Shown here piece by piece: positions 1-64,000 of a stretch of DNA of 64,000 nt. Origin of the DNA: Schistocephalus solidus (Eukaryota > Platyhelminthes > Cestoda > Diphyllobothriidea > Diphyllobothriidae); the NCBI GenBank assembly GCA_017591395.1, contig WEDG01005091.1:74501-138500 (forward strand), written 5' to 3'. The position numbers and the translations under genes were made by a program. Position 1 is the stretch's first letter; the number at the start of each line of letters is the position of its first letter. The notes below the pieces were generated by a model. The model was not told where the DNA came from, ran no database searches, and saw nothing but the letters and a program-made list of their open reading frames with translations.

Positions 1-1229
1 GCTCAGGTAAGAAGATATGAAGCTCAGAAGTTTACCACATATACCGAAAGAGGAGAGTTTCAGGAGAAGAAGGGCATGGTCAACACGATCGAAGGCCTTG
101 GTGAAATCTAAATAGACTATGTAAAGTGCAAAGCCATTATCCCTAGATTGCAGGACGTGATCAAAGAAAGAGAGCTAACAGGTATCACAAGACCTTGATT
201 TGAGGAACCCATGCTGGGCTGCACTCAGTAGGTTATTCTCGGTTAAGTGATACATCATCTTATCTTTGGTGATGTGGTGATTGGCCAAAAATCATCAAAT
301 GACGTAGATTAGCCATGTTTGGGGAATGTGTGATTCCTTCCACACACTGAGAAAGGTTTCACTTTTCAGAGCTAGATTAAATATCTTACATAGAATTGAC
401 GGGAAAATATCAGTAGCATCCGCCTTTATAATACTGATTGGTACGCCATCTGGTCCAGGACTATAAGATTGACGAAAACTGCGAATGGCTACGGTTACGT
501 CCCCGAGGGTAAAAGTTATAGATTCGAGGACGGCACCGGTTCAAACCTGGACGGGCGGAGGGGGGAGCGGCCGAATTTTCAATAAATGCTCTGGGCAAAA
601 ATGTTAAAACTATCAGCCGTCAATTTGTCATCGACTACAGGATTGCCAACGGAGTCCAGTACGACGGGATGCCATGTTTTACTATGGGTTCTTATTGTGC
701 GTATAAAAAGTTTCGCGACATTTAACGAACGGTTTTTGTCATATTTGACCTCATCGGCTAGCCGTTTTTCTTCGGTTAGCCTGTTAGCCTGCTCAAAAAA
801 TACGTCAAATCAAGGGCAGAACGGAAATGTTGTTTTGCAAATGGAATCGAAGAGAGAGTTTACGCAACCTACGGCAAAAAGATAAAGGGAGATAAACATC
901 ATCCATGACAATAATTAATTTCTTACGGGGAACAAAACGGGAAATAAGTGGATCCAAAACTTCGTGAAGCATACTGGTATAGGTTTTCACTTCCTGACAT
1001 ATAAAGAAATTAGACCAGTCGTGGGAGTTAAGATGTATCAATAATTATGTAGAAAGTGCTAATCGAAAAAGCTATATTTTTTGGAAAGCGTTTCATCGGT
1101 TTCAAATTGTAGTGTAGAAACAACGGTATCATTGTCTGAGCTCCCAAGTGGGCTTATGATGACACTGTCAAAGGCAGGAAAACTCTGCAGAAGAGTAGAT
1201 CAAGTATGCTTGATCCTCAGGTAGGGAAG

Positions 1230-1790
1230 TCAACAACCTGAGTCCACGTGCAAATATATATGGCCTCGAGTAAGTCCTCGAACTTTATGTGTCCGGAAGG
1301 GGCCGGAAGGGGCCGGAAGGGTCCGAAAGGGGCCAGAAGGGACCGGAAACCAGCGAATGTCAGGAAGGTTGAAATCACCTGCACTTAAGCAATACTTAAA
1401 ATGTAAGTCAGCTGCGGCGTGAAATGCTTGTGAGAGAAGAAGATCGAAATCCCCACTGTTATTGGGCAGGCGATAGACATAGCCAATGAGCAAAGAGTTC
1501 CTATTTTTTAAGGTTATTTGAAGCCAACAGTTCTCATCAACCGCAGTAAATTGTGGATGGTCTAAGGTCTGAAATGCCAGCGCTTGCTTAATAAAGATAC
1601 AACCTTCTCCACCACGGCTGTCACGGTGATCATTTCAAGTACAAGTATAACCTACAAGAGAAAGTTCGGGGTCGGCTACAGAAGGTGTTGCCCGTGTTTC
1701 AGTTACCATAACAATAACTGGACAGTGGACAAAGGCAAGAGTATGAAGCAGGGGCATTTTATTGAACAAGGATCTGGCATTTAGAACGAA
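1230..1790 (-). pseudogene. APE-type endonuclease fragment of family A
   Basis: The minus-strand translation, with frame changes, gives the endonuclease signature order: glycine-rich SRGGEGCIFIKQAL, then FTAVDENCWLQ, then YVYRLPNNSGD, then AGDFNLPDIRW (the catalytic GDFN box). The enzyme would nick target DNA for target-primed reverse transcription. Just downstream of GDFN the frame is stretched by a 10-bp minisatellite (1290-1348), which the sister copy at 14.5 kb lacks. Confidence 0.75.
1290..1348. repeat. 10-bp G-rich minisatellite inside endonuclease ORF
   Basis: About six tandem, slightly diverged units of the form GGCCGGAAGG. In the homologous place of the copy near 14,550 there is only a single ccggaagg, so the array seems to have grown from sequence already in the element. 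The unit length is not a multiple of three, so the array also breaks the reading frame. Confidence 0.85.
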
Positions 1791-2794
1791 TGGTTTAAGT
1801 GGTCAAGGTGGTTGTTTTTTAGGGAGGGTGGCTAATTCATACAGTGGTTGACGGGCGACTGAACATAGGGGGCGGGTGCTCCCGCCCTGTTCTGGAAAAA
1901 AAGGTTGTGGGATCATACGAGCCTGATGTGGGTGAAGCGGAGTAAAATATGGAGGTGGAAATGACAGACAGGGGAACTGAGCACAACTGCTATCTATTGG
2001 GTCATGACCGGGAAATCACTGGACAGGATACTGCAAAGTATTACTATTAAGGTGACAGAAGGTCAAGTGAGTCTAGTAGTCTAGCAGGACCCTTCGTAGT
2101 GAGAGACAACTGGGGAAACAACCGTAGAGAAAATTGGCTGCGGGGTGGGGGTGCACTGTTGTGAGTGGCACAGAAGCCCTATTTTTGGGCGAGAATGCTT
2201 GTATGTTTCGTTTATCGGCCTCAGTATGAAGTCTGGGTGATAGCTGGAAATTCGATGTTGTTGGGATGGGGATGTTTTTGGGAGAAATAGGCGATCGTAA
2301 CGGAAAAGTTTTCGTGGAGAGGCTAAATTTTTGCGGTTTTCGACTGGTTGAGACTTTAGCCGGACTTGTATTTGAGCTTAAAATCTGCGTTGGTTCACCA
2401 GGAGCAACTGGTAAACTTGGTATGGGTGTTGTAATAGGAGAGGTACTGCTGTCTTGAGAATGAATAAAAGAAGTTATGTTGTTATGGGATCCCAAATGAT
2501 TAATCAAGGTCATTTTCCGTGCAGAGTTTGCTAAAAAATTCGACGGTGAGGCCATAGAGGACATTGGAGGCGATTTGTTCAACATGGCAAAAGAGGTAGT
2601 CATTTCTCTGTTGCCTGCCGACAATTTAATTTTTTCCGTTTTCTCTGCATTGGGGTGAAGCCAGGGGAAACGCAGGAATGCCATTTTCAACAAAATTCTC
2701 TAGTTATCTCCTTCCTAGAGAGTTTGAAGTCAACTTCTATCAATGAAAAGAGCGTTACTAATATGGGGGCATTACGACTGAGCGAGCGCATATG

Positions 2795-3184
2795 TTAAGC
2801 GTACGCGACTCTGAATCCCAAGCCACAGCTTTCCAGAAACGAACGCGCCCCGTCTAAAGCAGATATGTAACTTGGAATATTACGCAGCATGAAATTATGC
2901 TTCCGTTTTATCCGGTCTTCGGTTTCTGAGCTGAGTATCCCAATGAATTGAAAAGCCTGCTGGATAGCTGTGTTGGAGGTATTGGTTATAGTTCCTTTAA
3001 GCCAAAAATCTACTATTTTGTCAGACGACGATTGATTATTGCAGGACGAGGTGTAGGCTTGAGCAATCAGAGGATCAAGAGGTTCCAGATTTACCAAAGG
3101 GATTTTAGAGTTGACAATATCTACAGAGGGCTGCGAAGTATCGCATACGCTAGATAGGTCCCCTTCCATTACTCTATTACTCAA
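2795..3184 (-). pseudogene. ORF1-like fragment of family A retrotransposon
   Basis: A 129-aa open frame sits upstream (on the minus strand) of the endonuclease of the family A copy. It has a run of basic residues followed by a short hydrophobic motif (KRKHNFMLRNIP), typical of the N-terminal part of ORF1 proteins of CR1/jockey elements, which bind the element RNA. No zinc knuckle is visible. The next frame, 2693-2073, is Ser/Pro/Thr-rich and probably continues the same protein after a frame break. The assignment rests on position and general character rather than a full domain match. Confidence 0.5.
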
Positions 3185-3244
3185 GGATAGAGGGAAAGCT
3201 GCACCCTTGCATCTTTTTGCTAGTCACTTGCAGGACATCGTAAA

Positions 3245-4345
3245 CTAGTTGATGGAATTTTGGTTTACTTAATAGATAAAAGTGGGTAAATAATTATCAA
3301 GAGTATACTTAAATAGGCTAAAGAAATTCTGTGTTGTTTGCAAAAAACCCTCATCACAATTACAATCTGAATACTAAGCTGGGCAGGCCTCAGATTTTTC
3401 ATCGATCCCCATGCCAAAAAGCACGCTGAGCGCATAATGTTGACTTGTTTTTACTCAATTACCGGTTCTTGCATCATCCTTTCGTACATCACTCAGAAGC
3501 AGCCTACCATGCTTCTTCATATGCTGCCGTGGAGCAGTTTTGTTTTTAAAAAAGAACGATCTTCGTAGCCGGTTTTCATCCCCTCTTGATTTCGACCACA
3601 ATTTAGAAATATTAACGACTCCAATCGTTTCCATGGTCTTCGCAGTTCTCCCCTTTCTTAACCCTTTGCACACAGCTACAACCTCGTCCGCCATCGCATC
3701 TGCCGCGCCTTAACAAGATGGTGCTTGCGGCGCTATTCTTCTCCCCGGTATCAACCCTACATGGACTGTTGAGGATCGTTTTGGGTTCCTTTGTCGGTGG
3801 TCTGAGAAATCAGCAATGAGAGTATCATGGTCGCCTCTCTGGAAATTTGAACATAACCCTCACGATCTCTACGGACCTTTCCTCGTTCGACCCTAAGCGT
3901 ACAGATGATGCCTGCGAAGGCTTCTCCTGTCGAACACCATTGGCGGTTACGCTTATAGCTAGTCGATATGCATTGCGATGACACCTGCGGTGGTGAAAAG
4001 GGGCCCGTGTCGTTACATAATTTCTCCCACGATTAGAAGTGTTTTTAACCCTGAAACGCTCTCATCAGAATGTCGGCCCTACCGAACACGTATGTTTTTC
4101 TTCCAGGAGCGACATATTTTTTCTCCTTAAAAACCAACCAACCCCATGCAGCATATGCCTTTTTCCATAAAATGCCCAAGGAGTTTTTTTGACCGAATGC
4201 TCTTTCATCTATTTTTTTAAACCAAACTCATTTGTGTCATTTGTCATCGCCAAGAAGCTGACCTACAAGGAACTGACCCGACAAGGAGCTTTCCGAACAC
4301 TCATACGTTGTCAGCAACATCACACTAATATCCCATTGCATTTAG
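3245..4345. other. No recognised gene
   Basis: Two minus-strand open frames (3694-3455 and 3984-3757) have no recognisable motif and no clear splice sites. Several T-runs occur between 4130 and 4360, where the sequence may be the unrecognised 5' part of the retrotransposon 3' end that follows. Confidence 0.4.
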
Positions 4346-4690
4346 CTATTTTTTTAGTGAAGCAGTTTTTTCTCCTAGTTTTTAATTGGCGGCTCGCCGA
4401 ACTCCGCCTCCGATTTATCCCTAGGAGTTTTTTTACTGCTTCTTTTTCCAGTTCACCGTATATGCCAAAGATTGTTGACTTTTGTTTTTAAAAATGGCAA
4501 AATCGTTTTTGAATCGGATATGTTTACCATACAACTCAATTCTGCTGTTCATATGGATGCTCACATAGTGCAGCAATTATCCACTTTGTATTTATTTAAA
4601 CCACGGTACTGAGTTTGTAATGATGGGGCCTTCTGGGCCTTAAATATACAATTTATTTATTTATTAATAACTTAATTGTAAATGAGTTCG
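4346..4690 (+). mobile_element. 3' end of an ENE-bearing non-LTR element
   Basis: This segment matches, in reverse orientation, 50,690-50,370 over about 320 bp. Both have the U-rich hairpin, then the shared stretch ending TGGGGCC...TGGGCCTTAAATATAC and an AT-rich tail with TTTATT repeats. The common end point suggests 5'-truncated insertions of one element sharing a 3' terminus. No coding part is attached. Confidence 0.7.
4359..4442 (+). other. ENE-like U-rich internal-loop hairpin (copy a)
   Basis: Outer helix: GAAGCAGT (4359-4366) pairs perfectly with ACTGCTTC (4435-4442). Inner helix: CTCCTAG (4372-4378) pairs perfectly with CTAGGAG (4421-4427). Between them, U5 on the 5' strand (4367-4371) faces U7 on the 3' strand (4428-4434). 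The apical part contains a further GC-rich hairpin around GGCGG/CCGCC. This is the layout of an ENE, in which the two U tracts embrace poly(A). The pairing is seen in the sequence; the function is inference. Confidence 0.65.
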
Positions 4691-4844
4691 CACTCGTTTT
4701 ATTTTTTTCCCAATTACAGTGCACTTCCGGGTACTCAAATAAAACATCTATATATCTTTCTATCTATCCCTCATCGCTTCGGCTCATTTTGGAACATAGA
4801 TCTTTCAAGGCTCCTTTATAAACTTTACAGAAATGGTAAGTCAC

Positions 4845-6600
4845 TTTATTGAGGGAATAAGGCTTTCGCCTTGAGATCCCTATTCACATTCAAAAATTTC
4901 AATATAATAAACGTTTACAGCAATAAATCTTACAAATTTAAATATAAGGTCTTCAATATGTGTGGGCCAGGAACAAGCTGCCGCTACTGACACAATCTTT
5001 ATTATATGTACAAAAGTTTCTCGGCAAATGAGTATCTTGTTTGCATATAAATGTGTTAACAGTTTCTGAAAGGTCCACCTCGTCAGGGAGTCCATTCCAT
5101 GCTCCAATGACCTTCTGTGATGGGCTTTCCACGGACGTCCGTGTTGATCAACTTCCTCTGAAGTTTAAAGGGAGGACCCCTCACCTGTTCCGTCAAAGTC
5201 AATTCGAAGAAGTCAGCAAATTCTTGGGCACACTCGTGGCCTCTGAAAATCCGGTAGGTTTGGATGAGGTCATCCCGTAGTTGCCTGTAATTGAGAGGAA
5301 ACAAATCATTTCAACCAGTTTGGCTTCGTTAGGCAGATGACTAAAATTATTGATGATCCTCGTAGCCGTCGCATGCACTCGTTCCAGCTGTACATAATTC
5401 TTCTTAAACCAAGGATGCCAGGCCTGGACGGCATATTCCAAGTGAGATCGAACAAATGCCCCGTAGGTTTTTCGGAAGAGTTCCTTATCAATCTGCATAA
5501 ATCCACGTCTTAGCGCAAATAAAAACTGTGTCGCGCGTTTAGCTACCTTTAAACACCATAAAGATGGTTTGAGTGTGGAGTTTTGTTTTAGAATTTATAT
5601 TTGGTTAGCACCGGCAAGGCACTGTCTAAGCAAACATTTGTAACGAAATAAAGTTATGACAATGTGTGCAGATAAAATGTACAAATACATAACTTGTACT
5701 GCTATGTCAACAGTTAGCGATGTTTTAAAATAATTGGTGAACTAGAAAAAATCTTAGACCACCAAGGTCCTTCGGTTCCTCAACGATCGAAAGGGGCTGT
5801 CCATTGAGAAGGTGTTGGTAGGAATCATCGTCCTCACTGATCCTTCTGGTACAGAGTCATAGGACCACACACTTCCCAATGTTAAAATGTAAGAGTCAAC
5901 AAGCACACCGGCTGCTAAGACGGTTGAGACTCTATTGAAGTGCATGCCTATCGGCATCAGATCAGATGGCCCTCCACAATTTAACATCATCTGGAAACAT
6001 GACAGCTCTGAAAACCAGGTCATCGACACAATTGTTGATGTGCAATACGAAGTGTAACGGCCTTGAGAGGGAGCCTGGGGGACAGCCCTTAGAACCGCAG
6101 TAGGTGTTGACTTCGAGGTATTGATGCACACAATTTGTAATCTTCCTGTAAGAACATCTGCAATCCGTGTCAGCAGCATTCCCCTTATACAAATTACAGA
6201 TAATTGGTAGATGAGACGTTTGTGTGGGACACTGACAAACGCCTTCTTGAAATCAGTGTAAATGACGCCAACCCTACCATCTTTCTCCAATGTGCTAGTC
6301 CACTACCCGGTCGTAAGCAATAGAGTGGAAAGACAAGAGCGATTCTGCCTGAAGCCATGCTGGAACTCCAAGAGTAATCAGTTTTCCTCCAGGAACTTCA
6401 TGGTCACCATTCTTAATTATTGATTTTTTTTCCAGCAAATGAAGGTTAGACTGACAGGCCGGTAATCGTTGGCATTAGATCAATCCCCACTCTTGTATAT
6501 GAGCTAAATAGTTGTTGCCTTCAATTTGGATGGCAGTTTCCCTAATTTAAATGACGAATTGAATACATTCGCTAGTGGTTTGGAGAGTTCGCCAGCCAGT
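4845..6600 (-). mobile_element. CR1-like retrotransposon copy 1, interrupted
   Basis: From 6600 downward the minus strand reads RT residues: LPSKLKATTI, NDYRPVSLT, GVIYTDFKKAF, VPHKRLIYQL. The catalytic box is decayed (MFPDDVKLW for the expected F/YADD). After an insertion at 5588-5752 it resumes with the C-terminal region (FVRSHLEYAVQAWHPW, NYRQLRDDLIQTYRI) and ends near 4845 with a short 3' UTR ending in sequence akin to CTCAATAAAGTGACT. Its last residues (VSVAAACSWPTH) match the copy ending at 58.5 kb, so the two are one subfamily. Confidence 0.8.
5588..5752 (-). mobile_element. 165-bp retrotransposon 3'-end fragment inserted in CR1 copy 1
   Basis: Nearly identical to 6603-6770 and in the same orientation. 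It splits the RT domain from the C-terminal region of the surrounding CR1 copy, so it arrived later. Because the other copy is attached to a U-rich hairpin on its 5' side, I read this as a severely 5'-truncated insertion of an element's 3' end. Confidence 0.65.
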
Positions 6601-6602
6601 TG

Positions 6603-6870
6603 AGAATTTAGAATTTGTATTTGGTTAGCACCGGCAAGGCACTGTCTAAGCAAACATTAGTAAAGAAATAAAGTTATGACAATGTGTGCAGATAAAATTT
6701 ACAAATTCATAACTTGTCTTGCTATGTCAACAGTTAGCGATTTTTTTAAAAATAAATGGTGAACTAGATAAAATAGGCAGTGAAAAATTCCTACCATAAA
6801 AAAATGGAGGTAGAGTTCAATATGCCTTCATTTTTTTGAATAGAAGGTAGGAGAAAAAACTGCTTAGGAA
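6603..6870 (-). mobile_element. 3' end of ENE-bearing element, second copy
   Basis: On the minus strand, a U-rich hairpin (6865-6776) is followed directly by the 165-nt sequence also found at 5752-5588. The pair therefore defines the 3' terminal segment of one element family. It abuts the RT start of CR1 copy 1. Confidence 0.65.
6776..6865 (-). other. ENE-like hairpin (copy f)
   Basis: Minus strand: GCAG (6863-6860) pairs with CTGC (6780-6777). U6 (6859-6854) faces AAUUUUU (6889-6783 region, U tract at 6787-6783). The inner helix is TCCTACC (6852-6846) with GGTAGGA (6795-6789), 7 bp perfect. Inner-helix sequence differs from the other copies yet still pairs, a compensatory pattern. Confidence 0.6.
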
Positions 6871-7239
6871 AAAAATGGTCAGGTGGTAGAGAAGGGTAAT
6901 AATACAGAAGCATTTCAGAATGAGATAATGAAACTTCGAGGTGATTCGTTCTAGATCACTTAGGCGTATGAAACAAAATCTCACGAAAATGCGTCAATGA
7001 ACTTAAGTCCTCAGCATCTTAGGATCCAGAATTGAATTCTGATGATGGTTAGTATCCAAAGAAACGGTAGCATTTTAGACTGTGGACCACCAAATGTGTA
7101 CGTCCGAATGACGTCATCGTTTGGATGACTGGTGATATAAGGAGACATCATAGTTCATGGGCAACTTGAGGAAGCGAAAATATAGTTTCAATAGAGTCAC
7201 TTAAATTCCCCTATGGTCCTTTCTCCGAGTCATAGGGAA
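6871..7239. other. No recognised gene
   Basis: No open frame or repeat that I recognise. It may be the unrecognised 5' continuation of the minus-strand element whose 3' end lies at 6870-6603. Confidence 0.4.
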
Positions 7240-7800
7240 AGCTCAGTTCAGTTCAGTTCAGTGTATTTGAGGAAAATAGGCTTATGCCTTTGAAATCCCT
7301 ATTTGTTATATAAAAGTAGCAAGAAGAAGAAGCAAATTAAAGAAGTAACAGTCAAGTGAATGCAGGCAGGTTTACATGGTACACTGATATTGTTAAAGTT
7401 AAGTAGTCACATAGTCTTCGTGGTACTGTAACATATGTATGTCAAGTCGATGCTTGAATGTATACACAGACTGGGACATAACAATCGCCTCAGGTAGGTT
7501 ATTCCACGGTTCAACGACACGGTTGGTGAAAAATACTACCTTACCTCCAATCTTACTTGGGGCACACTTAGTTTGAATGGATGACCTCGGAGATTTTTCG
7601 TAGTGGCATGTTGGAAAAAGTCATCAAATAGGAGGGCGCAATCCATGCCATGCACGATACAGAAGGTTTGTATCAAGTCTCCGCGTAACTGCCTATAACT
7701 CAGAGGATAGAGCTTTAGGTTATTTAGACGAATCTCATATGGCAGTTCAGCTTGACCTCTTACCAATTTTGTGGCTCGCCGCTGCACCCTTTCAAGGGAA
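7240..7800 (-). mobile_element. CR1-like copy 2, 5'-truncated
   Basis: Only the C-terminal region is present: [36 protein letters not shown], then a 3' UTR and a tail of tandem ACTGA units (read on the minus strand, 7245-7262). Short tandem repeats at the 3' end are typical of CR1-type elements. The 5' end breaks off at about 7800 inside the next element. Confidence 0.8.
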
Positions 7801-9300
7801 AAGATGAGGAAAATAAAAGGTTAATAGAATCCATGTTAAAATAAATGTGCAGTCTTCGCTTGAATGCAGATAGACTAAATAACGACCTTAATTCCATTGG
7901 CAAGTTATTCCAAAGAAAACTATGCCTCGAAGCAAAGAAGAGAGAGCGTTTACACGTGGAGGATGCAAGGGAACTATGATTAGTGCAGAATTTCTCAGGT
8001 TATAAGTAAGTCTAACGGGGGTAATGACAGAAAGCTTGGGGAGGGTTGAACTATTATTTAGTCGGAAAAGGAGACAAAAGCCTGCTTCAAGTCTCCTAAC
8101 CCAAAGAAATTTTAGCTTCATTAGCTGGCATCTTGTTGAGTAGGAAGTAGTTGAAAGAGTCGGAAATAGGAGTTTTTTTGTGAAATGTCTTTGGACATTT
8201 TCAATTTTTGAACGGCTAGATTCGTTCATTAAACCAAAGAAAGGACAGCAAAATTCAAGAATGAGAAGTACAAAAATACGATAAAGTCTTAATTTAATTT
8301 CAGGAAGGTAGAAATGTTTAGAAATAAAGCCGCAAATCTGAGCAGCTTTGACTGTAATTCTATCGGCATGAGGCGAAAGATCTAAGTTATTGGTGTAGCC
8401 CAAGTCCTTGATGAAGGAACATTCAATCATAGGGCAACCTTCAAATATAAGAGGTTGCGGTAGCATTACAGGCCCAAAACTCATGTAGCGACACTTAGTA
8501 GGTGAGAACTCCATTAGCCATGATGAGCTCCAGGCCGAAAGAGCGCCTAAGTCTGAATGAATTTGTTCTAGGCACCGTTCGGTCGTAGAGTTAGAGAAGG
8601 AATACACGCGTTTGAGGTCATCAGCATAAATAAAAGATTGAGAATGTTCAACTATCGATGAAATATAATTTATAGAAAGTAAGAACAACAAAGGACCTAA
8701 TACGGTACCTTGAAGGACACCACTAACAATCGGGGTAGCACTTGAGCATGAGGAGCCTACTAAACCTTTTTGTTTTCGATCATTTAGGTATGATCTAATA
8801 AAGTCAGTAAGGGGACTATGAAATCCTATAGCTTCTAGTTAAGCTAGAAGTCGTTTATGAGGCACTTTATCGAATGCCTTACTAAGATCAAATAGATAAC
8901 TACCACAGAGAGATGATCATTACGAAGAGTGGTTAGTAGATTTAGAAAAGAAATTTGCAGGTTTCACAAGAGCGGTCCGGTAAGAAGCCGTGTTGGGAAA
9001 AGTTGATAATTTGATTGCTTATGCAAAAATCCGTGATTTGTTTTGCAATTAGTTTTTTGAAGAGTTTAGCAAGAGAGGGCGTTTTATGAACACCGCGATA
9101 GTTATAAATGTCCAAGCGGGAAACAGATTTAAAAACTGGTATTGTAATAGAAGTTTTCCAATACTCGGGGATAAAACAATTTTCGAGAAATACTGAGAAT
9201 AACTTGCTTAGTAAAGGTGGAAAATACCTTAACTGTTTTATAAAAGAGTTTGGAATGTTATCAGTTCCAACCGAATGTGAATTTTTTAGGTGAGCTATTT
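7800..9300 (-). mobile_element. Non-LTR retrotransposon family C, RT portion
   Basis: Minus-strand frames give an RT: LSKAFDKVPHKRLL near 8880-8830 with errors, GTVLGPLLFLLSINYI, then an intact catalytic box FIYADDLKRVYSF near 8630, and a C-terminal region (MELRSLFSLSAFKRRLHIYF near 7910-7840). The 267-aa frame at 8691-7888 is the longest intact RT piece in the window. The endonuclease is not present. Related fragments lie at 48.3-49.3, 51.6 and 58.6-58.9 kb. Confidence 0.75.
7888..8691 (-). pseudogene. Reverse transcriptase C-terminal half (family C)
   Basis: Open frame of 267 aa. The start is arbitrary because the RT runs on upstream in other frames. It contains FIYADD (the two catalytic aspartates of RT motif C), a thumb-like region with LGALSAWSSSWLMEFSPTKC, and the family C C-terminal region (FCCPFFGLMNESSRSKIENVQR). 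As part of a truncated element it cannot support mobility itself. Confidence 0.75.
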
Positions 9301-9359
9301 CCTTTTGAATACATGAAGGCGAGATAAAGAGTTTTCTACTCAGATCAACGAAAACTGTC

Positions 9360-10017
9360 CTATCACCAACGCTGTGAGCTTACAAGCCTTGACCCGCTGT
9401 GGCTTCGCAGATTACAGAAGGGACTATTTTTACTGTTTAAACTACTAAACAGTCGTACATTTAAGCCCCTTACATCTCTGAGGCACCTCGACCACTCTCG
9501 GCGCACCAGTCATCGAGATGTATTTTTATTTCTTCCTTTGGCACGCACAGTTAGATACCGACAGTTTTTTCGGTAAACGCTATAGCAATCTGGAATAAGC
9601 TACCTATAAGTATCGAAATTCAGCAAAGCTATCCCTTGTTTACGCGAACTGTCCCTAGTTTTCTACATTCAGGACACCTTCCAAAACTTTTGTGTGCTGA
9701 CTCTGTTGAAGCTCTCTTCGGTTCTGATGGCGTTCACGGACTCTGAATCCTTTGCCGGTCTTCATGCTGAGGGCAATATTACTGGCTCTGCAGACCTCAA
9801 TCGGCTTATTTCTCAGTCGACAGCGAACAGCCGCTCGCCGACATACCTGCTGGTGCAGAATACCGGATCCGTAACACTAAATGGAGAGGTTCTTCACCGG
9901 GCACCTGTGTTAACGCGTCCCTGTCCAGAACTTTAATTAATCAATAAGCTGCAGTTTTTTCTCCTGAAAACACCTGAAACAACAATCCGGATTTTTTTCA
10001 CTGTCAGCTTGACCCTC

Positions 10018-10020
<3 letters not shown>
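9360..10020 (+). mobile_element. Family A 3' end (plus strand)
   Basis: Plus-strand reading gives the family A C-terminal region (DPLWLRRLQKGLFLLFKLLN, LRHLDHSRRTSHRDVFLFLPLA), parallel to 55,950-56,150. A 3' UTR with a U-rich hairpin (9946-10010) follows and the copy ends in a (TA)n tract. The upstream part is missing. Confidence 0.75.
9946..10010 (+). other. ENE-like hairpin (copy c)
   Basis: Outer helix: AAGCTGCAG (9946-9954) pairs with CTG-T-CAGCTT (10001-10010) with one bulged U. U6 (9955-9960) faces U7 (9992-9998). The inner helix is reduced to TCC/GGA, so this copy is partly decayed. Confidence 0.5.

Positions 10021-10076
<56 letters not shown>
10021..10076. repeat. (TA)n microsatellite
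   Basis: About 27 TA units directly after the 3' UTR of the family A copy. It may be the element's own 3' tail or its insertion target. Confidence 0.95.
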
Positions 10077-10079
<3 letters not shown>

Positions 10080-11650
10080 CAGTATATATAAGGGAGATAG
10101 GCAGAGCCTTTGAAAACCCTATTTACAGATAGACGCTAGCAAAACAAGCAAATGTTACATGGCGATAGTCGTTTTTAGTATATCAATCATTGCTGTCGAC
10201 TTATTATATGTTCATCTAGTAAAAATGCATCAAGTCTTCTTTTTAAACATTTCAACGCTTTCAGCCTGAACAACTGAGGCTGGCAGTTTGTTCCATTCGT
10301 CAATCACCCGTTGGGAAAATGAAGTTGGCCCGCACTTCAAGTTTGGCGTGATTTCTTTTCAGTTTGTATTGGTGACCTCGGAGACTTGTCATGTTTGCCA
10401 ATTCAAAAAGTTGGCCATCTGAAGAGCACAATCAACTCCTCTGACCAGTTTGAAGACTAAGATCATATCCCTCTGTATTGCCTATAAGAGAGAGGAAAAA
10501 TTTTTAAGTCTTTCTAGGCGGCCCTCATAGGGTAGGCATTCCAATCCTCTGACTAGTTTCGTTGCCCTCCGTTGAACTTTCTCCAGCAGAGCGTAGTCAT
10601 GTTTCGTCCAAGGGCGCCACGCCTGAACGCAATATTACAACAACGGCCGGATAAATGTTCCATACACGCGCCCAAAAAGCTCTCCGTTAAAATTAACGAA
10701 GGACCTCCTGATTGCGCCTAAGATACACATAGCTTTCTTTGCGATATTCGCACAGTGCGACGATGGTTTGAGAGTTGGTGTTATCCATATACCCAAGTCC
10801 TTTAGAATGTTTACCTCCTTGAGTTGGTGACCACTGATGGTGTACTGGTATTCAAATCTAATCAGCCTTCTGGAACTAGACCGCAGTCGGATTATTTTGG
10901 CATTTGTTTAAGATTAAGGTTCAGCAGCCACTCATCACACCATTTTGCAAGCGATCTAAGTTTTGTTTAATTTTCGCGCATCCTCCGGTTTTTTTCAATC
11001 GAGTTCCATAACTTCAAATCGTCAGCGAACATTACCTTCTCGCATGTTAGACAATCCAGGCAGTCGTTTACGTATATCAGAAAGAAAAATGGGACCCAGA
11101 ACGCTGCCCTGCGGAACTCCACTGTGAATGGTTTCCCAGTGAGACTTGGTGTCTCCGATACAAAACACGCTGGCGCCTGTCTGTGAGAAAGTCGGCCAAC
11201 CATTTGAGTAGGTTGCCAGTCACACCCATTTGACGGAGCTTAAAGATCAGACGTTTGTGTGGAACCCTGTCGAAAGGCTTTGCTAAAGTCAATGTAGACC
11301 GCATCGACTGACAAACCCAATTTCTAATGATTTTGTTCAACTTTCCATGGATGTGAGCAAGTTTGTGAGGCAGGATCGACCACTTCAAAATCCATGTTGA
11401 TATAAACTAAGCAAGTTATTTTCTTCAAGATGCCTCATAAGTTCCGTTTTTGATTATCTTCTCCATCATTTTTGCAACAGATACTTGTGAGGCTGACTGG
11501 TCGGAAACCGTTTGCGGATGTCCTCTCCTTTATAGATAGCAGGCTATTATCTTCCACTTGGTAGGTATTCCACCTCCATCGAACTTTCAAATATCTTGGA
11601 GATGGAGAGGCTCAGCTGTTCTGTGAGTTCATTACAACTTTTATGGATAT
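10080..11650 (-). mobile_element. CR1-like copy 3
   Basis: Minus strand: RT motifs FDRVPHKRLIFKLRQMGV, LLKWLADFLTDRRQRV, FLIYVNDCLDCL and the catalytic box MFADDLKLW near 11,025, then a frame-broken C-terminal region and a 3' UTR ending in a stretch equivalent to AATAGGGTTTTCAAAGGC. The 3' UTR is shared with a fragment at 46,860-46,995. Confidence 0.8.
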
Positions 11651-11657
11651 ATAGAGA

Positions 11658-11660
<3 letters not shown>

Positions 11661-11720
<60 letters not shown>
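11661..11720. repeat. (TA)n microsatellite left of the ribozyme array
   Basis: About 30 TA units with one TG interruption. It directly abuts the first unit of the tandem array, and a matching tract lies at the other end. Confidence 0.95.
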
Positions 11721-11914
11721 TAGAATGGGCATTACGTGGTTATTCCACAGTGGTTGATTGTCTTCGACCCAAATGTTTCATTGAAATTTCGGATCCGGAC
11801 CCTAAAAAAGTCATGTCCGAATCACCTGACTCCATGTCCTGCACTTAATAATTTCAGAAATTATTTTACCCGATTATTCTCTGGAGTCCATATACCAGAA
11901 ACCGCATAGAGAAC

Positions 11915-12001
11915 GCTGGGGACCCACTGAGGAGCCGAACCCCTCGTTGCTGTGTCACACAGCAGCAGAAACATCGGCGAAACACGTATCTGGCTTTTAG
12001 C
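11915..12001 (+). ncRNA. Hammerhead ribozyme, unit 1
   Basis: All invariant core positions are present: CTGAGGA (11,927-11,933; fits CUGANGA), GAAA (11,979-11,982) and cleavage context AUC ending at 11,990. Stem II is GCCGA (11,934-11,938) with TCGGC (11,974-11,978), capped by an inner hairpin TGCTGTG/CACAGCA. Stem III is a very short near-palindrome ACACGTAT, as in Penelope-type hammerheads. Stem I is CCA/TGG here (one G fewer than in units 2 and 3), then an internal loop and GCT/AGC. Confidence 0.75.
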
Positions 12002-12267
12002 TAGTATCTATGTCGGAAGTACGGTATAACGTCTTTGCCATATACGATTCATACTACTTGTAGTACTACTTGTTTGTAGAATGGGCATTACGTGGTTATT
12101 CCACAGTGGTTGATTGTCTTCGACCCAAATGTTCATTGAAATTTCGGATCTGACCCTAAAAAGTCATGTCCGAATCACCTGACTCCATGTCCTGCACTTA
12201 ATAATTTCAGAAATTATTTACCCGATTATTCTCTGGAGTCCATATACCAGAAAACCGCATAGAGAAC

Positions 12268-12356
12268 GCTGGGGGACCCACTGAGGAGCCGAACCCCTCG
12301 TTGCTGTGTCACACAGCAGCAGAAACATCGGCGAAACACGTATCTGGGCTTTTAGC
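12268..12356 (+). ncRNA. Hammerhead ribozyme, unit 2
   Basis: Core CTGAGGA at 12,281-12,287, GAAA at 12,333-12,336, predicted cleavage after C12,344. Stem I is four pairs (CCCA/TGGG), an internal loop, then GCT/AGC. Stem II is GCCGA/TCGGC as in unit 1. Confidence 0.75.
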
Positions 12357-12622
12357 TAGTATCTATGTCGGAAGTACGGTATAACGTCTTTGCCATATAC
12401 GATTCATACTACTTGTAGTACTACTTGTTTGTAGAATGGGCATTACGTGGTTATTCCACAGTGGTTGATTGTCTTCGACCCAAATGTTCATTGAAATTTC
12501 GGATCTGACCCTAAAAAGTCATGTCCGAATCACCTGACTCCATGTCCTGCACTTAATAATTTCAGAAATTATTTACCCGATTATTCTCTGGAGTCCATAT
12601 ACCAGAAAACCGCATAGAGAAC

Positions 12623-12710
12623 GCTGGGGACCCACTGAGGAGCCGAACCCCTCGTTGCTGTGTCACACAGCAGCAGAAACATCGGCGAAACACGTATCTG
12701 GGCTTTTAGC
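12623..12710 (+). ncRNA. Hammerhead ribozyme, unit 3
   Basis: Core CTGAGGA at 12,635-12,641, GAAA in 12,687-12,690, predicted cleavage after C12,698. All pairing partners match unit 2. Confidence 0.75.
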
Positions 12711-12747
12711 TAGTATCTATGTCGGAAGTACGGTATAACGTCTTTTG

Positions 12748-12748
<1 letters not shown>

Positions 12749-12809
<61 letters not shown>
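12749..12809. repeat. (TA)n microsatellite right of the ribozyme array
   Basis: About 30 TA units. They separate the array from a truncated family A copy. Confidence 0.95.
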
Positions 12810-12814
<5 letters not shown>

Positions 12815-12815
<1 letters not shown>

Positions 12816-14790
12816 TGACCTTGCCTGTAAACTGGCAAAAAATAAATAACTCTGGGCACATTTAAGTCGTGACCCTCTATGCTCAGGTGGGGCTGATGGT
12901 TGTCGCTAATAACCATAACGGAGCACTTGTGCCAAGAAAGTGAAAGGTGCCATGTGAGACACCACTGAGCGAAGGCCTGAATATCACTTTTAAAGAGCTC
13001 AAGCACGATGTTGCCATCGACCGGTTTATATCGATAGGCAACTTTTTAATCGTCAACGTACATAAAGGGCCTACCATACTGAAAACAATCAGGAACATCG
13101 TTGACAAAGAGGCAAAATAGAAGCGGGCCGAGCACGCTGCCCTGAATAACTCCGCTCCTCACATGCATGGGGTTGGAGATATTATCAGAAATTTTAACCC
13201 GTTGTGCGGGAGCATACAAATAGGAGGATATTAAGTTCAGAAGCTTGTTACCTATGCCAAAGGAGGCAAGTTTCAGCAGTAGGAGATCATGGTCAACACG
13301 ATCAAAAGCCTTAGTGAAATGGAAGTAAACGGTGTAAATTGCAAAACCGCTGTTTCAAAATTGTAGCACATGACTCAAAGAAAGAGAGCTGGCAAGTGTT
13401 ACAAGACCTTTTTTCGAGAAACCCATGCTGAGCCACATTAAGTAGGTTATTCTCTGTTAGGTGATGCATCATCTTGTCTTTTATCAAGGTCTCTTAGATC
13501 TTCGAGACTGCTGGTAGTGTATTTATTGGCCTAAAGTCGTCAAATGACGTAGTTCGGCCGTGTTTGGGTACAGACAGTATGTGCGATTCCTTCCATAATA
13601 TAGAGAAAGTTTCAATTCCAAAGAGCAACATAAAATATCTTATACAGAAAAGATGGAAATATATCGTTTGCACCCGCCTTTAGAACACTGACCGGTACAC
13701 CATCTGGTCCAGGACTGTAAGATTGACGAAAACGCCGAATGGCTACGGTCACGTCCCAGGGGATAAAAGTTATGGTTTCGAGGATGTTACCGGTCCAAAC
13801 CCGGATGTTAGGAAAGGGAGCGACAGTATTTTCACTAAAAGTTTTAGACAAGAAGGCATTGCAGCTATAAGCAGTCACATTAGCGTCAGCTATAGGGTTT
13901 CCTAAGGCATCTCGAAGAACGGGGTGCTGCGTTTTTCTCTGCACTTTTACTGTGCACGAAAAGAGCTTCGCAACATTTAACGAAGGGTTTTCGGCAAAGT
14001 TAACCTCATCAGCTAGTCGTTTCTTTCAGACGGCCTCTTAGCCTCTTCAAAGGTTTGTTGGATCAAGGGCAGATCGGAAGTGTCGTTTTGTAGATGAAAA
14101 CCATGGGAGAGTCTACGCAATCTACGGCGAAATGATAAAAGGAGGTAGACTACATCCTTGACATTAATTATTTTCTTACGGGGAACAAAACGAGAAATGA
14201 GTGGACCTAGAACTTGGTACAATGTATCAGTACAAACATTCACATCCAAATATAGAAAGAAGTTAGTCCAATCGTGGGAATTAAGATGTGTTAGTAATTG
14301 CCCCATAATTGCTGATCAGAAATCATGGAAAAAATTATATTTTTTAGAAAACGTTTCATCAGTCTCGATTTCTAATGAAGAAAGAACTATAGCATGATCT
14401 GAACTCCCACATGGGTCAAAAGGTGAAACTGACAATGGCTGACAACCTCTGCAGAAAATGAGATCAAGTATGTTTGATCATCGGGTGGGAAAATTAACGA
14501 CCTGTTCCCACATGCCAGTATCTATGGCCTCAAGCAAGTTTTCGAAATTTGCAGGACCGGAAGGTGGAAACCAATGAACTTCAGGAAGATTGAAGTCACC
14601 TGCATTCAAGCAGTACTTCAGATTTAGGTCAACTGCGGCATGAAATGCCTGTGAGAGGCGAAGATTGTAATCATCGCTTGCGTTTGGGGGTTGATAGACA
14701 CAACCAACGAGTAAAAGAGTAGTTATCTTTTAGAACTACTCGGAGCCAACAGCTCTCTTCTACTGCGGTAAATTGTCGATAATCCAACGG
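12815..14790 (-). mobile_element. Family A copy 2
   Basis: Minus-strand order from 14,790 down: endonuclease pieces (FTAVEESCWLRVVLKDN, AGDFNLPEVHWFP), linker (LNSHDWTNFF, LISRFVPRKK), RT (SYSPGPDGVPVSVLKAG, then IQGSVLGPLLF-like and decayed catalytic region) and a thumb-like part (WHLSLSWHKCSVMV). It stops at about 12,830, beside (TA)n. It closely parallels copy 1 (1-3240) and the plus-strand copy at 54.1 kb, including the same linker. Confidence 0.8.
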
Positions 14791-15110
14791 CAGAAACGTT
14801 GTAAGTTTGTAAGCATCTATTATTTTCACCAATTCGTTCTGTATTATCCTCACCATCACTTTGCCGAGGCTGCGTGTCAAGTTTACGGGACTATAATTTG
14901 TTACTTACTCCCGGCTACCGCTTGTGTGTAGAGAAGTTATATAAGTCAGCTTCCAATCGGCAGTAACTGTTCTATAATCAAATGAAATATGAAGGAGCAT
15001 TGACAGAAGTACAGAAAGTTTCATGGCTAGTTATTGAGAAGCTGTGGTGGAATGTCGTCTGGTCTACCGCCCTTAGAATACATTTTTAAAAACAGGATAC
15101 GAATAATGCT
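14791..15110 (-). pseudogene. RT fragment of another non-LTR element
   Basis: The minus strand reads GGRPDDIPPQLL, then NYSPVNLTRSLGKVMVRII, the fingers region of a CR1-type RT (cf. NYRPISLTS...KIMEKII). It joins the family A endonuclease abruptly, so this is a junction between two insertions. Confidence 0.65.
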
Positions 15111-16377
15111 TGGAGTCGGCAGGTTTTCTGCGAAGTGACGCAGGAAGACTACGGGCGCCAGTGGGGGATTTGAGGGGGCTGGATGGAACTAAACGGCAGG
15201 GCGTAATGGGGAAAAGTCGACGGTGTGGCCCCCTCACAGGAAAAAATGCACAATGGGACCCGAAGATTTCCTAACATTTACAGCAACCTTTTCTGTATAT
15301 CAAACGCCCAGCGCAAACTGCTTTCCCTGATAATTGGCCTCTATTGATGCTCTAATTGTGGTACTATGAACGGCCAAATGTTATGCCATTAATAGGTCGT
15401 CCGTATGGATCCATTCAACACATTCCTGCGCTGTACCCACTCACTCAGGACATAGAACATGCGTAGATGAAATTTGCGACGTATTTTATAATTAAAAAAG
15501 ATACAAATATGTGCATGCGTAGGAAAAGCTTGTCATAGTCTGTCGAAATTGCTGCCGTTATCCAAAGGTGGTTCCTAAAATAAAAATAAATATGTCGCGT
15601 ACCAAAAAATGCCAGGCTAGATGAACATTATGAAAAGAGTTATAAATCACCAACATCGAAGTCTTTACTAAAATACATACCACTTCATTAGTCACGCTCA
15701 CCAATCACCAACACCAAAGTCAGGATTTAAAATACATACTTCTTTATTAATCTTGTTCACCAATCATCAACACCAGAGTCAGGATTAAAATACACTTCTT
15801 CGAAAGTCACGTTCACCAATCACCACCATCAAAGTCGGGGAGGCGATAGAAAAATCAGAAAGTAAGAAGATACTGTTTTCGGCCTTAGGGGAACTGGTTA
15901 ATTTTTTCTATGATTCTAGGGTAAAGAAAATTATAATTCATAGGTCAGTGTCAGATTTAGTTTGCGGACTTCCTTTGCAATGGGCTTAGTACACAGATAT
16001 TTATATATTGCAATATATTTCTAGGCAAAACGCAAAGTTTTTAATAAGGAACTGGAAGTTCTGTGAGTTAATTTTGAAAACCTATCAGTTAGTCTATTTG
16101 AATGGTCTGACAGGACTTTGTTAGACAGAAGTAGAGTCTCCTATCCACTCAATGAAATCACCACAGGTAAGCAATATGCACTAGTTGGAGGCTAGGTCTC
16201 ATAGGTCAGCAAGATAAACGTCGACGAGCATAGAACCCACTCTTTCACGGACCTGTATTCCGGTTCTAGTCTGAAACACGCAAAATTTGCCTACAATATG
16301 CATGTATATATATTGGCAACTGAATACAAACCATCTGAGTCAACTTTAGTTACTTGAGTGTTGATACTCCACAAACG
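15111..16377. other. No recognised gene; contains a 59-bp tandem repeat
   Basis: Apart from the short tandem repeat at 15,644-15,840 I see no gene or element. The last few hundred bases should hold the promoter of the tRNA synthetase gene; no TATA box or other motif stands out. Confidence 0.5.
15644..15840. repeat. ~59-bp tandem repeat, 3-4 diverged units
   Basis: Units begin near 15,644, 15,702, 15,761 and 15,817, each with a core of the form CAATCACCAACACC followed by AAGTC and TAAAATACA. Units are diverged, and the last is partial. Confidence 0.8.
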
Positions 16378-16413
16378 ATGGCCTTGGATTTCGTCGATCC
16401 GCCTTTAGTTTAG
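16378..16413 (+). promoter_or_regulatory. Upstream ORF ahead of MARS1
   Basis: An 11-codon frame (ATG 16,378 to TAG 16,411-16,413) ends six bases before the proposed synthetase start at 16,420. If transcribed it would require reinitiation or leaky scanning. If the mRNA is trimmed by spliced-leader trans-splicing, as many flatworm mRNAs are, it could be removed. Confidence 0.4.
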
Positions 16414-16419
16414 CAGGAC

Positions 16420-17067
16420 ATGCTCCATTTGGTTATTGACGCGAGGACTCCTGGCGCTCTAGCCGCTCTGGCGGCAGCAAACACGCGCAGCGATGTAGAT
16501 ATTGTCTTCAACAGATTAGGAAACGGTATATTCATGCATTAACTAAAAATTCCTTCAGCTGCGGATGGAATAATTTTATATACTGGCTCGAATGCTGTTC
16601 GTTCTGTGGGGGCTGCTGTGAGGTATTGATTGTATTCACTGACGGCTCATGATTTAGCCTCCTTCTAGGTGCGGATCCACTGTCTTGTCCGTTAGCCGAG
16701 TTACTCCTCTGGGAATCGGGCGTCTTCAGGGTGGTGGGTACCATATCCATAACATTCGAAGTTACAGGCCGTCACTTGTTGTAACTCTCTCAGCCAGTCA
16801 GAATTAAATTTACTGCTTGATCAGTTGGAGGAGAAGATCCTGTTATCAAAAACATCGATCCATGGACCGGAGAAAATCGTTTTCGATCTGCTTATATGGT
16901 CTTGCATGACCCAGTTTTTTCCTCAGTGTAGGAATCGGTCTCGTTCATATAGGCTTTAGTGGAATTGAAGCGTGAATCCTTGAAAGACTTATTTTGATGA
17001 AGTTCATCAAAAGCCGTTCTGTTTGAAGGCTTGGGAGACCTCGAGCCACTTGGTACCTTGTATCCAG
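16420..17067 (+). CDS. MARS1: MARS1 exons 1-5, GST-like domain
   Basis: The start at 16,420 gives [20 protein letters not shown], which parallels the start of animal MARS1 proteins (short strand, then an alanine-rich helix). The next exons give [19 protein letters not shown] and [10 protein letters not shown], then [10 protein letters not shown] and IVFDLLIW, the usual landmarks of the C-terminal half of a GST-like fold, which in other animals docks the enzyme into the multisynthetase complex. The introns here are 33, 35, 37 and 32 nt. In exon 5 a run of four T (16,992-16,995) shifts the frame; three T would restore [11 protein letters not shown]. Exon boundaries are inferred from AG/GT and phase. 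Confidence 0.75.
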
Positions 17068-20000
17068 GTAATTTTCTAGTGAGTCTGTATCATTTGGGCT
17101 ATCTGTGCATTTTTCTCGTTTCTTTTAAGTCAAACCATGTTATTCTCTGAAAATGCAAGCGTTACCCAATTTTATGAGATTTCACTGACTTGAAAATTTA
17201 TAACCTTTTTTGAAATAATCATTAAATGTAGTATATTCGTTTTGTGTTTATCTTTCTTTAGAATTCATCGGCATCGACCGTAAAACCCACCAAGAACGTC
17301 CCACAGGTCGGCAAAAAAATGAAGGACAAATCAATTAAGGCAACATCACAGGCTGAAAAACTTGCTATTCTTGAAAATGACGAGCTCCAGCGCTTGCAAG
17401 TGGAAGTAACCCCCGAGGAGATGCTAAAGGCTGAGTGGAATTTTTCATCGAAGTCTGATGTAATACCCCTTCTCGAGATGCAAGCTAAGCTGAAAAAGTT
17501 GAAGCAAGTCACAGCTATGGGAATAACCGCTTTATACCCTGTTATTTGCTAACACAGATCGAGTTTTTTTCCGTAGAAAAAGAGCTTTATGGGCCCCGTG
17601 ACCTTCCACACATTTGCTAATAATCCGTTTGCATCTTCTCATAAGCTAGTCTTAGATTTAATGACTGAGCTCCTTATCCAGTTGGTTGAATCATAAAAAC
17701 TTGACCCTATTTTCGATTGATATTAATTTTGGGAAGTCCTGCTAGTCTTCTGTGCAATATCACTTATATAACTCAAATAATATATGTCACAGCGGTAGCA
17801 TCGCACTTGTAGGTCACCCTTTAGCATTTGAATTTCATTCAAGCATATCAACAGAATTATCTCCGTTTTTACCAGAATATTTTTGGTAAAATGTCAATAG
17901 GAGACCATTTAATTCGTCGCCTATCGGCCTAGACTTTACTTCGGCTTTCTATGTTTTTATGAGGCTGACAAGAGATTGGTAGGTACCACCTCCATCTTCG
18001 AACAGCATTGGTTCGAAAGATTTCCTGTCAATGCAACATTTTTAAACGATTCCGTAGTATGTCGCTTACCTTTAGGTGCCCCGAATGGTGATATTTAGCC
18101 TGAACTCAGGGGTTGAATTTTGTAAACTCGATGGCTCGTGAGTTGCTTAAACCTTCTCTGTCATCACGGTAGAGGAGTGCTAACCGATCGCGTTGCGAGA
18201 CAAAATCGTTCCTTTGCGCTTTAGTGGTCCATTTTGCGCCCCACCAGCAACCACACGGTGGCTATTAATATAGGCAAACTAACGTTATCTTCAAAGAATA
18301 GGGGGACTGGAATGGCCAGTTGTGACTTTGTCGCCGTAGTTAGTCAGCCATACCCAACCGTAGGTTTAGCAACCCCTAAAGCTCGAACCAGTGGCCTGTT
18401 GGCTAGAAGTCCAACACCCGAACCATTTAGCCACGTGCTCGTTGCCCTGTCAGTTGCGGTAGAGTATATTAACAACAGTAGATTGGCGCTTACCGATCGC
18501 GGTATGGGAACGTCCTGTTGTGCCTTGAGACTCAATCCGTTATCTTTAGCTGTACATAGGGGGGTTATCCTTCAGTTACCGTGCATCTTATGTAAAATTA
18601 AACCCTATTCCTGATGTATGCACTCTTGTCACATTATAACTACCGTTTTCGTGCTTTACCTTTTACAGGCATCCGGCCAAAAAGGACGCGGGAATCCGAA
18701 ATATTTTAATTACGTCCGCGCTACCCTATGTCAACAATGTCCCACACCTGGGTAATTAATTGGGTCTCTGCTTAGTGCAAACATTTTCTCGATATACTGT
18801 GAACTTGCCGGCTATAATGTCCTGTCAATCTGTGGTACGGATGAATACGGCACCGCAATTGAAGCCAAAGCACAATCCGAGGGTCTGTCGCCAAGCCAAG
18901 TTGCAGACAAGTATTCTGCTCTGCATCGAGAAGTCTACGATTGGTTTGATATTCACTTTGACTATTTTGGACGTACTTCCACACCAAAGCACACCGAGTA
19001 AAAATTGGAATTTTTTGGCGCTAATTTCCTATTTTCAGAATCACCCAGGATATGTTTACTCGCTTACATTCAAATGGTTACATCACAGAAGCGTCTGTAG
19101 AACAACTTTTCTGTGAAAACTGTTCTAGGTACATATCTAGTATTCCTTTACGCTGATTGATATTTTAGATCTTTAGCCGACCGTCTTGTTGAGGGAATCT
19201 GCCATTTCTGCAATGCAGATGGTGCCCGTGGCGATCAGTGTGATGCTTGCGGCAAACTGATTAATGCTGTCGAACTGATTCAGCCTCGGTGTAGCACCTG
19301 TGGAACAACCCGATCATTCAGTCTTCGGATCATCTTTTCTTGGATCTTCCCAAGGTAGCTATAAAAACCGCGTTTCAATATTTTGTCCCTTTCCCCTCTG
19401 CGTAAATGGTTAATGTATGCGAAATAACGTGTCATCTCGCTTTTTGAACCTCGACTGTAAGCAGTTCGCAATGAAACACCCCCACTCAGCTTTTTCGAAA
19501 TGCATTTTGATGTACCGAGTAATAGGCTGCAAATTCACTGTTGGATACACTACTTGATGTACACTATCTCAAGTTTGATACCTAGTCCTGCCTATGTCGA
19601 CCTATACCGATGTCCAAGTATACTGGATTAAAGTGCGTTCCATAGTAATGTACCTATATTCCAGCCTATTTACAGACAAATATGCTTGCGTGAATTGTCA
19701 CTGTTCCTATACGAATTAGTGTAACTCGCAGACTTCCTTTCTAACAACCTTTCGTTGATTCTTCAGATAGAACCGTCCATCTTTTAGTATTCAGCCTCAG
19801 GGCTTACAGTAGCCCGCATTCCCTATAGAAACTATATTATGCTTAGCATGCGCATTTATTTGACTATATTTATATCTTATGCACACAGCTGGAAGGCCAA
19901 GTGGCCTCCTTCTTCGAACAGCGCATCAACGACCCAAGTGCCAATTGGACTCAGGTCGCGCAGAGTATCTCTCGTGCCTGGTTGCGAGACGGACTGAAAC

Positions 20001-23000
20001 AGCGCTGTATTACCCGCGATCTGAAATGGGGAGTTCCAGTGCCTTTGAAGAAGTTCGGGAACAAAGTACGCTTGCAAATTTTACTTAATCTTTGTATGAT
20101 TTCTGATTAAACGCACAAACGTCCCATTTGTTTGCAGATAGCAGTTAAATTTATTGTGTCTGGGGATGAGCTCACATACGGGGTGCTGACTGGCTGCGTC
20201 TTTTGAGTGTCAACATAAGCCGTAGTTATATATACTTTCGGGGCTCTGACAGAATGTCGTGTCTGTCTTTAAAGGGCATCCTTGACAATTAACTGTTCAT
20301 TAACTCTGACGCCGCCTTTTCCCAACATCCTTGTCTTTGGGCTGTCACGATGTCCAAATGCGACGATTGAAGGGTCATCCCAGGTAACCCAGAAGTCTGA
20401 TAATGCTATCGGGTATACTAGGGAATGACATGAAATAGGTGCACAATTTTAACCTTGTCAGATATAATTTACCTGACCGTCTTCGTCGTTCATCTCTAAG
20501 TGCAGTACGCGTATCTTACCCGCGCTTGAGGTGAAAGCTCCTCAACTCCTTTTACTACTTTATTATGAAGGCTTTTTCTTTGCCGCACACGAGCATAAAC
20601 CTAAAGAAAAGATAATATAGAAGGATAAGACTGAATGATATCCGGGCACGCAATTAAATCTGTCTGCTATAAAGGCCAGTTATCGGCTTAAAGCAGTTAT
20701 TGCTTTACCTACATTAGGGCCTTTTATGTAGCCATAGTCCCAAGCTAATTTTCTATCATATACATTTTATAAGTGCAGATTTCTGTCTCTTCATTTTGTG
20801 CTTCTGTTTCATGTTGACTTATCTGCTTTTCATATCTGTTTACCAAGCACTGTTTCTTTATCCAGAAGTGCTTCTCTTCTGAGAATATATCGAATAGAAA
20901 ATCACGTAATCTTTAGAGAGTATTAGATATTTTAAGATACATATTCCGGCTATACTGTGGGTCTTCCGGTAATGCTACCCCTTCACTGACCCAAAAATTG
21001 TACTTTTAAACATGTCTAGGTTTTCTACGTGTGGTTTGACGCCCCCATGGGTTATCTGTCAATCACGGCCAACTACACTCCCTGACTGGCGTCTGTGGTG
21101 GCAGCCTCCGATGGACTTTGCTCCCGTTGAGTACTTCCAGTTCATGGCAAAGGATAATGTTCCCTTCCACGCATCTATCTTCCCCGCCTGCTTGCTCGGT
21201 GTCAATGAAGGCTACACCATTGTGAAAAACCTTATTGCTATCGGTCAGTTTTGTCATTTAGTGGAGTTTGAGGGAGAAGTTTGTTTTCTGTTTGCCTCCC
21301 TACAAGACTTTCCTATGTTACTTTTTGCAGTGAATCATTAGTTTTAGATTTATCCCTCCTCCCTGATATGAGGACAGAAAAAAAAAGTTTCATAATACAG
21401 GGACTACCTGAATCAACAGCTGCGACTCCAGTAGACCGATATTCTGAAGACATGAACCGCTTTCGTGAACTCCTGAACAATATGCTGGAACCTAATACGT
21501 CGAATGAACTAGAAAAAGCCTTCCGCCTTGGAAAACGGCCCGAAAGCCAATCTGAATCAACACGTCCTAGGCCTCTAAAAAGTTATCTTGACCAGTAGCC
21601 AGGAAGCCAGTCTCATTCTGTCGCGGCGCTTTAAGTTAAAAAACTCAAACCCTGGAGTTTTTTTTCAACAGGACTTCTCACTTGCGGAGCGGAACAAACG
21701 CCATCAACTTGTCATCGAACTAAGACGGCGGCTCAGCGAGGGGGAAACAAATTTGGTTATTTACAACAACCAAGTGATCCACCGTCCATTGTTCTCCCCC
21801 CTGGAGAGGCCCGTTCCGGATTACCACGCAGTTAGCCCAGTAATCAGGGGCTCGCGCCCGACTGTTAGCACTTTCCGAGCAAACCGAAAACTAACATTTC
21901 TGTACACCAATGCACAGAGTATATTATCGAAGCTCGACGAGCTAAAGATTCATGTCTGCGATCTATCTCCAGATATAATTTCCGTAACAGAAACTTGGTT
22001 GTCCCAACAAGTGGACGACCGAGAGGTAACTATGGCTGGCTACCAACTTTTTAGAAAAGACAGGAAAGAGCGTCAAGGAGGTGGCGTACTCACATACGTG
22101 AAAAGCGAACTTACAGTTTTAGACAAAACTTATAAACTCGCGTCTACTTCCGAGGCGATATGGCTATCCGTAAAAGTGCCAGGTACATCAAGTCTAGATG
22201 TCCTGACAGTCTACCGCCTACCGAGAAGAGACCCCGTAGCCGATGCTTACCTGCTAGAGGAGCTTGAAAAGATAGCTACACGGTTGGATATCCTGATCAT
22301 GGGTGACTTCAATGCGCCTCACATCGACTGGAGGTCGACCTGCGCACATAGTTCTGATCTAGCCTTTGACGGTAGTTTTCTGAGCACGACGTTAAAGCTA
22401 CGTCTAACACAGCACGTCACTTTTCCAACCAGGGTGTGTGAAGGACAGCAGGCCAATTGCCTGGACCTAGTTCTCACAAAGTCGCACGACAGCATCGACG
22501 AAGTGTCATGTCTACCGCCGCTAGGCAAAAGTGACCACGTGGTACTGCGATGGGAGTACTCACTATTTTCTATACCAGCAAGACCCACAACAATCAGAAT
22601 GAATATATGGCAAGGCGATTTCGGTGGAATGAGGGCCGAACTCATGCGCAATCAGTGGGAAACTTTATTCTTTGGAAACATAACCGAGGACTGTGAAACG
22701 TTCCGGGACATACTGCACAGGCTCATCGAAAATCGCTGTCCAATTTTGAGAAAAAGGTTAATCAACAGACCGCGATGGCTTACACAGTCCTTAAAAATCG
22801 AAGTTAACAAAAAGCGGAGATTGTGGAAAAAATCGCTTACGGACGGAACTCCTGGATCTCTAAATGCGTACAAAATGCAGAGAAATCGGGTCAAGGGCCT
22901 TATTGTTAGAACAAGACAGGCTTTCGAAGTGGACCTGCTGAACCGGGCCACCGTGAACCTGAAACTGTTTTACGGTTACCTCAGGCAGAATACACGGAAC

Positions 23001-26000
23001 AAGGATCCGATACCCCTGCTGAGGACCGCCGAGGGCATAGACCTTACTGAAGACGGTGCGAAGGCTGATCATCTTTCGGAATTTTTCCAGTCGGTTTTCA
23101 CAAAGGAAACGAGATACGATCACCCTACCGATGGCTTCGAAGTCAATACAATAGTCGAGACTGTTAATTTCACCGAGACTACTGTCCTCAAGGAACTTTT
23201 GGGGTTAAAGGAATCTAAGTCTCCGGGTCCCGATGAAGTACCTGCCAAGCTGTTGAAAGAGCTCGCGAGAAAGTTGGCAAAACCACTCTCTACGCTTTTT
23301 CCAAACATCCTTCCAGACCGGAAGTCTACCAGCCGACTGGAAATCCGCATGGATTACGCCGCTTTATAAGGGTGGAAGCCGGGTCTCTGCAAACAATTAT
23401 CGACCGATCAGCCTAACTTCAGTTTGCTGCAAAATCATGGAAAAAATAATTAAGCAACAACTTATGCAGTTCTTCGAACATAACAATCTGCTACGGTTTA
23501 CAGTCTGAATGGCATTCCACTGAAAGAAGTGGATGTCCAAAAGGACCTTGGAGTCTGGATCACGCCCTCGCTTAAACCCTCCCTACATTGCGCAAAGGTA
23601 GCGAAGTCAGCCATATCGATTCTGTACCTCGTTAAACGAGCTTTTGCAGCCTTCACCACTGACTGCTTCGCTAAAGTCTTCGGAACATTCGTGCGGCCAC
23701 AGTTGGAGTCCGCTATCCAAGCTTGGAGACCCTGGGCGCCGAAGGACATCAACATACTCGAAAAGGTCCAAAGGCGAGCAACCAAACTTGTCCTTGGACA
23801 TGGCTCACAGCCTTATGAAACACGGCTGTCGAGTCTCAATCTCTTTCCCTTGCACTATAGACAGCTTCAGGGGGACCTGATACTAACATTCCGCATACTA
23901 CGCGTCCAGGACTGTTGTCTCGTCCCAGGGGATTTCTTCGAGTTAGCAAAAACAACGAACTTGAGAGGTCATCCTCTCAAATTACGTGTGACTGGAGCAA
24001 GGCTAGACACTCGGAAGTACTTCTTCTGCAAAAGAGTAGTCGAAGCTTGGAGTAGTCTTCCTCTGGATGTTGTTATGTCGGACTTCTTGGAGGTTTTTAA
24101 GCGAAAGTTAGATCGATATAATGGTGCGAGCTACAACACTAACTGAAAGCTGCAAGTGTGACGTGATAAAATAAGGCATTTGTGATACTACTAGCTATAT
24201 TTGAGTAACGTTTCTTTATGTTTGTTATTTTTGTTCGAGGGCTTGCATTCTCCCATTATTCCCATGCTGGGGTCCTCGAGGTCTTCGCTGCTTAACTTAT
24301 TTGCACACCTTGGTGACACCGTGAGTATTTGCATCAGCTGGACCTGGCGACCGTCGTCCATGAGGTGTATGAACGTTCTCCCTTGGTTCGAACCGCAATG
24401 GACCGAGGATGATCTGGACATATATTTCCGCCTTTGAAATCCCTCAACGGACTCTGCGATCAGCAAGGGAGAATCTGGCTGATTCATGTGACCTCCGAAA
24501 TGCCCCCCGTTGGACCCCTCCCAAGGGCGACAGTTTTTTTCTCCCTAAATATCACCGGGAGTTTTTTTCACTGTCTGCTCTTTTTCAACTATGTTCCACT
24601 ATGTTGGCCTCGCCAACATATCGAGATACTATTTTTTTGATACCACAACTCGCATGTACAAATAGGGAATTCAAAGGTGACTCACCTACATCTCCCTCAA
24701 ATATACTGATACTGAATACTGATACTGCTCTACACCGATTCTAGAAACAAATAGGACCTTTACAGCCAAGCTGAGTTTTGTCACGGCGACGGCTGGGTGC
24801 TGAATTACTCTGGCAAGTCAAGGTGGAAGGGAAACCCACACCGGTGTAGATGTACACTCGACGTGATGAACAGACAAGGCGTTTTACCGAAAAATCCCCG
24901 TTCCTCCTAACATGATCATTGTGACGGTTCCCCACCAGTCTGGCTACTTTTCATTCATTTCTATCTATTTACTTTTCCCTCTGCAGGTTTACTGTCTTTT
25001 AGTCTAATTCAATCGTTGTATCCTATAAACACCCGCACTGTCAGTGGTGGGATATATTTGACCGCGTTTCATATGGTGTTGCATTTATTACTCAATGGTC
25101 TAAGTGGTTTTGGAGTTTCTTTATCTACACCACTTCATGTGGTCTTAGTCCATTTGAGTGGCAAGTCAACTGTCCTTATGCACAGTTCCTTTTTAAAATG
25201 TAGTGCGCAGTGCGGCAGCCTTATTTTTCGTTTTCTGATCACCTGCCTCACCATCGCTCACGGTTTATTTCTCAACATCAGTCACTGTTGAAGGATCCTT
25301 CTAACATTAATTATGACAGTGCCTGTGATTGCAATCTCCCACCTGCATATACCCCGTTTATTTCACTTGGAATTCCTAAATGATTTTTTGTAACCCGTCT
25401 GAAATGATTTATTTTGCTTGCTTCTAGACTATCTCAACTACGAGGGAAAGAAGTTCTCTAAGAGTCGTAGCGTTGGTGTGTTTGGTGACAATGCCAGAGA
25501 AACTGGCATAGCTTCGAACATTTGGCGTTTCTATCTTGCGTATATTCGCCCCGAAAACCAGGTAAGGTTCCCAGTACCCGTCTTTGCTCCAGAGGCTCCG
25601 TTTAACTGCTGGGAATTGTTAATCTGCCGGGAATTATATTTACTTAGAATTTTTCTAAACTATCGTTTCTTCTGTTTGTTTTTTGTGTTAAAGGATAGCA
25701 CTTTCTCGTGGGAAGACTTCGCGACCAAAAATAACTCTGAGCTTTTGAACAATCTGGGGAATTTCATAAACCGGTAATGTTTACCGATGCATGCCATTTT
25801 ATATTCTTCTTTCCATTTATCCTCTCGCTTTTGTCGGTGTTGTATGGTATTTTTGCAACAGGGTTGATGCTATGACCAACATAGGCTCATTAAGGGTGTT
25901 CGCAATTTCCAATTTGCCACACAGAGTGCATCTGTGACAAGTAGCCAACTACGTTCGTTGTATGCCCTTGGTACAAGATTAATGCCAGTCTTCAGCCGGA

Positions 26001-27585
26001 GCTGCCACGTTGAAGTTGATTTTGTCGTCTACTTTCCGGAAAGTTTGGTGCATCTGGATGACTGTTTTACTGTCACGTCCCTTATTTGTCCCTAGTCCTC
26101 TGAATTTTCTCGCCAAGTTCTTCTCATCCGTCATCCCCAATATGACGAACATGCAGCCCGATGATGTGACGTTCCTGGCTAGGGTCAATGGTATCTTGAA
26201 GAAATACTTGACTTGCATGGAGCACTGTCAGCTTCGCGATGGCCTTCGCCATCTCCTCTCTATTTCACATCTGGGGAATGGTTATTTTCAAACCCAAAAG
26301 CCATGGGTTCTTTTCAAATCCGTGGATACAGTGTAAGTGCATTTGTGTTTGCTGCTTCTATTGCCGCTGACCCTGTCTATTCGTCCTAAATGAATGTTAA
26401 GTTACATATGTGCTTCTACTCTATTTTCCTAGTTCATTTAACTTTCACGCGATGCCGAGCCGGTTAACCGAGGCATGTCAGCTGTTCCGTTATATTAAAG
26501 TTGCGAAATAAATTTGGGAGGAATCAGGTATCCATACACAATAATATGTAGCTGTAGATTCTGTAAATGAACTTTGTTTATGTAAATATTTCAGTGAACT
26601 GTCCCATGGAAATCATCATTTCCATAACTACTGTTCATGCGAAAGCCGTCAACAAAGTAGTCTCTCTTAATTCCGACTTGGCGAGGTAGGTACTTGCCTT
26701 TGCGTCGGACAAATTATTTTTTTATTGTGTCCTGTTTCTAACATACCTTTGGATCATGCCGTATCAACGTGTAACTGTATACTTTTGGGAAATGAAAACT
26801 AGTGACTTTATAACCAAGTGATCTGTACCGGAGAAAGTAGGAAGGTCAGAATGATAAGTTATGACTCCCTTATTGTCATCAATCATGTTTTTTTAGTTAA
26901 ACTTCTCTGTTTTCTAAATGAACGACACACCCCAAGTTCCAGCCTTTTAACTCTGTCTGGTTATAACCCTTTGGTTTGCCTTTTAGCGAACGCGCCGGCG
27001 TTGTCACCGGTATTGCCTGCAATATTGCTGCCCTTCTCGGTGTCCTTTTACGCCCCTTCATGCCGTCTTTCTCTGATGAGATTTTCAAACAGTGCAATGT
27101 CCCGCCAAGGTTGAGAAACCTCATCCCTATCGTGCGTAATGATGGTTACACAATCTGTTTCCTCCCACAGGGTCATAGAATCGGAGAGGTGAGTTATGTT
27201 GATACCACTCCACCACATTTCTTGACTGGTCTTCCCATAGTGGTAAATATTTCTTCCTTCGCCCTTTCCCATCGAGTGTTTCATTTTCGGCCTCTTTCAC
27301 CAACGCCAGTCTGTTCTTTTAACCTACCCTAATCACTTACTTTAGCTGTTTTTATTGTTATAATCCGCAATGAAGCCTGTCACTAAATCTTAAATTGGTA
27401 GACATCTATGAATCCAGTTTTGACGCCCTTTTTTTCTTTTAGTTTATCTTTTCATCTACCCTTTTCAGTATTTCTGGTTGTTAAAACCTTTCTTTGTTTT
27501 TATATTCTTCCAGCCCGCGCCATTGTTCAAGAGAATTGAACCTGAGGACGTTAAGCGCTTCCAGAAGATGTATAGTTCCGAATAA
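16420..27585 (+). CDS. MARS1: Methionyl-tRNA synthetase, cytosolic (16 exons, 4 apparent frameshifts)
   Basis: The enzyme charges tRNA-Met with methionine using ATP, in the cytosol. Exons: 16420-16525, 16559-16622, 16658-16760, 16798-16927, 16960-17067, 17262-17497, 18669-18997, 19039-19128, 19169-19354, 19889-20065, 21020-21243, 25428-25561, 25694-25773, 26096-26332, 26987-27188, 27514-27585. All introns are GT-AG and all phases agree once four single-base shifts are allowed, giving about 825 aa. Domains: GST-like N-terminus (1-~170), linker, Rossmann core with PHLGN (274-278, the HIGH box), four CxxC knuckles (384-433), [24 protein letters not shown] (593-597, the KMSKS box), then the anticodon-binding helical domain. 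It ends without the WHEP domain of vertebrate MARS1. Frameshifts lie near 16,992-16,995, 18,753-18,761, 19,309-19,311 and 21,080-21,082. The gene is either real with assembly errors or a very recent pseudogene; I favour the former. Confidence 0.9.
17262..17497 (+). CDS. MARS1: MARS1 exon 6, linker
   Basis: It encodes a charged, lysine-rich linker ([11 protein letters not shown] near the middle) between the GST-like and catalytic domains. The acceptor is a T-rich tract ending TTTAG at 17,261. The chosen donor AA|GTTGAAG at 17,498 is the one whose phase (2) fits exon 7. The frame stays open to 17,552, so the exact donor is the least certain in the gene. Confidence 0.6.
18170..18620 (-). repeat. 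Interspersed repeat R1, copy in MARS1 intron 6
   Basis: Diverged match, in minus orientation, to the repeat at 30.1-30.45 kb and 40.66 kb. Shared pieces include the region read on the minus strand as GGCTGA...CGGC, a block around ...GGCCA(T/C)TCCAGTC, and a flanking block CCTTGAG(A/G)CTCA. Parts of the unit appear twice (18,178-18,350 and from 18,486). It has no coding potential I trust, although it contains a 126-codon open frame. Confidence 0.5.
18669..19354 (+). CDS. MARS1: MARS1 exons 7-9, catalytic core and zinc knuckles
   Basis: Exon 7 encodes [16 protein letters not shown] and then, after a one-base loss near 18,757, [16 protein letters not shown] and FGRTSTP. Exons 8 and 9 give four CxxC pairs (CENC, CHFC, CDAC, CSTC) of the connective-peptide knuckles. 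A missing C in the run at 19,309-19,311 breaks the frame before [15 protein letters not shown]. Introns 7 and 8 are 41 and 40 nt. Within exon 7, I see D-to-N and R-to-I changes relative to the usual SADVFARY-type motif, next to the frameshift. Confidence 0.9.
19889..20065 (+). CDS. MARS1: MARS1 exon 10
   Basis: A 59-codon exon with clean AG/GT borders, phase 0 at both ends. It contains [20 protein letters not shown] and GVPVPL, highly conserved in the catalytic core of class Ia MetRS. Confidence 0.92.
21020..21243 (+). CDS. MARS1: MARS1 exon 11
   Basis: It begins [19 protein letters not shown] and, after a surplus C in 21,080-21,082, continues DWRLWWQPP and [16 protein letters not shown], the strand-helix region holding the methionine pocket. 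It ends in ATC-G with a donor at 21,244; the codon is completed after the 4.2-kb intron. Confidence 0.9.
21588..23369 (+). pseudogene. Endonuclease/RT ORF of CR1-like copy 4
   Basis: This is the best-preserved mobile-element protein in the window. Residues ~1-90 resemble the tail of an ORF1 RNA-binding domain ([34 protein letters not shown]). ~105-330 is a complete-looking APE endonuclease with the [12 protein letters not shown] and SDH boxes. ~530-570 is the RT entry motif SPGPDEVP. A frameshift and deletion remove RT function. It is not a host gene. Confidence 0.85.
23529..24146 (+). pseudogene. C-terminal region of CR1-like copy 4
   Basis: Open frame that starts just after the internal deletion ([18 protein letters not shown]) and runs to the natural stop. 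It includes [28 protein letters not shown] and [15 protein letters not shown], the conserved post-RT region used here to recognise other CR1 copies. Confidence 0.85.
24529..24575 (+). other. ENE-like hairpin (copy d), most compact and perfect
   Basis: GACAGT (24,529-24,534) pairs with ACTGTC (24,570-24,575). CTCCC (24,541-24,545) pairs with GGGAG (24,557-24,561), with an 11-nt loop. U7 (24,534-24,540) faces U7 (24,562-24,568). It lies in the 3' UTR of CR1-like copy 4, about 150 nt before its terminal repeats. Confidence 0.7.
25428..27585 (+). CDS. MARS1: MARS1 exons 12-16, KMSKS loop and anticodon-binding domain
   Basis: Exon 12 carries [17 protein letters not shown], and exons 12-13 [13 protein letters not shown] and [15 protein letters not shown]. 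Exon 14 carries [11 protein letters not shown] and [14 protein letters not shown], exon 15 [19 protein letters not shown] and LPQGHRIGE, and exon 16 [17 protein letters not shown] with a stop at 27,583. There is no frame error in these five exons. No canonical AATAAA follows closely. Confidence 0.92.
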
Positions 27586-27589
27586 TATT

Positions 27590-30100
27590 AGCCTTTTCCT
27601 TGTATCCCTCACCCTACCCTTGCTAATAGATACAAATTGGTTTTGATTTCATTGTTCCTCGGGGGGATTGCCCTTAGTGACTCTTCCGAATTGCATAGTA
27701 TTTGGAATCTTAGTTTTATCGCTGGCATTTAGAACAACGCCAATAACAGTGTCGTCTTTTCTTAATATGTCCAAACTGGGTACTACAAACGCCACTGGTA
27801 GTTTTGCCCATTAGTTAACTCCCACATGCTCTCTGGAAGTAGGCTGTATTTCCTACTTCTTTCTATCGACCATGACCTGCGCCGGTTTGGTCGCTTTAAG
27901 AGTCCACGGCATTACATATCAGTGCTGTTCATACAATTTTATCGCCGACTAGAACCTCAGTAATCGTTTCTGTCTTTAGTTTTCAGTTTGTCGAGTTTCA
28001 AACGCAGTTGGCCTTGCTTTTTGAAGTGTATTTTTCTTCAGCTTTATGCTTGAAACTGCCTGATGGTTTGTCCTGCTCTCAAATTAATAAGCAGTAGACC
28101 AGCCGTCATCTATGTCATTCACAATTTCAGGCTGCTGTCACGCATAAATAATATACCGTAAGTATTAGTGATTCCTTGGTCTGCACGCCCTTGGATAAAG
28201 GACATCTGTGTCATCTATACCCCTCATAGTTTCGGGCTACTGTCACAACAGGATATACTGTAGGTGTTGTTGATTCTTTGACCAGTACGCCCTTAGTTAA
28301 CTATTTTGGAGGTTCTACGGTATGTGAGGAGCGTTGCACGTCTGTTTATATGCGTGTCATTCACTTGCACCGAAGGATTGCTTACCTAGAGACTTGGAAG
28401 GAGAACCCGGTTTGAACCTCGATCCTGACTTGACGGGAGGAGCGACAACGGCAGCTACGTTAGAAATTGCCATTATGGTATACCTCGGTTGCAGTCATTT
28501 TTCTGAAAATTAGTAGCGGTCGTGGGTAGGTTACTTGTCAGACATATTTTTGCACCATTCTCTTGATCTGCCGTTTTTGAACGGGAGTTTGCTCCTCACA
28601 GTGGCGTTCGTTTTCGACCGGAGCGCTTAGACCGTAGTAATCCGACCGTCTGAAAACCTCGTTAAAATGTAGCTCCCATCAGAATGGTTGCCTAGGGCGG
28701 TCTGATGCACTTATAGGTCCTTATAGTTCCCAGATTCTAAGACGGATTCTCCTTTCACACCTCCAGCAAACCAGGTCCTGGTTCCAGGGCCATGCTTCGC
28801 GGTACCCAACGTAAAACCCTATGTAATGCTTGTTCGACTGATGACTTTTTATAGGTGAACAGAATATTGGGTCGGTGCCAAGTAATGCCTACAGATATCG
28901 CTACTACGCGCTCTTTATTGGCATATCTGTCAGACTTGACATCTTCCATATTTCGTAACTAACCTTTACTGGAGATCGTTCCAGTGGTAGGCAATCCGCA
29001 ATAGGACTAACATGCAGGTCTCGTTTTCCTGTGACTCACACCACTCTGGCGACTAGCTGTGTGGAGAAGTGGACTTGGTTTGCTCCTTTGCGACCAAAGC
29101 CTCGTACTTCCTGCATCGGTTTTGAGCATACCTATTTTACTGAACCTCCTTGAATTTGCTTTCAGTTCTCGGCTGAAGAGAGTGATACTGGTCTTGGTTA
29201 ACTCCCACTTCTGGATTAAGACGTTGAGTACAACAATCTGAAGACCGTTGGTCTCCAGCGTAAACGGAACGTTCAAGATTAGCACAATCGAAGTAAAATC
29301 GGTGTTAAGCGCAGGAGATGGTGAGGCATAAAATGCCCATCATCTACTCAGACAAGGATTAAACAATAGGCAACACACTCACGACACCGGTTTTGCGGTT
29401 CACTTGACCCATGCATCTGTGAGCCATGTGCGTTACGTGTGTGTGCGCGCATTACTTTAACTTTGTTAAAAGTTTTGACCGCCTGGACAGAATATCGACT
29501 AAGTCCAAAGCAATTGTTGCCTGAGGATTTCCTGTTTAATTTACAGCTGAGTACTCGTCTGTTAGCCACCCCACAATCAGCTAACTGAAAAATTCACCAA
29601 TGAACATCTGTCAGCCTGGATGTGAAAGCGATAGGCGCTAGTGGCCTTTTATTTCAACACTGTCGTCACGGTTTCTTGTTAGTGTTTTACACATTACGTC
29701 ATTTTGCGATTTCAAAATGTTAGGAAAGCTTTCCGATCGCATTTCGTTTGCTTGATAACTGCGTTAGGCGAAGGGTGTTCCAGTCTTTACTGTTTGGGAG
29801 TTTCGTTTGCTTACTTTGATGACTGTTAATCCATGCATCGCAATAGTTAAGTATCTGATGCTGTCTCTGAAGATGGGTTCAATTTGGATTTCGAAACGTC
29901 AGGCGAATAAAGCCCTTGGTTCCGGCGATTGTGTCTACATCTTTTCAATAGTTAGGTGTGTCCACATTCCGTCCCCTAATCTCGTTCGTCAACGTTCTCC
30001 GCACTCACATGGCGAAAGAAATGCTGGTACAATAGTTAACCACACCATAAAATCAAAGATGCAAAGTTGACAGGTCTGGACTGCCGAAGGTTATTCGTTG
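27590..30100. other. Intergenic; short tandem duplication, otherwise nothing recognised
   Basis: Minus-strand frames at 28,949-28,755 and 29,285-29,007 lack motifs and splice support. An imperfect duplication of about 105 bp lies at 28,085-28,305. Confidence 0.5.
28085..28305. repeat. ~105-bp imperfect tandem duplication
   Basis: Two adjacent diverged units share, in order, GTCATCTAT, CA.AGTTTCGGGCT-like, CTGTCAC, ATA(T/C)ACTGTA-like and ACGCCCTT. No coding sense. Confidence 0.7.
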
Positions 30101-30104
30101 ATGA

Positions 30105-30450
30105 ACGCTCACCGATTGCTAACTGAACTCACTCGTCCTGCCCTGCCTTGAGGCTCACTGTCGAGCCCCTCCAGCAGTTGCACAGCGGCTAGTAGTAGAG
30201 TAGGCAGGTGAATATTGCCGGCAAAGACTAGGGAGACTGGAGTTGCCATTTCTGGCTTATTAGTCGTCAGCCAGTCAAGCCCAATGTTTACGGCATTGTA
30301 CTTCTGATCAAGGTGTCCCGGAATCGATCCTCGGGTTGCGCACCACCTGAGCTTGGATATGACTGGCTGATGACGGCTAATAAGCCAGAAATGGCCACTC
30401 CACTCTCCCTTGTCTTTGCCGGAAATATTCACCTGCCGAAGGTTGTATTT
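30105..30450. repeat. Repeat R1 with inverted arms
   Basis: A left arm (about 30,200-30,275, minus sense) and a right arm (30,361-30,438, plus sense) are reverse complements at over 90% across about 75 bp, separated by an 85-bp spacer. A unit beginning CACCGATTGC extends the left arm to 30,105. This could be two head-to-head insertions of one short element, or one element with long inverted ends. Confidence 0.75.
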
Positions 30451-31430
30451 GAAAATGCCTCAATTGTGGGGCGAAAATGTCCGCGTACGATAACCCCACA
30501 AGGGTTTGTCATATCGATATCTCTGAACCGTATAATGGGTCGCATGCTTTGCACGAGCGTCTGGGGCAAAATTAATAAATGATGAGTAAAACTTTAAATT
30601 CGTTTTTCTTTCAGTCGGTCGGCAGGAGGTTTTTTTAGTCGTACCGTGGTGGCTTATGTGATCTTTGTAACAGTGACAGAACAACCAACGCAACAGGGTT
30701 GCCCAACTCAGTTATTCGACCATTGCCGATGGCGTTGTCCACATTTTGTCACACAGCGTGATAGGCGCAGAACAGCAACTTGCTTGTGACTTAGGTTATA
30801 GTGATATTAGACTTACGCAACATCTACCACACTCTCTCTTCCCTCGAACAGCTGAAATCGGTTGCGGGAGTGTCAGGACGACCGAAACTTGGCTCGGTTA
30901 GACCAGGTTTTAACAGAACCAGAATGGGATGGCTTGGGTCTCATCTAAGTGAGAAATGCATAGAAAGCACAGTAAGAAGTATTCGTTGCAGTCTAACTCT
31001 ATGTCCTGGGAGAATCGATTTATCCCGTCAATGGGCAACTTTTCAAGCCACAGCGTTTAGCACTTTTATAAACCCGTCAGATTGTTTACAATTATAAATA
31101 CGCTGATGTCCGGTTGAGATGGGCGCCCCAGTGATGAACTCCGTCTCCCATGCACCAATCCGTTGTTCGGACCCGTCAGTCATCTGATGCGTGGATAGGG
31201 CACAAGTAGCTGGCAGGGCGTGAGCTTGCGCCTAGGCGTAAAACCACCTTTCCCCGATATGTGGCATTTGTAATGGAGTACTTGAACTCTTTGTAGCCCG
31301 GTTAGCATGTGTCCACTGGTTCGTCCGTTGCATCTCCCGTGCGGCCCATTGCAGGGGCCTGTTTTTATGGCAGTGTTGAAAAAACTACGACCCCTTTTAT
31401 GATATTATAATTCTGCTGCTTCTATCAGGG
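30451..31430. other. No recognised gene
   Basis: Several short open frames lack motifs and splice context. The segment lies just beyond the predicted 3' end of the minus-strand gene. Confidence 0.4.
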
Positions 31431-31431
31431 T

Positions 31432-31445
31432 GGGGGGGGGGGGGG
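31432..31445. repeat. 14-base G homopolymer
   Basis: Uninterrupted G run immediately beyond the predicted poly(A) site of the minus-strand gene. Confidence 0.95.
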
Positions 31446-31458
31446 TGGTTGCAAATAG

Positions 31459-31464
31459 TTTATT
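31459..31464 (-). terminator. Poly(A) signal AATAAA of minus-strand gene
   Basis: AATAAA on the minus strand, about 44 nt after the stop codon of the exon at 31,508-31,935. A likely end of transcript. Confidence 0.6.
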
Positions 31465-31507
31465 TTCCTTCACAAACACTAGAAGACCGGCAACAGTTGC
31501 TACCCGA

Positions 31508-31935
31508 TTAACTTCCCGGATGAGAAAGTGGGTTTAGATGAGGAAATATAGAGAATTCGTTGTGAGTCACGCCGCGTTTGTAGATTTCCGGATTCAGACC
31601 CGAGAACCCAAAGATACGGCTGCTGGAGAAGAGACCCAATTCACCGTAAAGCCGGGCTGCTTCGGCATCGTGGATCAGGGGCGACTGCAAAGTGCGGCTC
31701 TCTTTCCGCCAGCGCGGAACCAGATGCGGTGCAGTGAGGTACTGGGAAAGCTGACGCACCTTCTTGGTTGGCGGATGTTCTGGCGGGTAGTTGATGCCTG
31801 CACCACCGACCGTGTAGTAGGGCAGTGGGTCAGATAGTTCTTGTTTCACGTATCCTGTAGGGTAAACCTTAGGTGGATTGCGCACTCTGGCAAAGGGTTC
31901 CTGGACTATCGCGGAGTCCTCCATCGGTTCAACGT
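31508..31935 (-). CDS. Probable last exon of minus-strand gene (138+ aa open frame)
   Basis: Open frame with GC-rich third positions, unlike its surroundings, beginning at an acceptor near 31,935 (or at ATG 31,924 if it is a separate gene) and ending at TAA 31,508. Recognisable but unassigned stretches: PFARVRNPPKVYPTGYVKQE, INYPPEHPPTKKVRQL, SQYLTAPHLVPRWRKESRT, AARLYGELGLFSSSRIFG. AATAAA follows 44 nt later. Linking it to the upstream exons rests on strand and order only, because the exon joining it in phase to exon f was not found. Confidence 0.6.
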
Positions 31936-34900
31936 TTGGCTGGCTTTAGTCAACAGAATGAGAACACAGATAGTACCAGATGTGGTTAATTTAAACTTTG
32001 ACGGGGTTTCCGATAGGTTGTTTCCAAAGTTCAACAACGCGCAGGTTTATCAATTCCCTACTAGGACTGAACAGTTAATGTCAAAGTAGGACAGCGAATG
32101 GTTATAACATCCAATGAATAAGGGTGATATGGGGAGAGGGTTAAAGGTGCTTAGGTATGTTGAAACAAGTGGAAGGGCTATGGCGTGAGGGTTGTTTGGC
32201 GCAATTCACCGCCCTACCTTGGCATACATTATTGCTCAGGCCTTGTGGCAAATAATCAACTCCGATTGAAAAAGTGTTCAGGAGGTGTTAACTACCTATG
32301 TGCTCTGAATTTCGCGTATTGCAAAGCTGTTCAGAAAATCTCAGTTGATTTGACTCTTCAGCTAGTTTATCAAGGGACCAAATATCCAGGACCCAGCTGT
32401 TTACCGGCTCACATCATAGGGATAACTTTCCACTGAGTATTTAATGAAGGTCCTATGAATTTATAACTCCGTTGTGAAACGATTTCTCCTGTGTGTTTTT
32501 TTTAATTGAACAAATGCAACATCATCATCTGAAGGGACATCATGCCAATTTTTCCGTTTTGCTTTGTCATTAGGATAAACCAATGCTGGGATTCATCCAT
32601 AAAGCTAAACGCCCGATTGAAATGACCATTGGCCGCAGTCGGCTTATGTTGGTTCCATGTGGTTTTGCGTATTGACAGTTTCTTTGTCAACCAGCCTATA
32701 CCTTAAGGGCTGGGTTGAAATCACAGTACATGCAAAATTGAAGTACGTATGATTTGGAATGGTTTGAGCATGGTCATAAAAATGGACTGCATGTTGATAA
32801 GTGAAACTTAAGGCACATTTTACCGAGTATAAAAAGTACAAAAAACTAAAAACTGTATATTAGGCAAAATATTACTAACTGACCTCCTCTGATGGTTGAA
32901 AAGAGTTATAGTGGGTAATATTTGGCGTTTCTATGACAATTTAAGTTACTGCACTCTTGTTTTTTGTTGCCGATAGTGACCCACATGCCGTAAAAGTTGA
33001 GTTTTAGAAGTGGGTCCATCCGGTCATCAGGATACACCGGTGAATCCGATCCTCACATGACGGCTTAACTGTTTGTATTCGCTGAAAAGATGGTCTTATT
33101 TATGAAATAAGGAAATTTTACAGTGGATAAAAAACTGCTTGACTGCCTATTTTGTCATAGCAGCCTCCGGGTACCTGGAGGGAAACACATCCTTGTTGTG
33201 GCTGTTTTTGTTTCCAAATTCAATTGAAAGATAATTTCTACTTATTTTATTTAGATACTATATCAAACAGCCAGTACAAGTACCAGTTTAAAACTCCAGT
33301 TTCACTGGTATTATACCACTATGTGACACAGTTAATCGGGTTGCTGCTCAGCAGTGGATCCTTCAACGTCCCATGTACCTTCTGTTAGCAACTCAAGTTT
33401 TTAAATTTTAGCTGTTTAGTATCCTCAGAAGGCAAGCCGTTAACCGGGAGTACATCCTCCTCAGCCGAAAGTAATTTGAATATTTGTGCCGAAATCCAGT
33501 TGTTTTATTAAAAAAACTTATTAACTGACCGCATGAGTGAAAGTAAGGAGAGAGCGCTCTATTGGTGACACTGAACACTACCTCATTTGACCCACCTGTG
33601 AAAACCCCGTTGGTCTCACTGGAATTCGAACCCACGCCAGGAAGTGGAAGGCTTTAGTACAGCTAATGCTCTAGCCAAATGAGCTACGAGGCCCCACCGG
33701 GAGCCGTGAGTTTAATCATATTTGGGTCAAGTTACCCACTCAGCCTACTGCAACACATGGAATTCACCAATCCGGATACAGTAAGTTGACTGCCAAAGAA
33801 TGATTTCCTAAGCAATCAGTATAGAATCCACCAAAATGACTACCAGACACATTTAATTAGTAGAAGATTTTGGCAGATCAGTGGGGGGTCAAGATGGCTG
33901 AGTTTTGTTGACTTTCGGTGCACCCTACGGATAAATTAGTTTTGGACTGGCGGTAACTCCCGCGGGCAGTAGGTAGCATAATTCCCTCAAGAACAGCGAC
34001 GTACTTCTTAAAAGCTGCAGCAAATTGTCAAACTTGACTTGTCTCAGGGTCAAGTTTACAAGCCGGCTGCTGGACATGTAAGGCCTTGTTGCGTGATGCT
34101 CAAATAAAGTAACAACCAGCCAATGCTTTGTGTACGGGAAGTAAAGTGACTCATTTTTGGCTGATCACAAATGTTTGTGGGAGTTAATTCTCATTTTCAG
34201 GGCGTTGCTTCTTCACTGTTAGGATGAACAGTGAATAGATTGATATGCGGACCAAAACAAAATTTATTTCAAGGATTTTCATTTATTTAAATGTCCTTTT
34301 CCATTTTTGTGGGTACAAAAGCACAGCCGAAGTGCAATTAATGACTACGATTAAAAAGTGAACACTTGCCAATGCAATTTAGTTTATAAGATTTTCATAT
34401 AACTCTGACTGTAACCTTTGTAGGCAGGGAGCTGGATAGTTGTGCAAACATTTCCTGACCGAATAAATCATTAGGACAGGTGAAAAGGAACCCTCCTCGG
34501 AACTAAAATACCAATTATCGATGAAAGTCGGCTTTAAACATATGAAACTCAATGGAACTAAATGAAGGTGGACATAACCCACCTGAAAATTCTCACAGTT
34601 TCATAAAAAATCATAGTATTCTCTGGAAAATTTACAATAAGCGCTCTCGGCTAAGATAGCGCTACTCAGATAACTGTTTTGGCATCAAGATACGCATCTC
34701 CAAGATTGAGTTTGGCTTTCCATGATACATTACTAGAGGCTTATTCTATTAAGGACAAATAAATGCATACATTTTCAAGAACGCGAAATCTATAACATAT
34801 CCTTTCAATCTAACAAAAATGATGCATGCCTCCATATATACATTCGTAAGCAAAGCCCACGCCGTTTTTAATCCATAATTGCGACTTACATTGTGCTCAT

Positions 34901-37900
34901 TGGACACTACAGGCACTAGCCTGCCACCAACGGAAAGGGATTCGATCAATTAGCTTTTGTTTTCACCACGCAAAGCGGGTGAGTTTGCGCTTCAGAATGG
35001 TCCGAACCGAACTTCTACTAGTTTCTTATTAATTCGCTGGTTGCTGCTTTCGGGCGAAGGTGCTCAGTCGCTAGGCTAAACAATGCCGAACCTGTGCGTA
35101 AGGCAACTAAACTGCGCTTGCCCTTGCGTAGTCTTGGTTACTAATAAACCAATCAGAAAGAGAAGTGTACCATCGAGATGCCACGTTCCGTACATCAGAT
35201 CGTGAATCATACCAGTTAAGTTTCAAACGAAGCCTCGTCAGAACCTTCCCCTGAGCGCATGACAAACTCAAAGATTCTCTTGGCATATCGGCCGTTAGCA
35301 ACCTTCACCGGAATACAGTAAAACACAAATTAATTGTTCTGCATAACCACTATTCACGTTAGGTGCTAAGCACAGCTATCCGGTCATAAAGGAAAGTAAT
35401 GTCAATTTGATCATTTAACCACTTTTTTCTTCAACCCATACTTTTAAGCATCAGTCTGTTTCAGTCGATTAAAATTTTAATCTCTTCCACCCCCACTGTA
35501 AAAGACGAAAATTTGAAATTAAAGTGCGTCTGAAGGCCTGCCTTGTGTCATGAGTCGTAAGATATATGTTTGAGCTCGCCAAGTGAGCGGCGCTGTCGTC
35601 TCAGACCTAAAATGTAGCCCAACACCTACGTGACATAGGAGAGGTCGCTCATTTTCAACGTCCGATTTAAGCTGTTCTTGATTTGACTATGATTTGTTGT
35701 TAGTCATGGTGCAGGAGGTAAGAAAAAGCGATGCCGATTCGGCTCGACGCTTCTCTACGATTATAAACTTAAAATAGTTATCGTGGCGTTTGAAAAGCCA
35801 TCGCATGGGAAATTGACAGCCAGACGGATGACCATAAGATATTGGAGGCCTCGTGACCAATCTAACCAACATAATATTCCATTGATGGAGTTCTGGTTCT
35901 TGCCGACCGAGAGCCGGAACGCATAAGCAGAACAAATGCTCGGTCAGACAATGCGTCCGCGACCATCCCAGGCATGCTGACTTAGTCTTATAGTTGGAAT
36001 ACAATGAGGGAGGTTGATGTTGCACGAGTCTCCCTTACTTCTAATCTTTTCAAATGATAGTTGTTTTCGTCGAATTAGACGAAGAATCAGCGACGGATAT
36101 GCCTATACATTAGTAGTGGTTTACGGGCCTACTTTTGCTATCAAAATTCACAGCCCTTTGTTTCACTTCGTATAAAGAATATTATCTGCTTGGATGCTTG
36201 TTACTTCCACGTACTAGCAAATCATGGCAAATTCTAATGAAAAACAAACGCATACGTCGTTATTAATTGTTATTAACCCGATAAAACCCCGCAAGATTGG
36301 GAAAGGTCAATGAAAGCTCTGAAATAACCAAAAAGCAGTTTATTCAGTCATCCGAAGCGATTATTTTAAGAAAACCATGATTCTTGCCAAATCATCAGTT
36401 TTACGGTCCGGGTCATTTTGAGTCCTGAAAAGTATAAAAGTGCGATAATTAATTGGTAATATAGCAGACTTTAGAATACTGTTTAGGGCGTTTCTAGCAT
36501 CCACTAAGGCTCTTCTCGTTGTAGTCTCGGCATTATTGCCTAAATTAGCAGAAAATTTAGAAAGTACTCAATTTTATCATATTAATTCACAACGAGGTGT
36601 TTATAAAATATCTACGCTTGAGATGTGCAGCGTCCCTCCCAAAACAAGCCTACCACAGCGGGTTAAACCTTGGACACTGTAGGAACTCCGAATGAGGCCA
36701 CTTACGCGCAACTTCCACCGCCTCCTGCCGGCTTGGGTGAGCGATTGTGATGTGCCGTATCGTCTCCGAGGAACGGTTCTTTGGTGGTCTCGGCTCTAAG
36801 ACCTCTTGAAAGCAAGGAAAACAATAAGCATTACCCTCCGGGCATGAAAAATCCAATTTACTATGAAGATAATCCTGTTTGTTCTTTATTTGCCCTTTCT
36901 TCTACTAACATTTGTTCTGAACCTCATACAGCCCTGCTCGAAATACACTTTTTCATGTAAAGTAATGCACTTGTGTTGGTAAAATGGGTCGAATCTTGAA
37001 AGGCGTCTAGGATGAGAAGCTCAACATTTACATAAATGCATGAGCTCACAGCTGGAGTTCTATCCTGGTTGGAAGCACAATAGCCGTACCCACTGAGAAC
37101 TTTGGCTTCGGGTTAACTGTCCCTGATTTCATTTTCCTGCGTTTGACTTTCACCCTTCAATCACCTGTGTTGACATTTATCTCTGACGCCGATTAAGGCT
37201 TGTTTTGACTTACACCGATCCGGGAGTCCGGTTCCCTTATCCTTTGGCCATGGGTTAGCTTGTCCGTTTCCCTTAAATCCTGCGGGTTCTACTTAGCTCA
37301 TTTATACTCGATAACGAAATTGTACTTACTCCTACCTTCTTCATTTGTTTTTTTCCAGATTATCAGCTTCTTCATTCTAGCCTTGCTATAAAACACCTTT
37401 TAACACGGTTCACATAAGACAGTTGGCCATGCTTGCAATGGTATCAGTGGGTCCGCCTGTTGTGCTTCCACCCTATCACTGATTGTAAAGGACTGCAGCC
37501 TAGCTTTTTCGACGCCTAATAAAGTAAACCAGTCTGTTTTCCATTTTAATCGAATACCTGCACGCATGAAAAATATGAACACGCGTCGAAGCCAACCATT
37601 CGCTCACGGACTGACGTAAATATAATGGCATGATACCGGATATCCTTTGCTATATTCCTATAAGCCATATTTTGGGGGAAGATAATCGCAGCATATTATT
37701 GAAGCTTAATTTTGCACCGGAACGTTTTAAACAGGTCCATTTTAACATCGGATAAGAGAATCCTGCAGTTTCTTAAAATACAAAAGAGTGTTAATACGGA
37801 GAATAATAACAGTTTTTTGTCTGTTTTGACGCCAACTAGCAGGCTTCACAACGCACTATGATCAGACGGACCCAAGCTTATACACTGCGATGAGTAAGAC

Positions 37901-40900
37901 AGTGGTATCTCCTTTAGGTCCTGGGGCTCACAAGAAAAGTTGTACTGCAGGTTTGTTACGCAGTAAAACCTGGTTAAGTTATCAAAATGCTGAATGCTGA
38001 AACCACTGCGTTAGTATGAGTTGTTTCAACAAAAAATCAAAGGTGGAGGAAAGACCAATAGTCGAATGATTGTTTTTTTTCCTTTTCAAGTTTTCGCACG
38101 CATGTGGCAATGTAAATTTGGAAACGATGAAAAACAACATTAAATTGAGGATCCTTGTAGGGTTTCATTGTGATCTTTAGCTTAAAAAACTGTTCCATCA
38201 TCCAACAGTGAAACACCAGCGCGTGGGAGGCAGATCAATGTGCCAGTGCCTGAGGCCACAGGGTCGATCCAAGACAACCCGACCGTTACCATGGCACCTC
38301 CGCCTTCAGCAGTCAAACACCCATTTGAATGTATACCATACCACCGCATGGCCATTAAAGCTAACGCACTGGCCTGACATCACCGAATTTTACATGGGCT
38401 GTCTGTCACCGTCGCCTGAGCCAGCAGTTCAAATTTATGTATAGGGTTAAGCCATTCTCTTTGTGTGTTCTATCTTCATCCACTGGTTGGGGCTTGGCCC
38501 AGCAGGCGGAGTGGTTAAGATATTTTAATTCCTTTAAACGTACCGGTTATCAACTGTCGCTGCGGAAACAGGTGGAGCAAAGGAAGGCAAAAATTCGCAT
38601 TGTGACTGCCTGCATGCTAGATTAAGGCAACGACTTGGTCTCCGTAATCAGAAAGATGGCGGTGCGAATGGGAAAAAGACGTCCCTGATGTCTGCATTTC
38701 TTACCACCGGTTCACACATTGGCACAACGATCTGTCGATGTGGTCCTGCGGTTTCACTCCCAGATGGTGCAACCGCGTTGCCGGCCATGGACATGCCCTT
38801 TGTCTATTGCTGTTCTTTCATTGTTGTTGAAAGTGGGCTTCTTCCCCAGTTGCCTTAGGTATTTTATATGTCTTCAACACGTCATGAATATAAGACTAAA
38901 TTCAGCTCGGATAGGACTGGACACATTTACGTCTTCGTTAAAATACCTAGCTGGGCGAAATGCCGACATCAAGCCGGCGCAGGTCAAATAGTTTGCTCCC
39001 CTTAAAGCCCAACAGAAAAAGTGGGGTGAACCGTAGGTGGCAAATTGATCTAAGGTTGGCTTATTCGAATCAAATGGATGTATGGAAGGATAAAATGCTT
39101 TACATTGATCGTTTTATTGTTTTGGGATCATGGCATATCTGCACACACAACGTCTGCCACGCAGTTAACCATAAAACACTGACAGACTCCAGATACGATG
39201 CAGTTGGCCATCGTAATCGATTATGCTGATCTATATCAGATAGTGCTTATGATTTAAAGTATAATCACAGGTTGTGATAGGCACTGCTACGGTACTCACC
39301 GAAGTCTTTAATGAATCTTTCCGTAACCCTGAGTGCCTTATAAATATGGCTTAGCCTTCAGGTGAACTTTTTGTTACAGTTTTCGTTGGGCGAAAATGGT
39401 TACTGCGTGCGAATTGATCTAGACGGGATATAAAACAGAGCCCAAAATCGAACTTTATTTAAGTACGCATTACTTTTTACGCAGTGTAGTCGGACACCAT
39501 TTTCAAGGCGCAAATGGTAACTGGTTATACCCTCGTCTAATCGAATCTCTATCAGCATTTTAAAACTGATGGTAAGATATCAAGTACTGACCAGCTCAAC
39601 GAGCTGCCACTCACCTCCGTTGGGTACACTTTCCTCCTTTGGAACTGGAGGACTAAATCGAGATGGGTCCAGGCTCAAGAAGGGCAACTTACTTTGCTAC
39701 TTCCTCTTCTGGGAACAACAAGGGGAGACTTCGTTTTACTGGTTTGATCTCTCTTCTAGTCGAAAGGATAATAAATGAGTCATACAGCATGTAACTTGCC
39801 GCAAAATAGAAATATCGGCAATTGTGTCTATAAAAAATGCGTTAGAAATTGTAGATAGTAAATTGCATTTCCCAACCTCTTTCAGGTTCAGGAATCGTTT
39901 CTGACAACCTAAAAAACGGTTGGGTTTACATTTATGTTTTTAGTTGTATTTATCTACACACATCGTTAGGTCGGTTGATCCGCTCTCCTCATTGATAGTT
40001 GAAAGCTCCGTAGCGTCGGTCCTGCCGAGTTCTCCGTTTTTCGGCTGAAAGTGTAAGTTCAATTGTGTGAACCATAATTGATGCATCCTAGTAAAAGTTC
40101 CGATGTGCAAACAATTTGAAAGGCCATAATTTAATGCTGTTTATTTTAGGACATTATCTTAGCGCATTTATTTACGCGATATTTTTACTTTCTTTAAAAT
40201 CCCTCAACGTAAAAGGAGATTAAAATTTTAACCACTATAATAACTCAACTTCTTTTATTTCACAATTCTAATAGGTATCAGTTACCTTCCCAGTTTTGGT
40301 TACGGTATTTGATGAAAACTTCAATCACTAGGTGGACAATTGTCTAATTAATATCTCAGTTTACCTACATATTGGAGCGAAAATTGCACCTTTATGGATT
40401 TTAAGAGACCAAGTAGTTAAAAGACAAAGTTTCAATATCCCTTGTATATTTTATTCATTTATAGCCAGCCTAGACCTTAGGTAAAGGATAAAAAGTAATA
40501 AATGTGGACGAAAATGTGTTTCCAACTAACACGCCTGAAGATGTTGCACACAATAGTGTACATTTCGACGTTCTCGAAGCAATCGCCACTTGCCTTTTTG
40601 TATAGTAATTTGGCCAAATTAAACTTTTAATCAAAAGATTGCGCGAAGGTTGGTCATCAACGGTTAATAAGCCAGAAATGGCTACCCCGATCTCCCTCGT
40701 CCTTTTTGGTGCTCCTTATTTTCACATGCCTATGAGGCTCACGGGGACTTTCGTATCCTGCAATCTGATTGGGAGTGCATATACTATTCTATGCATGCAC
40801 TATTGAAGGCCATGGGAGTTCTTAGTGAGCTTCAAGGGCCGGTGGGAGGATCATGTCTCGTAACCAAATCAAGGAACAAACTAATCAAAAACAAAGGACA

Positions 40901-42629
40901 ACGGCCCATTGCTCAGTGTAAGAGCATTGGACATAATGACCTTCGATAAATAAGAAACCCGGATACAAATTTTAGGTACTGAGAACCTGGTGTTGAGTAA
41001 AGCTGGTTGATGAGGGCTAACAAACTAGAATAGCCCAACTCATTCTTAATTCTTCTTAGCAGTACTTCAGTTCTGCATGTATGAATATATATTTAAAAAT
41101 AATATGAGCTTACAGTAACGATATTTGATAGTTCACTGTATCTTTTAAGGCGGGGCATCGGTGCACGAGTGTATTCTTCCGCATCTTCCTCGTTTCTTGA
41201 GAATCTTAGTCTTCTGCCGGGAAAATCTGTCTGAATTTCCTCATCTGTTTTGGAATTCAAAGCATAAGACACGCGTGGTTATTTACTGACGATATTATAG
41301 CAAACAAATAATTTTTATGAGGCATCAATGTGCTATTTAAAGATTTTTTGAGTCGAAAACCAATATTAAAACTAGTGTTTGAAAGTTGTGCTTTATTACA
41401 ATGATAAAGGTCACCAAACTTAAATTAAATGACCCTCTTATGCCCAGCTGGAAAAATTAACTGGATACAAATGAATACCTCAGAATGTGTTGCTGACTTA
41501 CCTACTCGAAACTTCTCAATAAATTTCTCTTCTCGTCTTTTTATGCATAGGATGAAGACAGACAACGTGAAGCATGTGGCGACCGGAATTACTGACAGAG
41601 AACCAAAAATAGCGTAGAATATCCACAGGTATCCAGTTGTCAGATCGTTAGCACCAACATCGTAGACTTCAGTGTGGGTGGATATCATAATAAAAAATTT
41701 TTTGATTAAACATATTTTTAAATATCTAGAAATTGAAGTAGGCATCATAGAACGTGCCATAATGTATATCCCAACAATTAAAATGTGTTGAATTCCCGTA
41801 ATGGCAGATGCTTCGTATTACGATCGCAACAAATTGTGTCAACTAACGGATTATTACGGGTAGACAAGTTAGGGGTTTTATCTTACTAAAAATATGTGAG
41901 GGCAATATTTTTTCCAGTCATCACATTCCTATGAAATGCAATTCACTCAAAGTGAACCAAGTATTCAGCATTTACCTACTGCTAAATTTTGAAAGTTTAA
42001 TTAAGCGTACTGAATTAAAAATGAACGATCAAAATATAGAAAAATTGTAAGGGATCATATAATTAAAAATAGTGCTTGCCTGTTGGCTTAACGATAACTT
42101 CAGCTCCCATTAGCAAAGTTAAACGCTGGGGCAACAAGCGATCAAAAATGTCAACAACGCGTGAGGCTGCTAGAATAACTCCATTTTTCTGAATATAAAA
42201 ATGTAACTCGTAGGTGATCCACTTCCACATTCTTCTCTACTCGGGTGAGCTATAAAATAAACAAGTCTGTAATGTTAATATGAGAAAGTCGAGAGGATAA
42301 TGCCGGTCAAATAGTTGCATCCAAACCATTTTTTAAGCGTTGGGTATTTTTTTATTGCGTTTTTAAGAAATATCTTAAGGTTAAAATATCACATCAAAAT
42401 TTTGAAATGAACTCGCGCTTTACAAACCTGAACTAGATATGCGTCATTGTTTTCATCCCCACTTGCTGCTTTGAAGGCATTACGCAAAGTTAACATGAGG
42501 CGGGCTTGTACGCTGCCATCGGTAATACTTATTGAACTATTCGACTTGAGAACTGCAAAAGTTGTTGAAGTTGAATTGATTACTGAGGAAGACCCAGAAT
42601 GGCGATAAGGCCTCGTTGGAATCCAGAGC
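31508..42629 (-). CDS. Unidentified single-pass membrane protein gene (multi-exon, 5' end not found)
   Basis: Exons read on the minus strand, each with matching splice sites and consistent phase: 42629-42428, 42249-42080, 41666-41502, 41244-41114, 39696-39615, 36804-36706, and a probable last exon ending at 31508. The protein shows a Ser/Thr-rich outer region, a segment VEKNVEVDHLRVTFLY followed by NGVILAASRVVDIFDRLL, one transmembrane helix (GYLWIFYAIFGSLSVIPV onward) followed by KRREEK as stop-transfer, and a charged, proline-rich cytoplasmic tail. I do not recognise the family; the part before the membrane recalls SEA-like ectodomains of large membrane glycoproteins, which is speculation. 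At least one exon between 36,706 and 31,935 and all 5' exons are missing from this model. Introns reach about 2.8 kb and more. Confidence 0.6.
31940..36700. other. Intronic/intergenic stretch with a tRNA-derived repeat
   Basis: Presumed introns of the minus-strand gene. Apart from the tRNA-like segment near 33.65 kb, no element is recognised. Open frames at 34.4, 34.75, 35.1 and 35.7-36.0 kb lack motifs. Confidence 0.4.
33613..33697 (-). repeat. tRNA-like sequence, probable SINE head
   Basis: The minus strand reads GGGGCCTCGTAGCTCATTTG, continues GCTAGAGC (pol III A-box region with a D-arm) and later GGGTTCGAATTCC (B box and T-arm). The acceptor ends pair only partly and the middle is longer than in a normal tRNA, so a tRNA-derived SINE or tRNA pseudogene is likelier than a working tRNA. 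Confidence 0.55.
36706..36804 (-). CDS. Exon f of membrane-protein gene
   Basis: Acceptor after TTTTCCTTGCTTTCAAG, donor GCG-C|GTAAGT. It encodes VLEPRPPKNRSSETIRHIT and HPSRQEAVEVA. Entry phase matches exon e (G + AG gives Glu). Confidence 0.5.
39615..39696 (-). CDS. Exon e of membrane-protein gene
   Basis: Acceptor after a pyrimidine-rich stretch ending GAAGTAG, donor G|GTGAGT. It encodes QSKLPFLSLDPSRFSPPVPK and EESVPNG. Phases agree with exons d and f. Confidence 0.5.
40655..40745 (+). repeat. Repeat R1 fragment
   Basis: Shares TTAATAAGCCAGAAATGGCT, CTCCCT and TTTTCACATGCC-like pieces with the right arm at 30,361-30,438, in the same orientation. Confidence 0.7.
41006..41065 (+). repeat. 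Repeat R1 fragment, diverged
   Basis: GCTGGTTGATGAGGGCTAAC and a following AGAATAGCC align to the start of the R1 right arm. It is short and weak. Confidence 0.45.
41114..41244 (-). CDS. Exon d of membrane-protein gene (cytoplasmic tail)
   Basis: Acceptor AAAACAG, donor ACT|GTAAGC. It completes the split Asp codon from exon c and encodes EEIQTDFPGRRLRFSRNEED and APMPRLKRYSELSNIVT, highly charged and with no hydrophobic segment. Confidence 0.6.
41502..41666 (-). CDS. Exon c of membrane-protein gene (transmembrane helix)
   Basis: Encodes VYDVGANDLTTGYLWIF, a hydrophobic run of about 28 residues (YAIFGSLSVIPVATCFTLSV then FILCI) and basic KRREEKFIEKFRV. The strong donor GTA-G|GTAAGTC is followed in phase by exon d. 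Confidence 0.65.
42080..42249 (-). CDS. Exon b of membrane-protein gene (ectodomain, frameshifted, GC donor)
   Basis: The acceptor TTTTATAG opens LTRVEKNVEVDHLRVTFLYSE. Losing one A from the A5 run near 42,192-42,196 lets it continue as NGVILAASRVVDIFDRLLPQ. The donor is CAG|GCAAGC, a GC-AG intron, with the correct phase (1) for exon c. As written, the frame breaks after FLYSEK. Confidence 0.5.
42428..42629 (-). CDS. Exon a of membrane-protein gene (ectodomain)
   Basis: The acceptor GCATTTAG and donor CAG|GTTTGT bound a 202-nt exon, entry phase 2 and exit phase 0. It encodes 67 residues with a Ser/Thr-rich stretch (SGSSSVINSTSTTFAVL) and ARLMLTLRNAFKAASGDENN. N-S-T and N-S-S sequons fit an extracellular position. 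Confidence 0.6.
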
Positions 42630-42639
42630 CTAAATGCAA

Positions 42640-43890
42640 ACATCATGTGAGATTGCTTTGATCAAAGTAATGTGGTTGATTTAAATAGATTGTAAGTGTT
42701 GTTATAACAGCTTTTTATAGTCCCTTTAGAAAGGAAGTAAAGCTTTCAGCTTTGAGCTTCCTTCGTTTGAAAACGGCCCGTTCTAAATTTTCATTATATG
42801 ATGCGTATATCATAGAATTCGTAATCAGGGAATTGATTTATTTATTTAACGAAATTGAGTTATGTGAGTGTACAGATGCGTACGTTTGAATCCAAACTAA
42901 CGCATTTTAAAGCAAAATGTTGTACGTGCATTTCACTATTGATTTCTGATCCCCCGATACATTTGTCCGTCAAACTTAAAGTAATCGAAGCCATACTTTA
43001 CAAACGTCTCCTAAAGGTTTTTGAGAAACGGTTTAAAAGTATGATCATCATTTAAAATCCCGTGATAGCGAAATTGCCGGGAATCGCCTGGTTGTGGGTA
43101 ACCAAACAGTTACTTCATCAAGGGAGGTCCGCATAACGGTGTTAGCCCTGGTTTGCCCGCCACGCGTCCCTTATCGCTCTCAGTGCACTCTCCTCTCTGC
43201 TCTCGGAGTGCAGTGTACGAGGCGCTGCTATCAGTCCGGATCACTCCATCCTGCTCTCCCTCCATCTCTTCTAAGAGTTATTGATCGGCGCTCTCGAAGC
43301 TCGGATGTGTAGCTATACATACGATAGCACGTGTTCGCAGAGGATTTTCTCAAATTTCTCAAACAATTAAGGGCAACATATTGAGATATACGTGTTAGAT
43401 GTATTCGATAAACCAGATACATTAAAAAATTCAAAACGTCTTCAAATAATTTTAACTGTAACTGAAGCCTAAGTAAATTTTGTGAAAAAAAAATTCACAA
43501 CAAATACTTTACCTGGGAAGAAGTATGGGTAACTGAAGGCCGATTATAAAACCAGGAGTTTACTTGAAATTTCGAAAAGCAACAGTAAAAGATAAAAATA
43601 CTTTATTTTTTCGCGGTGACTGGCTAGGATGGCATAATACATGCGCAAAGCTCTCATAGATTATATTCTTATCGTTTATATTAACTAACGGAATTGATTA
43701 GGATAAACACATCAAGAGTTCAGATGTCAAAATGGAGCTTAGGGAAACCATATTATTAACCCTTATGAAATATGCCGTATCAAAGCAATACCTGAATAAT
43801 TAAAAACTTATGCGTGCATATTTTTTAGTTCAAATTCGGTTAAGGAGTCTCAACTTGCTATGGTCGATATTAGGGCGGGGTGCAAGTTTT
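42640..43890. other. No recognised gene
   Basis: A GC-richer patch lies at 43,130-43,310. Upstream exons of the minus-strand gene should lie in or beyond this stretch, but none could be fixed by phase. Confidence 0.4.
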
Positions 43891-43894
43891 TTTT

Positions 43895-44900
43895 CAATTT
43901 TATTCAATTTAGTGTGCGAAATAGGCATGGGACTTTGAGAAACCTATTGTGACCTAAAATTGAGTGTAGTGCTAAATAAATAATGTGTGTTGCAATCGTC
44001 CAAAGAGCACCATACAATATGACATTTGGGACGTGAGTCTCAAGGGTTAAGCAAAACCCCCCTTCGCCCAGACTCATTTGGCAACATCAATCTGTCACGT
44101 TTCCTTTCCTAGCTTTCCATTGGTGGTGAAATCACAACACCTGGACGAAGGGCATTCCATGGATTGACCACTCAGGCAGAGAAGATCTTGCACACATCTA
44201 GCCTGGCCTGCTGAACGCGCAGTTTTAATGGATGATGTCGGAGAACGCTCAAGGTATTTAACTTAAATGAGTCCTAAAAAGCATGGCAGCAAGCCAACCC
44301 TCCCTTAATTTTAAATTTGAGCAAGGGATCCTCGCGCAGTTGCCTATTAAGCAAAGGAAACAGATTAAGTTTGTTTGGGTGGATTACATGTTACAGGATC
44401 TTTGACTCTTAACGATTTTGGTGGCTCTCCTTTGAAATCATTCGAGACCGTTCTGGTCTTGAACTATGTAGGTCTCCAGTTTGGATAGCTAATGCCAAAT
44501 GAGACCTCACGAATGATCTAAAAATCTTAGGGAGAAGAGCATCATCCAAATTTAGAAAGACATACCTGATGGTTTGTAACACAGACATTGCGCTCTTCAC
44601 CAATCTGGAGCAGTGAGAGGACGGGTTAAAGGAGGTCGTGGTCTATAAACCGAACGTTTTGGGGTTTCAACGTCTTGAAAGGCTGCCTAGTTGCGAAAGA
44701 AGGTCCTTCTGATGGTGGAACTCCAGTGGAATCCCAGGCTCCAACGATTAAAATTAATTTTCCAAATGCTACGCCTGTTTTCGTCTACAGTAGGCAAAAC
44801 GAAGAAAACCGAGTAGTCCCATATAAGCACTACATGGTCACTGTGGCCAAGTGCGGGCATAAAGATAACCTCGTCGATATCTGCCAAATCGGTTGTCGAC
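43895..44900 (-). mobile_element. CR1-like copy 5, RT deleted
   Basis: On the minus strand the end of the endonuclease (IDEVIFMPALGHSDHVVLIW) is followed after about 100 nt by the C-terminal region (FRSFVRSHLALAIQTG) and a frame-broken remainder. The 3' UTR resembles AATAGG...CAAAG and ends near 43,895. Nearly the whole RT domain is missing. Confidence 0.75.
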
Positions 44901-44959
44901 AGGAAATCGTAATATCAGTAGCGGGAAGCATTTATAATTGGTTGTTTCAAAGCCTGACT

Positions 44960-46855
44960 CATTAGGAGGCCACGTGTTTTTAAATAATTGTCAACTTCGG
45001 AAGACCTGGATATAAAAAAACGGTAGCCGACAGAATTTGGTTGTTAACTTCAATATATATGGAATATTTTAAGTCGTCATATTTTGTTCTAGTGGATAAA
45101 GGATCAGCTAGACGAAATCTAAAATTCTACATAACAAAAAACGGGAACTATGTTACATAATATGCCACTTGGTCCTACGGTTGATCCATTTGAAGCCGAC
45201 ACGAAGTCAGGCTAATTGCAGAAGGGTTTTAACTTTAACACGCACGAACGCAGAAAACTGATAATTGCTTCATCGGCAGCTTTGCATCGTCAACAGGAGG
45301 CAAAACTCGGTAGAATTACATGCACTCTTATAAGATGTGTGATCGTTTGCAAATGTTACTTTCGAACCATTTTCTGAGGGTGAATATCTGTACCTGCGCA
45401 TCACAATGGCCTATGCGAAGGTAGGCTGACCTTGATACCGATAAACCTATGCACTGAGCCACTTGATATGGCACAGTTGGCATGCCAAATGACTTTAATG
45501 AGGTAGGGAATATTGTAACCGGCTGACGAACCCTATATTACATATGATACAGAATCTCTAGTGCGGCACCATTGGAGCCACGCATTAAGTATTAATCAAC
45601 TTGCAAAGTGACGGTACAATGCCAACCTAATTCAAGCATGTTCATGCCATGCTATAGCTACTGTCGGCATAAAATTCTGCTGAGCTATTTTCGCAAGCAT
45701 TGTGCTAACATATTCAGGGCATTTGCATCACCCAATGGCAAACTCTGGCCTTCGCGTGAAGCATATAAGGGTTGTCATGTAATTCCGTTATCTCTCCATG
45801 GGAGCCCATCCTTTTTCAAAATTAAAAACAACTAAATGAAAAACTTTACTTTTTTAAAAAACCATTACAGGCACATTGAAATTTATTCATGTTCATTGAA
45901 AAAATGTAGGTAAGCGATATTTTGAAATCGGAATTTCTTGTAATTTTCCGTTATTTATAATGTTCTACGAGTGTTTCGTTTACCTAAGAATTCCACATGA
46001 TGTTTATAATCCGTGACGTAGGGATTGAATGTAAATAAAGGAAACTGGGGAGCATGCGATTATTTTACATCAGTAGAAATACTTATTATTGTAAGTGATC
46101 TGTTTTCGGTGTTTCCGGGTTTCATCAGAAATAGGAAAGCGGATCATATGTTCTTTACTACTCAAAAATGAGGAAAACATTTACAGCGGATGATATTTTG
46201 TGTTTAAAAATCTAGACGTTGAGTTAGAAGCGGTGCAGAAGTAAAAATCAATCACTTTCTGCGTCTTTATTGTAAACTTCAATGCAAAGCCACAAGAACA
46301 AATTCATTCCACACAGTTACAGCCGTAACGCCAATAAAGGGATTCATGTAAGTTCTGACATTCCCGTTTGACCCGTTGGGCTGGCGCAGACAGCTGCGCG
46401 AGAAGATTATTGTGGGTAGTTTAAGGATTTCCTTTATTCATGAGTTACAGAGGCTTGTCTTTTGCATGGGAACATATGGGCTTTCTAATAGAACGGAAAT
46501 AACTGATGGGTCTGGATGATTCTGTTTTCCTGCGAACTTTTATGGACTCGCGTATGGTTGAATAGGCCCATCCTACGGTCAAATTTGTGCAGGTGAAACT
46601 AAAGTGACTTTTTTTGCTGTAGTTTCGACTAATACTTGACTTGGAACTAGGTTTGGTGAATTAATTAGTGAATATTTCCATGGTGCGATCATAATAGGCA
46701 TAGCTTTCAATTTAAACCATATTGTTGTCTTAAAGGTAGTGTTATAAGTGTTTGGCGGGATTATAGGAGTGACCTCACTTGGTATAATAGAGGTGGTGAC
46801 AGCTACAATGTTTTGTGAGAGGAGTGTAAAATCTATTTCGCTGACTTTTTACAGG
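44960..46855. other. No recognised gene
   Basis: AT-rich with no convincing frame or repeat that I can name. Confidence 0.4.
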
Positions 46856-46859
46856 GTCT

Positions 46860-46995
46860 GGAGATGTCGACAGCAATGACAGATATGCTAAACGACTATC
46901 GCCATGTTACATTTGCATATTTTGCTAGCGTCTATCTATAATAGGGTTTTCAAAGGCTCTGCTTACATACGGAATTATGCTGAATTAAACTAAAT
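46860..46995 (+). mobile_element. 3' end fragment of CR1-like copy-3 subfamily
   Basis: Matches the minus-strand 3' UTR of the copy ending at 10,080 (GACTATCGCCATGT, GCTAGCGTCTATCT, AATAGGGTTTTCAAAGGCTC). It is a 5'-truncated insertion. Confidence 0.8.
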
Positions 46996-46999
46996 TATG

Positions 47000-48275
47000 T
47001 CTAAAGAAGCCAATCTGCGTCCGGAATGTCCTTTGGAATTTTTTACGGGATTGATAATGTTTCGAACGCAAAAAGAAGGCTGATTAAACGTATGGCGTAG
47101 ACTATGAAAGGAAAGCAGCAAAAGTGGGAAGTCCTAGAATAATGGTGCGGTTATACGGCATGGGGGAACGGTATAGGCTGGAGGGATGCCACTCAGCATA
47201 GAGGAGGCTTAAGTGGGAGTCCGTGACAGTGGCATTATCGGCAGTTAACAGTGCATCTCTCCACATTTAAAAGGCCTGTATCGGAAAAAGAGAGGGAACA
47301 GTGATTTAATAATGGATATTTTGTAAATCTTCTAATGCCTTTCGTACAGAAAACGATGGACTGGTTTGCTGATTTAAGCCGATCTCTCGGTATGTTACTT
47401 TTGATCCCTGTCGCACTTTGCAGAGTTACCGGGGCGGAATGAAAATGTGCTAAGTCTATGCCACTAAATCCTCCTGCCAGCTGTGTCACGGGATCGTTAA
47501 TAATACGTGTTATACTGGTGGGGCCTCTAGAACGGCATAACAATAAACAAACAATATGCTGCATAATTTTAAAAAAAGATTTCCACCTTATTTTGCGCAG
47601 CATAAAGAGGCCTATAAGAAGGCTGATTTTTACTGCTCACTTCATTTCCTGATGCGATTGGTCGAACTGGAGGTCAAACCGAATCTAACCTCTAAGCAGA
47701 CCATCAAGTTGTGAAGGCACGTTAGGGCGCTGGAATAGAAGGCAAAGGTGTAACCACGGTAAATCTTCTAATTTTACCTTTGGATGTAAACTGTAAGAAA
47801 ATTTCTGAGAGCTTTTACGGGGTTGTTGTCTTATTTGTTGGATTTATCTAAAATATGTGACTGTCACAGTAAGCAAGAATTATACTTCGCATCCTTGACC
47901 TCCACCATGTACTGCTTGAAATCCTAACTAGGTAATATGGTAGCTAAATAAATGGTTTTATTTTTTCTCTGCTAAAATACTAGCCTAAATGGGTTAGCTA
48001 TAATGTATCAAGTGGTGGATAAATAAGGAAATAATAAATAGATAAATGTTTAAATAAACACCCAAAAGTGTACTTTGATGGTGTATAAAAATTTAAAAAA
48101 AATTTTCGAGTGCATTTTAGAACGCGTCAGCATAAACTCTACAATGTTTATTTTGTGTTTATAAATTCGACAGTCTGATATGAAAAATGCTTAGCAAAAA
48201 GGGAAATCTTCCTTCAAATATGGTCGAAAAAGACAAAATTAATGTAATTTAATTAATTTGTAAGGATAAAAATGA
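47000..48275. other. No recognised gene; one 122-codon open frame
   Basis: The minus-strand frame 47,603-47,235 is open but shows no motif, and its composition resembles its surroundings. Confidence 0.35.
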
Positions 48276-48279
48276 CGCT

Positions 48280-49300
48280 CATGAGATGTTAAATGTAAGT
48301 GAGACAAGAGAACCTCGCAGGTGAGAGTGTTTAGGAGTAAAAAGGTTCCTCCTCACTGTATAATTACTAAACTGGATGTGGTTATTCGCTGCAGGTGAGA
48401 TCGTAAGTGTATTTGTGATGACAGTAGAATCGACCATCAAGGCAGCGAGACAAGAGAAACCCACCACCATGGATAACATTCCACTTAGTGTCCAAGCGAG
48501 GACATGTTCAGTGTCCCTAGAATATGAAGAAATACATTTAACTCATTAGCATAAAGTAACGTTCATGAATTTCTGATTTCTGATTTCTGCCGAAATGTCA
48601 TTGATGCTACGAAGGACGATTACTGGACCGATAATGGTACCTTGATTTAGGCTACTCATGATGGAATATGACGTCGAGTAGCTATTACCAACGACAAATT
48701 TCTAGTAGTGGTTGGCTAATTAAGACCCGAGGAAGTCAAGTGTAAGATGCCGGAGGCTAAGAGCTTCCACTTTTACAAAACGAATTCTATATGACATGTT
48801 TTCGGAGGCTTTATTTACATCACTGACTTCGGTCAATTATGAAGATAATTAAAAAGGCTAAGAAAGGCTGATAAGAAATCCTTGCAGAATCATACAGGTA
48901 AAAATCCATACTACGTAGAGCTCAGAAGCTGATTACAGCAATCAAAAATTGTTATGTAAAGTTATCTTTTCAATAAGTTTTGGTAGAGACGGCCTTTCAT
49001 GCACACATAGATAGCTATTAACATCAGATCAAGATTGAGGCTTTGCAGACTTCAAGATTCCATGTTTACGGAAAAAATCTGCTCAAAACACAGACTGAGA
49101 ATAAATGACTAAGCAACCTTGGTCGGTATGGTACCTGCTTGATAATGGAGTTTGAGATGCAATCAGATCTTGAGCAGTGGGAGTTTTAATGACTGGTATG
49201 TTTCTGTGCTCGGTCTAAAGATACAGTGAATGCATTGCGTGTTCATCCTGAAAGCGAAAGAATGGAATGAATTGGTTCAGACTCAGTAGTAAGATGTTTT
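48280..49300 (-). mobile_element. Family C RT fragment, heavily decayed
   Basis: The minus strand reads LRHLTLDFLGS, LNQGTIIGPVIVLRSINDIS (cf. QGTVLGPLLFLLSIN of the copy at 8.7 kb), and a C-terminal-like piece at 48,479-48,279. Many stops. Confidence 0.55.
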
Positions 49301-49304
49301 GCAA

Positions 49305-50365
49305 GGTGTGCACTTAACAATTTCACCTTGCCAGTAGAATCAATCAGGAAGATTTTTATTGCCATTAAGCATAGAATAAATTTCGTTACCACACTTAGAG
49401 GAGGGCCGACGACGAAAGATTTAAGCGACAGATTTGGCAGGGGGTCAGATCAATGAGAGCAAGTGAAGGTTCGAAGGTTTGATCTCTCCCGTCCGCAATC
49501 TAAATTACAGCCTGGTCAAATTGATTGCTTGGTAATTAAATAGATCAGTTGGTTTTCTGAGCATTAGATGACTAAATTTTAACATCAAACTTTATCATCT
49601 AATATACATTATTGGGTTATGGTTGATAAATTTGATTTTTGATTTTAAAAAAAACTAATGGATAACAGTTAACGAACATAATCGTTGCCATCTTCAAACA
49701 CCACAACACACTTTTAGATCATATAGTTAGCTGAAAAGGTGGTTGAATTGATCTTCTAGGGCTTTAGTGTTAAAATTGTTAACCACGAAATTTTTGAATT
49801 ATAATGAACTGCTCCAGTATAGCTGACGCAAGGTAGACTTGATATTAAAAAGATATAATGAGTGCATTTAAAAACGCGCTCCCTCATATCCTCGCTCCAC
49901 ACGACAAACTGTTCGGTTAGTTTGACTAACTTAGTAACTAACCAAAATGATAAAGGTTGTGAAGTGATAACTCTAAAATGTGTCAACTGAAAAACACGTC
50001 AAATAACGCAGATAAATTCAGTAGGATCTCTGGCAAGTGGTCTTATAGTGCACTCAAAAGGCCTAACTGCCCGAATTGCCACCAACGATATGATGAAGAA
50101 CCATTCAAGTGACAGTCAAACACGCGCAGTATGTGCCTTGTGTAACAGCGCAGAAACAGGATGCAGCTATGTACAAAGTTACATCAGGAAAAATGTCATT
50201 TATAAGCACTCATTTATTCCTATCGACAGTGAGAAACTTAGACAGCAAGTGTACCTGCTGTAATCACAGTAGAAGTTGAAGTCTTCATGCTAACCATCTG
50301 CACAATAACTATTAATCAAAACCAATCACTTCACTTACCAAAAATTCGTAAATCACAAGTATAAA
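49305..50365. other. No recognised gene
   Basis: No frame or repeat recognised. Confidence 0.4.
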
Positions 50366-50369
50366 TTAG

Positions 50370-50690
50370 TAAATAAATTGTATATTTAAGGCCCAGGGGG
50401 CCCCATCATTACAAACTTATTATCACGGTATAAATAAATAGAAACGTGGATAATTGCTGCTCTGTGTGAACAGCTATATGAACAGCAGAAATGATTTGTA
50501 TGGTGGCATATCAGATCTATAACGATTCATCATTTTCAAATAAATAGTCAGTAATCTTTTAAATACATGGTAAACTATGAAAGAAGCAGTGAAACCAATG
50601 CGATAAAATTGGGGGTGGAGTTCAGCGAACCCCTATTTTTTAACCAAATCTATAAGAGAAAAAACTGCTTACTAATGAATTAAAAGCTAT
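50370..50690 (-). mobile_element. 3' end of ENE-bearing non-LTR element, minus strand
   Basis: Reverse-orientation partner of 4346-4690 with the same hairpin region and the same 3' terminal sequence. See that entry. Confidence 0.75.
50584..50671 (-). other. ENE-like hairpin (copy b), partly decayed
   Basis: Outer helix AAGCAG (50,671-50,666) with CTGCTT (50,590-50,585). U6 (50,665-50,660) remains, but the 3' U tract has shrunk to UUU and the inner helix has mutated. Confidence 0.45.
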
Positions 50691-50694
50691 AGTT

Positions 50695-51635
50695 GATGTG
50701 ATTGGTATGATGTAGTGGGAACGTACTGTGATGTTGGTGACAACGTATGATGGTTCGGAACGCTCCTTGTCGTGGGAGAGATCATAGAGCAGCCAGAGCT
50801 ACTGTTTACAATCATCAGGGAGGTGAGACAGGAAGAGCTCTTCGTAGACAACAGGGTGGAAACGAAGGGGGGACAGTAGATGTCATGAGATCATCACCAA
50901 GATGTTAATTTGCTGATTGCATAGTCCACCGAAATAATAAATAAATTAATAGGTTTATTGATTTGGCACTGCTTAGGCGCCGTCAAATGGTACCGAAAAC
51001 ATCAGAACCCGCTTCTATCATCAATAGATCCCGGAGATTATCGTCAGGTTTGCGAAAACGGAGGAACGTATCAAGGTTGTCAACAGTTGGCGAGGATGGT
51101 TGAAAAGGAGGGTACAACAAAGAGACTGCGAAGCTTGACTTTGCAGTGGATAATGAAAACCTATTAAGAAACCAATGTACTGTCAATGGAACGGCCTCAA
51201 ATACCAGGAGGACCCTTTTCAAAGGCCAAAAATTGCGTGTTAGCGAAAAGAAGTTACAATAAGGACTTAATATCTTTTAAAGTTACAGGTTTCTATACTT
51301 TGGTTTGAAAACCGCTAATGTAGACGACAACCAAATTTGGAGTGGAAGATTATTCTAGATGAAAGCATAGTTGGAGGCAAAAAACGAGAATGGATAGCTG
51401 TGGAGCTTAGGGGTGTTGAAATGATCATGGAGGAATTCCGGATGGCAAAAGGTAAATCTACCGGCATGAGAGCATTTAATCTTAGGAGATTTGGGCAAGA
51501 GTTAACGCAAAACAGGAATAAGAGACCGGCTTCGAATCTTCTAACCCAGAAATATTTAATTTTCGCTAACTGACATCTCTCCGTATATGAAATACTGGAT
51601 CCAGAAACAGAAGCTAGTCTTTCAAGATAAAGTCT
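50695..51635. other. Unassigned, possibly mobile-element derived
   Basis: Plus-strand frames around 50,960-51,570 are rich in charged residues and might be an ORF1 or linker remnant. No diagnostic motif. Confidence 0.3.
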
Positions 51636-51639
51636 CTGA

Positions 51640-51860
51640 AAATTTTCAACCTACCTGCGGTCAAAGGCGTTCGTCAGATCAAAGAAGGGACAGCAGTATT
51701 CTAGGATGGGAAGAGCACACATACGTTTAAGTCTTAAATTTATTTCCAGAAGGAACGAAATTATGTGATATATAAAGCATCGTCGACCGTAGTAAAATTC
51801 TTTCTGATACTGATGCCCTATCAACAAATCAGAGCACCCAGTCCCCAAACAGACATTTTG
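51640..51860 (-). mobile_element. Family C fragment
   Basis: The minus strand reads FLLEINLRLKRMCALPILEYCCPFFDLTN, split by decay, matching LPEIKLRLYRI...LILEFCCPFFGLMN of the copy at 8.2 kb. Confidence 0.6.
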
Positions 51861-52439
51861 ACCGAAAACTCAATCTCGTTATTAAAAAGGGCTCCCGAGT
51901 CAACTTCTCTGATTGCAAAGGAAAGGGGTGAACATGACCCCAGTCTTTTCCGAGCATACTCAAAATTTCGATTCTTCAATATGGCGAATGCGTTACCGTG
52001 CACAAAGCATTCCGTTAAAGGAAAGCGAGTGTTTCACATGAACTTTCATAACCGAGGTCTCTGAAAATCATTATTGAAAATGAAGTTCAGGCTTCACGCC
52101 TCTTAGAACGGAGAATGGCTCTCCGTAGCTCACAGCGGGATTTTTTTTCCGCCAGATTAAGAACTGGTGGAAAGGCACAAAATGAGGATGCTGAGAAACG
52201 AACTGAAGAGGACAACTGAACAGGGAAAATGGCTCGAAAGAAATGATTTGGAAATAAAAGTGATGAAGAGGTCTTTCTTGTAGGACATCTCGTACATCAT
52301 CAAGATGGGTCATCACCGAGACGGAGGACACTAAATACAAAGGACCCAACTGTACAGAGCTCGCATAACAAAATGAAGGCGCTCCAGAACTCGGTTGATG
52401 ACCACTCATCAGACCTCAGTGTAAGCGTGATGGACACCT

Positions 52440-54110
52440 TTTCGTCTTGGAAAGCACTGAGAGATCCTATGATTCAATCCAACGAAATGAGTTACCCAGT
52501 CTAAATTGAGATGTTTGTATACCAATTCTCAAAGTCTCCTTTCAAAAATATATGAACTCAAGGCACTATTTTAAGACCAAACCCACGATGTCGTTGCCAT
52601 TACGGAAACGTTGCTCAAAGCCGAAATTGCGGATAATGATGTTTCGATAGATCGAAACCAGCTCTTTCAAAGTCACCGTGAAAATAGACAGGGAGGTGGG
52701 GTCACCCCATATTTAAGGAAATTAATCTCGACAGTCGAACGAGCGTATGCCTTCTTCATAGAACATGAAGTGCTCCAGATAAAGATAAAAAAATAATTGT
52801 TCACAAAACCTAAAATTCTTGACAATCTACAGACCACCAAACATTCTGAGTGCAGCTGATGAGTCACTCCTTCATTTGGTCAAGGAAGTAGCAAGTTATC
52901 AGGAGGGACTTATTGCTGGTAATTTCAATGCACCTACAGCAGATTGGGTAAATCTGATAGTTGACGGTGCGCTAACTTCCTTCGGCTGAGAGCTAATGAA
53001 TCTCACTCTCGACCAACCTCTGGCAAAGAAGGTTAACTTACCAACTAGATTTAGAAAGAAGCAGAGAGACAATTGCCTGGACCTAGGATTTACGAAGGAC
53101 TTCTCTAACATTGATTAAGTGTATTCTATTGCACCTCTCTTTAAGAGTGACCATACTACACTGCTGGGGGATGATTCACTTTTCCCAAAGCCGGAAGAGA
53201 ACGGATGGCTGATTTTAATGCAATGAAGAAAGAACTGATGTCCGTGAAATTGGATTGTTTGGTCAATGGTAATCCAGGGGATGACCGGCGATCGTTTAAG
53301 ATTATTTCACTTGATCTGATTGAGCACCATTGTCCAGGAAAGGTACACAAAAGACTATTCATCCTGCTTGGTTAACCAGAAGACTTAACAGGCAGTTAAA
53401 CCGAAGGATGCGCGGGACTTACAAAGTAACTTGGATCGCTTGCGAACATGGTGTGATGAGTGGCTGCTGGACCTTAATTTTAACAAATGCCACATCATTT
53501 CACTACGGTCTTGTAACAGAAGGTTGATGAGGTTTTAATATCAGTACTTCCTACGTGGTCACCAACTCGAGGAGTAAAATGTTCTAAATGAATTGGGTAT
53601 GTGGATAACACGTACGCCAAAACAAATTGTCGCACTGTGCCAAGATAGCAAAGAAAGCTGTGGGTATCTTAGGAGCGATCAGGAGATCCTTCGTTAATTT
53701 TGACGAAGAGATTATTGAGCACTTTTTTGGAACATTTATCTGTCCAGTGTTGAAATATTGCGTTCAGGCGTGGCGCATCTGGACGAAGCATGGTTACACT
53801 CTGTGGAGAAAGCTCAACGAAGGGGGACAAACCTGTCAGTGGATTGGAATGCCTACCATATGAGGGCTGACTAGACGGACTAAAAATGTTTCCTTTTCTC
53901 TCATAAGTAATACAAAGGCGATATGATCTTAGTCGTCAAACTTGCTAGTGGAGTTGATTGTGCTCTTCAAATGGCCGATTTTTTGAATTAACAAGCATGA
54001 CAACTCTCCGAGGTCACCAAAACAAACTTAAGACAAACCACGCCAAATCCTAAGTGCAGGGTAACTTCTTTTCCCACCGGGTGATTGAAGAAGGGAAAAA
54101 ACTGCATACT
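52440..54110 (+). mobile_element. CR1-like copy 6, RT deleted
   Basis: Plus-strand frames: RQGGGVTPYLRKL, AGNFNAPTADW (endonuclease box), RDNCLDLGFTKDFSNID, FKSDHTTLL, then WLTRRLNRQL. At about 53,405 it jumps to LDRLRTWCDEWLLDLNFNKC and the C-terminal region. The catalytic RT core is absent. Confidence 0.75.
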
Positions 54111-54119
54111 TCTGTTGTT

Positions 54120-56640
54120 TAGGCCCACTTGGGAGCTCAGACCATGACATCGTTGTTTCTACACTACAATTCAAAACCTAGGAATCGTTTTCTAAAAATA
54201 TAGCTCTTTTGAATTTCGGATTAGCACTTTCGGCAGAATTATTGATAAATCTTAACTCCAACGATTGGTCTGATTTCTTTCTATGTTAGTATGTGAAAAC
54301 CTGTAGCTGTTTGCTGTACAAAGTTTTGGATCCACTTATTTCTCGTTTTGTTTCCCGTAAGAAATTAACTAATGTCACGGATGAGGTTCACCCCCCTAAA
54401 TATTTCCATCATAGGTTGCGTAAACTCTCTCGTCGATTCCAGTTTCAAAATGACATTTCCGTTCTGCCCTTGATTCGGCCTATTTTTGAGCAGACTAAGA
54501 GGCTATCCGAAGTAAAGCGGCTAGCCGATGAGGTCAAATATGTCAAAAATCGTTCGTTTAATGTCGCGAAACTTTTTTAACGCGCAATAAGGACTCATCC
54601 TGTCCTTCTAGACGCCGTTGACAATCCTATAGTCGATTACAAATTTACGGCTGATGGTTTTAACGTTTTCTTGTCCAGAAAATTTATTGAAAATTCAGCC
54701 GCTCCCCCTCCGACCATCCAGCGTTGGACCGGTGCAGTCCTCGAAACCATAACTTTTACACTTTAGGACGTAACCGTAGCCATTCGACGTTTTCATAAAT
54801 CTCATAGTCCTAGACCAGATGGCGTACAGATCAGTATTAGAAAGGTGGGTGCTGTGTTCTAGTTTTGGAAAAAGAAATCTTTTCCAGTGTGTGGAACGAA
54901 GCGCACATTCTATCTATCCCCAAACACGGCTAATCTACGTAATCTGACGATTTTTGGCCAATCAATACATTGTCCACAGCTTCGAAAATCCTGGAGACCT
55001 TGATCAAAGATAAGAGGATGTTTCACTTAACCGATAATAAACTACTGAGTGCAGCCCAGAGTTGGTTCCTAAAAACAAGGTGTTGTGCTACCTGTCAGCT
55101 CTCTTTCTTTGATCACGTTCTACAATATTTGGATGATGACATTACACTTTACATAGTCAATTTCGATTTTAGTCAAGGCCTTCGATCATGTTGACCATGC
55201 TTTTCTTCTCCTCAAACTCTCCTCTTTCGGTATATCTGGTAAACTTCTGAACTTGATATCTTCTTACCTGAGCTCTCGCACACAACATGTTAAGATCTCC
55301 AATGTTATCTCAAACTTGGCACGTGTGAGGAGTGGAGTTATTCAGGGTAGTGTGCTTTGCCCACTTTTATTTTGTCTTTTTGTCAATGATGTACCAGGCT
55401 TATTTCAGAACGGTAGGTTCTTTCTGTATGCTTAAGATTTAAAAGTTGCCTATCGATACAAGCCGGCAGATCGCGACACAATACATGATCTATTAAAAAT
55501 GATCTTGAGGTCTTTGCCCAGTGGTGCTGCACATGGCACCTTTCCCTTTCTTGGCACAAATGCCCCGTTATGGTTGTTGGCGACAACCATCAGCCTCAAT
55601 TTAGCATAGATGGCCTCGATCAAAATGTGCCCGGCGTTGTCAAGGATCTGGGCATATCATATTCCAATGGTCTTAATCTTTCAGAACATTGCACCCTTAT
55701 TATTTCCAAAGCACACAGAACAACCGGGTTATCCTCCGAAATTTTAAAACTATTAAAATTAGACTTCGCCTTTATTAAATGTACGTTAAGCCTGGCCTGG
55801 AATACTGCTCGTTTCTATTTAGCCTTCTGCGCGCTAGTGAACGCAAGAAAATAAAATCAGTCCAGCACTTCTTTACGCAAATAATTTTATCGGTGGAGCA
55901 ACGTAATCTGCGTATCAAGAACATTGTGGGCTTATAAACATTGGTCACTGATTGTTTCGCCGAGTACAGAAGGGACTCTTTTTATTGTTTAAGCTTTTAA
56001 ATAGTCTTACATTTAATCTCCTTACCACTGTGAGGCAGCTTGACCACCCTCGGCGCAGCAGTCATCGCAATGTCTTTTTATTTCTTCAATTAGCTCGCAG
56101 AGTTAATTATCGTTGACTTTTTTTGGTAAACGCCATATATATATATATGGAAAAAACTACCACAGAATGTATAAATTCTATGAAGTTACTCTTTGTTTAA
56201 GAGAACTATTACTAGTTTTCTTTCATTCAGAACAGCTTCAACGAATTCTGGGCGCTGACACGGTAGAATCTGTTTTCTAGTTCGACGGAGTGCGTGGCAC
56301 CTGAACCCGATCCCAAATCTTACTTTGAGGGCTATGGCACCGTCTCTGCAGACTGCACCCGTTGAATTTTTTGGCAGACAGCTAGCAACCATCCACGGAT
56401 GCACTCTTGCCTAGGTCAGAATCCTGGTTCCTAAAAAAAAACAGAAAAATTGCAAACATAGTGAACTTGTGTTAGCTTTTCCCTGATCTGAATTGCTACC
56501 ATCCAAAAGGCAGCATTTTTTCTCCTGAATAACATAAAGATAAGAAAAACACTTATACTGATATATATTCAGGAGATTTTTCACTGCCATCCTGATCCCT
56601 ACTGAATATTCGTCCGATAATGGATGTAAACCAGCATTAA
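54120..56640 (+). mobile_element. Family A copy 3 (longest RT)
   Basis: End of endonuclease (LGSSDHDIVVSTLQF), linker (LISRFVSRKKL, RRFQFQNDISVLPLI), RT (VAIRRFHKSHSPRPDGVQ, LSSRTQHVKISNVISNLARV, VIQGSVLCPLLFCLFVNDV, and RFFLYA-stop-DLKVAY in place of YADD), thumb and C-terminal region, then 3' UTR with a U-rich hairpin and a TAT-rich tail. It lies head-to-tail between two CR1-like copies on the same strand. Confidence 0.85.
56509..56588 (+). other. ENE-like hairpin (copy e)
   Basis: GGCAG (56,509-56,513) pairs with CTGCC (56,584-56,588). CTCCTGAATA (56,522-56,531) pairs perfectly with TATTCAGGAG (56,566-56,575). U6 (56,516-56,521) faces U5 (56,577-56,581). It lies near the 3' end of family A copy 3. 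Confidence 0.7.
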
Positions 56641-56659
56641 ATACAACTATTATTATTAA

Positions 56660-58530
56660 AAGTTGATAAAAAACAAGGACGCAGTCACTGTACTTATGGA
56701 TGTGAATGGCGTTGAATTCGTTGAAAATGGTGAGGTAACCGAGCACTTGGGTTGGTTCTATGCCTCGGTGTACACTAGAGAAATCGAGCTTCAGCTTGAC
56801 ACGGTCAACAGGGCTGTTATAAACACTGGTCCATTGCTTAAAATTATAATCTTACCAGAACCTCTCGTGGAACGAGAACTGTAAAAATCTCAAAGAAGCC
56901 AATTCAGCTGGTCCGCACGATATGCCGGCAATGTTCTTTAAAGAATTGGCGATGACCTCTTCAAACCACTAGCACATTTATTCATCATTTGAATCAGGGC
57001 CACTGCCATCCGAATGGAAGGCAGCAAATATCTACGCAATATAGAAGACTGGGATCGATCTAATGTCAAAAATTATCTGTATGCTAGCCTTACTTCGATT
57101 TGCTGTAAAATTATGGAATCAAAAATTAAGTAGGTGACCATGAATTTCCTGGATGCAAACCGATTACTCTCAGAACTCCAGCATGGCTTCAGAAAGAATC
57201 GCTCTTGTCATTCCACTTTATTCTCTCTACAGAGCAGTGGACTCGCGCATTGGACGAAGATGGTAGGGTTGACGTCATCTACACAGATTTCAAGAAGGCG
57301 TTTGACAGTGTCCCACACAAACGTTTCATCTATAAATTATCTGAAATTGGAATAAGAGGAATGATGCTGACATGGATCACAGCTTTTCTTATTGGAAGAT
57401 TGCAAACTGTGTGCACCAATACCTCGAAGTGAACACCTAATCCGGTTTTATGTGGTGTCCCACGAGGCTCCGGCTTAGGACCGTTACTCTTCTTAGTCTA
57501 CATTAACGAATAAGTCGACGACCTGGGTTACAGCGCCGTCATGTTTGCAGACTATGTTAAAATGTGTAGTGCCGACAGGCACGCAATTCAAGAGAGTCTC
57601 AACCGTCTTAGCAGCCGATCTGCTCGTTGACTCTTAATTTTTTTAACGTTGGGAAATCTGTTGTCCTAAGACTCCATACCACGCGAAACAGTGAGGAGGT
57701 TGCTACCTGCCAATACCCTCTCGATGGGCGGTCCCTTATAATTGGTTAGGAACAGAAGGACCTCGTTGTTCTAATTAAATCCTCACTCAAACCATTTTCT
57801 TAGTGTTAAAATGCAGTTTAGTGCACGGCACAAGTCTTAATTGCGTTCAGACGAGGATTTGTGCAGATTAATAAGGAACTATTCTGAAAAACCTACGGTG
57901 CATTGGTTGATCTCAATTGGAGTATGCCGTGCAGGTCTGACGTCCGTGGTTTAAAAAGGATTATATACAGCTGAAAGGAGTGCATGCGAGGGCTAGGAAG
58001 ATGGTCATGAATCTTAGTCATTTACTTTACGAAGCAAGACCGGTTAAAATAGATTTGGTTCCTCTCAATTAAAGGCAACAACGCGGTGAACTCATCCGAA
58101 CCTACCAGATTTTCAGAGGCCGCGATTATGTCCATGACTTTGCTGACTTCTTTTTATTGGCTGGAACGGAACCTCTGTGGGGTCATCCCTCTAAACTGCA
58201 GAGGAAGTTGGTTCATACGCACGTCCGATGGAGAGGATATTTGGGGCATGGAAAGGACTCCCTAACGAGATGGTCCTTTCAGAAGCTTTCAACACATTTA
58301 AATGCAAAATAGGTACTCATTTGATGAGAAACATATTACATATAATGAAGGTTGTGTCAGTAGCGGCTGCTTGTGCCTGGCCCACAATATCGATGACCCT
58401 ATATTTCCAGTTATCAGATTTATTGTTGTAAAGGTTTATTCTGCTGCCATTTTTTAATATGAAAAGCGAGCTAAAAGGCGAAAGCTGAAATTCCCTCAAT
58501 TAAGTTACTTTAAGTCATAAAGTGACCTAA
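56660..58530 (+). mobile_element. CR1-like copy 7
   Basis: RT entry to 3' end: SICCKIMESKIK, LLSELQHGFRKNRSCHSTLF, VDVIYTDFKKAFDSVPHKRF, PRGSGLGPLLFLVYINE, MFADYVKMCS (catalytic FADD changed to FADY), then the C-terminal region to VVSVAAACAWPT and a short 3' UTR ending in CTCAATTAAGTTACT-type repeats. Same subfamily as copy 1 at 4.85-6.6 kb. Confidence 0.8.
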
Positions 58531-58554
58531 ACCACATAGCTGTACAGCCTTTGC

Positions 58555-58900
58555 AGAAATTCAATCTACATGAGGCGTGTAACTTAACCCTAAATTTCTT
58601 ATGGTTGATCGTTCTAAAAGTAACCTATTTTGAACTACTAGGTGACCAGGAAGCTCTGTGGGCCAAAAACGTGAAATCACTCTTGGATGAAGCAAATTAC
58701 ATCTGCTAAATAGAGCTTCAACGTGAGAGTATAAGTAGGTAATTGTTGATTTTATCAATCCAACTAGTGGCCGTGTCTTTAAACTGGAAGCAGAGCCGGA
58801 AATCAGCTGCAATTAGACGTTGCGTAACGCGCAGGATGTAAAAGAATATTATGAGCGAAGAAAATATTAAATGACTGCGGATTGTACCATCGTGTAAAAA
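58555..58900 (-). mobile_element. Family C fragment
   Basis: The minus strand reads FWPTELPGHLVVQNRLLLE and RSTIRNLGLSYTPHVD, parallel to FGPVMLPQPLIFEGCPMIE and SFIKDLGYTNNLDLSPHAD of the copy at 8.4 kb. Confidence 0.6.
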
Positions 58901-58904
58901 AATT

Positions 58905-61680
58905 TCTGATTTTGCGTGCCTTTATATAATGGTCGATTTTTTGCCTGAGTACGATTATTTTGCCCCTTATTCTGAATATCTTAAATTGCACATTCTTTGA
59001 CATGCATTTATGATCCGTAGGAGCGCATCACTAGAAAGCAATGCATTAACCAAAATAGCAAAAGTTTGCACCACAGCAGTCACACAAACTATACAATTCG
59101 TTTAAACTAATTAGTAAAGATAAAATATCAGTTGTTATATGTAAGGCCTTGAAGTCCTTTAAAAAGCTGAAAATGAAGACAATCGAGGGTGAAATAATTT
59201 CCAGTTAGTACTAATTATAAAATTGAGTATAAAAATCTTCCTCGTAGTTTGATAATTTTATTTAATTTTTTCAAATTTCTGCGTGGTAAATAACCCGTTG
59301 TATGGTGTTGCTGCAGAAATTCGAAAACAGAGACTTTTTATTATATTTAAATAAGAAAGCTTGTATAGTCTGCACAGTACATTGGCAACTGCGATCTCAA
59401 GTTAACGTTTTTGCTTAAATCAGTGCCTGGATCTCCTACGACAGTGTAGTTCACCCTATTACATAGTACTAAAATGTTCTGACTTAATTACAGTCAGTAC
59501 AGTACAGTAAACCGCAGGTCAGCTTATTCAACCTGGGACGCCTGTCTTCATGGCGTAAAAGATTTTACGGTGCTTTATGCAGCGCAAAATCTTTATTTAA
59601 GTCTTGAGCGCCTTAATGACACTTTCACCCTTCCTGATCAATAGCAAAATCATAAACATCATCAACCCACACATCATGGAGATACACTTTTTCATTGTTT
59701 CAAGGGATTGATCTATGGTATCAACACGGTCGTTTGAGATACATTCCGCTCTTATTGTGCAGCCAGATTTGCCATTAAAATGACTTTTGTCAGTGATCCT
59801 GTAGTACTTGTGCGCGACTTGCTTACTAGACCAAGCAGATTATTAGACGCATAAAAGCCTATATATTTGAGATGTTTGTGTACGTAGACAGAAGAAATCC
59901 CAATTTCAGGAGTAAACTTTTATCGCCAATGATAGGAAACGCTAATTTGCCCGAAGTTAAATTTTCGTAATAGTCGGTAAATTTAAAGTGCTACAATTTG
60001 TGATATAAAAAGTTAAACCCTCAATTATAACCTGGTCTTGGACAATTTGTATGCGTAAGTTCAATCATAACTAGCATAAATAAAGGCAATGTTGCCACAT
60101 GCTTTATCTTCATGTCAATATTTTTGGAAGTTTTTTGTTTATTTGTCCGCCCATTCTTTGTATAAGCACACAAGAAACTAACAGGTACGTATTGCAGCAA
60201 CTGATCACCAGTTCATTAATGCTCGGTTAGCTAAGGGAACCAAGTGCTAAGGTGGATAAATGTACACTGTGGTCCTTCCAAAACTAATTGATTGCCAACG
60301 CATTGCTTTTAGTTTCTATATTATAAAAAGTATACAGACAGGAAATTTATTTGAAAGCTTTAAATATTGATTTGCATTAAAATTTTTGTGAAACGCTTCA
60401 TAATTATTTGGCAGTTATATTCAATTTAGGCAAGGAGGTTATCTAAGAGTATATATTCGTAACTAATTCTGATTATATGTAAACTGTTATCTTAGCCAAG
60501 CTCTGAATTCAACTCGATTGCAAATGGCTGTATGGAGTGCATATGCGTGTAAGTAGTACTAAAAAGGAGGGCAATATTGTTCATTGCCCATTTGTAAGAA
60601 TTGTAATTTGACTCTAAAAAATGTTTTTATATACAAGATGAAGATCTTTTTTACATCAAGTTTATCTTTTTATTTATTAAGGCAATATTTTTCGTGTCAG
60701 TTAACAGGTCTTTAGGGTTCCTTGTGGCATAGGCCAGCAGGGTATCGCCTCACAGTATGCTCCTAGTTCCTCCCAGGACATTAATTTGTTAATGGGCATT
60801 TTGTCTTTTCCTATCTAAATTCTGTTGAATTCTCCAAATAAACTTAAAGGACTTCAATCTCTAAAACATATTTTTTGATCCAAATTTAAAATACCTACCC
60901 CATTTACCTGATAAAATTGACAAGAAACATATTGTCTTTTGTTTTTATTTTTAAAAATGGATATGTGTACTGGTATGTGTTTTCTTCCTCCCTTCATCAA
61001 TGGAGATGCTGTCTTCTGAAATGTTAACCGAAATTCAGAACTTTGCGTGGAATTTAAAACGATTAGTTACAGAGGGTTACAATATTGTTTATAGTGCAGC
61101 ATAATCCCAAGGTACTTTAGTCACTCTAGGATGCAGACATCTGAATGATTTTCTTTCCGGGCAACTGCGAAAAGTACACTATGTAAAAATGTCTACTTGA
61201 AGAGTATGCATTTTTCTGATTGATTTTCTATGCTCCATAAATTCAAATATATTTTATAGTAAACATTTAAACAATATTCTTCTTTGTACTCATATGTTAG
61301 AAATTCACATCTTCTTTAAATTTCACGCGTGCAAAAATATTTTGTTCAGAAAAGCGTTGTAATTATGACGTTTGTGAGATCACGAAAAGGTTGTTCAACA
61401 ATTACTACGTCTAAACGTTTATTACTGCCACGTATAAAGTATAAAACGTGGTTTAAATCCCTTGAAAAATTTGATGGAAATTGTGTGCCATCGTCATAAT
61501 GGCAAAGAGGGATGTGAGATTTTCCTTAAAAGAACGCCTCCAGCATGTAATCTAGAAACCATAAATATAAATATTATTACAGGGCAGGTTGAGAGTTTTC
61601 TTGGCATTCAAAAAGTTTTCAAATTGGCAAAGTTGAGAGTTCTGATTTGATCATTTGAGAAATAAAGCGGGCTTACTGGC
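58905..61680. other. AT-rich, no recognised feature
   Basis: No open frame above about 60 codons with any motif, no repeat I can match elsewhere in the window. Confidence 0.45.
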
Positions 61681-61699
61681 ACAATTTTATTCATATAAT

Positions 61700-61728
61700 G
61701 ACGTTTTGGAGAGCTTGATTGGCTCAGC
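61700..61728 (-). other. Possible decayed hammerhead at Penelope 3' end
   Basis: The minus strand reads CTGAGCC, then CAAGCTCTCC and AAAACGTC. The last resembles the GAAACGTC box (short stem III and cleavage site) of Penelope hammerheads, with the CUGANGA box damaged. Suggestive only. Confidence 0.3.
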
Positions 61729-62736
61729 ATTGTAAAAGTTACTGCAGATAACTGAACAGAACCGGAAGTGGCGTTCTATGGCCTGTGTTTTGGCTTCAGT
61801 CTGATTAATGTTTTTTGTTCGCTGTCTGGGCCCTTTGATGGATGTTTGATAGGCAGTAAAGCTGCGTGCCTTATGAGTCATTCCCGCTATGAGGGAATGG
61901 GCATTGCGCCTTATGCCCAGTGGCTCTTGTTTTTCATTGGGTGGGCTGTTTATAGCGGTTTTCTTGAGTTTCGAATGACCAAATTGTCCTCGGTTTTGCG
62001 TACGTAGTGAGGCAAGACGTCATAAGCTACAGGAAGGTCAGGATGCCCGTTTAATCGAGTTGGCATCTAAATACCACGCCTAAAGCGTTAGCCATTCCAT
62101 CTTTGAGCTGCCACTGTCTACGATGGCAGCTCCGTAATGATTAAGGTATGACAAGTTTTTCCACGTGTGTTGCAAGCTGGGAGTTTGGGTCTAGTCTGCG
62201 AGCTGCCGATTTGTGTTTCTGCAGACAGGTCTGTAAGTTCCGCCTGGTTTCCTCCACTTAATTGCAGTCTTCCTCGTTACAACTTATTTTGTACACCACT
62301 GCCGAGGTTTCAGTTAGTAGCAACGGTGACGAATTTTTGCTTTCGAGCGGTGGGCTATGCCTACTCTGGTGGATTGTAAGAGTGGGGAAACCGCCTCGAG
62401 ATTCCCTTTATGTAGGGAATAGCCCTTCAGACTTCAGGTAGCTGTTCCTTTCACCGTCGTCTGTTCCCTTGGCGCCTGTTTTTCTCGATAAAATGGTTAG
62501 CATAGCCATTAGCCTTTAAGAGGTTCTTGAGGTATAGTCATTCAGCCCTTATGTTTGCTGGCGTGCTGCAATGGATTTCGACTCTTTTTATTAAAGTCCG
62601 GATACAGCTGCGCTTGTGAGATAGAGTGATTGCTGTGAAAGTGTAGTATTAACTTCGTGCCTTTGGTTTTTCCAAACACTGGGGTTTTCAGTTGGCCAGT
62701 CGAACATAGGCGCACAAGCACGTCATTGACAATAAG

Positions 62737-62982
62737 TTAGTTATTAGTCTCGCCTTCCATCGTCAATGGAATATTTGGGGCTACCGAGTTCATTAATTCC
62801 TTGAGGTGCTCGATATCAGTTGTTTTAATAACAAAGAAGTTGTCGTTAAAAAAACGAACCGAGAATTTCCGTTGATACTTGGTAAACATCAAGTGTTCTA
62901 TCCGTTTCAGGACTATTTCAGCATTCAGGCCTGAAAGGGGAGCCCATGGGAGTGCCTTTAATTTGTTGGTTAACTTTTCCAC
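62737..62982 (-). pseudogene. Penelope-type RT fragment
   Basis: An 81-aa frame with PLSGLNAEIVLKRIEHL and SVRFFNDNFFVIKTTDIEHL. The usual RYVDDT-like box reads RFFNDNF here, so one catalytic Asp is lost. Confidence 0.8.
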
Positions 62983-64000
62983 CGAAGGTGAAATATATTT
63001 TAAGGCAGCGCCGTAGAAGCTTGACTAGGTGATCGGACTTCAGGGCCTTGTCTGCCTCATAATAGCGTTAAGCCAGTATTTGTTTCACGTCTATCGATAG
63101 ATGTTGCGGAATGGAGCTGAAGAGTGAAATTAAATCAAAAGATTCCAAGGATTCATCTGGTTATAAATTCAGGTGTTTTATGAGCTCAAAGAATTTATTC
63201 ACAGAAGCCACTGTTGTTTGTGAGCCTTCGGCCAGAAACTTAAGACGACCAAACATTCATTTTGCCAGACCATATGTCAGAGTGCCACGAAGGGACACGA
63301 TGGGCCTGAGTGATATATTTGCCGTAAAACGAGCCATGGCGGACTCAGTGGGTTTCATTGAGAACCAGTCGCTGGGTGTTTATCTGGGTGACCAAAATCG
63401 TCATATCTTTGGTACAGCATATTTTATAAGAGTATTGGTCATCGAGTAGGCTCCGTGCTTTGTTCTAGTAATCGGAGTTGTTGAGCACTACCGTGAAACG
63501 ACCTTTGTCAGATGGCAGGATAATTATGTTTTTTATCCGCCTTTTAGACTTTTTGGTGCTCACTGTTCTTCTTTACTAAGTGTTGCACATCTTCTAGGTC
63601 GCATGAGTAAGGAGGAAGTTTGTTGACGGATTAACTCTTCCGTCTCTTCTGATGTCCCTGTTAGATGAAGAACGGATTCAAACGCGGCGCTAAACTCTGT
63701 ATGTGCGGCGTCTATTGTGTTGAAAGTGACTGCATATTCAAGGACTGCAAGTTTCGTGTTGGTGAGGGATTTAGAGGAAAGGTTACGGACAATGAGGCCG
63801 GGCGAGTTGTATAAATTGGCTCATTTAAATGATAATTTCCTGTTTCTTTGTACGGACTTTCTGAGCATGCCTGAGGATGGGCTGCTCAATGTCATTCAAT
63901 TCCTCTCCAGCAGTTGCCCAGAAATATCACTTAGCTTGGCCGAGCTGTGAGTTGTAACGTTGTAGTTTTTGGTGGCAATCGTGAATAAATGAACTGGACA

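What the first reader, a model, noticed from the sequence alone, without database searches (positions are those of the whole stretch)
4359..56588. ENE-like poly(A)-clamping hairpins at the 3' ends of flatworm retrotransposons
Seen: six copies (4359-4442+, 6776-6865-, 9946-10010+, 24529-24575+, 50584-50671-, 56509-56588+) of helix, U5-7, helix, loop, helix, U5-7, helix. Outer helices vary as GAAGCAG/CTGCTTC, GACAG/CTGTC, GGCAG/CTGCC; inner helices as CTCCTAG/CTAGGAG, CTCCC/GGGAG, CTCCTGAATA/TATTCAGGAG, TCCTACC/GGTAGGA. These are compensatory differences with the U tracts kept. They lie in 3' UTRs of two distinct families (CR1-like copy 4 and family A). Known: ENEs in viral and long noncoding RNAs, and in plant and fungal transposon RNAs, have this layout and protect poly(A) by a triple helix. 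Inference: these elements stabilise their RNA the same way, or use the structure for 3'-end recognition by RT.
Basis: partly seen in the sequence, partly recalled or inferred. Interest (0 to 1): 0.92.

Follow-up and report, generated by a model that had tools for sequence, protein, structure and literature searches.

The report
Poly(A)-clamp-like hairpins in flatworm LINEs
Several families of jumping genes in what is probably a tapeworm genome carry, near the 3' end of their RNA, a hairpin with two facing runs of U that looks like known structures that wrap an RNA's poly(A) tail in a triple helix; the hairpin is real and conserved, but the clamping itself has not been shown.

Summary
Of the six named sites, four fold as helix-U-helix-U-helix; two (9946, 50584) are decayed copies whose inner helix is lost. 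A seventh, decayed site of another family lies at 4104-4207. In the 604-Mb source genome the two-sided core occurs 1,077 times against 0 for the reversed control. At least six 3'-end families (F1-F6) carry it. F1/F2 and F3/F4 reverse transcriptases are 35-37% identical, F5 and F1 27-28%; no coding region was found for F6. Helix arms differ in compensating ways between families while two U tracts and the core CAG-U-CUCC...GGAG-U-(C)A-CUG persist. A very young further family (F8) has the same architecture with other stems. Best explanation: an ENE-type poly(A)-tail clamp (about 0.6). Against it: element ends are short tandem repeats, not poly(A); triple helix and RNA stability are untested. Poly(A)-signal-like hexamers do sit at the ends. 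Main rival: recognition by the element's own reverse transcriptase. No report of this in flatworms was seen in the listings searched; the key catalogue of ENEs could not be read.

The parts
4354..4447 (+). F3 hairpin, intact: outer GAAGCAG/CTGCTTC, U6, inner CTCCTAG/CTAGGAG, U7
   Evidence: (89.2 bits)
50578..50676 (-). F3 hairpin, decayed: outer helix and 5' U tract kept, inner helix and most of the 3' U tract lost
   Evidence: (48.0 bits, not in the training set)
6769..6871 (-). F4 hairpin: outer GCAG/CTGC, inner TCCTACC/GGTAGGA
   Evidence: (71.3 bits)
9943..10012 (+). F1 hairpin, decayed: outer helix and both U tracts kept, inner helix lost in the minimum-energy fold
   Evidence: (40.0 bits, not in the training set)
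24522..24582 (+). F5 hairpin, intact, of a young family: outer AGGGCGACAG/CTGTC-T-GCTCTT with a bulged U, U7, inner CTCCC/GGGAG, U7
   Evidence: (46.8 bits)
56502..56595 (+). F2 hairpin: outer GGCAG/CTGCC, CA then U6, inner CTCCTGAATA/TATTCAGGAG
   Evidence: (77.7 bits)
4104..4207 (+).
   Evidence: (17.7 bits, E 0.16, equal to a match at 14317-14398 that looks spurious)
4638..4668 (+). 3' end of the F3 copy: TTAAATATACAATTTATTTA, hexamer AATATA then an ATTT repeat
6601..6626 (-). 3' end of the F4 copy: AACCAAATACAAATTCTAAATTCT
24698..24727 (+). 3' end of the F5 copy: CAAATATACTGATAC repeats
56637..56658 (+). 3' end of the F2 copy: ATTAAATACAACTATTATTATT
21579..23369 (+). open frame upstream of the F5 hairpin with an endonuclease domain
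   Evidence: PF14529, PF03372
7888..8838 (-). open frame upstream of the F4 hairpin with a reverse transcriptase domain
   Evidence: PF00078

Best explanation
These are ENE-like RNA stability elements in the 3' UTRs of CR1-like LINEs. Shown: in the sense strand a hairpin places two U tracts opposite each other between two helices; the helices are kept by compensating differences between families, and the U tracts and the pairs next to them are kept too. Inferred: the element RNA is polyadenylated just past its end, at the AAUAAA, AAUAUA or AAUACA hexamer; the poly(A) tail folds back into the U-U loop and forms U-A-U triples; this slows deadenylation, so the RNA lives longer and is more often available for retrotransposition.
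For: Two-sided core 1,077 against 0. Covariation on 20 hairpins: 81.1% of 280 cells paired against 77.2% in shuffles and 27-55% with one arm slid; 22 cells changed on both sides against 11.6 +/- 2.8. Own arms beat all 265 arm swaps between the six families for outer energy and inner pairs. U tracts flanked by G-C: lower closing pair G-C in 19 and G-U in 1 of 20, upper C-G in 20 of 20; such pairs are needed in the Evade ENE (PMC12501189, passages). The core is shared by elements whose reverse transcriptases are 27-37% identical. F8, 99-100% identical in 40 of 40 scored matches, has the same layout with other stems, z -8.1. Poly(A)-signal-like hexamer at the end in 8 of 9 sequences checked.
Against: No RNA evidence at all. 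Element ends are tandem repeats, not poly(A), though a few F1 copies have short A runs. In one search, 157 of 500 shuffles reach the 6 doubly changed pairs and further pair types are fewer than in shuffles (12 against 14.6). F4's own outer helix is weak (-4.5 kcal/mol) and its 5' arm pairs as well or better with every other family's 3' arm. F6 copies fold poorly (z -1.0 for L117). In F8 the pair above the U loop is A-U, not G-C. Old copies lose the tracts.
Confidence: 0.6

Rival explanations
1. The hairpin is the 3'-tail structure by which the element's own reverse transcriptase recognises its RNA (stringent-type LINE); the U tracts are protein contacts or U-U pairs.
For: Stringent LINEs need a 3' stem-loop that their ORF2 protein binds (PMC4176376, passages). 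These elements end in short repeats, as stringent LINEs do, and the hairpin is in the 3' UTR.
Against: In zebrafish L2 elements recognition is through the loop and specific to the cognate protein; here the apical loops differ while the U core is the same for reverse transcriptases 27-37% identical. In F1-F4 the hairpin begins about 86-265 nt before the anchor close to the end, and a smaller stem-loop nearer the end can be drawn in most families, with weak support.
Confidence: 0.2
2. The U-rich loop binds a host protein that affects RNA stability, export or localisation, without any poly(A) triple helix.
For: Nothing here distinguishes a protein ligand from poly(A): conserved U tracts in a fixed frame, shared by unrelated reverse transcriptases, fit both.
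Against: Facing tracts of similar length with G-C pairs on both sides are what a triple helix needs; a single-stranded U binder would not need two facing tracts (inference). Protein binding was not tested.
Confidence: 0.1
3. The core is a neutral remnant of common descent or 3'-end exchange among LINE families, without function.
For: Copies are clonal within families; F1/F2 and F3/F4 share sequence beyond the core, F7 resembles F3/F4, F5/F6 share the outer helix.
Against: Compensating differences on both arms; at one outer pair genome-wide A-U 476, G-U 57, A-C 7 (clonal, nearly all F5-type). Young families F5 and F8 still carry the shape.
Confidence: 0.05

Closest known systems
ENE of transposable-element RNAs, e.g. 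Copia93/Evade of Arabidopsis (PMC12501189, passages) and the rice hAT element (mentioned in PMC12846552, passages)
   Same: Hairpin in the 3' UTR of a mobile element with U tracts facing each other in an internal loop and G-C pairs next to them
   Different: Here in non-LTR elements of an animal, in several families and thousands of copies; element ends are tandem repeats; one internal loop (Evade has four U tracts); 3' tract usually followed by CA or A; poly(A) binding untested
ENEs of viral and cellular long noncoding RNAs (PAN, MALAT1; PMC8704770, passages)
   Same: U-rich internal loop poised for poly(A) or an A-rich tract near the 3' end
   Different: Here in elements with coding frames; no A-rich tract is encoded as in MALAT1 apart from short A-rich repeats in F1
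3'-tail stem-loop of stringent LINEs, e.g. ZfL2-1 and ZfL2-2 (PMC4176376, passages)
   Same: Structured 3' UTR of LINEs that end in short repeats
   Different: That stem-loop is read by the cognate protein through its loop; this hairpin lies further upstream and its core is common to divergent reverse transcriptases

Membership tests
ENE | Stem-loop whose internal loop has U tracts on both strands | tested here: met
   4 of 6 window sites intact, 2 of 6 decayed; copies of F1-F5 and F8 fold so, F6 weakly
ENE | G-C pairs directly next to the U tracts | tested here: met
   lower pair G-C 19 and G-U 1 of 20, upper C-G 20 of 20. Exception: F8 has A-U on the upper side
[quoted passage not shown]
   F1-F4; F5; F6; F8; genomic element ends, transcript ends not known
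ENE | A poly(A) tail or A-rich tract on the same RNA | tested here: inconclusive
   ends are tandem repeats; poly(A)-signal-like hexamer in 8 of 9 sequences
ENE | U-A-U triple helix with poly(A) | not testable with these tools
   needs melting or structure work
ENE | Protects the RNA from deadenylation or raises its level | not testable with these tools
   no RNA data
Described Rfam families | Match to an existing covariance model | tested here: not met
   window, E up to 5: none of the 11 matches at the six sites; whether Rfam holds an ENE family was not checked
Stringent-LINE 3'-tail stem-loop | Recognition specific to the cognate reverse transcriptase | not testable with these tools
   indirect only: one core with reverse transcriptases 27-37% identical

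The most novel reading that the evidence does not exclude
In these LINEs the hairpin clamps the poly(A) tail not only to protect the RNA but to hide it, so that reverse transcription starts at the element's own terminal repeat. That would reconcile polyadenylated LINE mRNAs with insertions that end in microsatellites, and make the hairpin a shared 3' module of divergent animal LINEs.
Probability: 0.15. Interest if true: 0.9.

Novelty: new variant of a known kind. Interest (0 to 1): 0.72.

Why it matters
A paper read in passages here says that of about 200 ENE motifs found in eukaryotic genomes most are from plants and fungi. If poly(A) binding is confirmed, LINEs of a flatworm use the same device in several families and thousands of copies. 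One genome would then offer a natural mutational series for the motif, and it would become testable how LINEs whose insertions lack poly(A) keep their RNA.

Tried and rejected
Rfam on the window: none of 11 weak matches at the six sites. Phage tblastn of the reverse transcriptase: no match. A tandem double hairpin in F3, suggested by 4104 lying upstream of 4359, was rejected: 4104 belongs to another family. Alignment A2 misaligned the inner helices and was not counted. The first inner-helix permutation used a wrong F6 reading from 3 copies (37 own pairs, mean 29.6, 0 of 265) and was replaced (43, mean 33.6, maximum 40, 0 of 265). The L036 reverse transcriptase, labelled F3, is 90% identical to F4 and probably not F3's own; F3 rests on L016, which was not given to Pfam. 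tblastn found no convincing coding match upstream of F6. F7 (L035:3990-4076) rests on one copy, its minimum-energy fold lacks the shape, and it is not counted. Row F4_win6776 of A1 is shifted by one column and was kept, which lowers the counts.

Biases: most A1 rows were fetched with the exact pattern GCAGTTTTTTCTCC, which imposes the 5' core and a 5' tract of exactly six; L072, L074 (found by flank) and the window rows were not. One search's tract lengths come only from copies that match family core strings (20, 5, 9, 6, 12 and 3 copies of F1-F6). 60 regions were fetched's list of 100 places, 20 from 40 places, 15 from 40, 20 from 40, 1 from 40. In copies found by flank alone both tracts next to the expected letters remain in 12 of 20 (F3) and 11 of 15 (F5); in F6, whose query held the hairpin, in 7 of 20. 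Searches use gaps of 20-50; (583 for GGCAG/CTGCC) uses 30-60, so the four are not one matrix.
Full report
Source. The window is G000:C3964:74501-138500 of a 603.7-Mb assembly in 8,019 contigs. The three best relatives of the reverse transcriptase at 7888-8838 (minus) are unnamed (63-78% identity); the best named ones are Sparganum proliferum (57-65% over parts), then Schistocephalus solidus (37%), both tapeworms. A tapeworm is likely; the species is not known. In S. proliferum CR1 LINEs make up 10.1% of the genome (PMC8166898, passages). That the elements here are CR1-like is my reading; no clade was tested by a tree.

Observation. All six sites were read and folded: four intact, two decayed (9946, 50584). 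A covariance model from 20 hairpins (A1), four of them window sites, recovers all six; the two not used for training score E 1.1e-6 and 1.5e-8. It also lists 4104-4207 at E 0.16, no better by score than 14317-14398, which looks spurious. 4104 is accepted because 3961-4215 matches other loci and has 40 scored matches in the genome, itself included, the others 79-84% identical. The aligned copies show GGAGCGACAG-U-CUCCUU...AAGGAG-U-CACUGUC-U-GCUC as the common form, though single copies are old and fold poorly.

Extent. The 14-letter 5' core occurs 4,475 times against 5 for the reversed pattern; the two-sided core 1,077 times against 0, with no exact match in viral contigs or genome contigs. In 43 sequences, 301,518 bases, a descriptor finds 33 hairpins against 0.0 in three shuffles. 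Those loci were chosen for the core, so this is not a genome average; 2 of the 33 lack the core.

Families. F1 (window 9943), F2 (56502), F3 (4354, 50578), F4 (6769), F5 (24522), F6 (4104). Coding frames lie upstream on the same strand for F1-F5. Reverse transcriptase domains are found in F1, F2 and F4 and an endonuclease in F5; F3 (L016) is 61% identical to F4. F1-F2 are 78%; F1/F2 against F3/F4 35-37%; F5 against F1 27-28% in the C-terminal part. No coding region was found for F6. F5 is young: 40 of 40 scored matches at 97-100%, the window copy included. F8, found by the descriptor in L025, is younger still: 40 of 40 at 99-100%, L025 included. A copy (L124) has a reverse transcriptase fragment 46-53% identical to F1-F4 over 116-121 residues and a C-terminal piece 24-38% identical. 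Its hairpin reads CAGG-U8-long inner helix-U5-CCUG without a linker, z -8.1. Only its 3' end is in the window, 50945-50988 minus.

Structure and covariation. With outer pairs at A1 columns 8-12/99-103 and inner pairs at 21-29/76-84, 81.1% of 280 cells form standard pairs, against 77.2% in shuffles and 27-55% with one arm slid by 1-3 columns. 22 cells differ on both sides against 11.6 +/- 2.8, and the covariation score is 0.192 against 0.131 +/- 0.014 (0 of 500 each), with 0.151 for a slide of +1. Six pairs have a change on both sides, which 157 of 500 shuffles reach; further pair types are fewer than in shuffles (12 against 14.6). Related rows can exceed shuffles without structure, so these are not probabilities. 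At family level the sixth inner pair is G-C in F1/F2, A-U in F3/F4, U-A in F6 and unpaired in F5. The outer helix is kept by different routes: bulged U in F1 (CUG-U-CAGCUU), bulged A in F2 (CUGCC-A-GCC), bulged U in F5/F6 (CUGUC-U-GCUC), none in F3. Swapping arms between families never equals the own arms in total: 0 of 265 for outer energy (-69.2 against a mean of -42.5 and a best of -58.1) and 0 of 265 for inner pairs (43 against a mean of 33.6). F4 is the exception: its outer helix is weak and no better than swapped ones. Genome-wide one outer pair is A-U 476 times, G-U 57, A-C 7; clonal and nearly all F5-type.

U tracts. In the copies counted, the 5' tract is most often 6 (F1-F4, F6) or 7 (F5); for copies fetched by the pattern six is imposed. 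The 3' tract is most often 7 (F1, F3, F5, F6) or 8 (F2); F4 is spread over 6-9 in 6 copies. A CA or A usually follows the 3' tract. Old copies lose the tracts, as dead insertions should.

Ends. Ends seen are tandem repeats: TAAA-type (F1), TAT (F2), ATTT-type (F3), AAATTCT or TAAA-type (F4), TGATAC (F5), TATC (F6), TATT-like (F8). Some F1 copies have A runs of 8-9 within the tail. An AAUAAA, AAUAUA or AAUACA hexamer precedes the repeat in 8 of 9 sequences checked; that these are poly(A) signals and variants is recalled. A small stem-loop before the hexamer is weakly supported: z from -3.7 to 0.0, none at that place in the F4 fold.

Mechanism. [quoted passage not shown] Removing it from a plant Copia element lowers RNA stability and mobility, and G-C pairs next to the U tracts are needed (PMC12501189, passages). 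The anatomy here fits: facing U tracts, flanking G-C pairs, 3' position, conservation across divergent elements, and in F8 the same layout with other letters. What is missing is any evidence from RNA. Recognition by the element's own reverse transcriptase is the main rival; in zebrafish L2 elements it depends on the loop and is specific to the cognate protein (PMC4176376, passages), which does not predict one core for such divergent enzymes.

Novelty. PMC12501189 says that around 200 motifs were found in eukaryotic genomes, most from plants and fungi. I recall from the abstract of Tycowski et al. 2016, not held here, that one fish was the only animal with ENEs in transposons. Listings for ENE or triple helix with transposons, non-LTR elements or fish and with flatworm words (10 of 4,831 papers listed; the two that hold 'triple helix' were not opened) showed no report in flatworms. 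That is absence from listings, not proof. I call it a new variant of a known kind; whether it is an ENE stays open until poly(A) binding is tested.

Noticed in passing
50945-50988 (-): Only the 3' end of the very young F8 family (95% over 44 bases), without its hairpin.
   Followed up: yes
L124:2825-2960 (+): F8 hairpin with long inner helix and U8/U5 tracts; about 1.5 kb separate it from the last coding frame, an unusually long 3' UTR if the copy is whole.
   Followed up: partly
L035:3990-4076 (+): A hairpin-like stretch (F7) related to F3/F4 with outer AGUG/CACU; single copy, not the minimum-energy fold.
   Followed up: partly
11721-12754: 2.9 copies of a 355-base tandem unit, 98% alike, between AT repeats.
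   Followed up: no
15645-15836: A 59-base minisatellite, 3.3 copies, 78% matches.
   Followed up: no
33611-33693 (-): A tRNA-like match of 28.1 bits, just under the Rfam cut-off of 29; perhaps a tRNA-derived short element.
   Followed up: no
30203-30437: A stretch that matches its own reverse complement at 75% over 241 columns, with short pieces also near 40660-40704.
   Followed up: no
1-1574, 12848-14796, 54118-55638: Long mutual matches of 71-79% in the window: further copies of a LINE-like region, not assigned.
   Followed up: no
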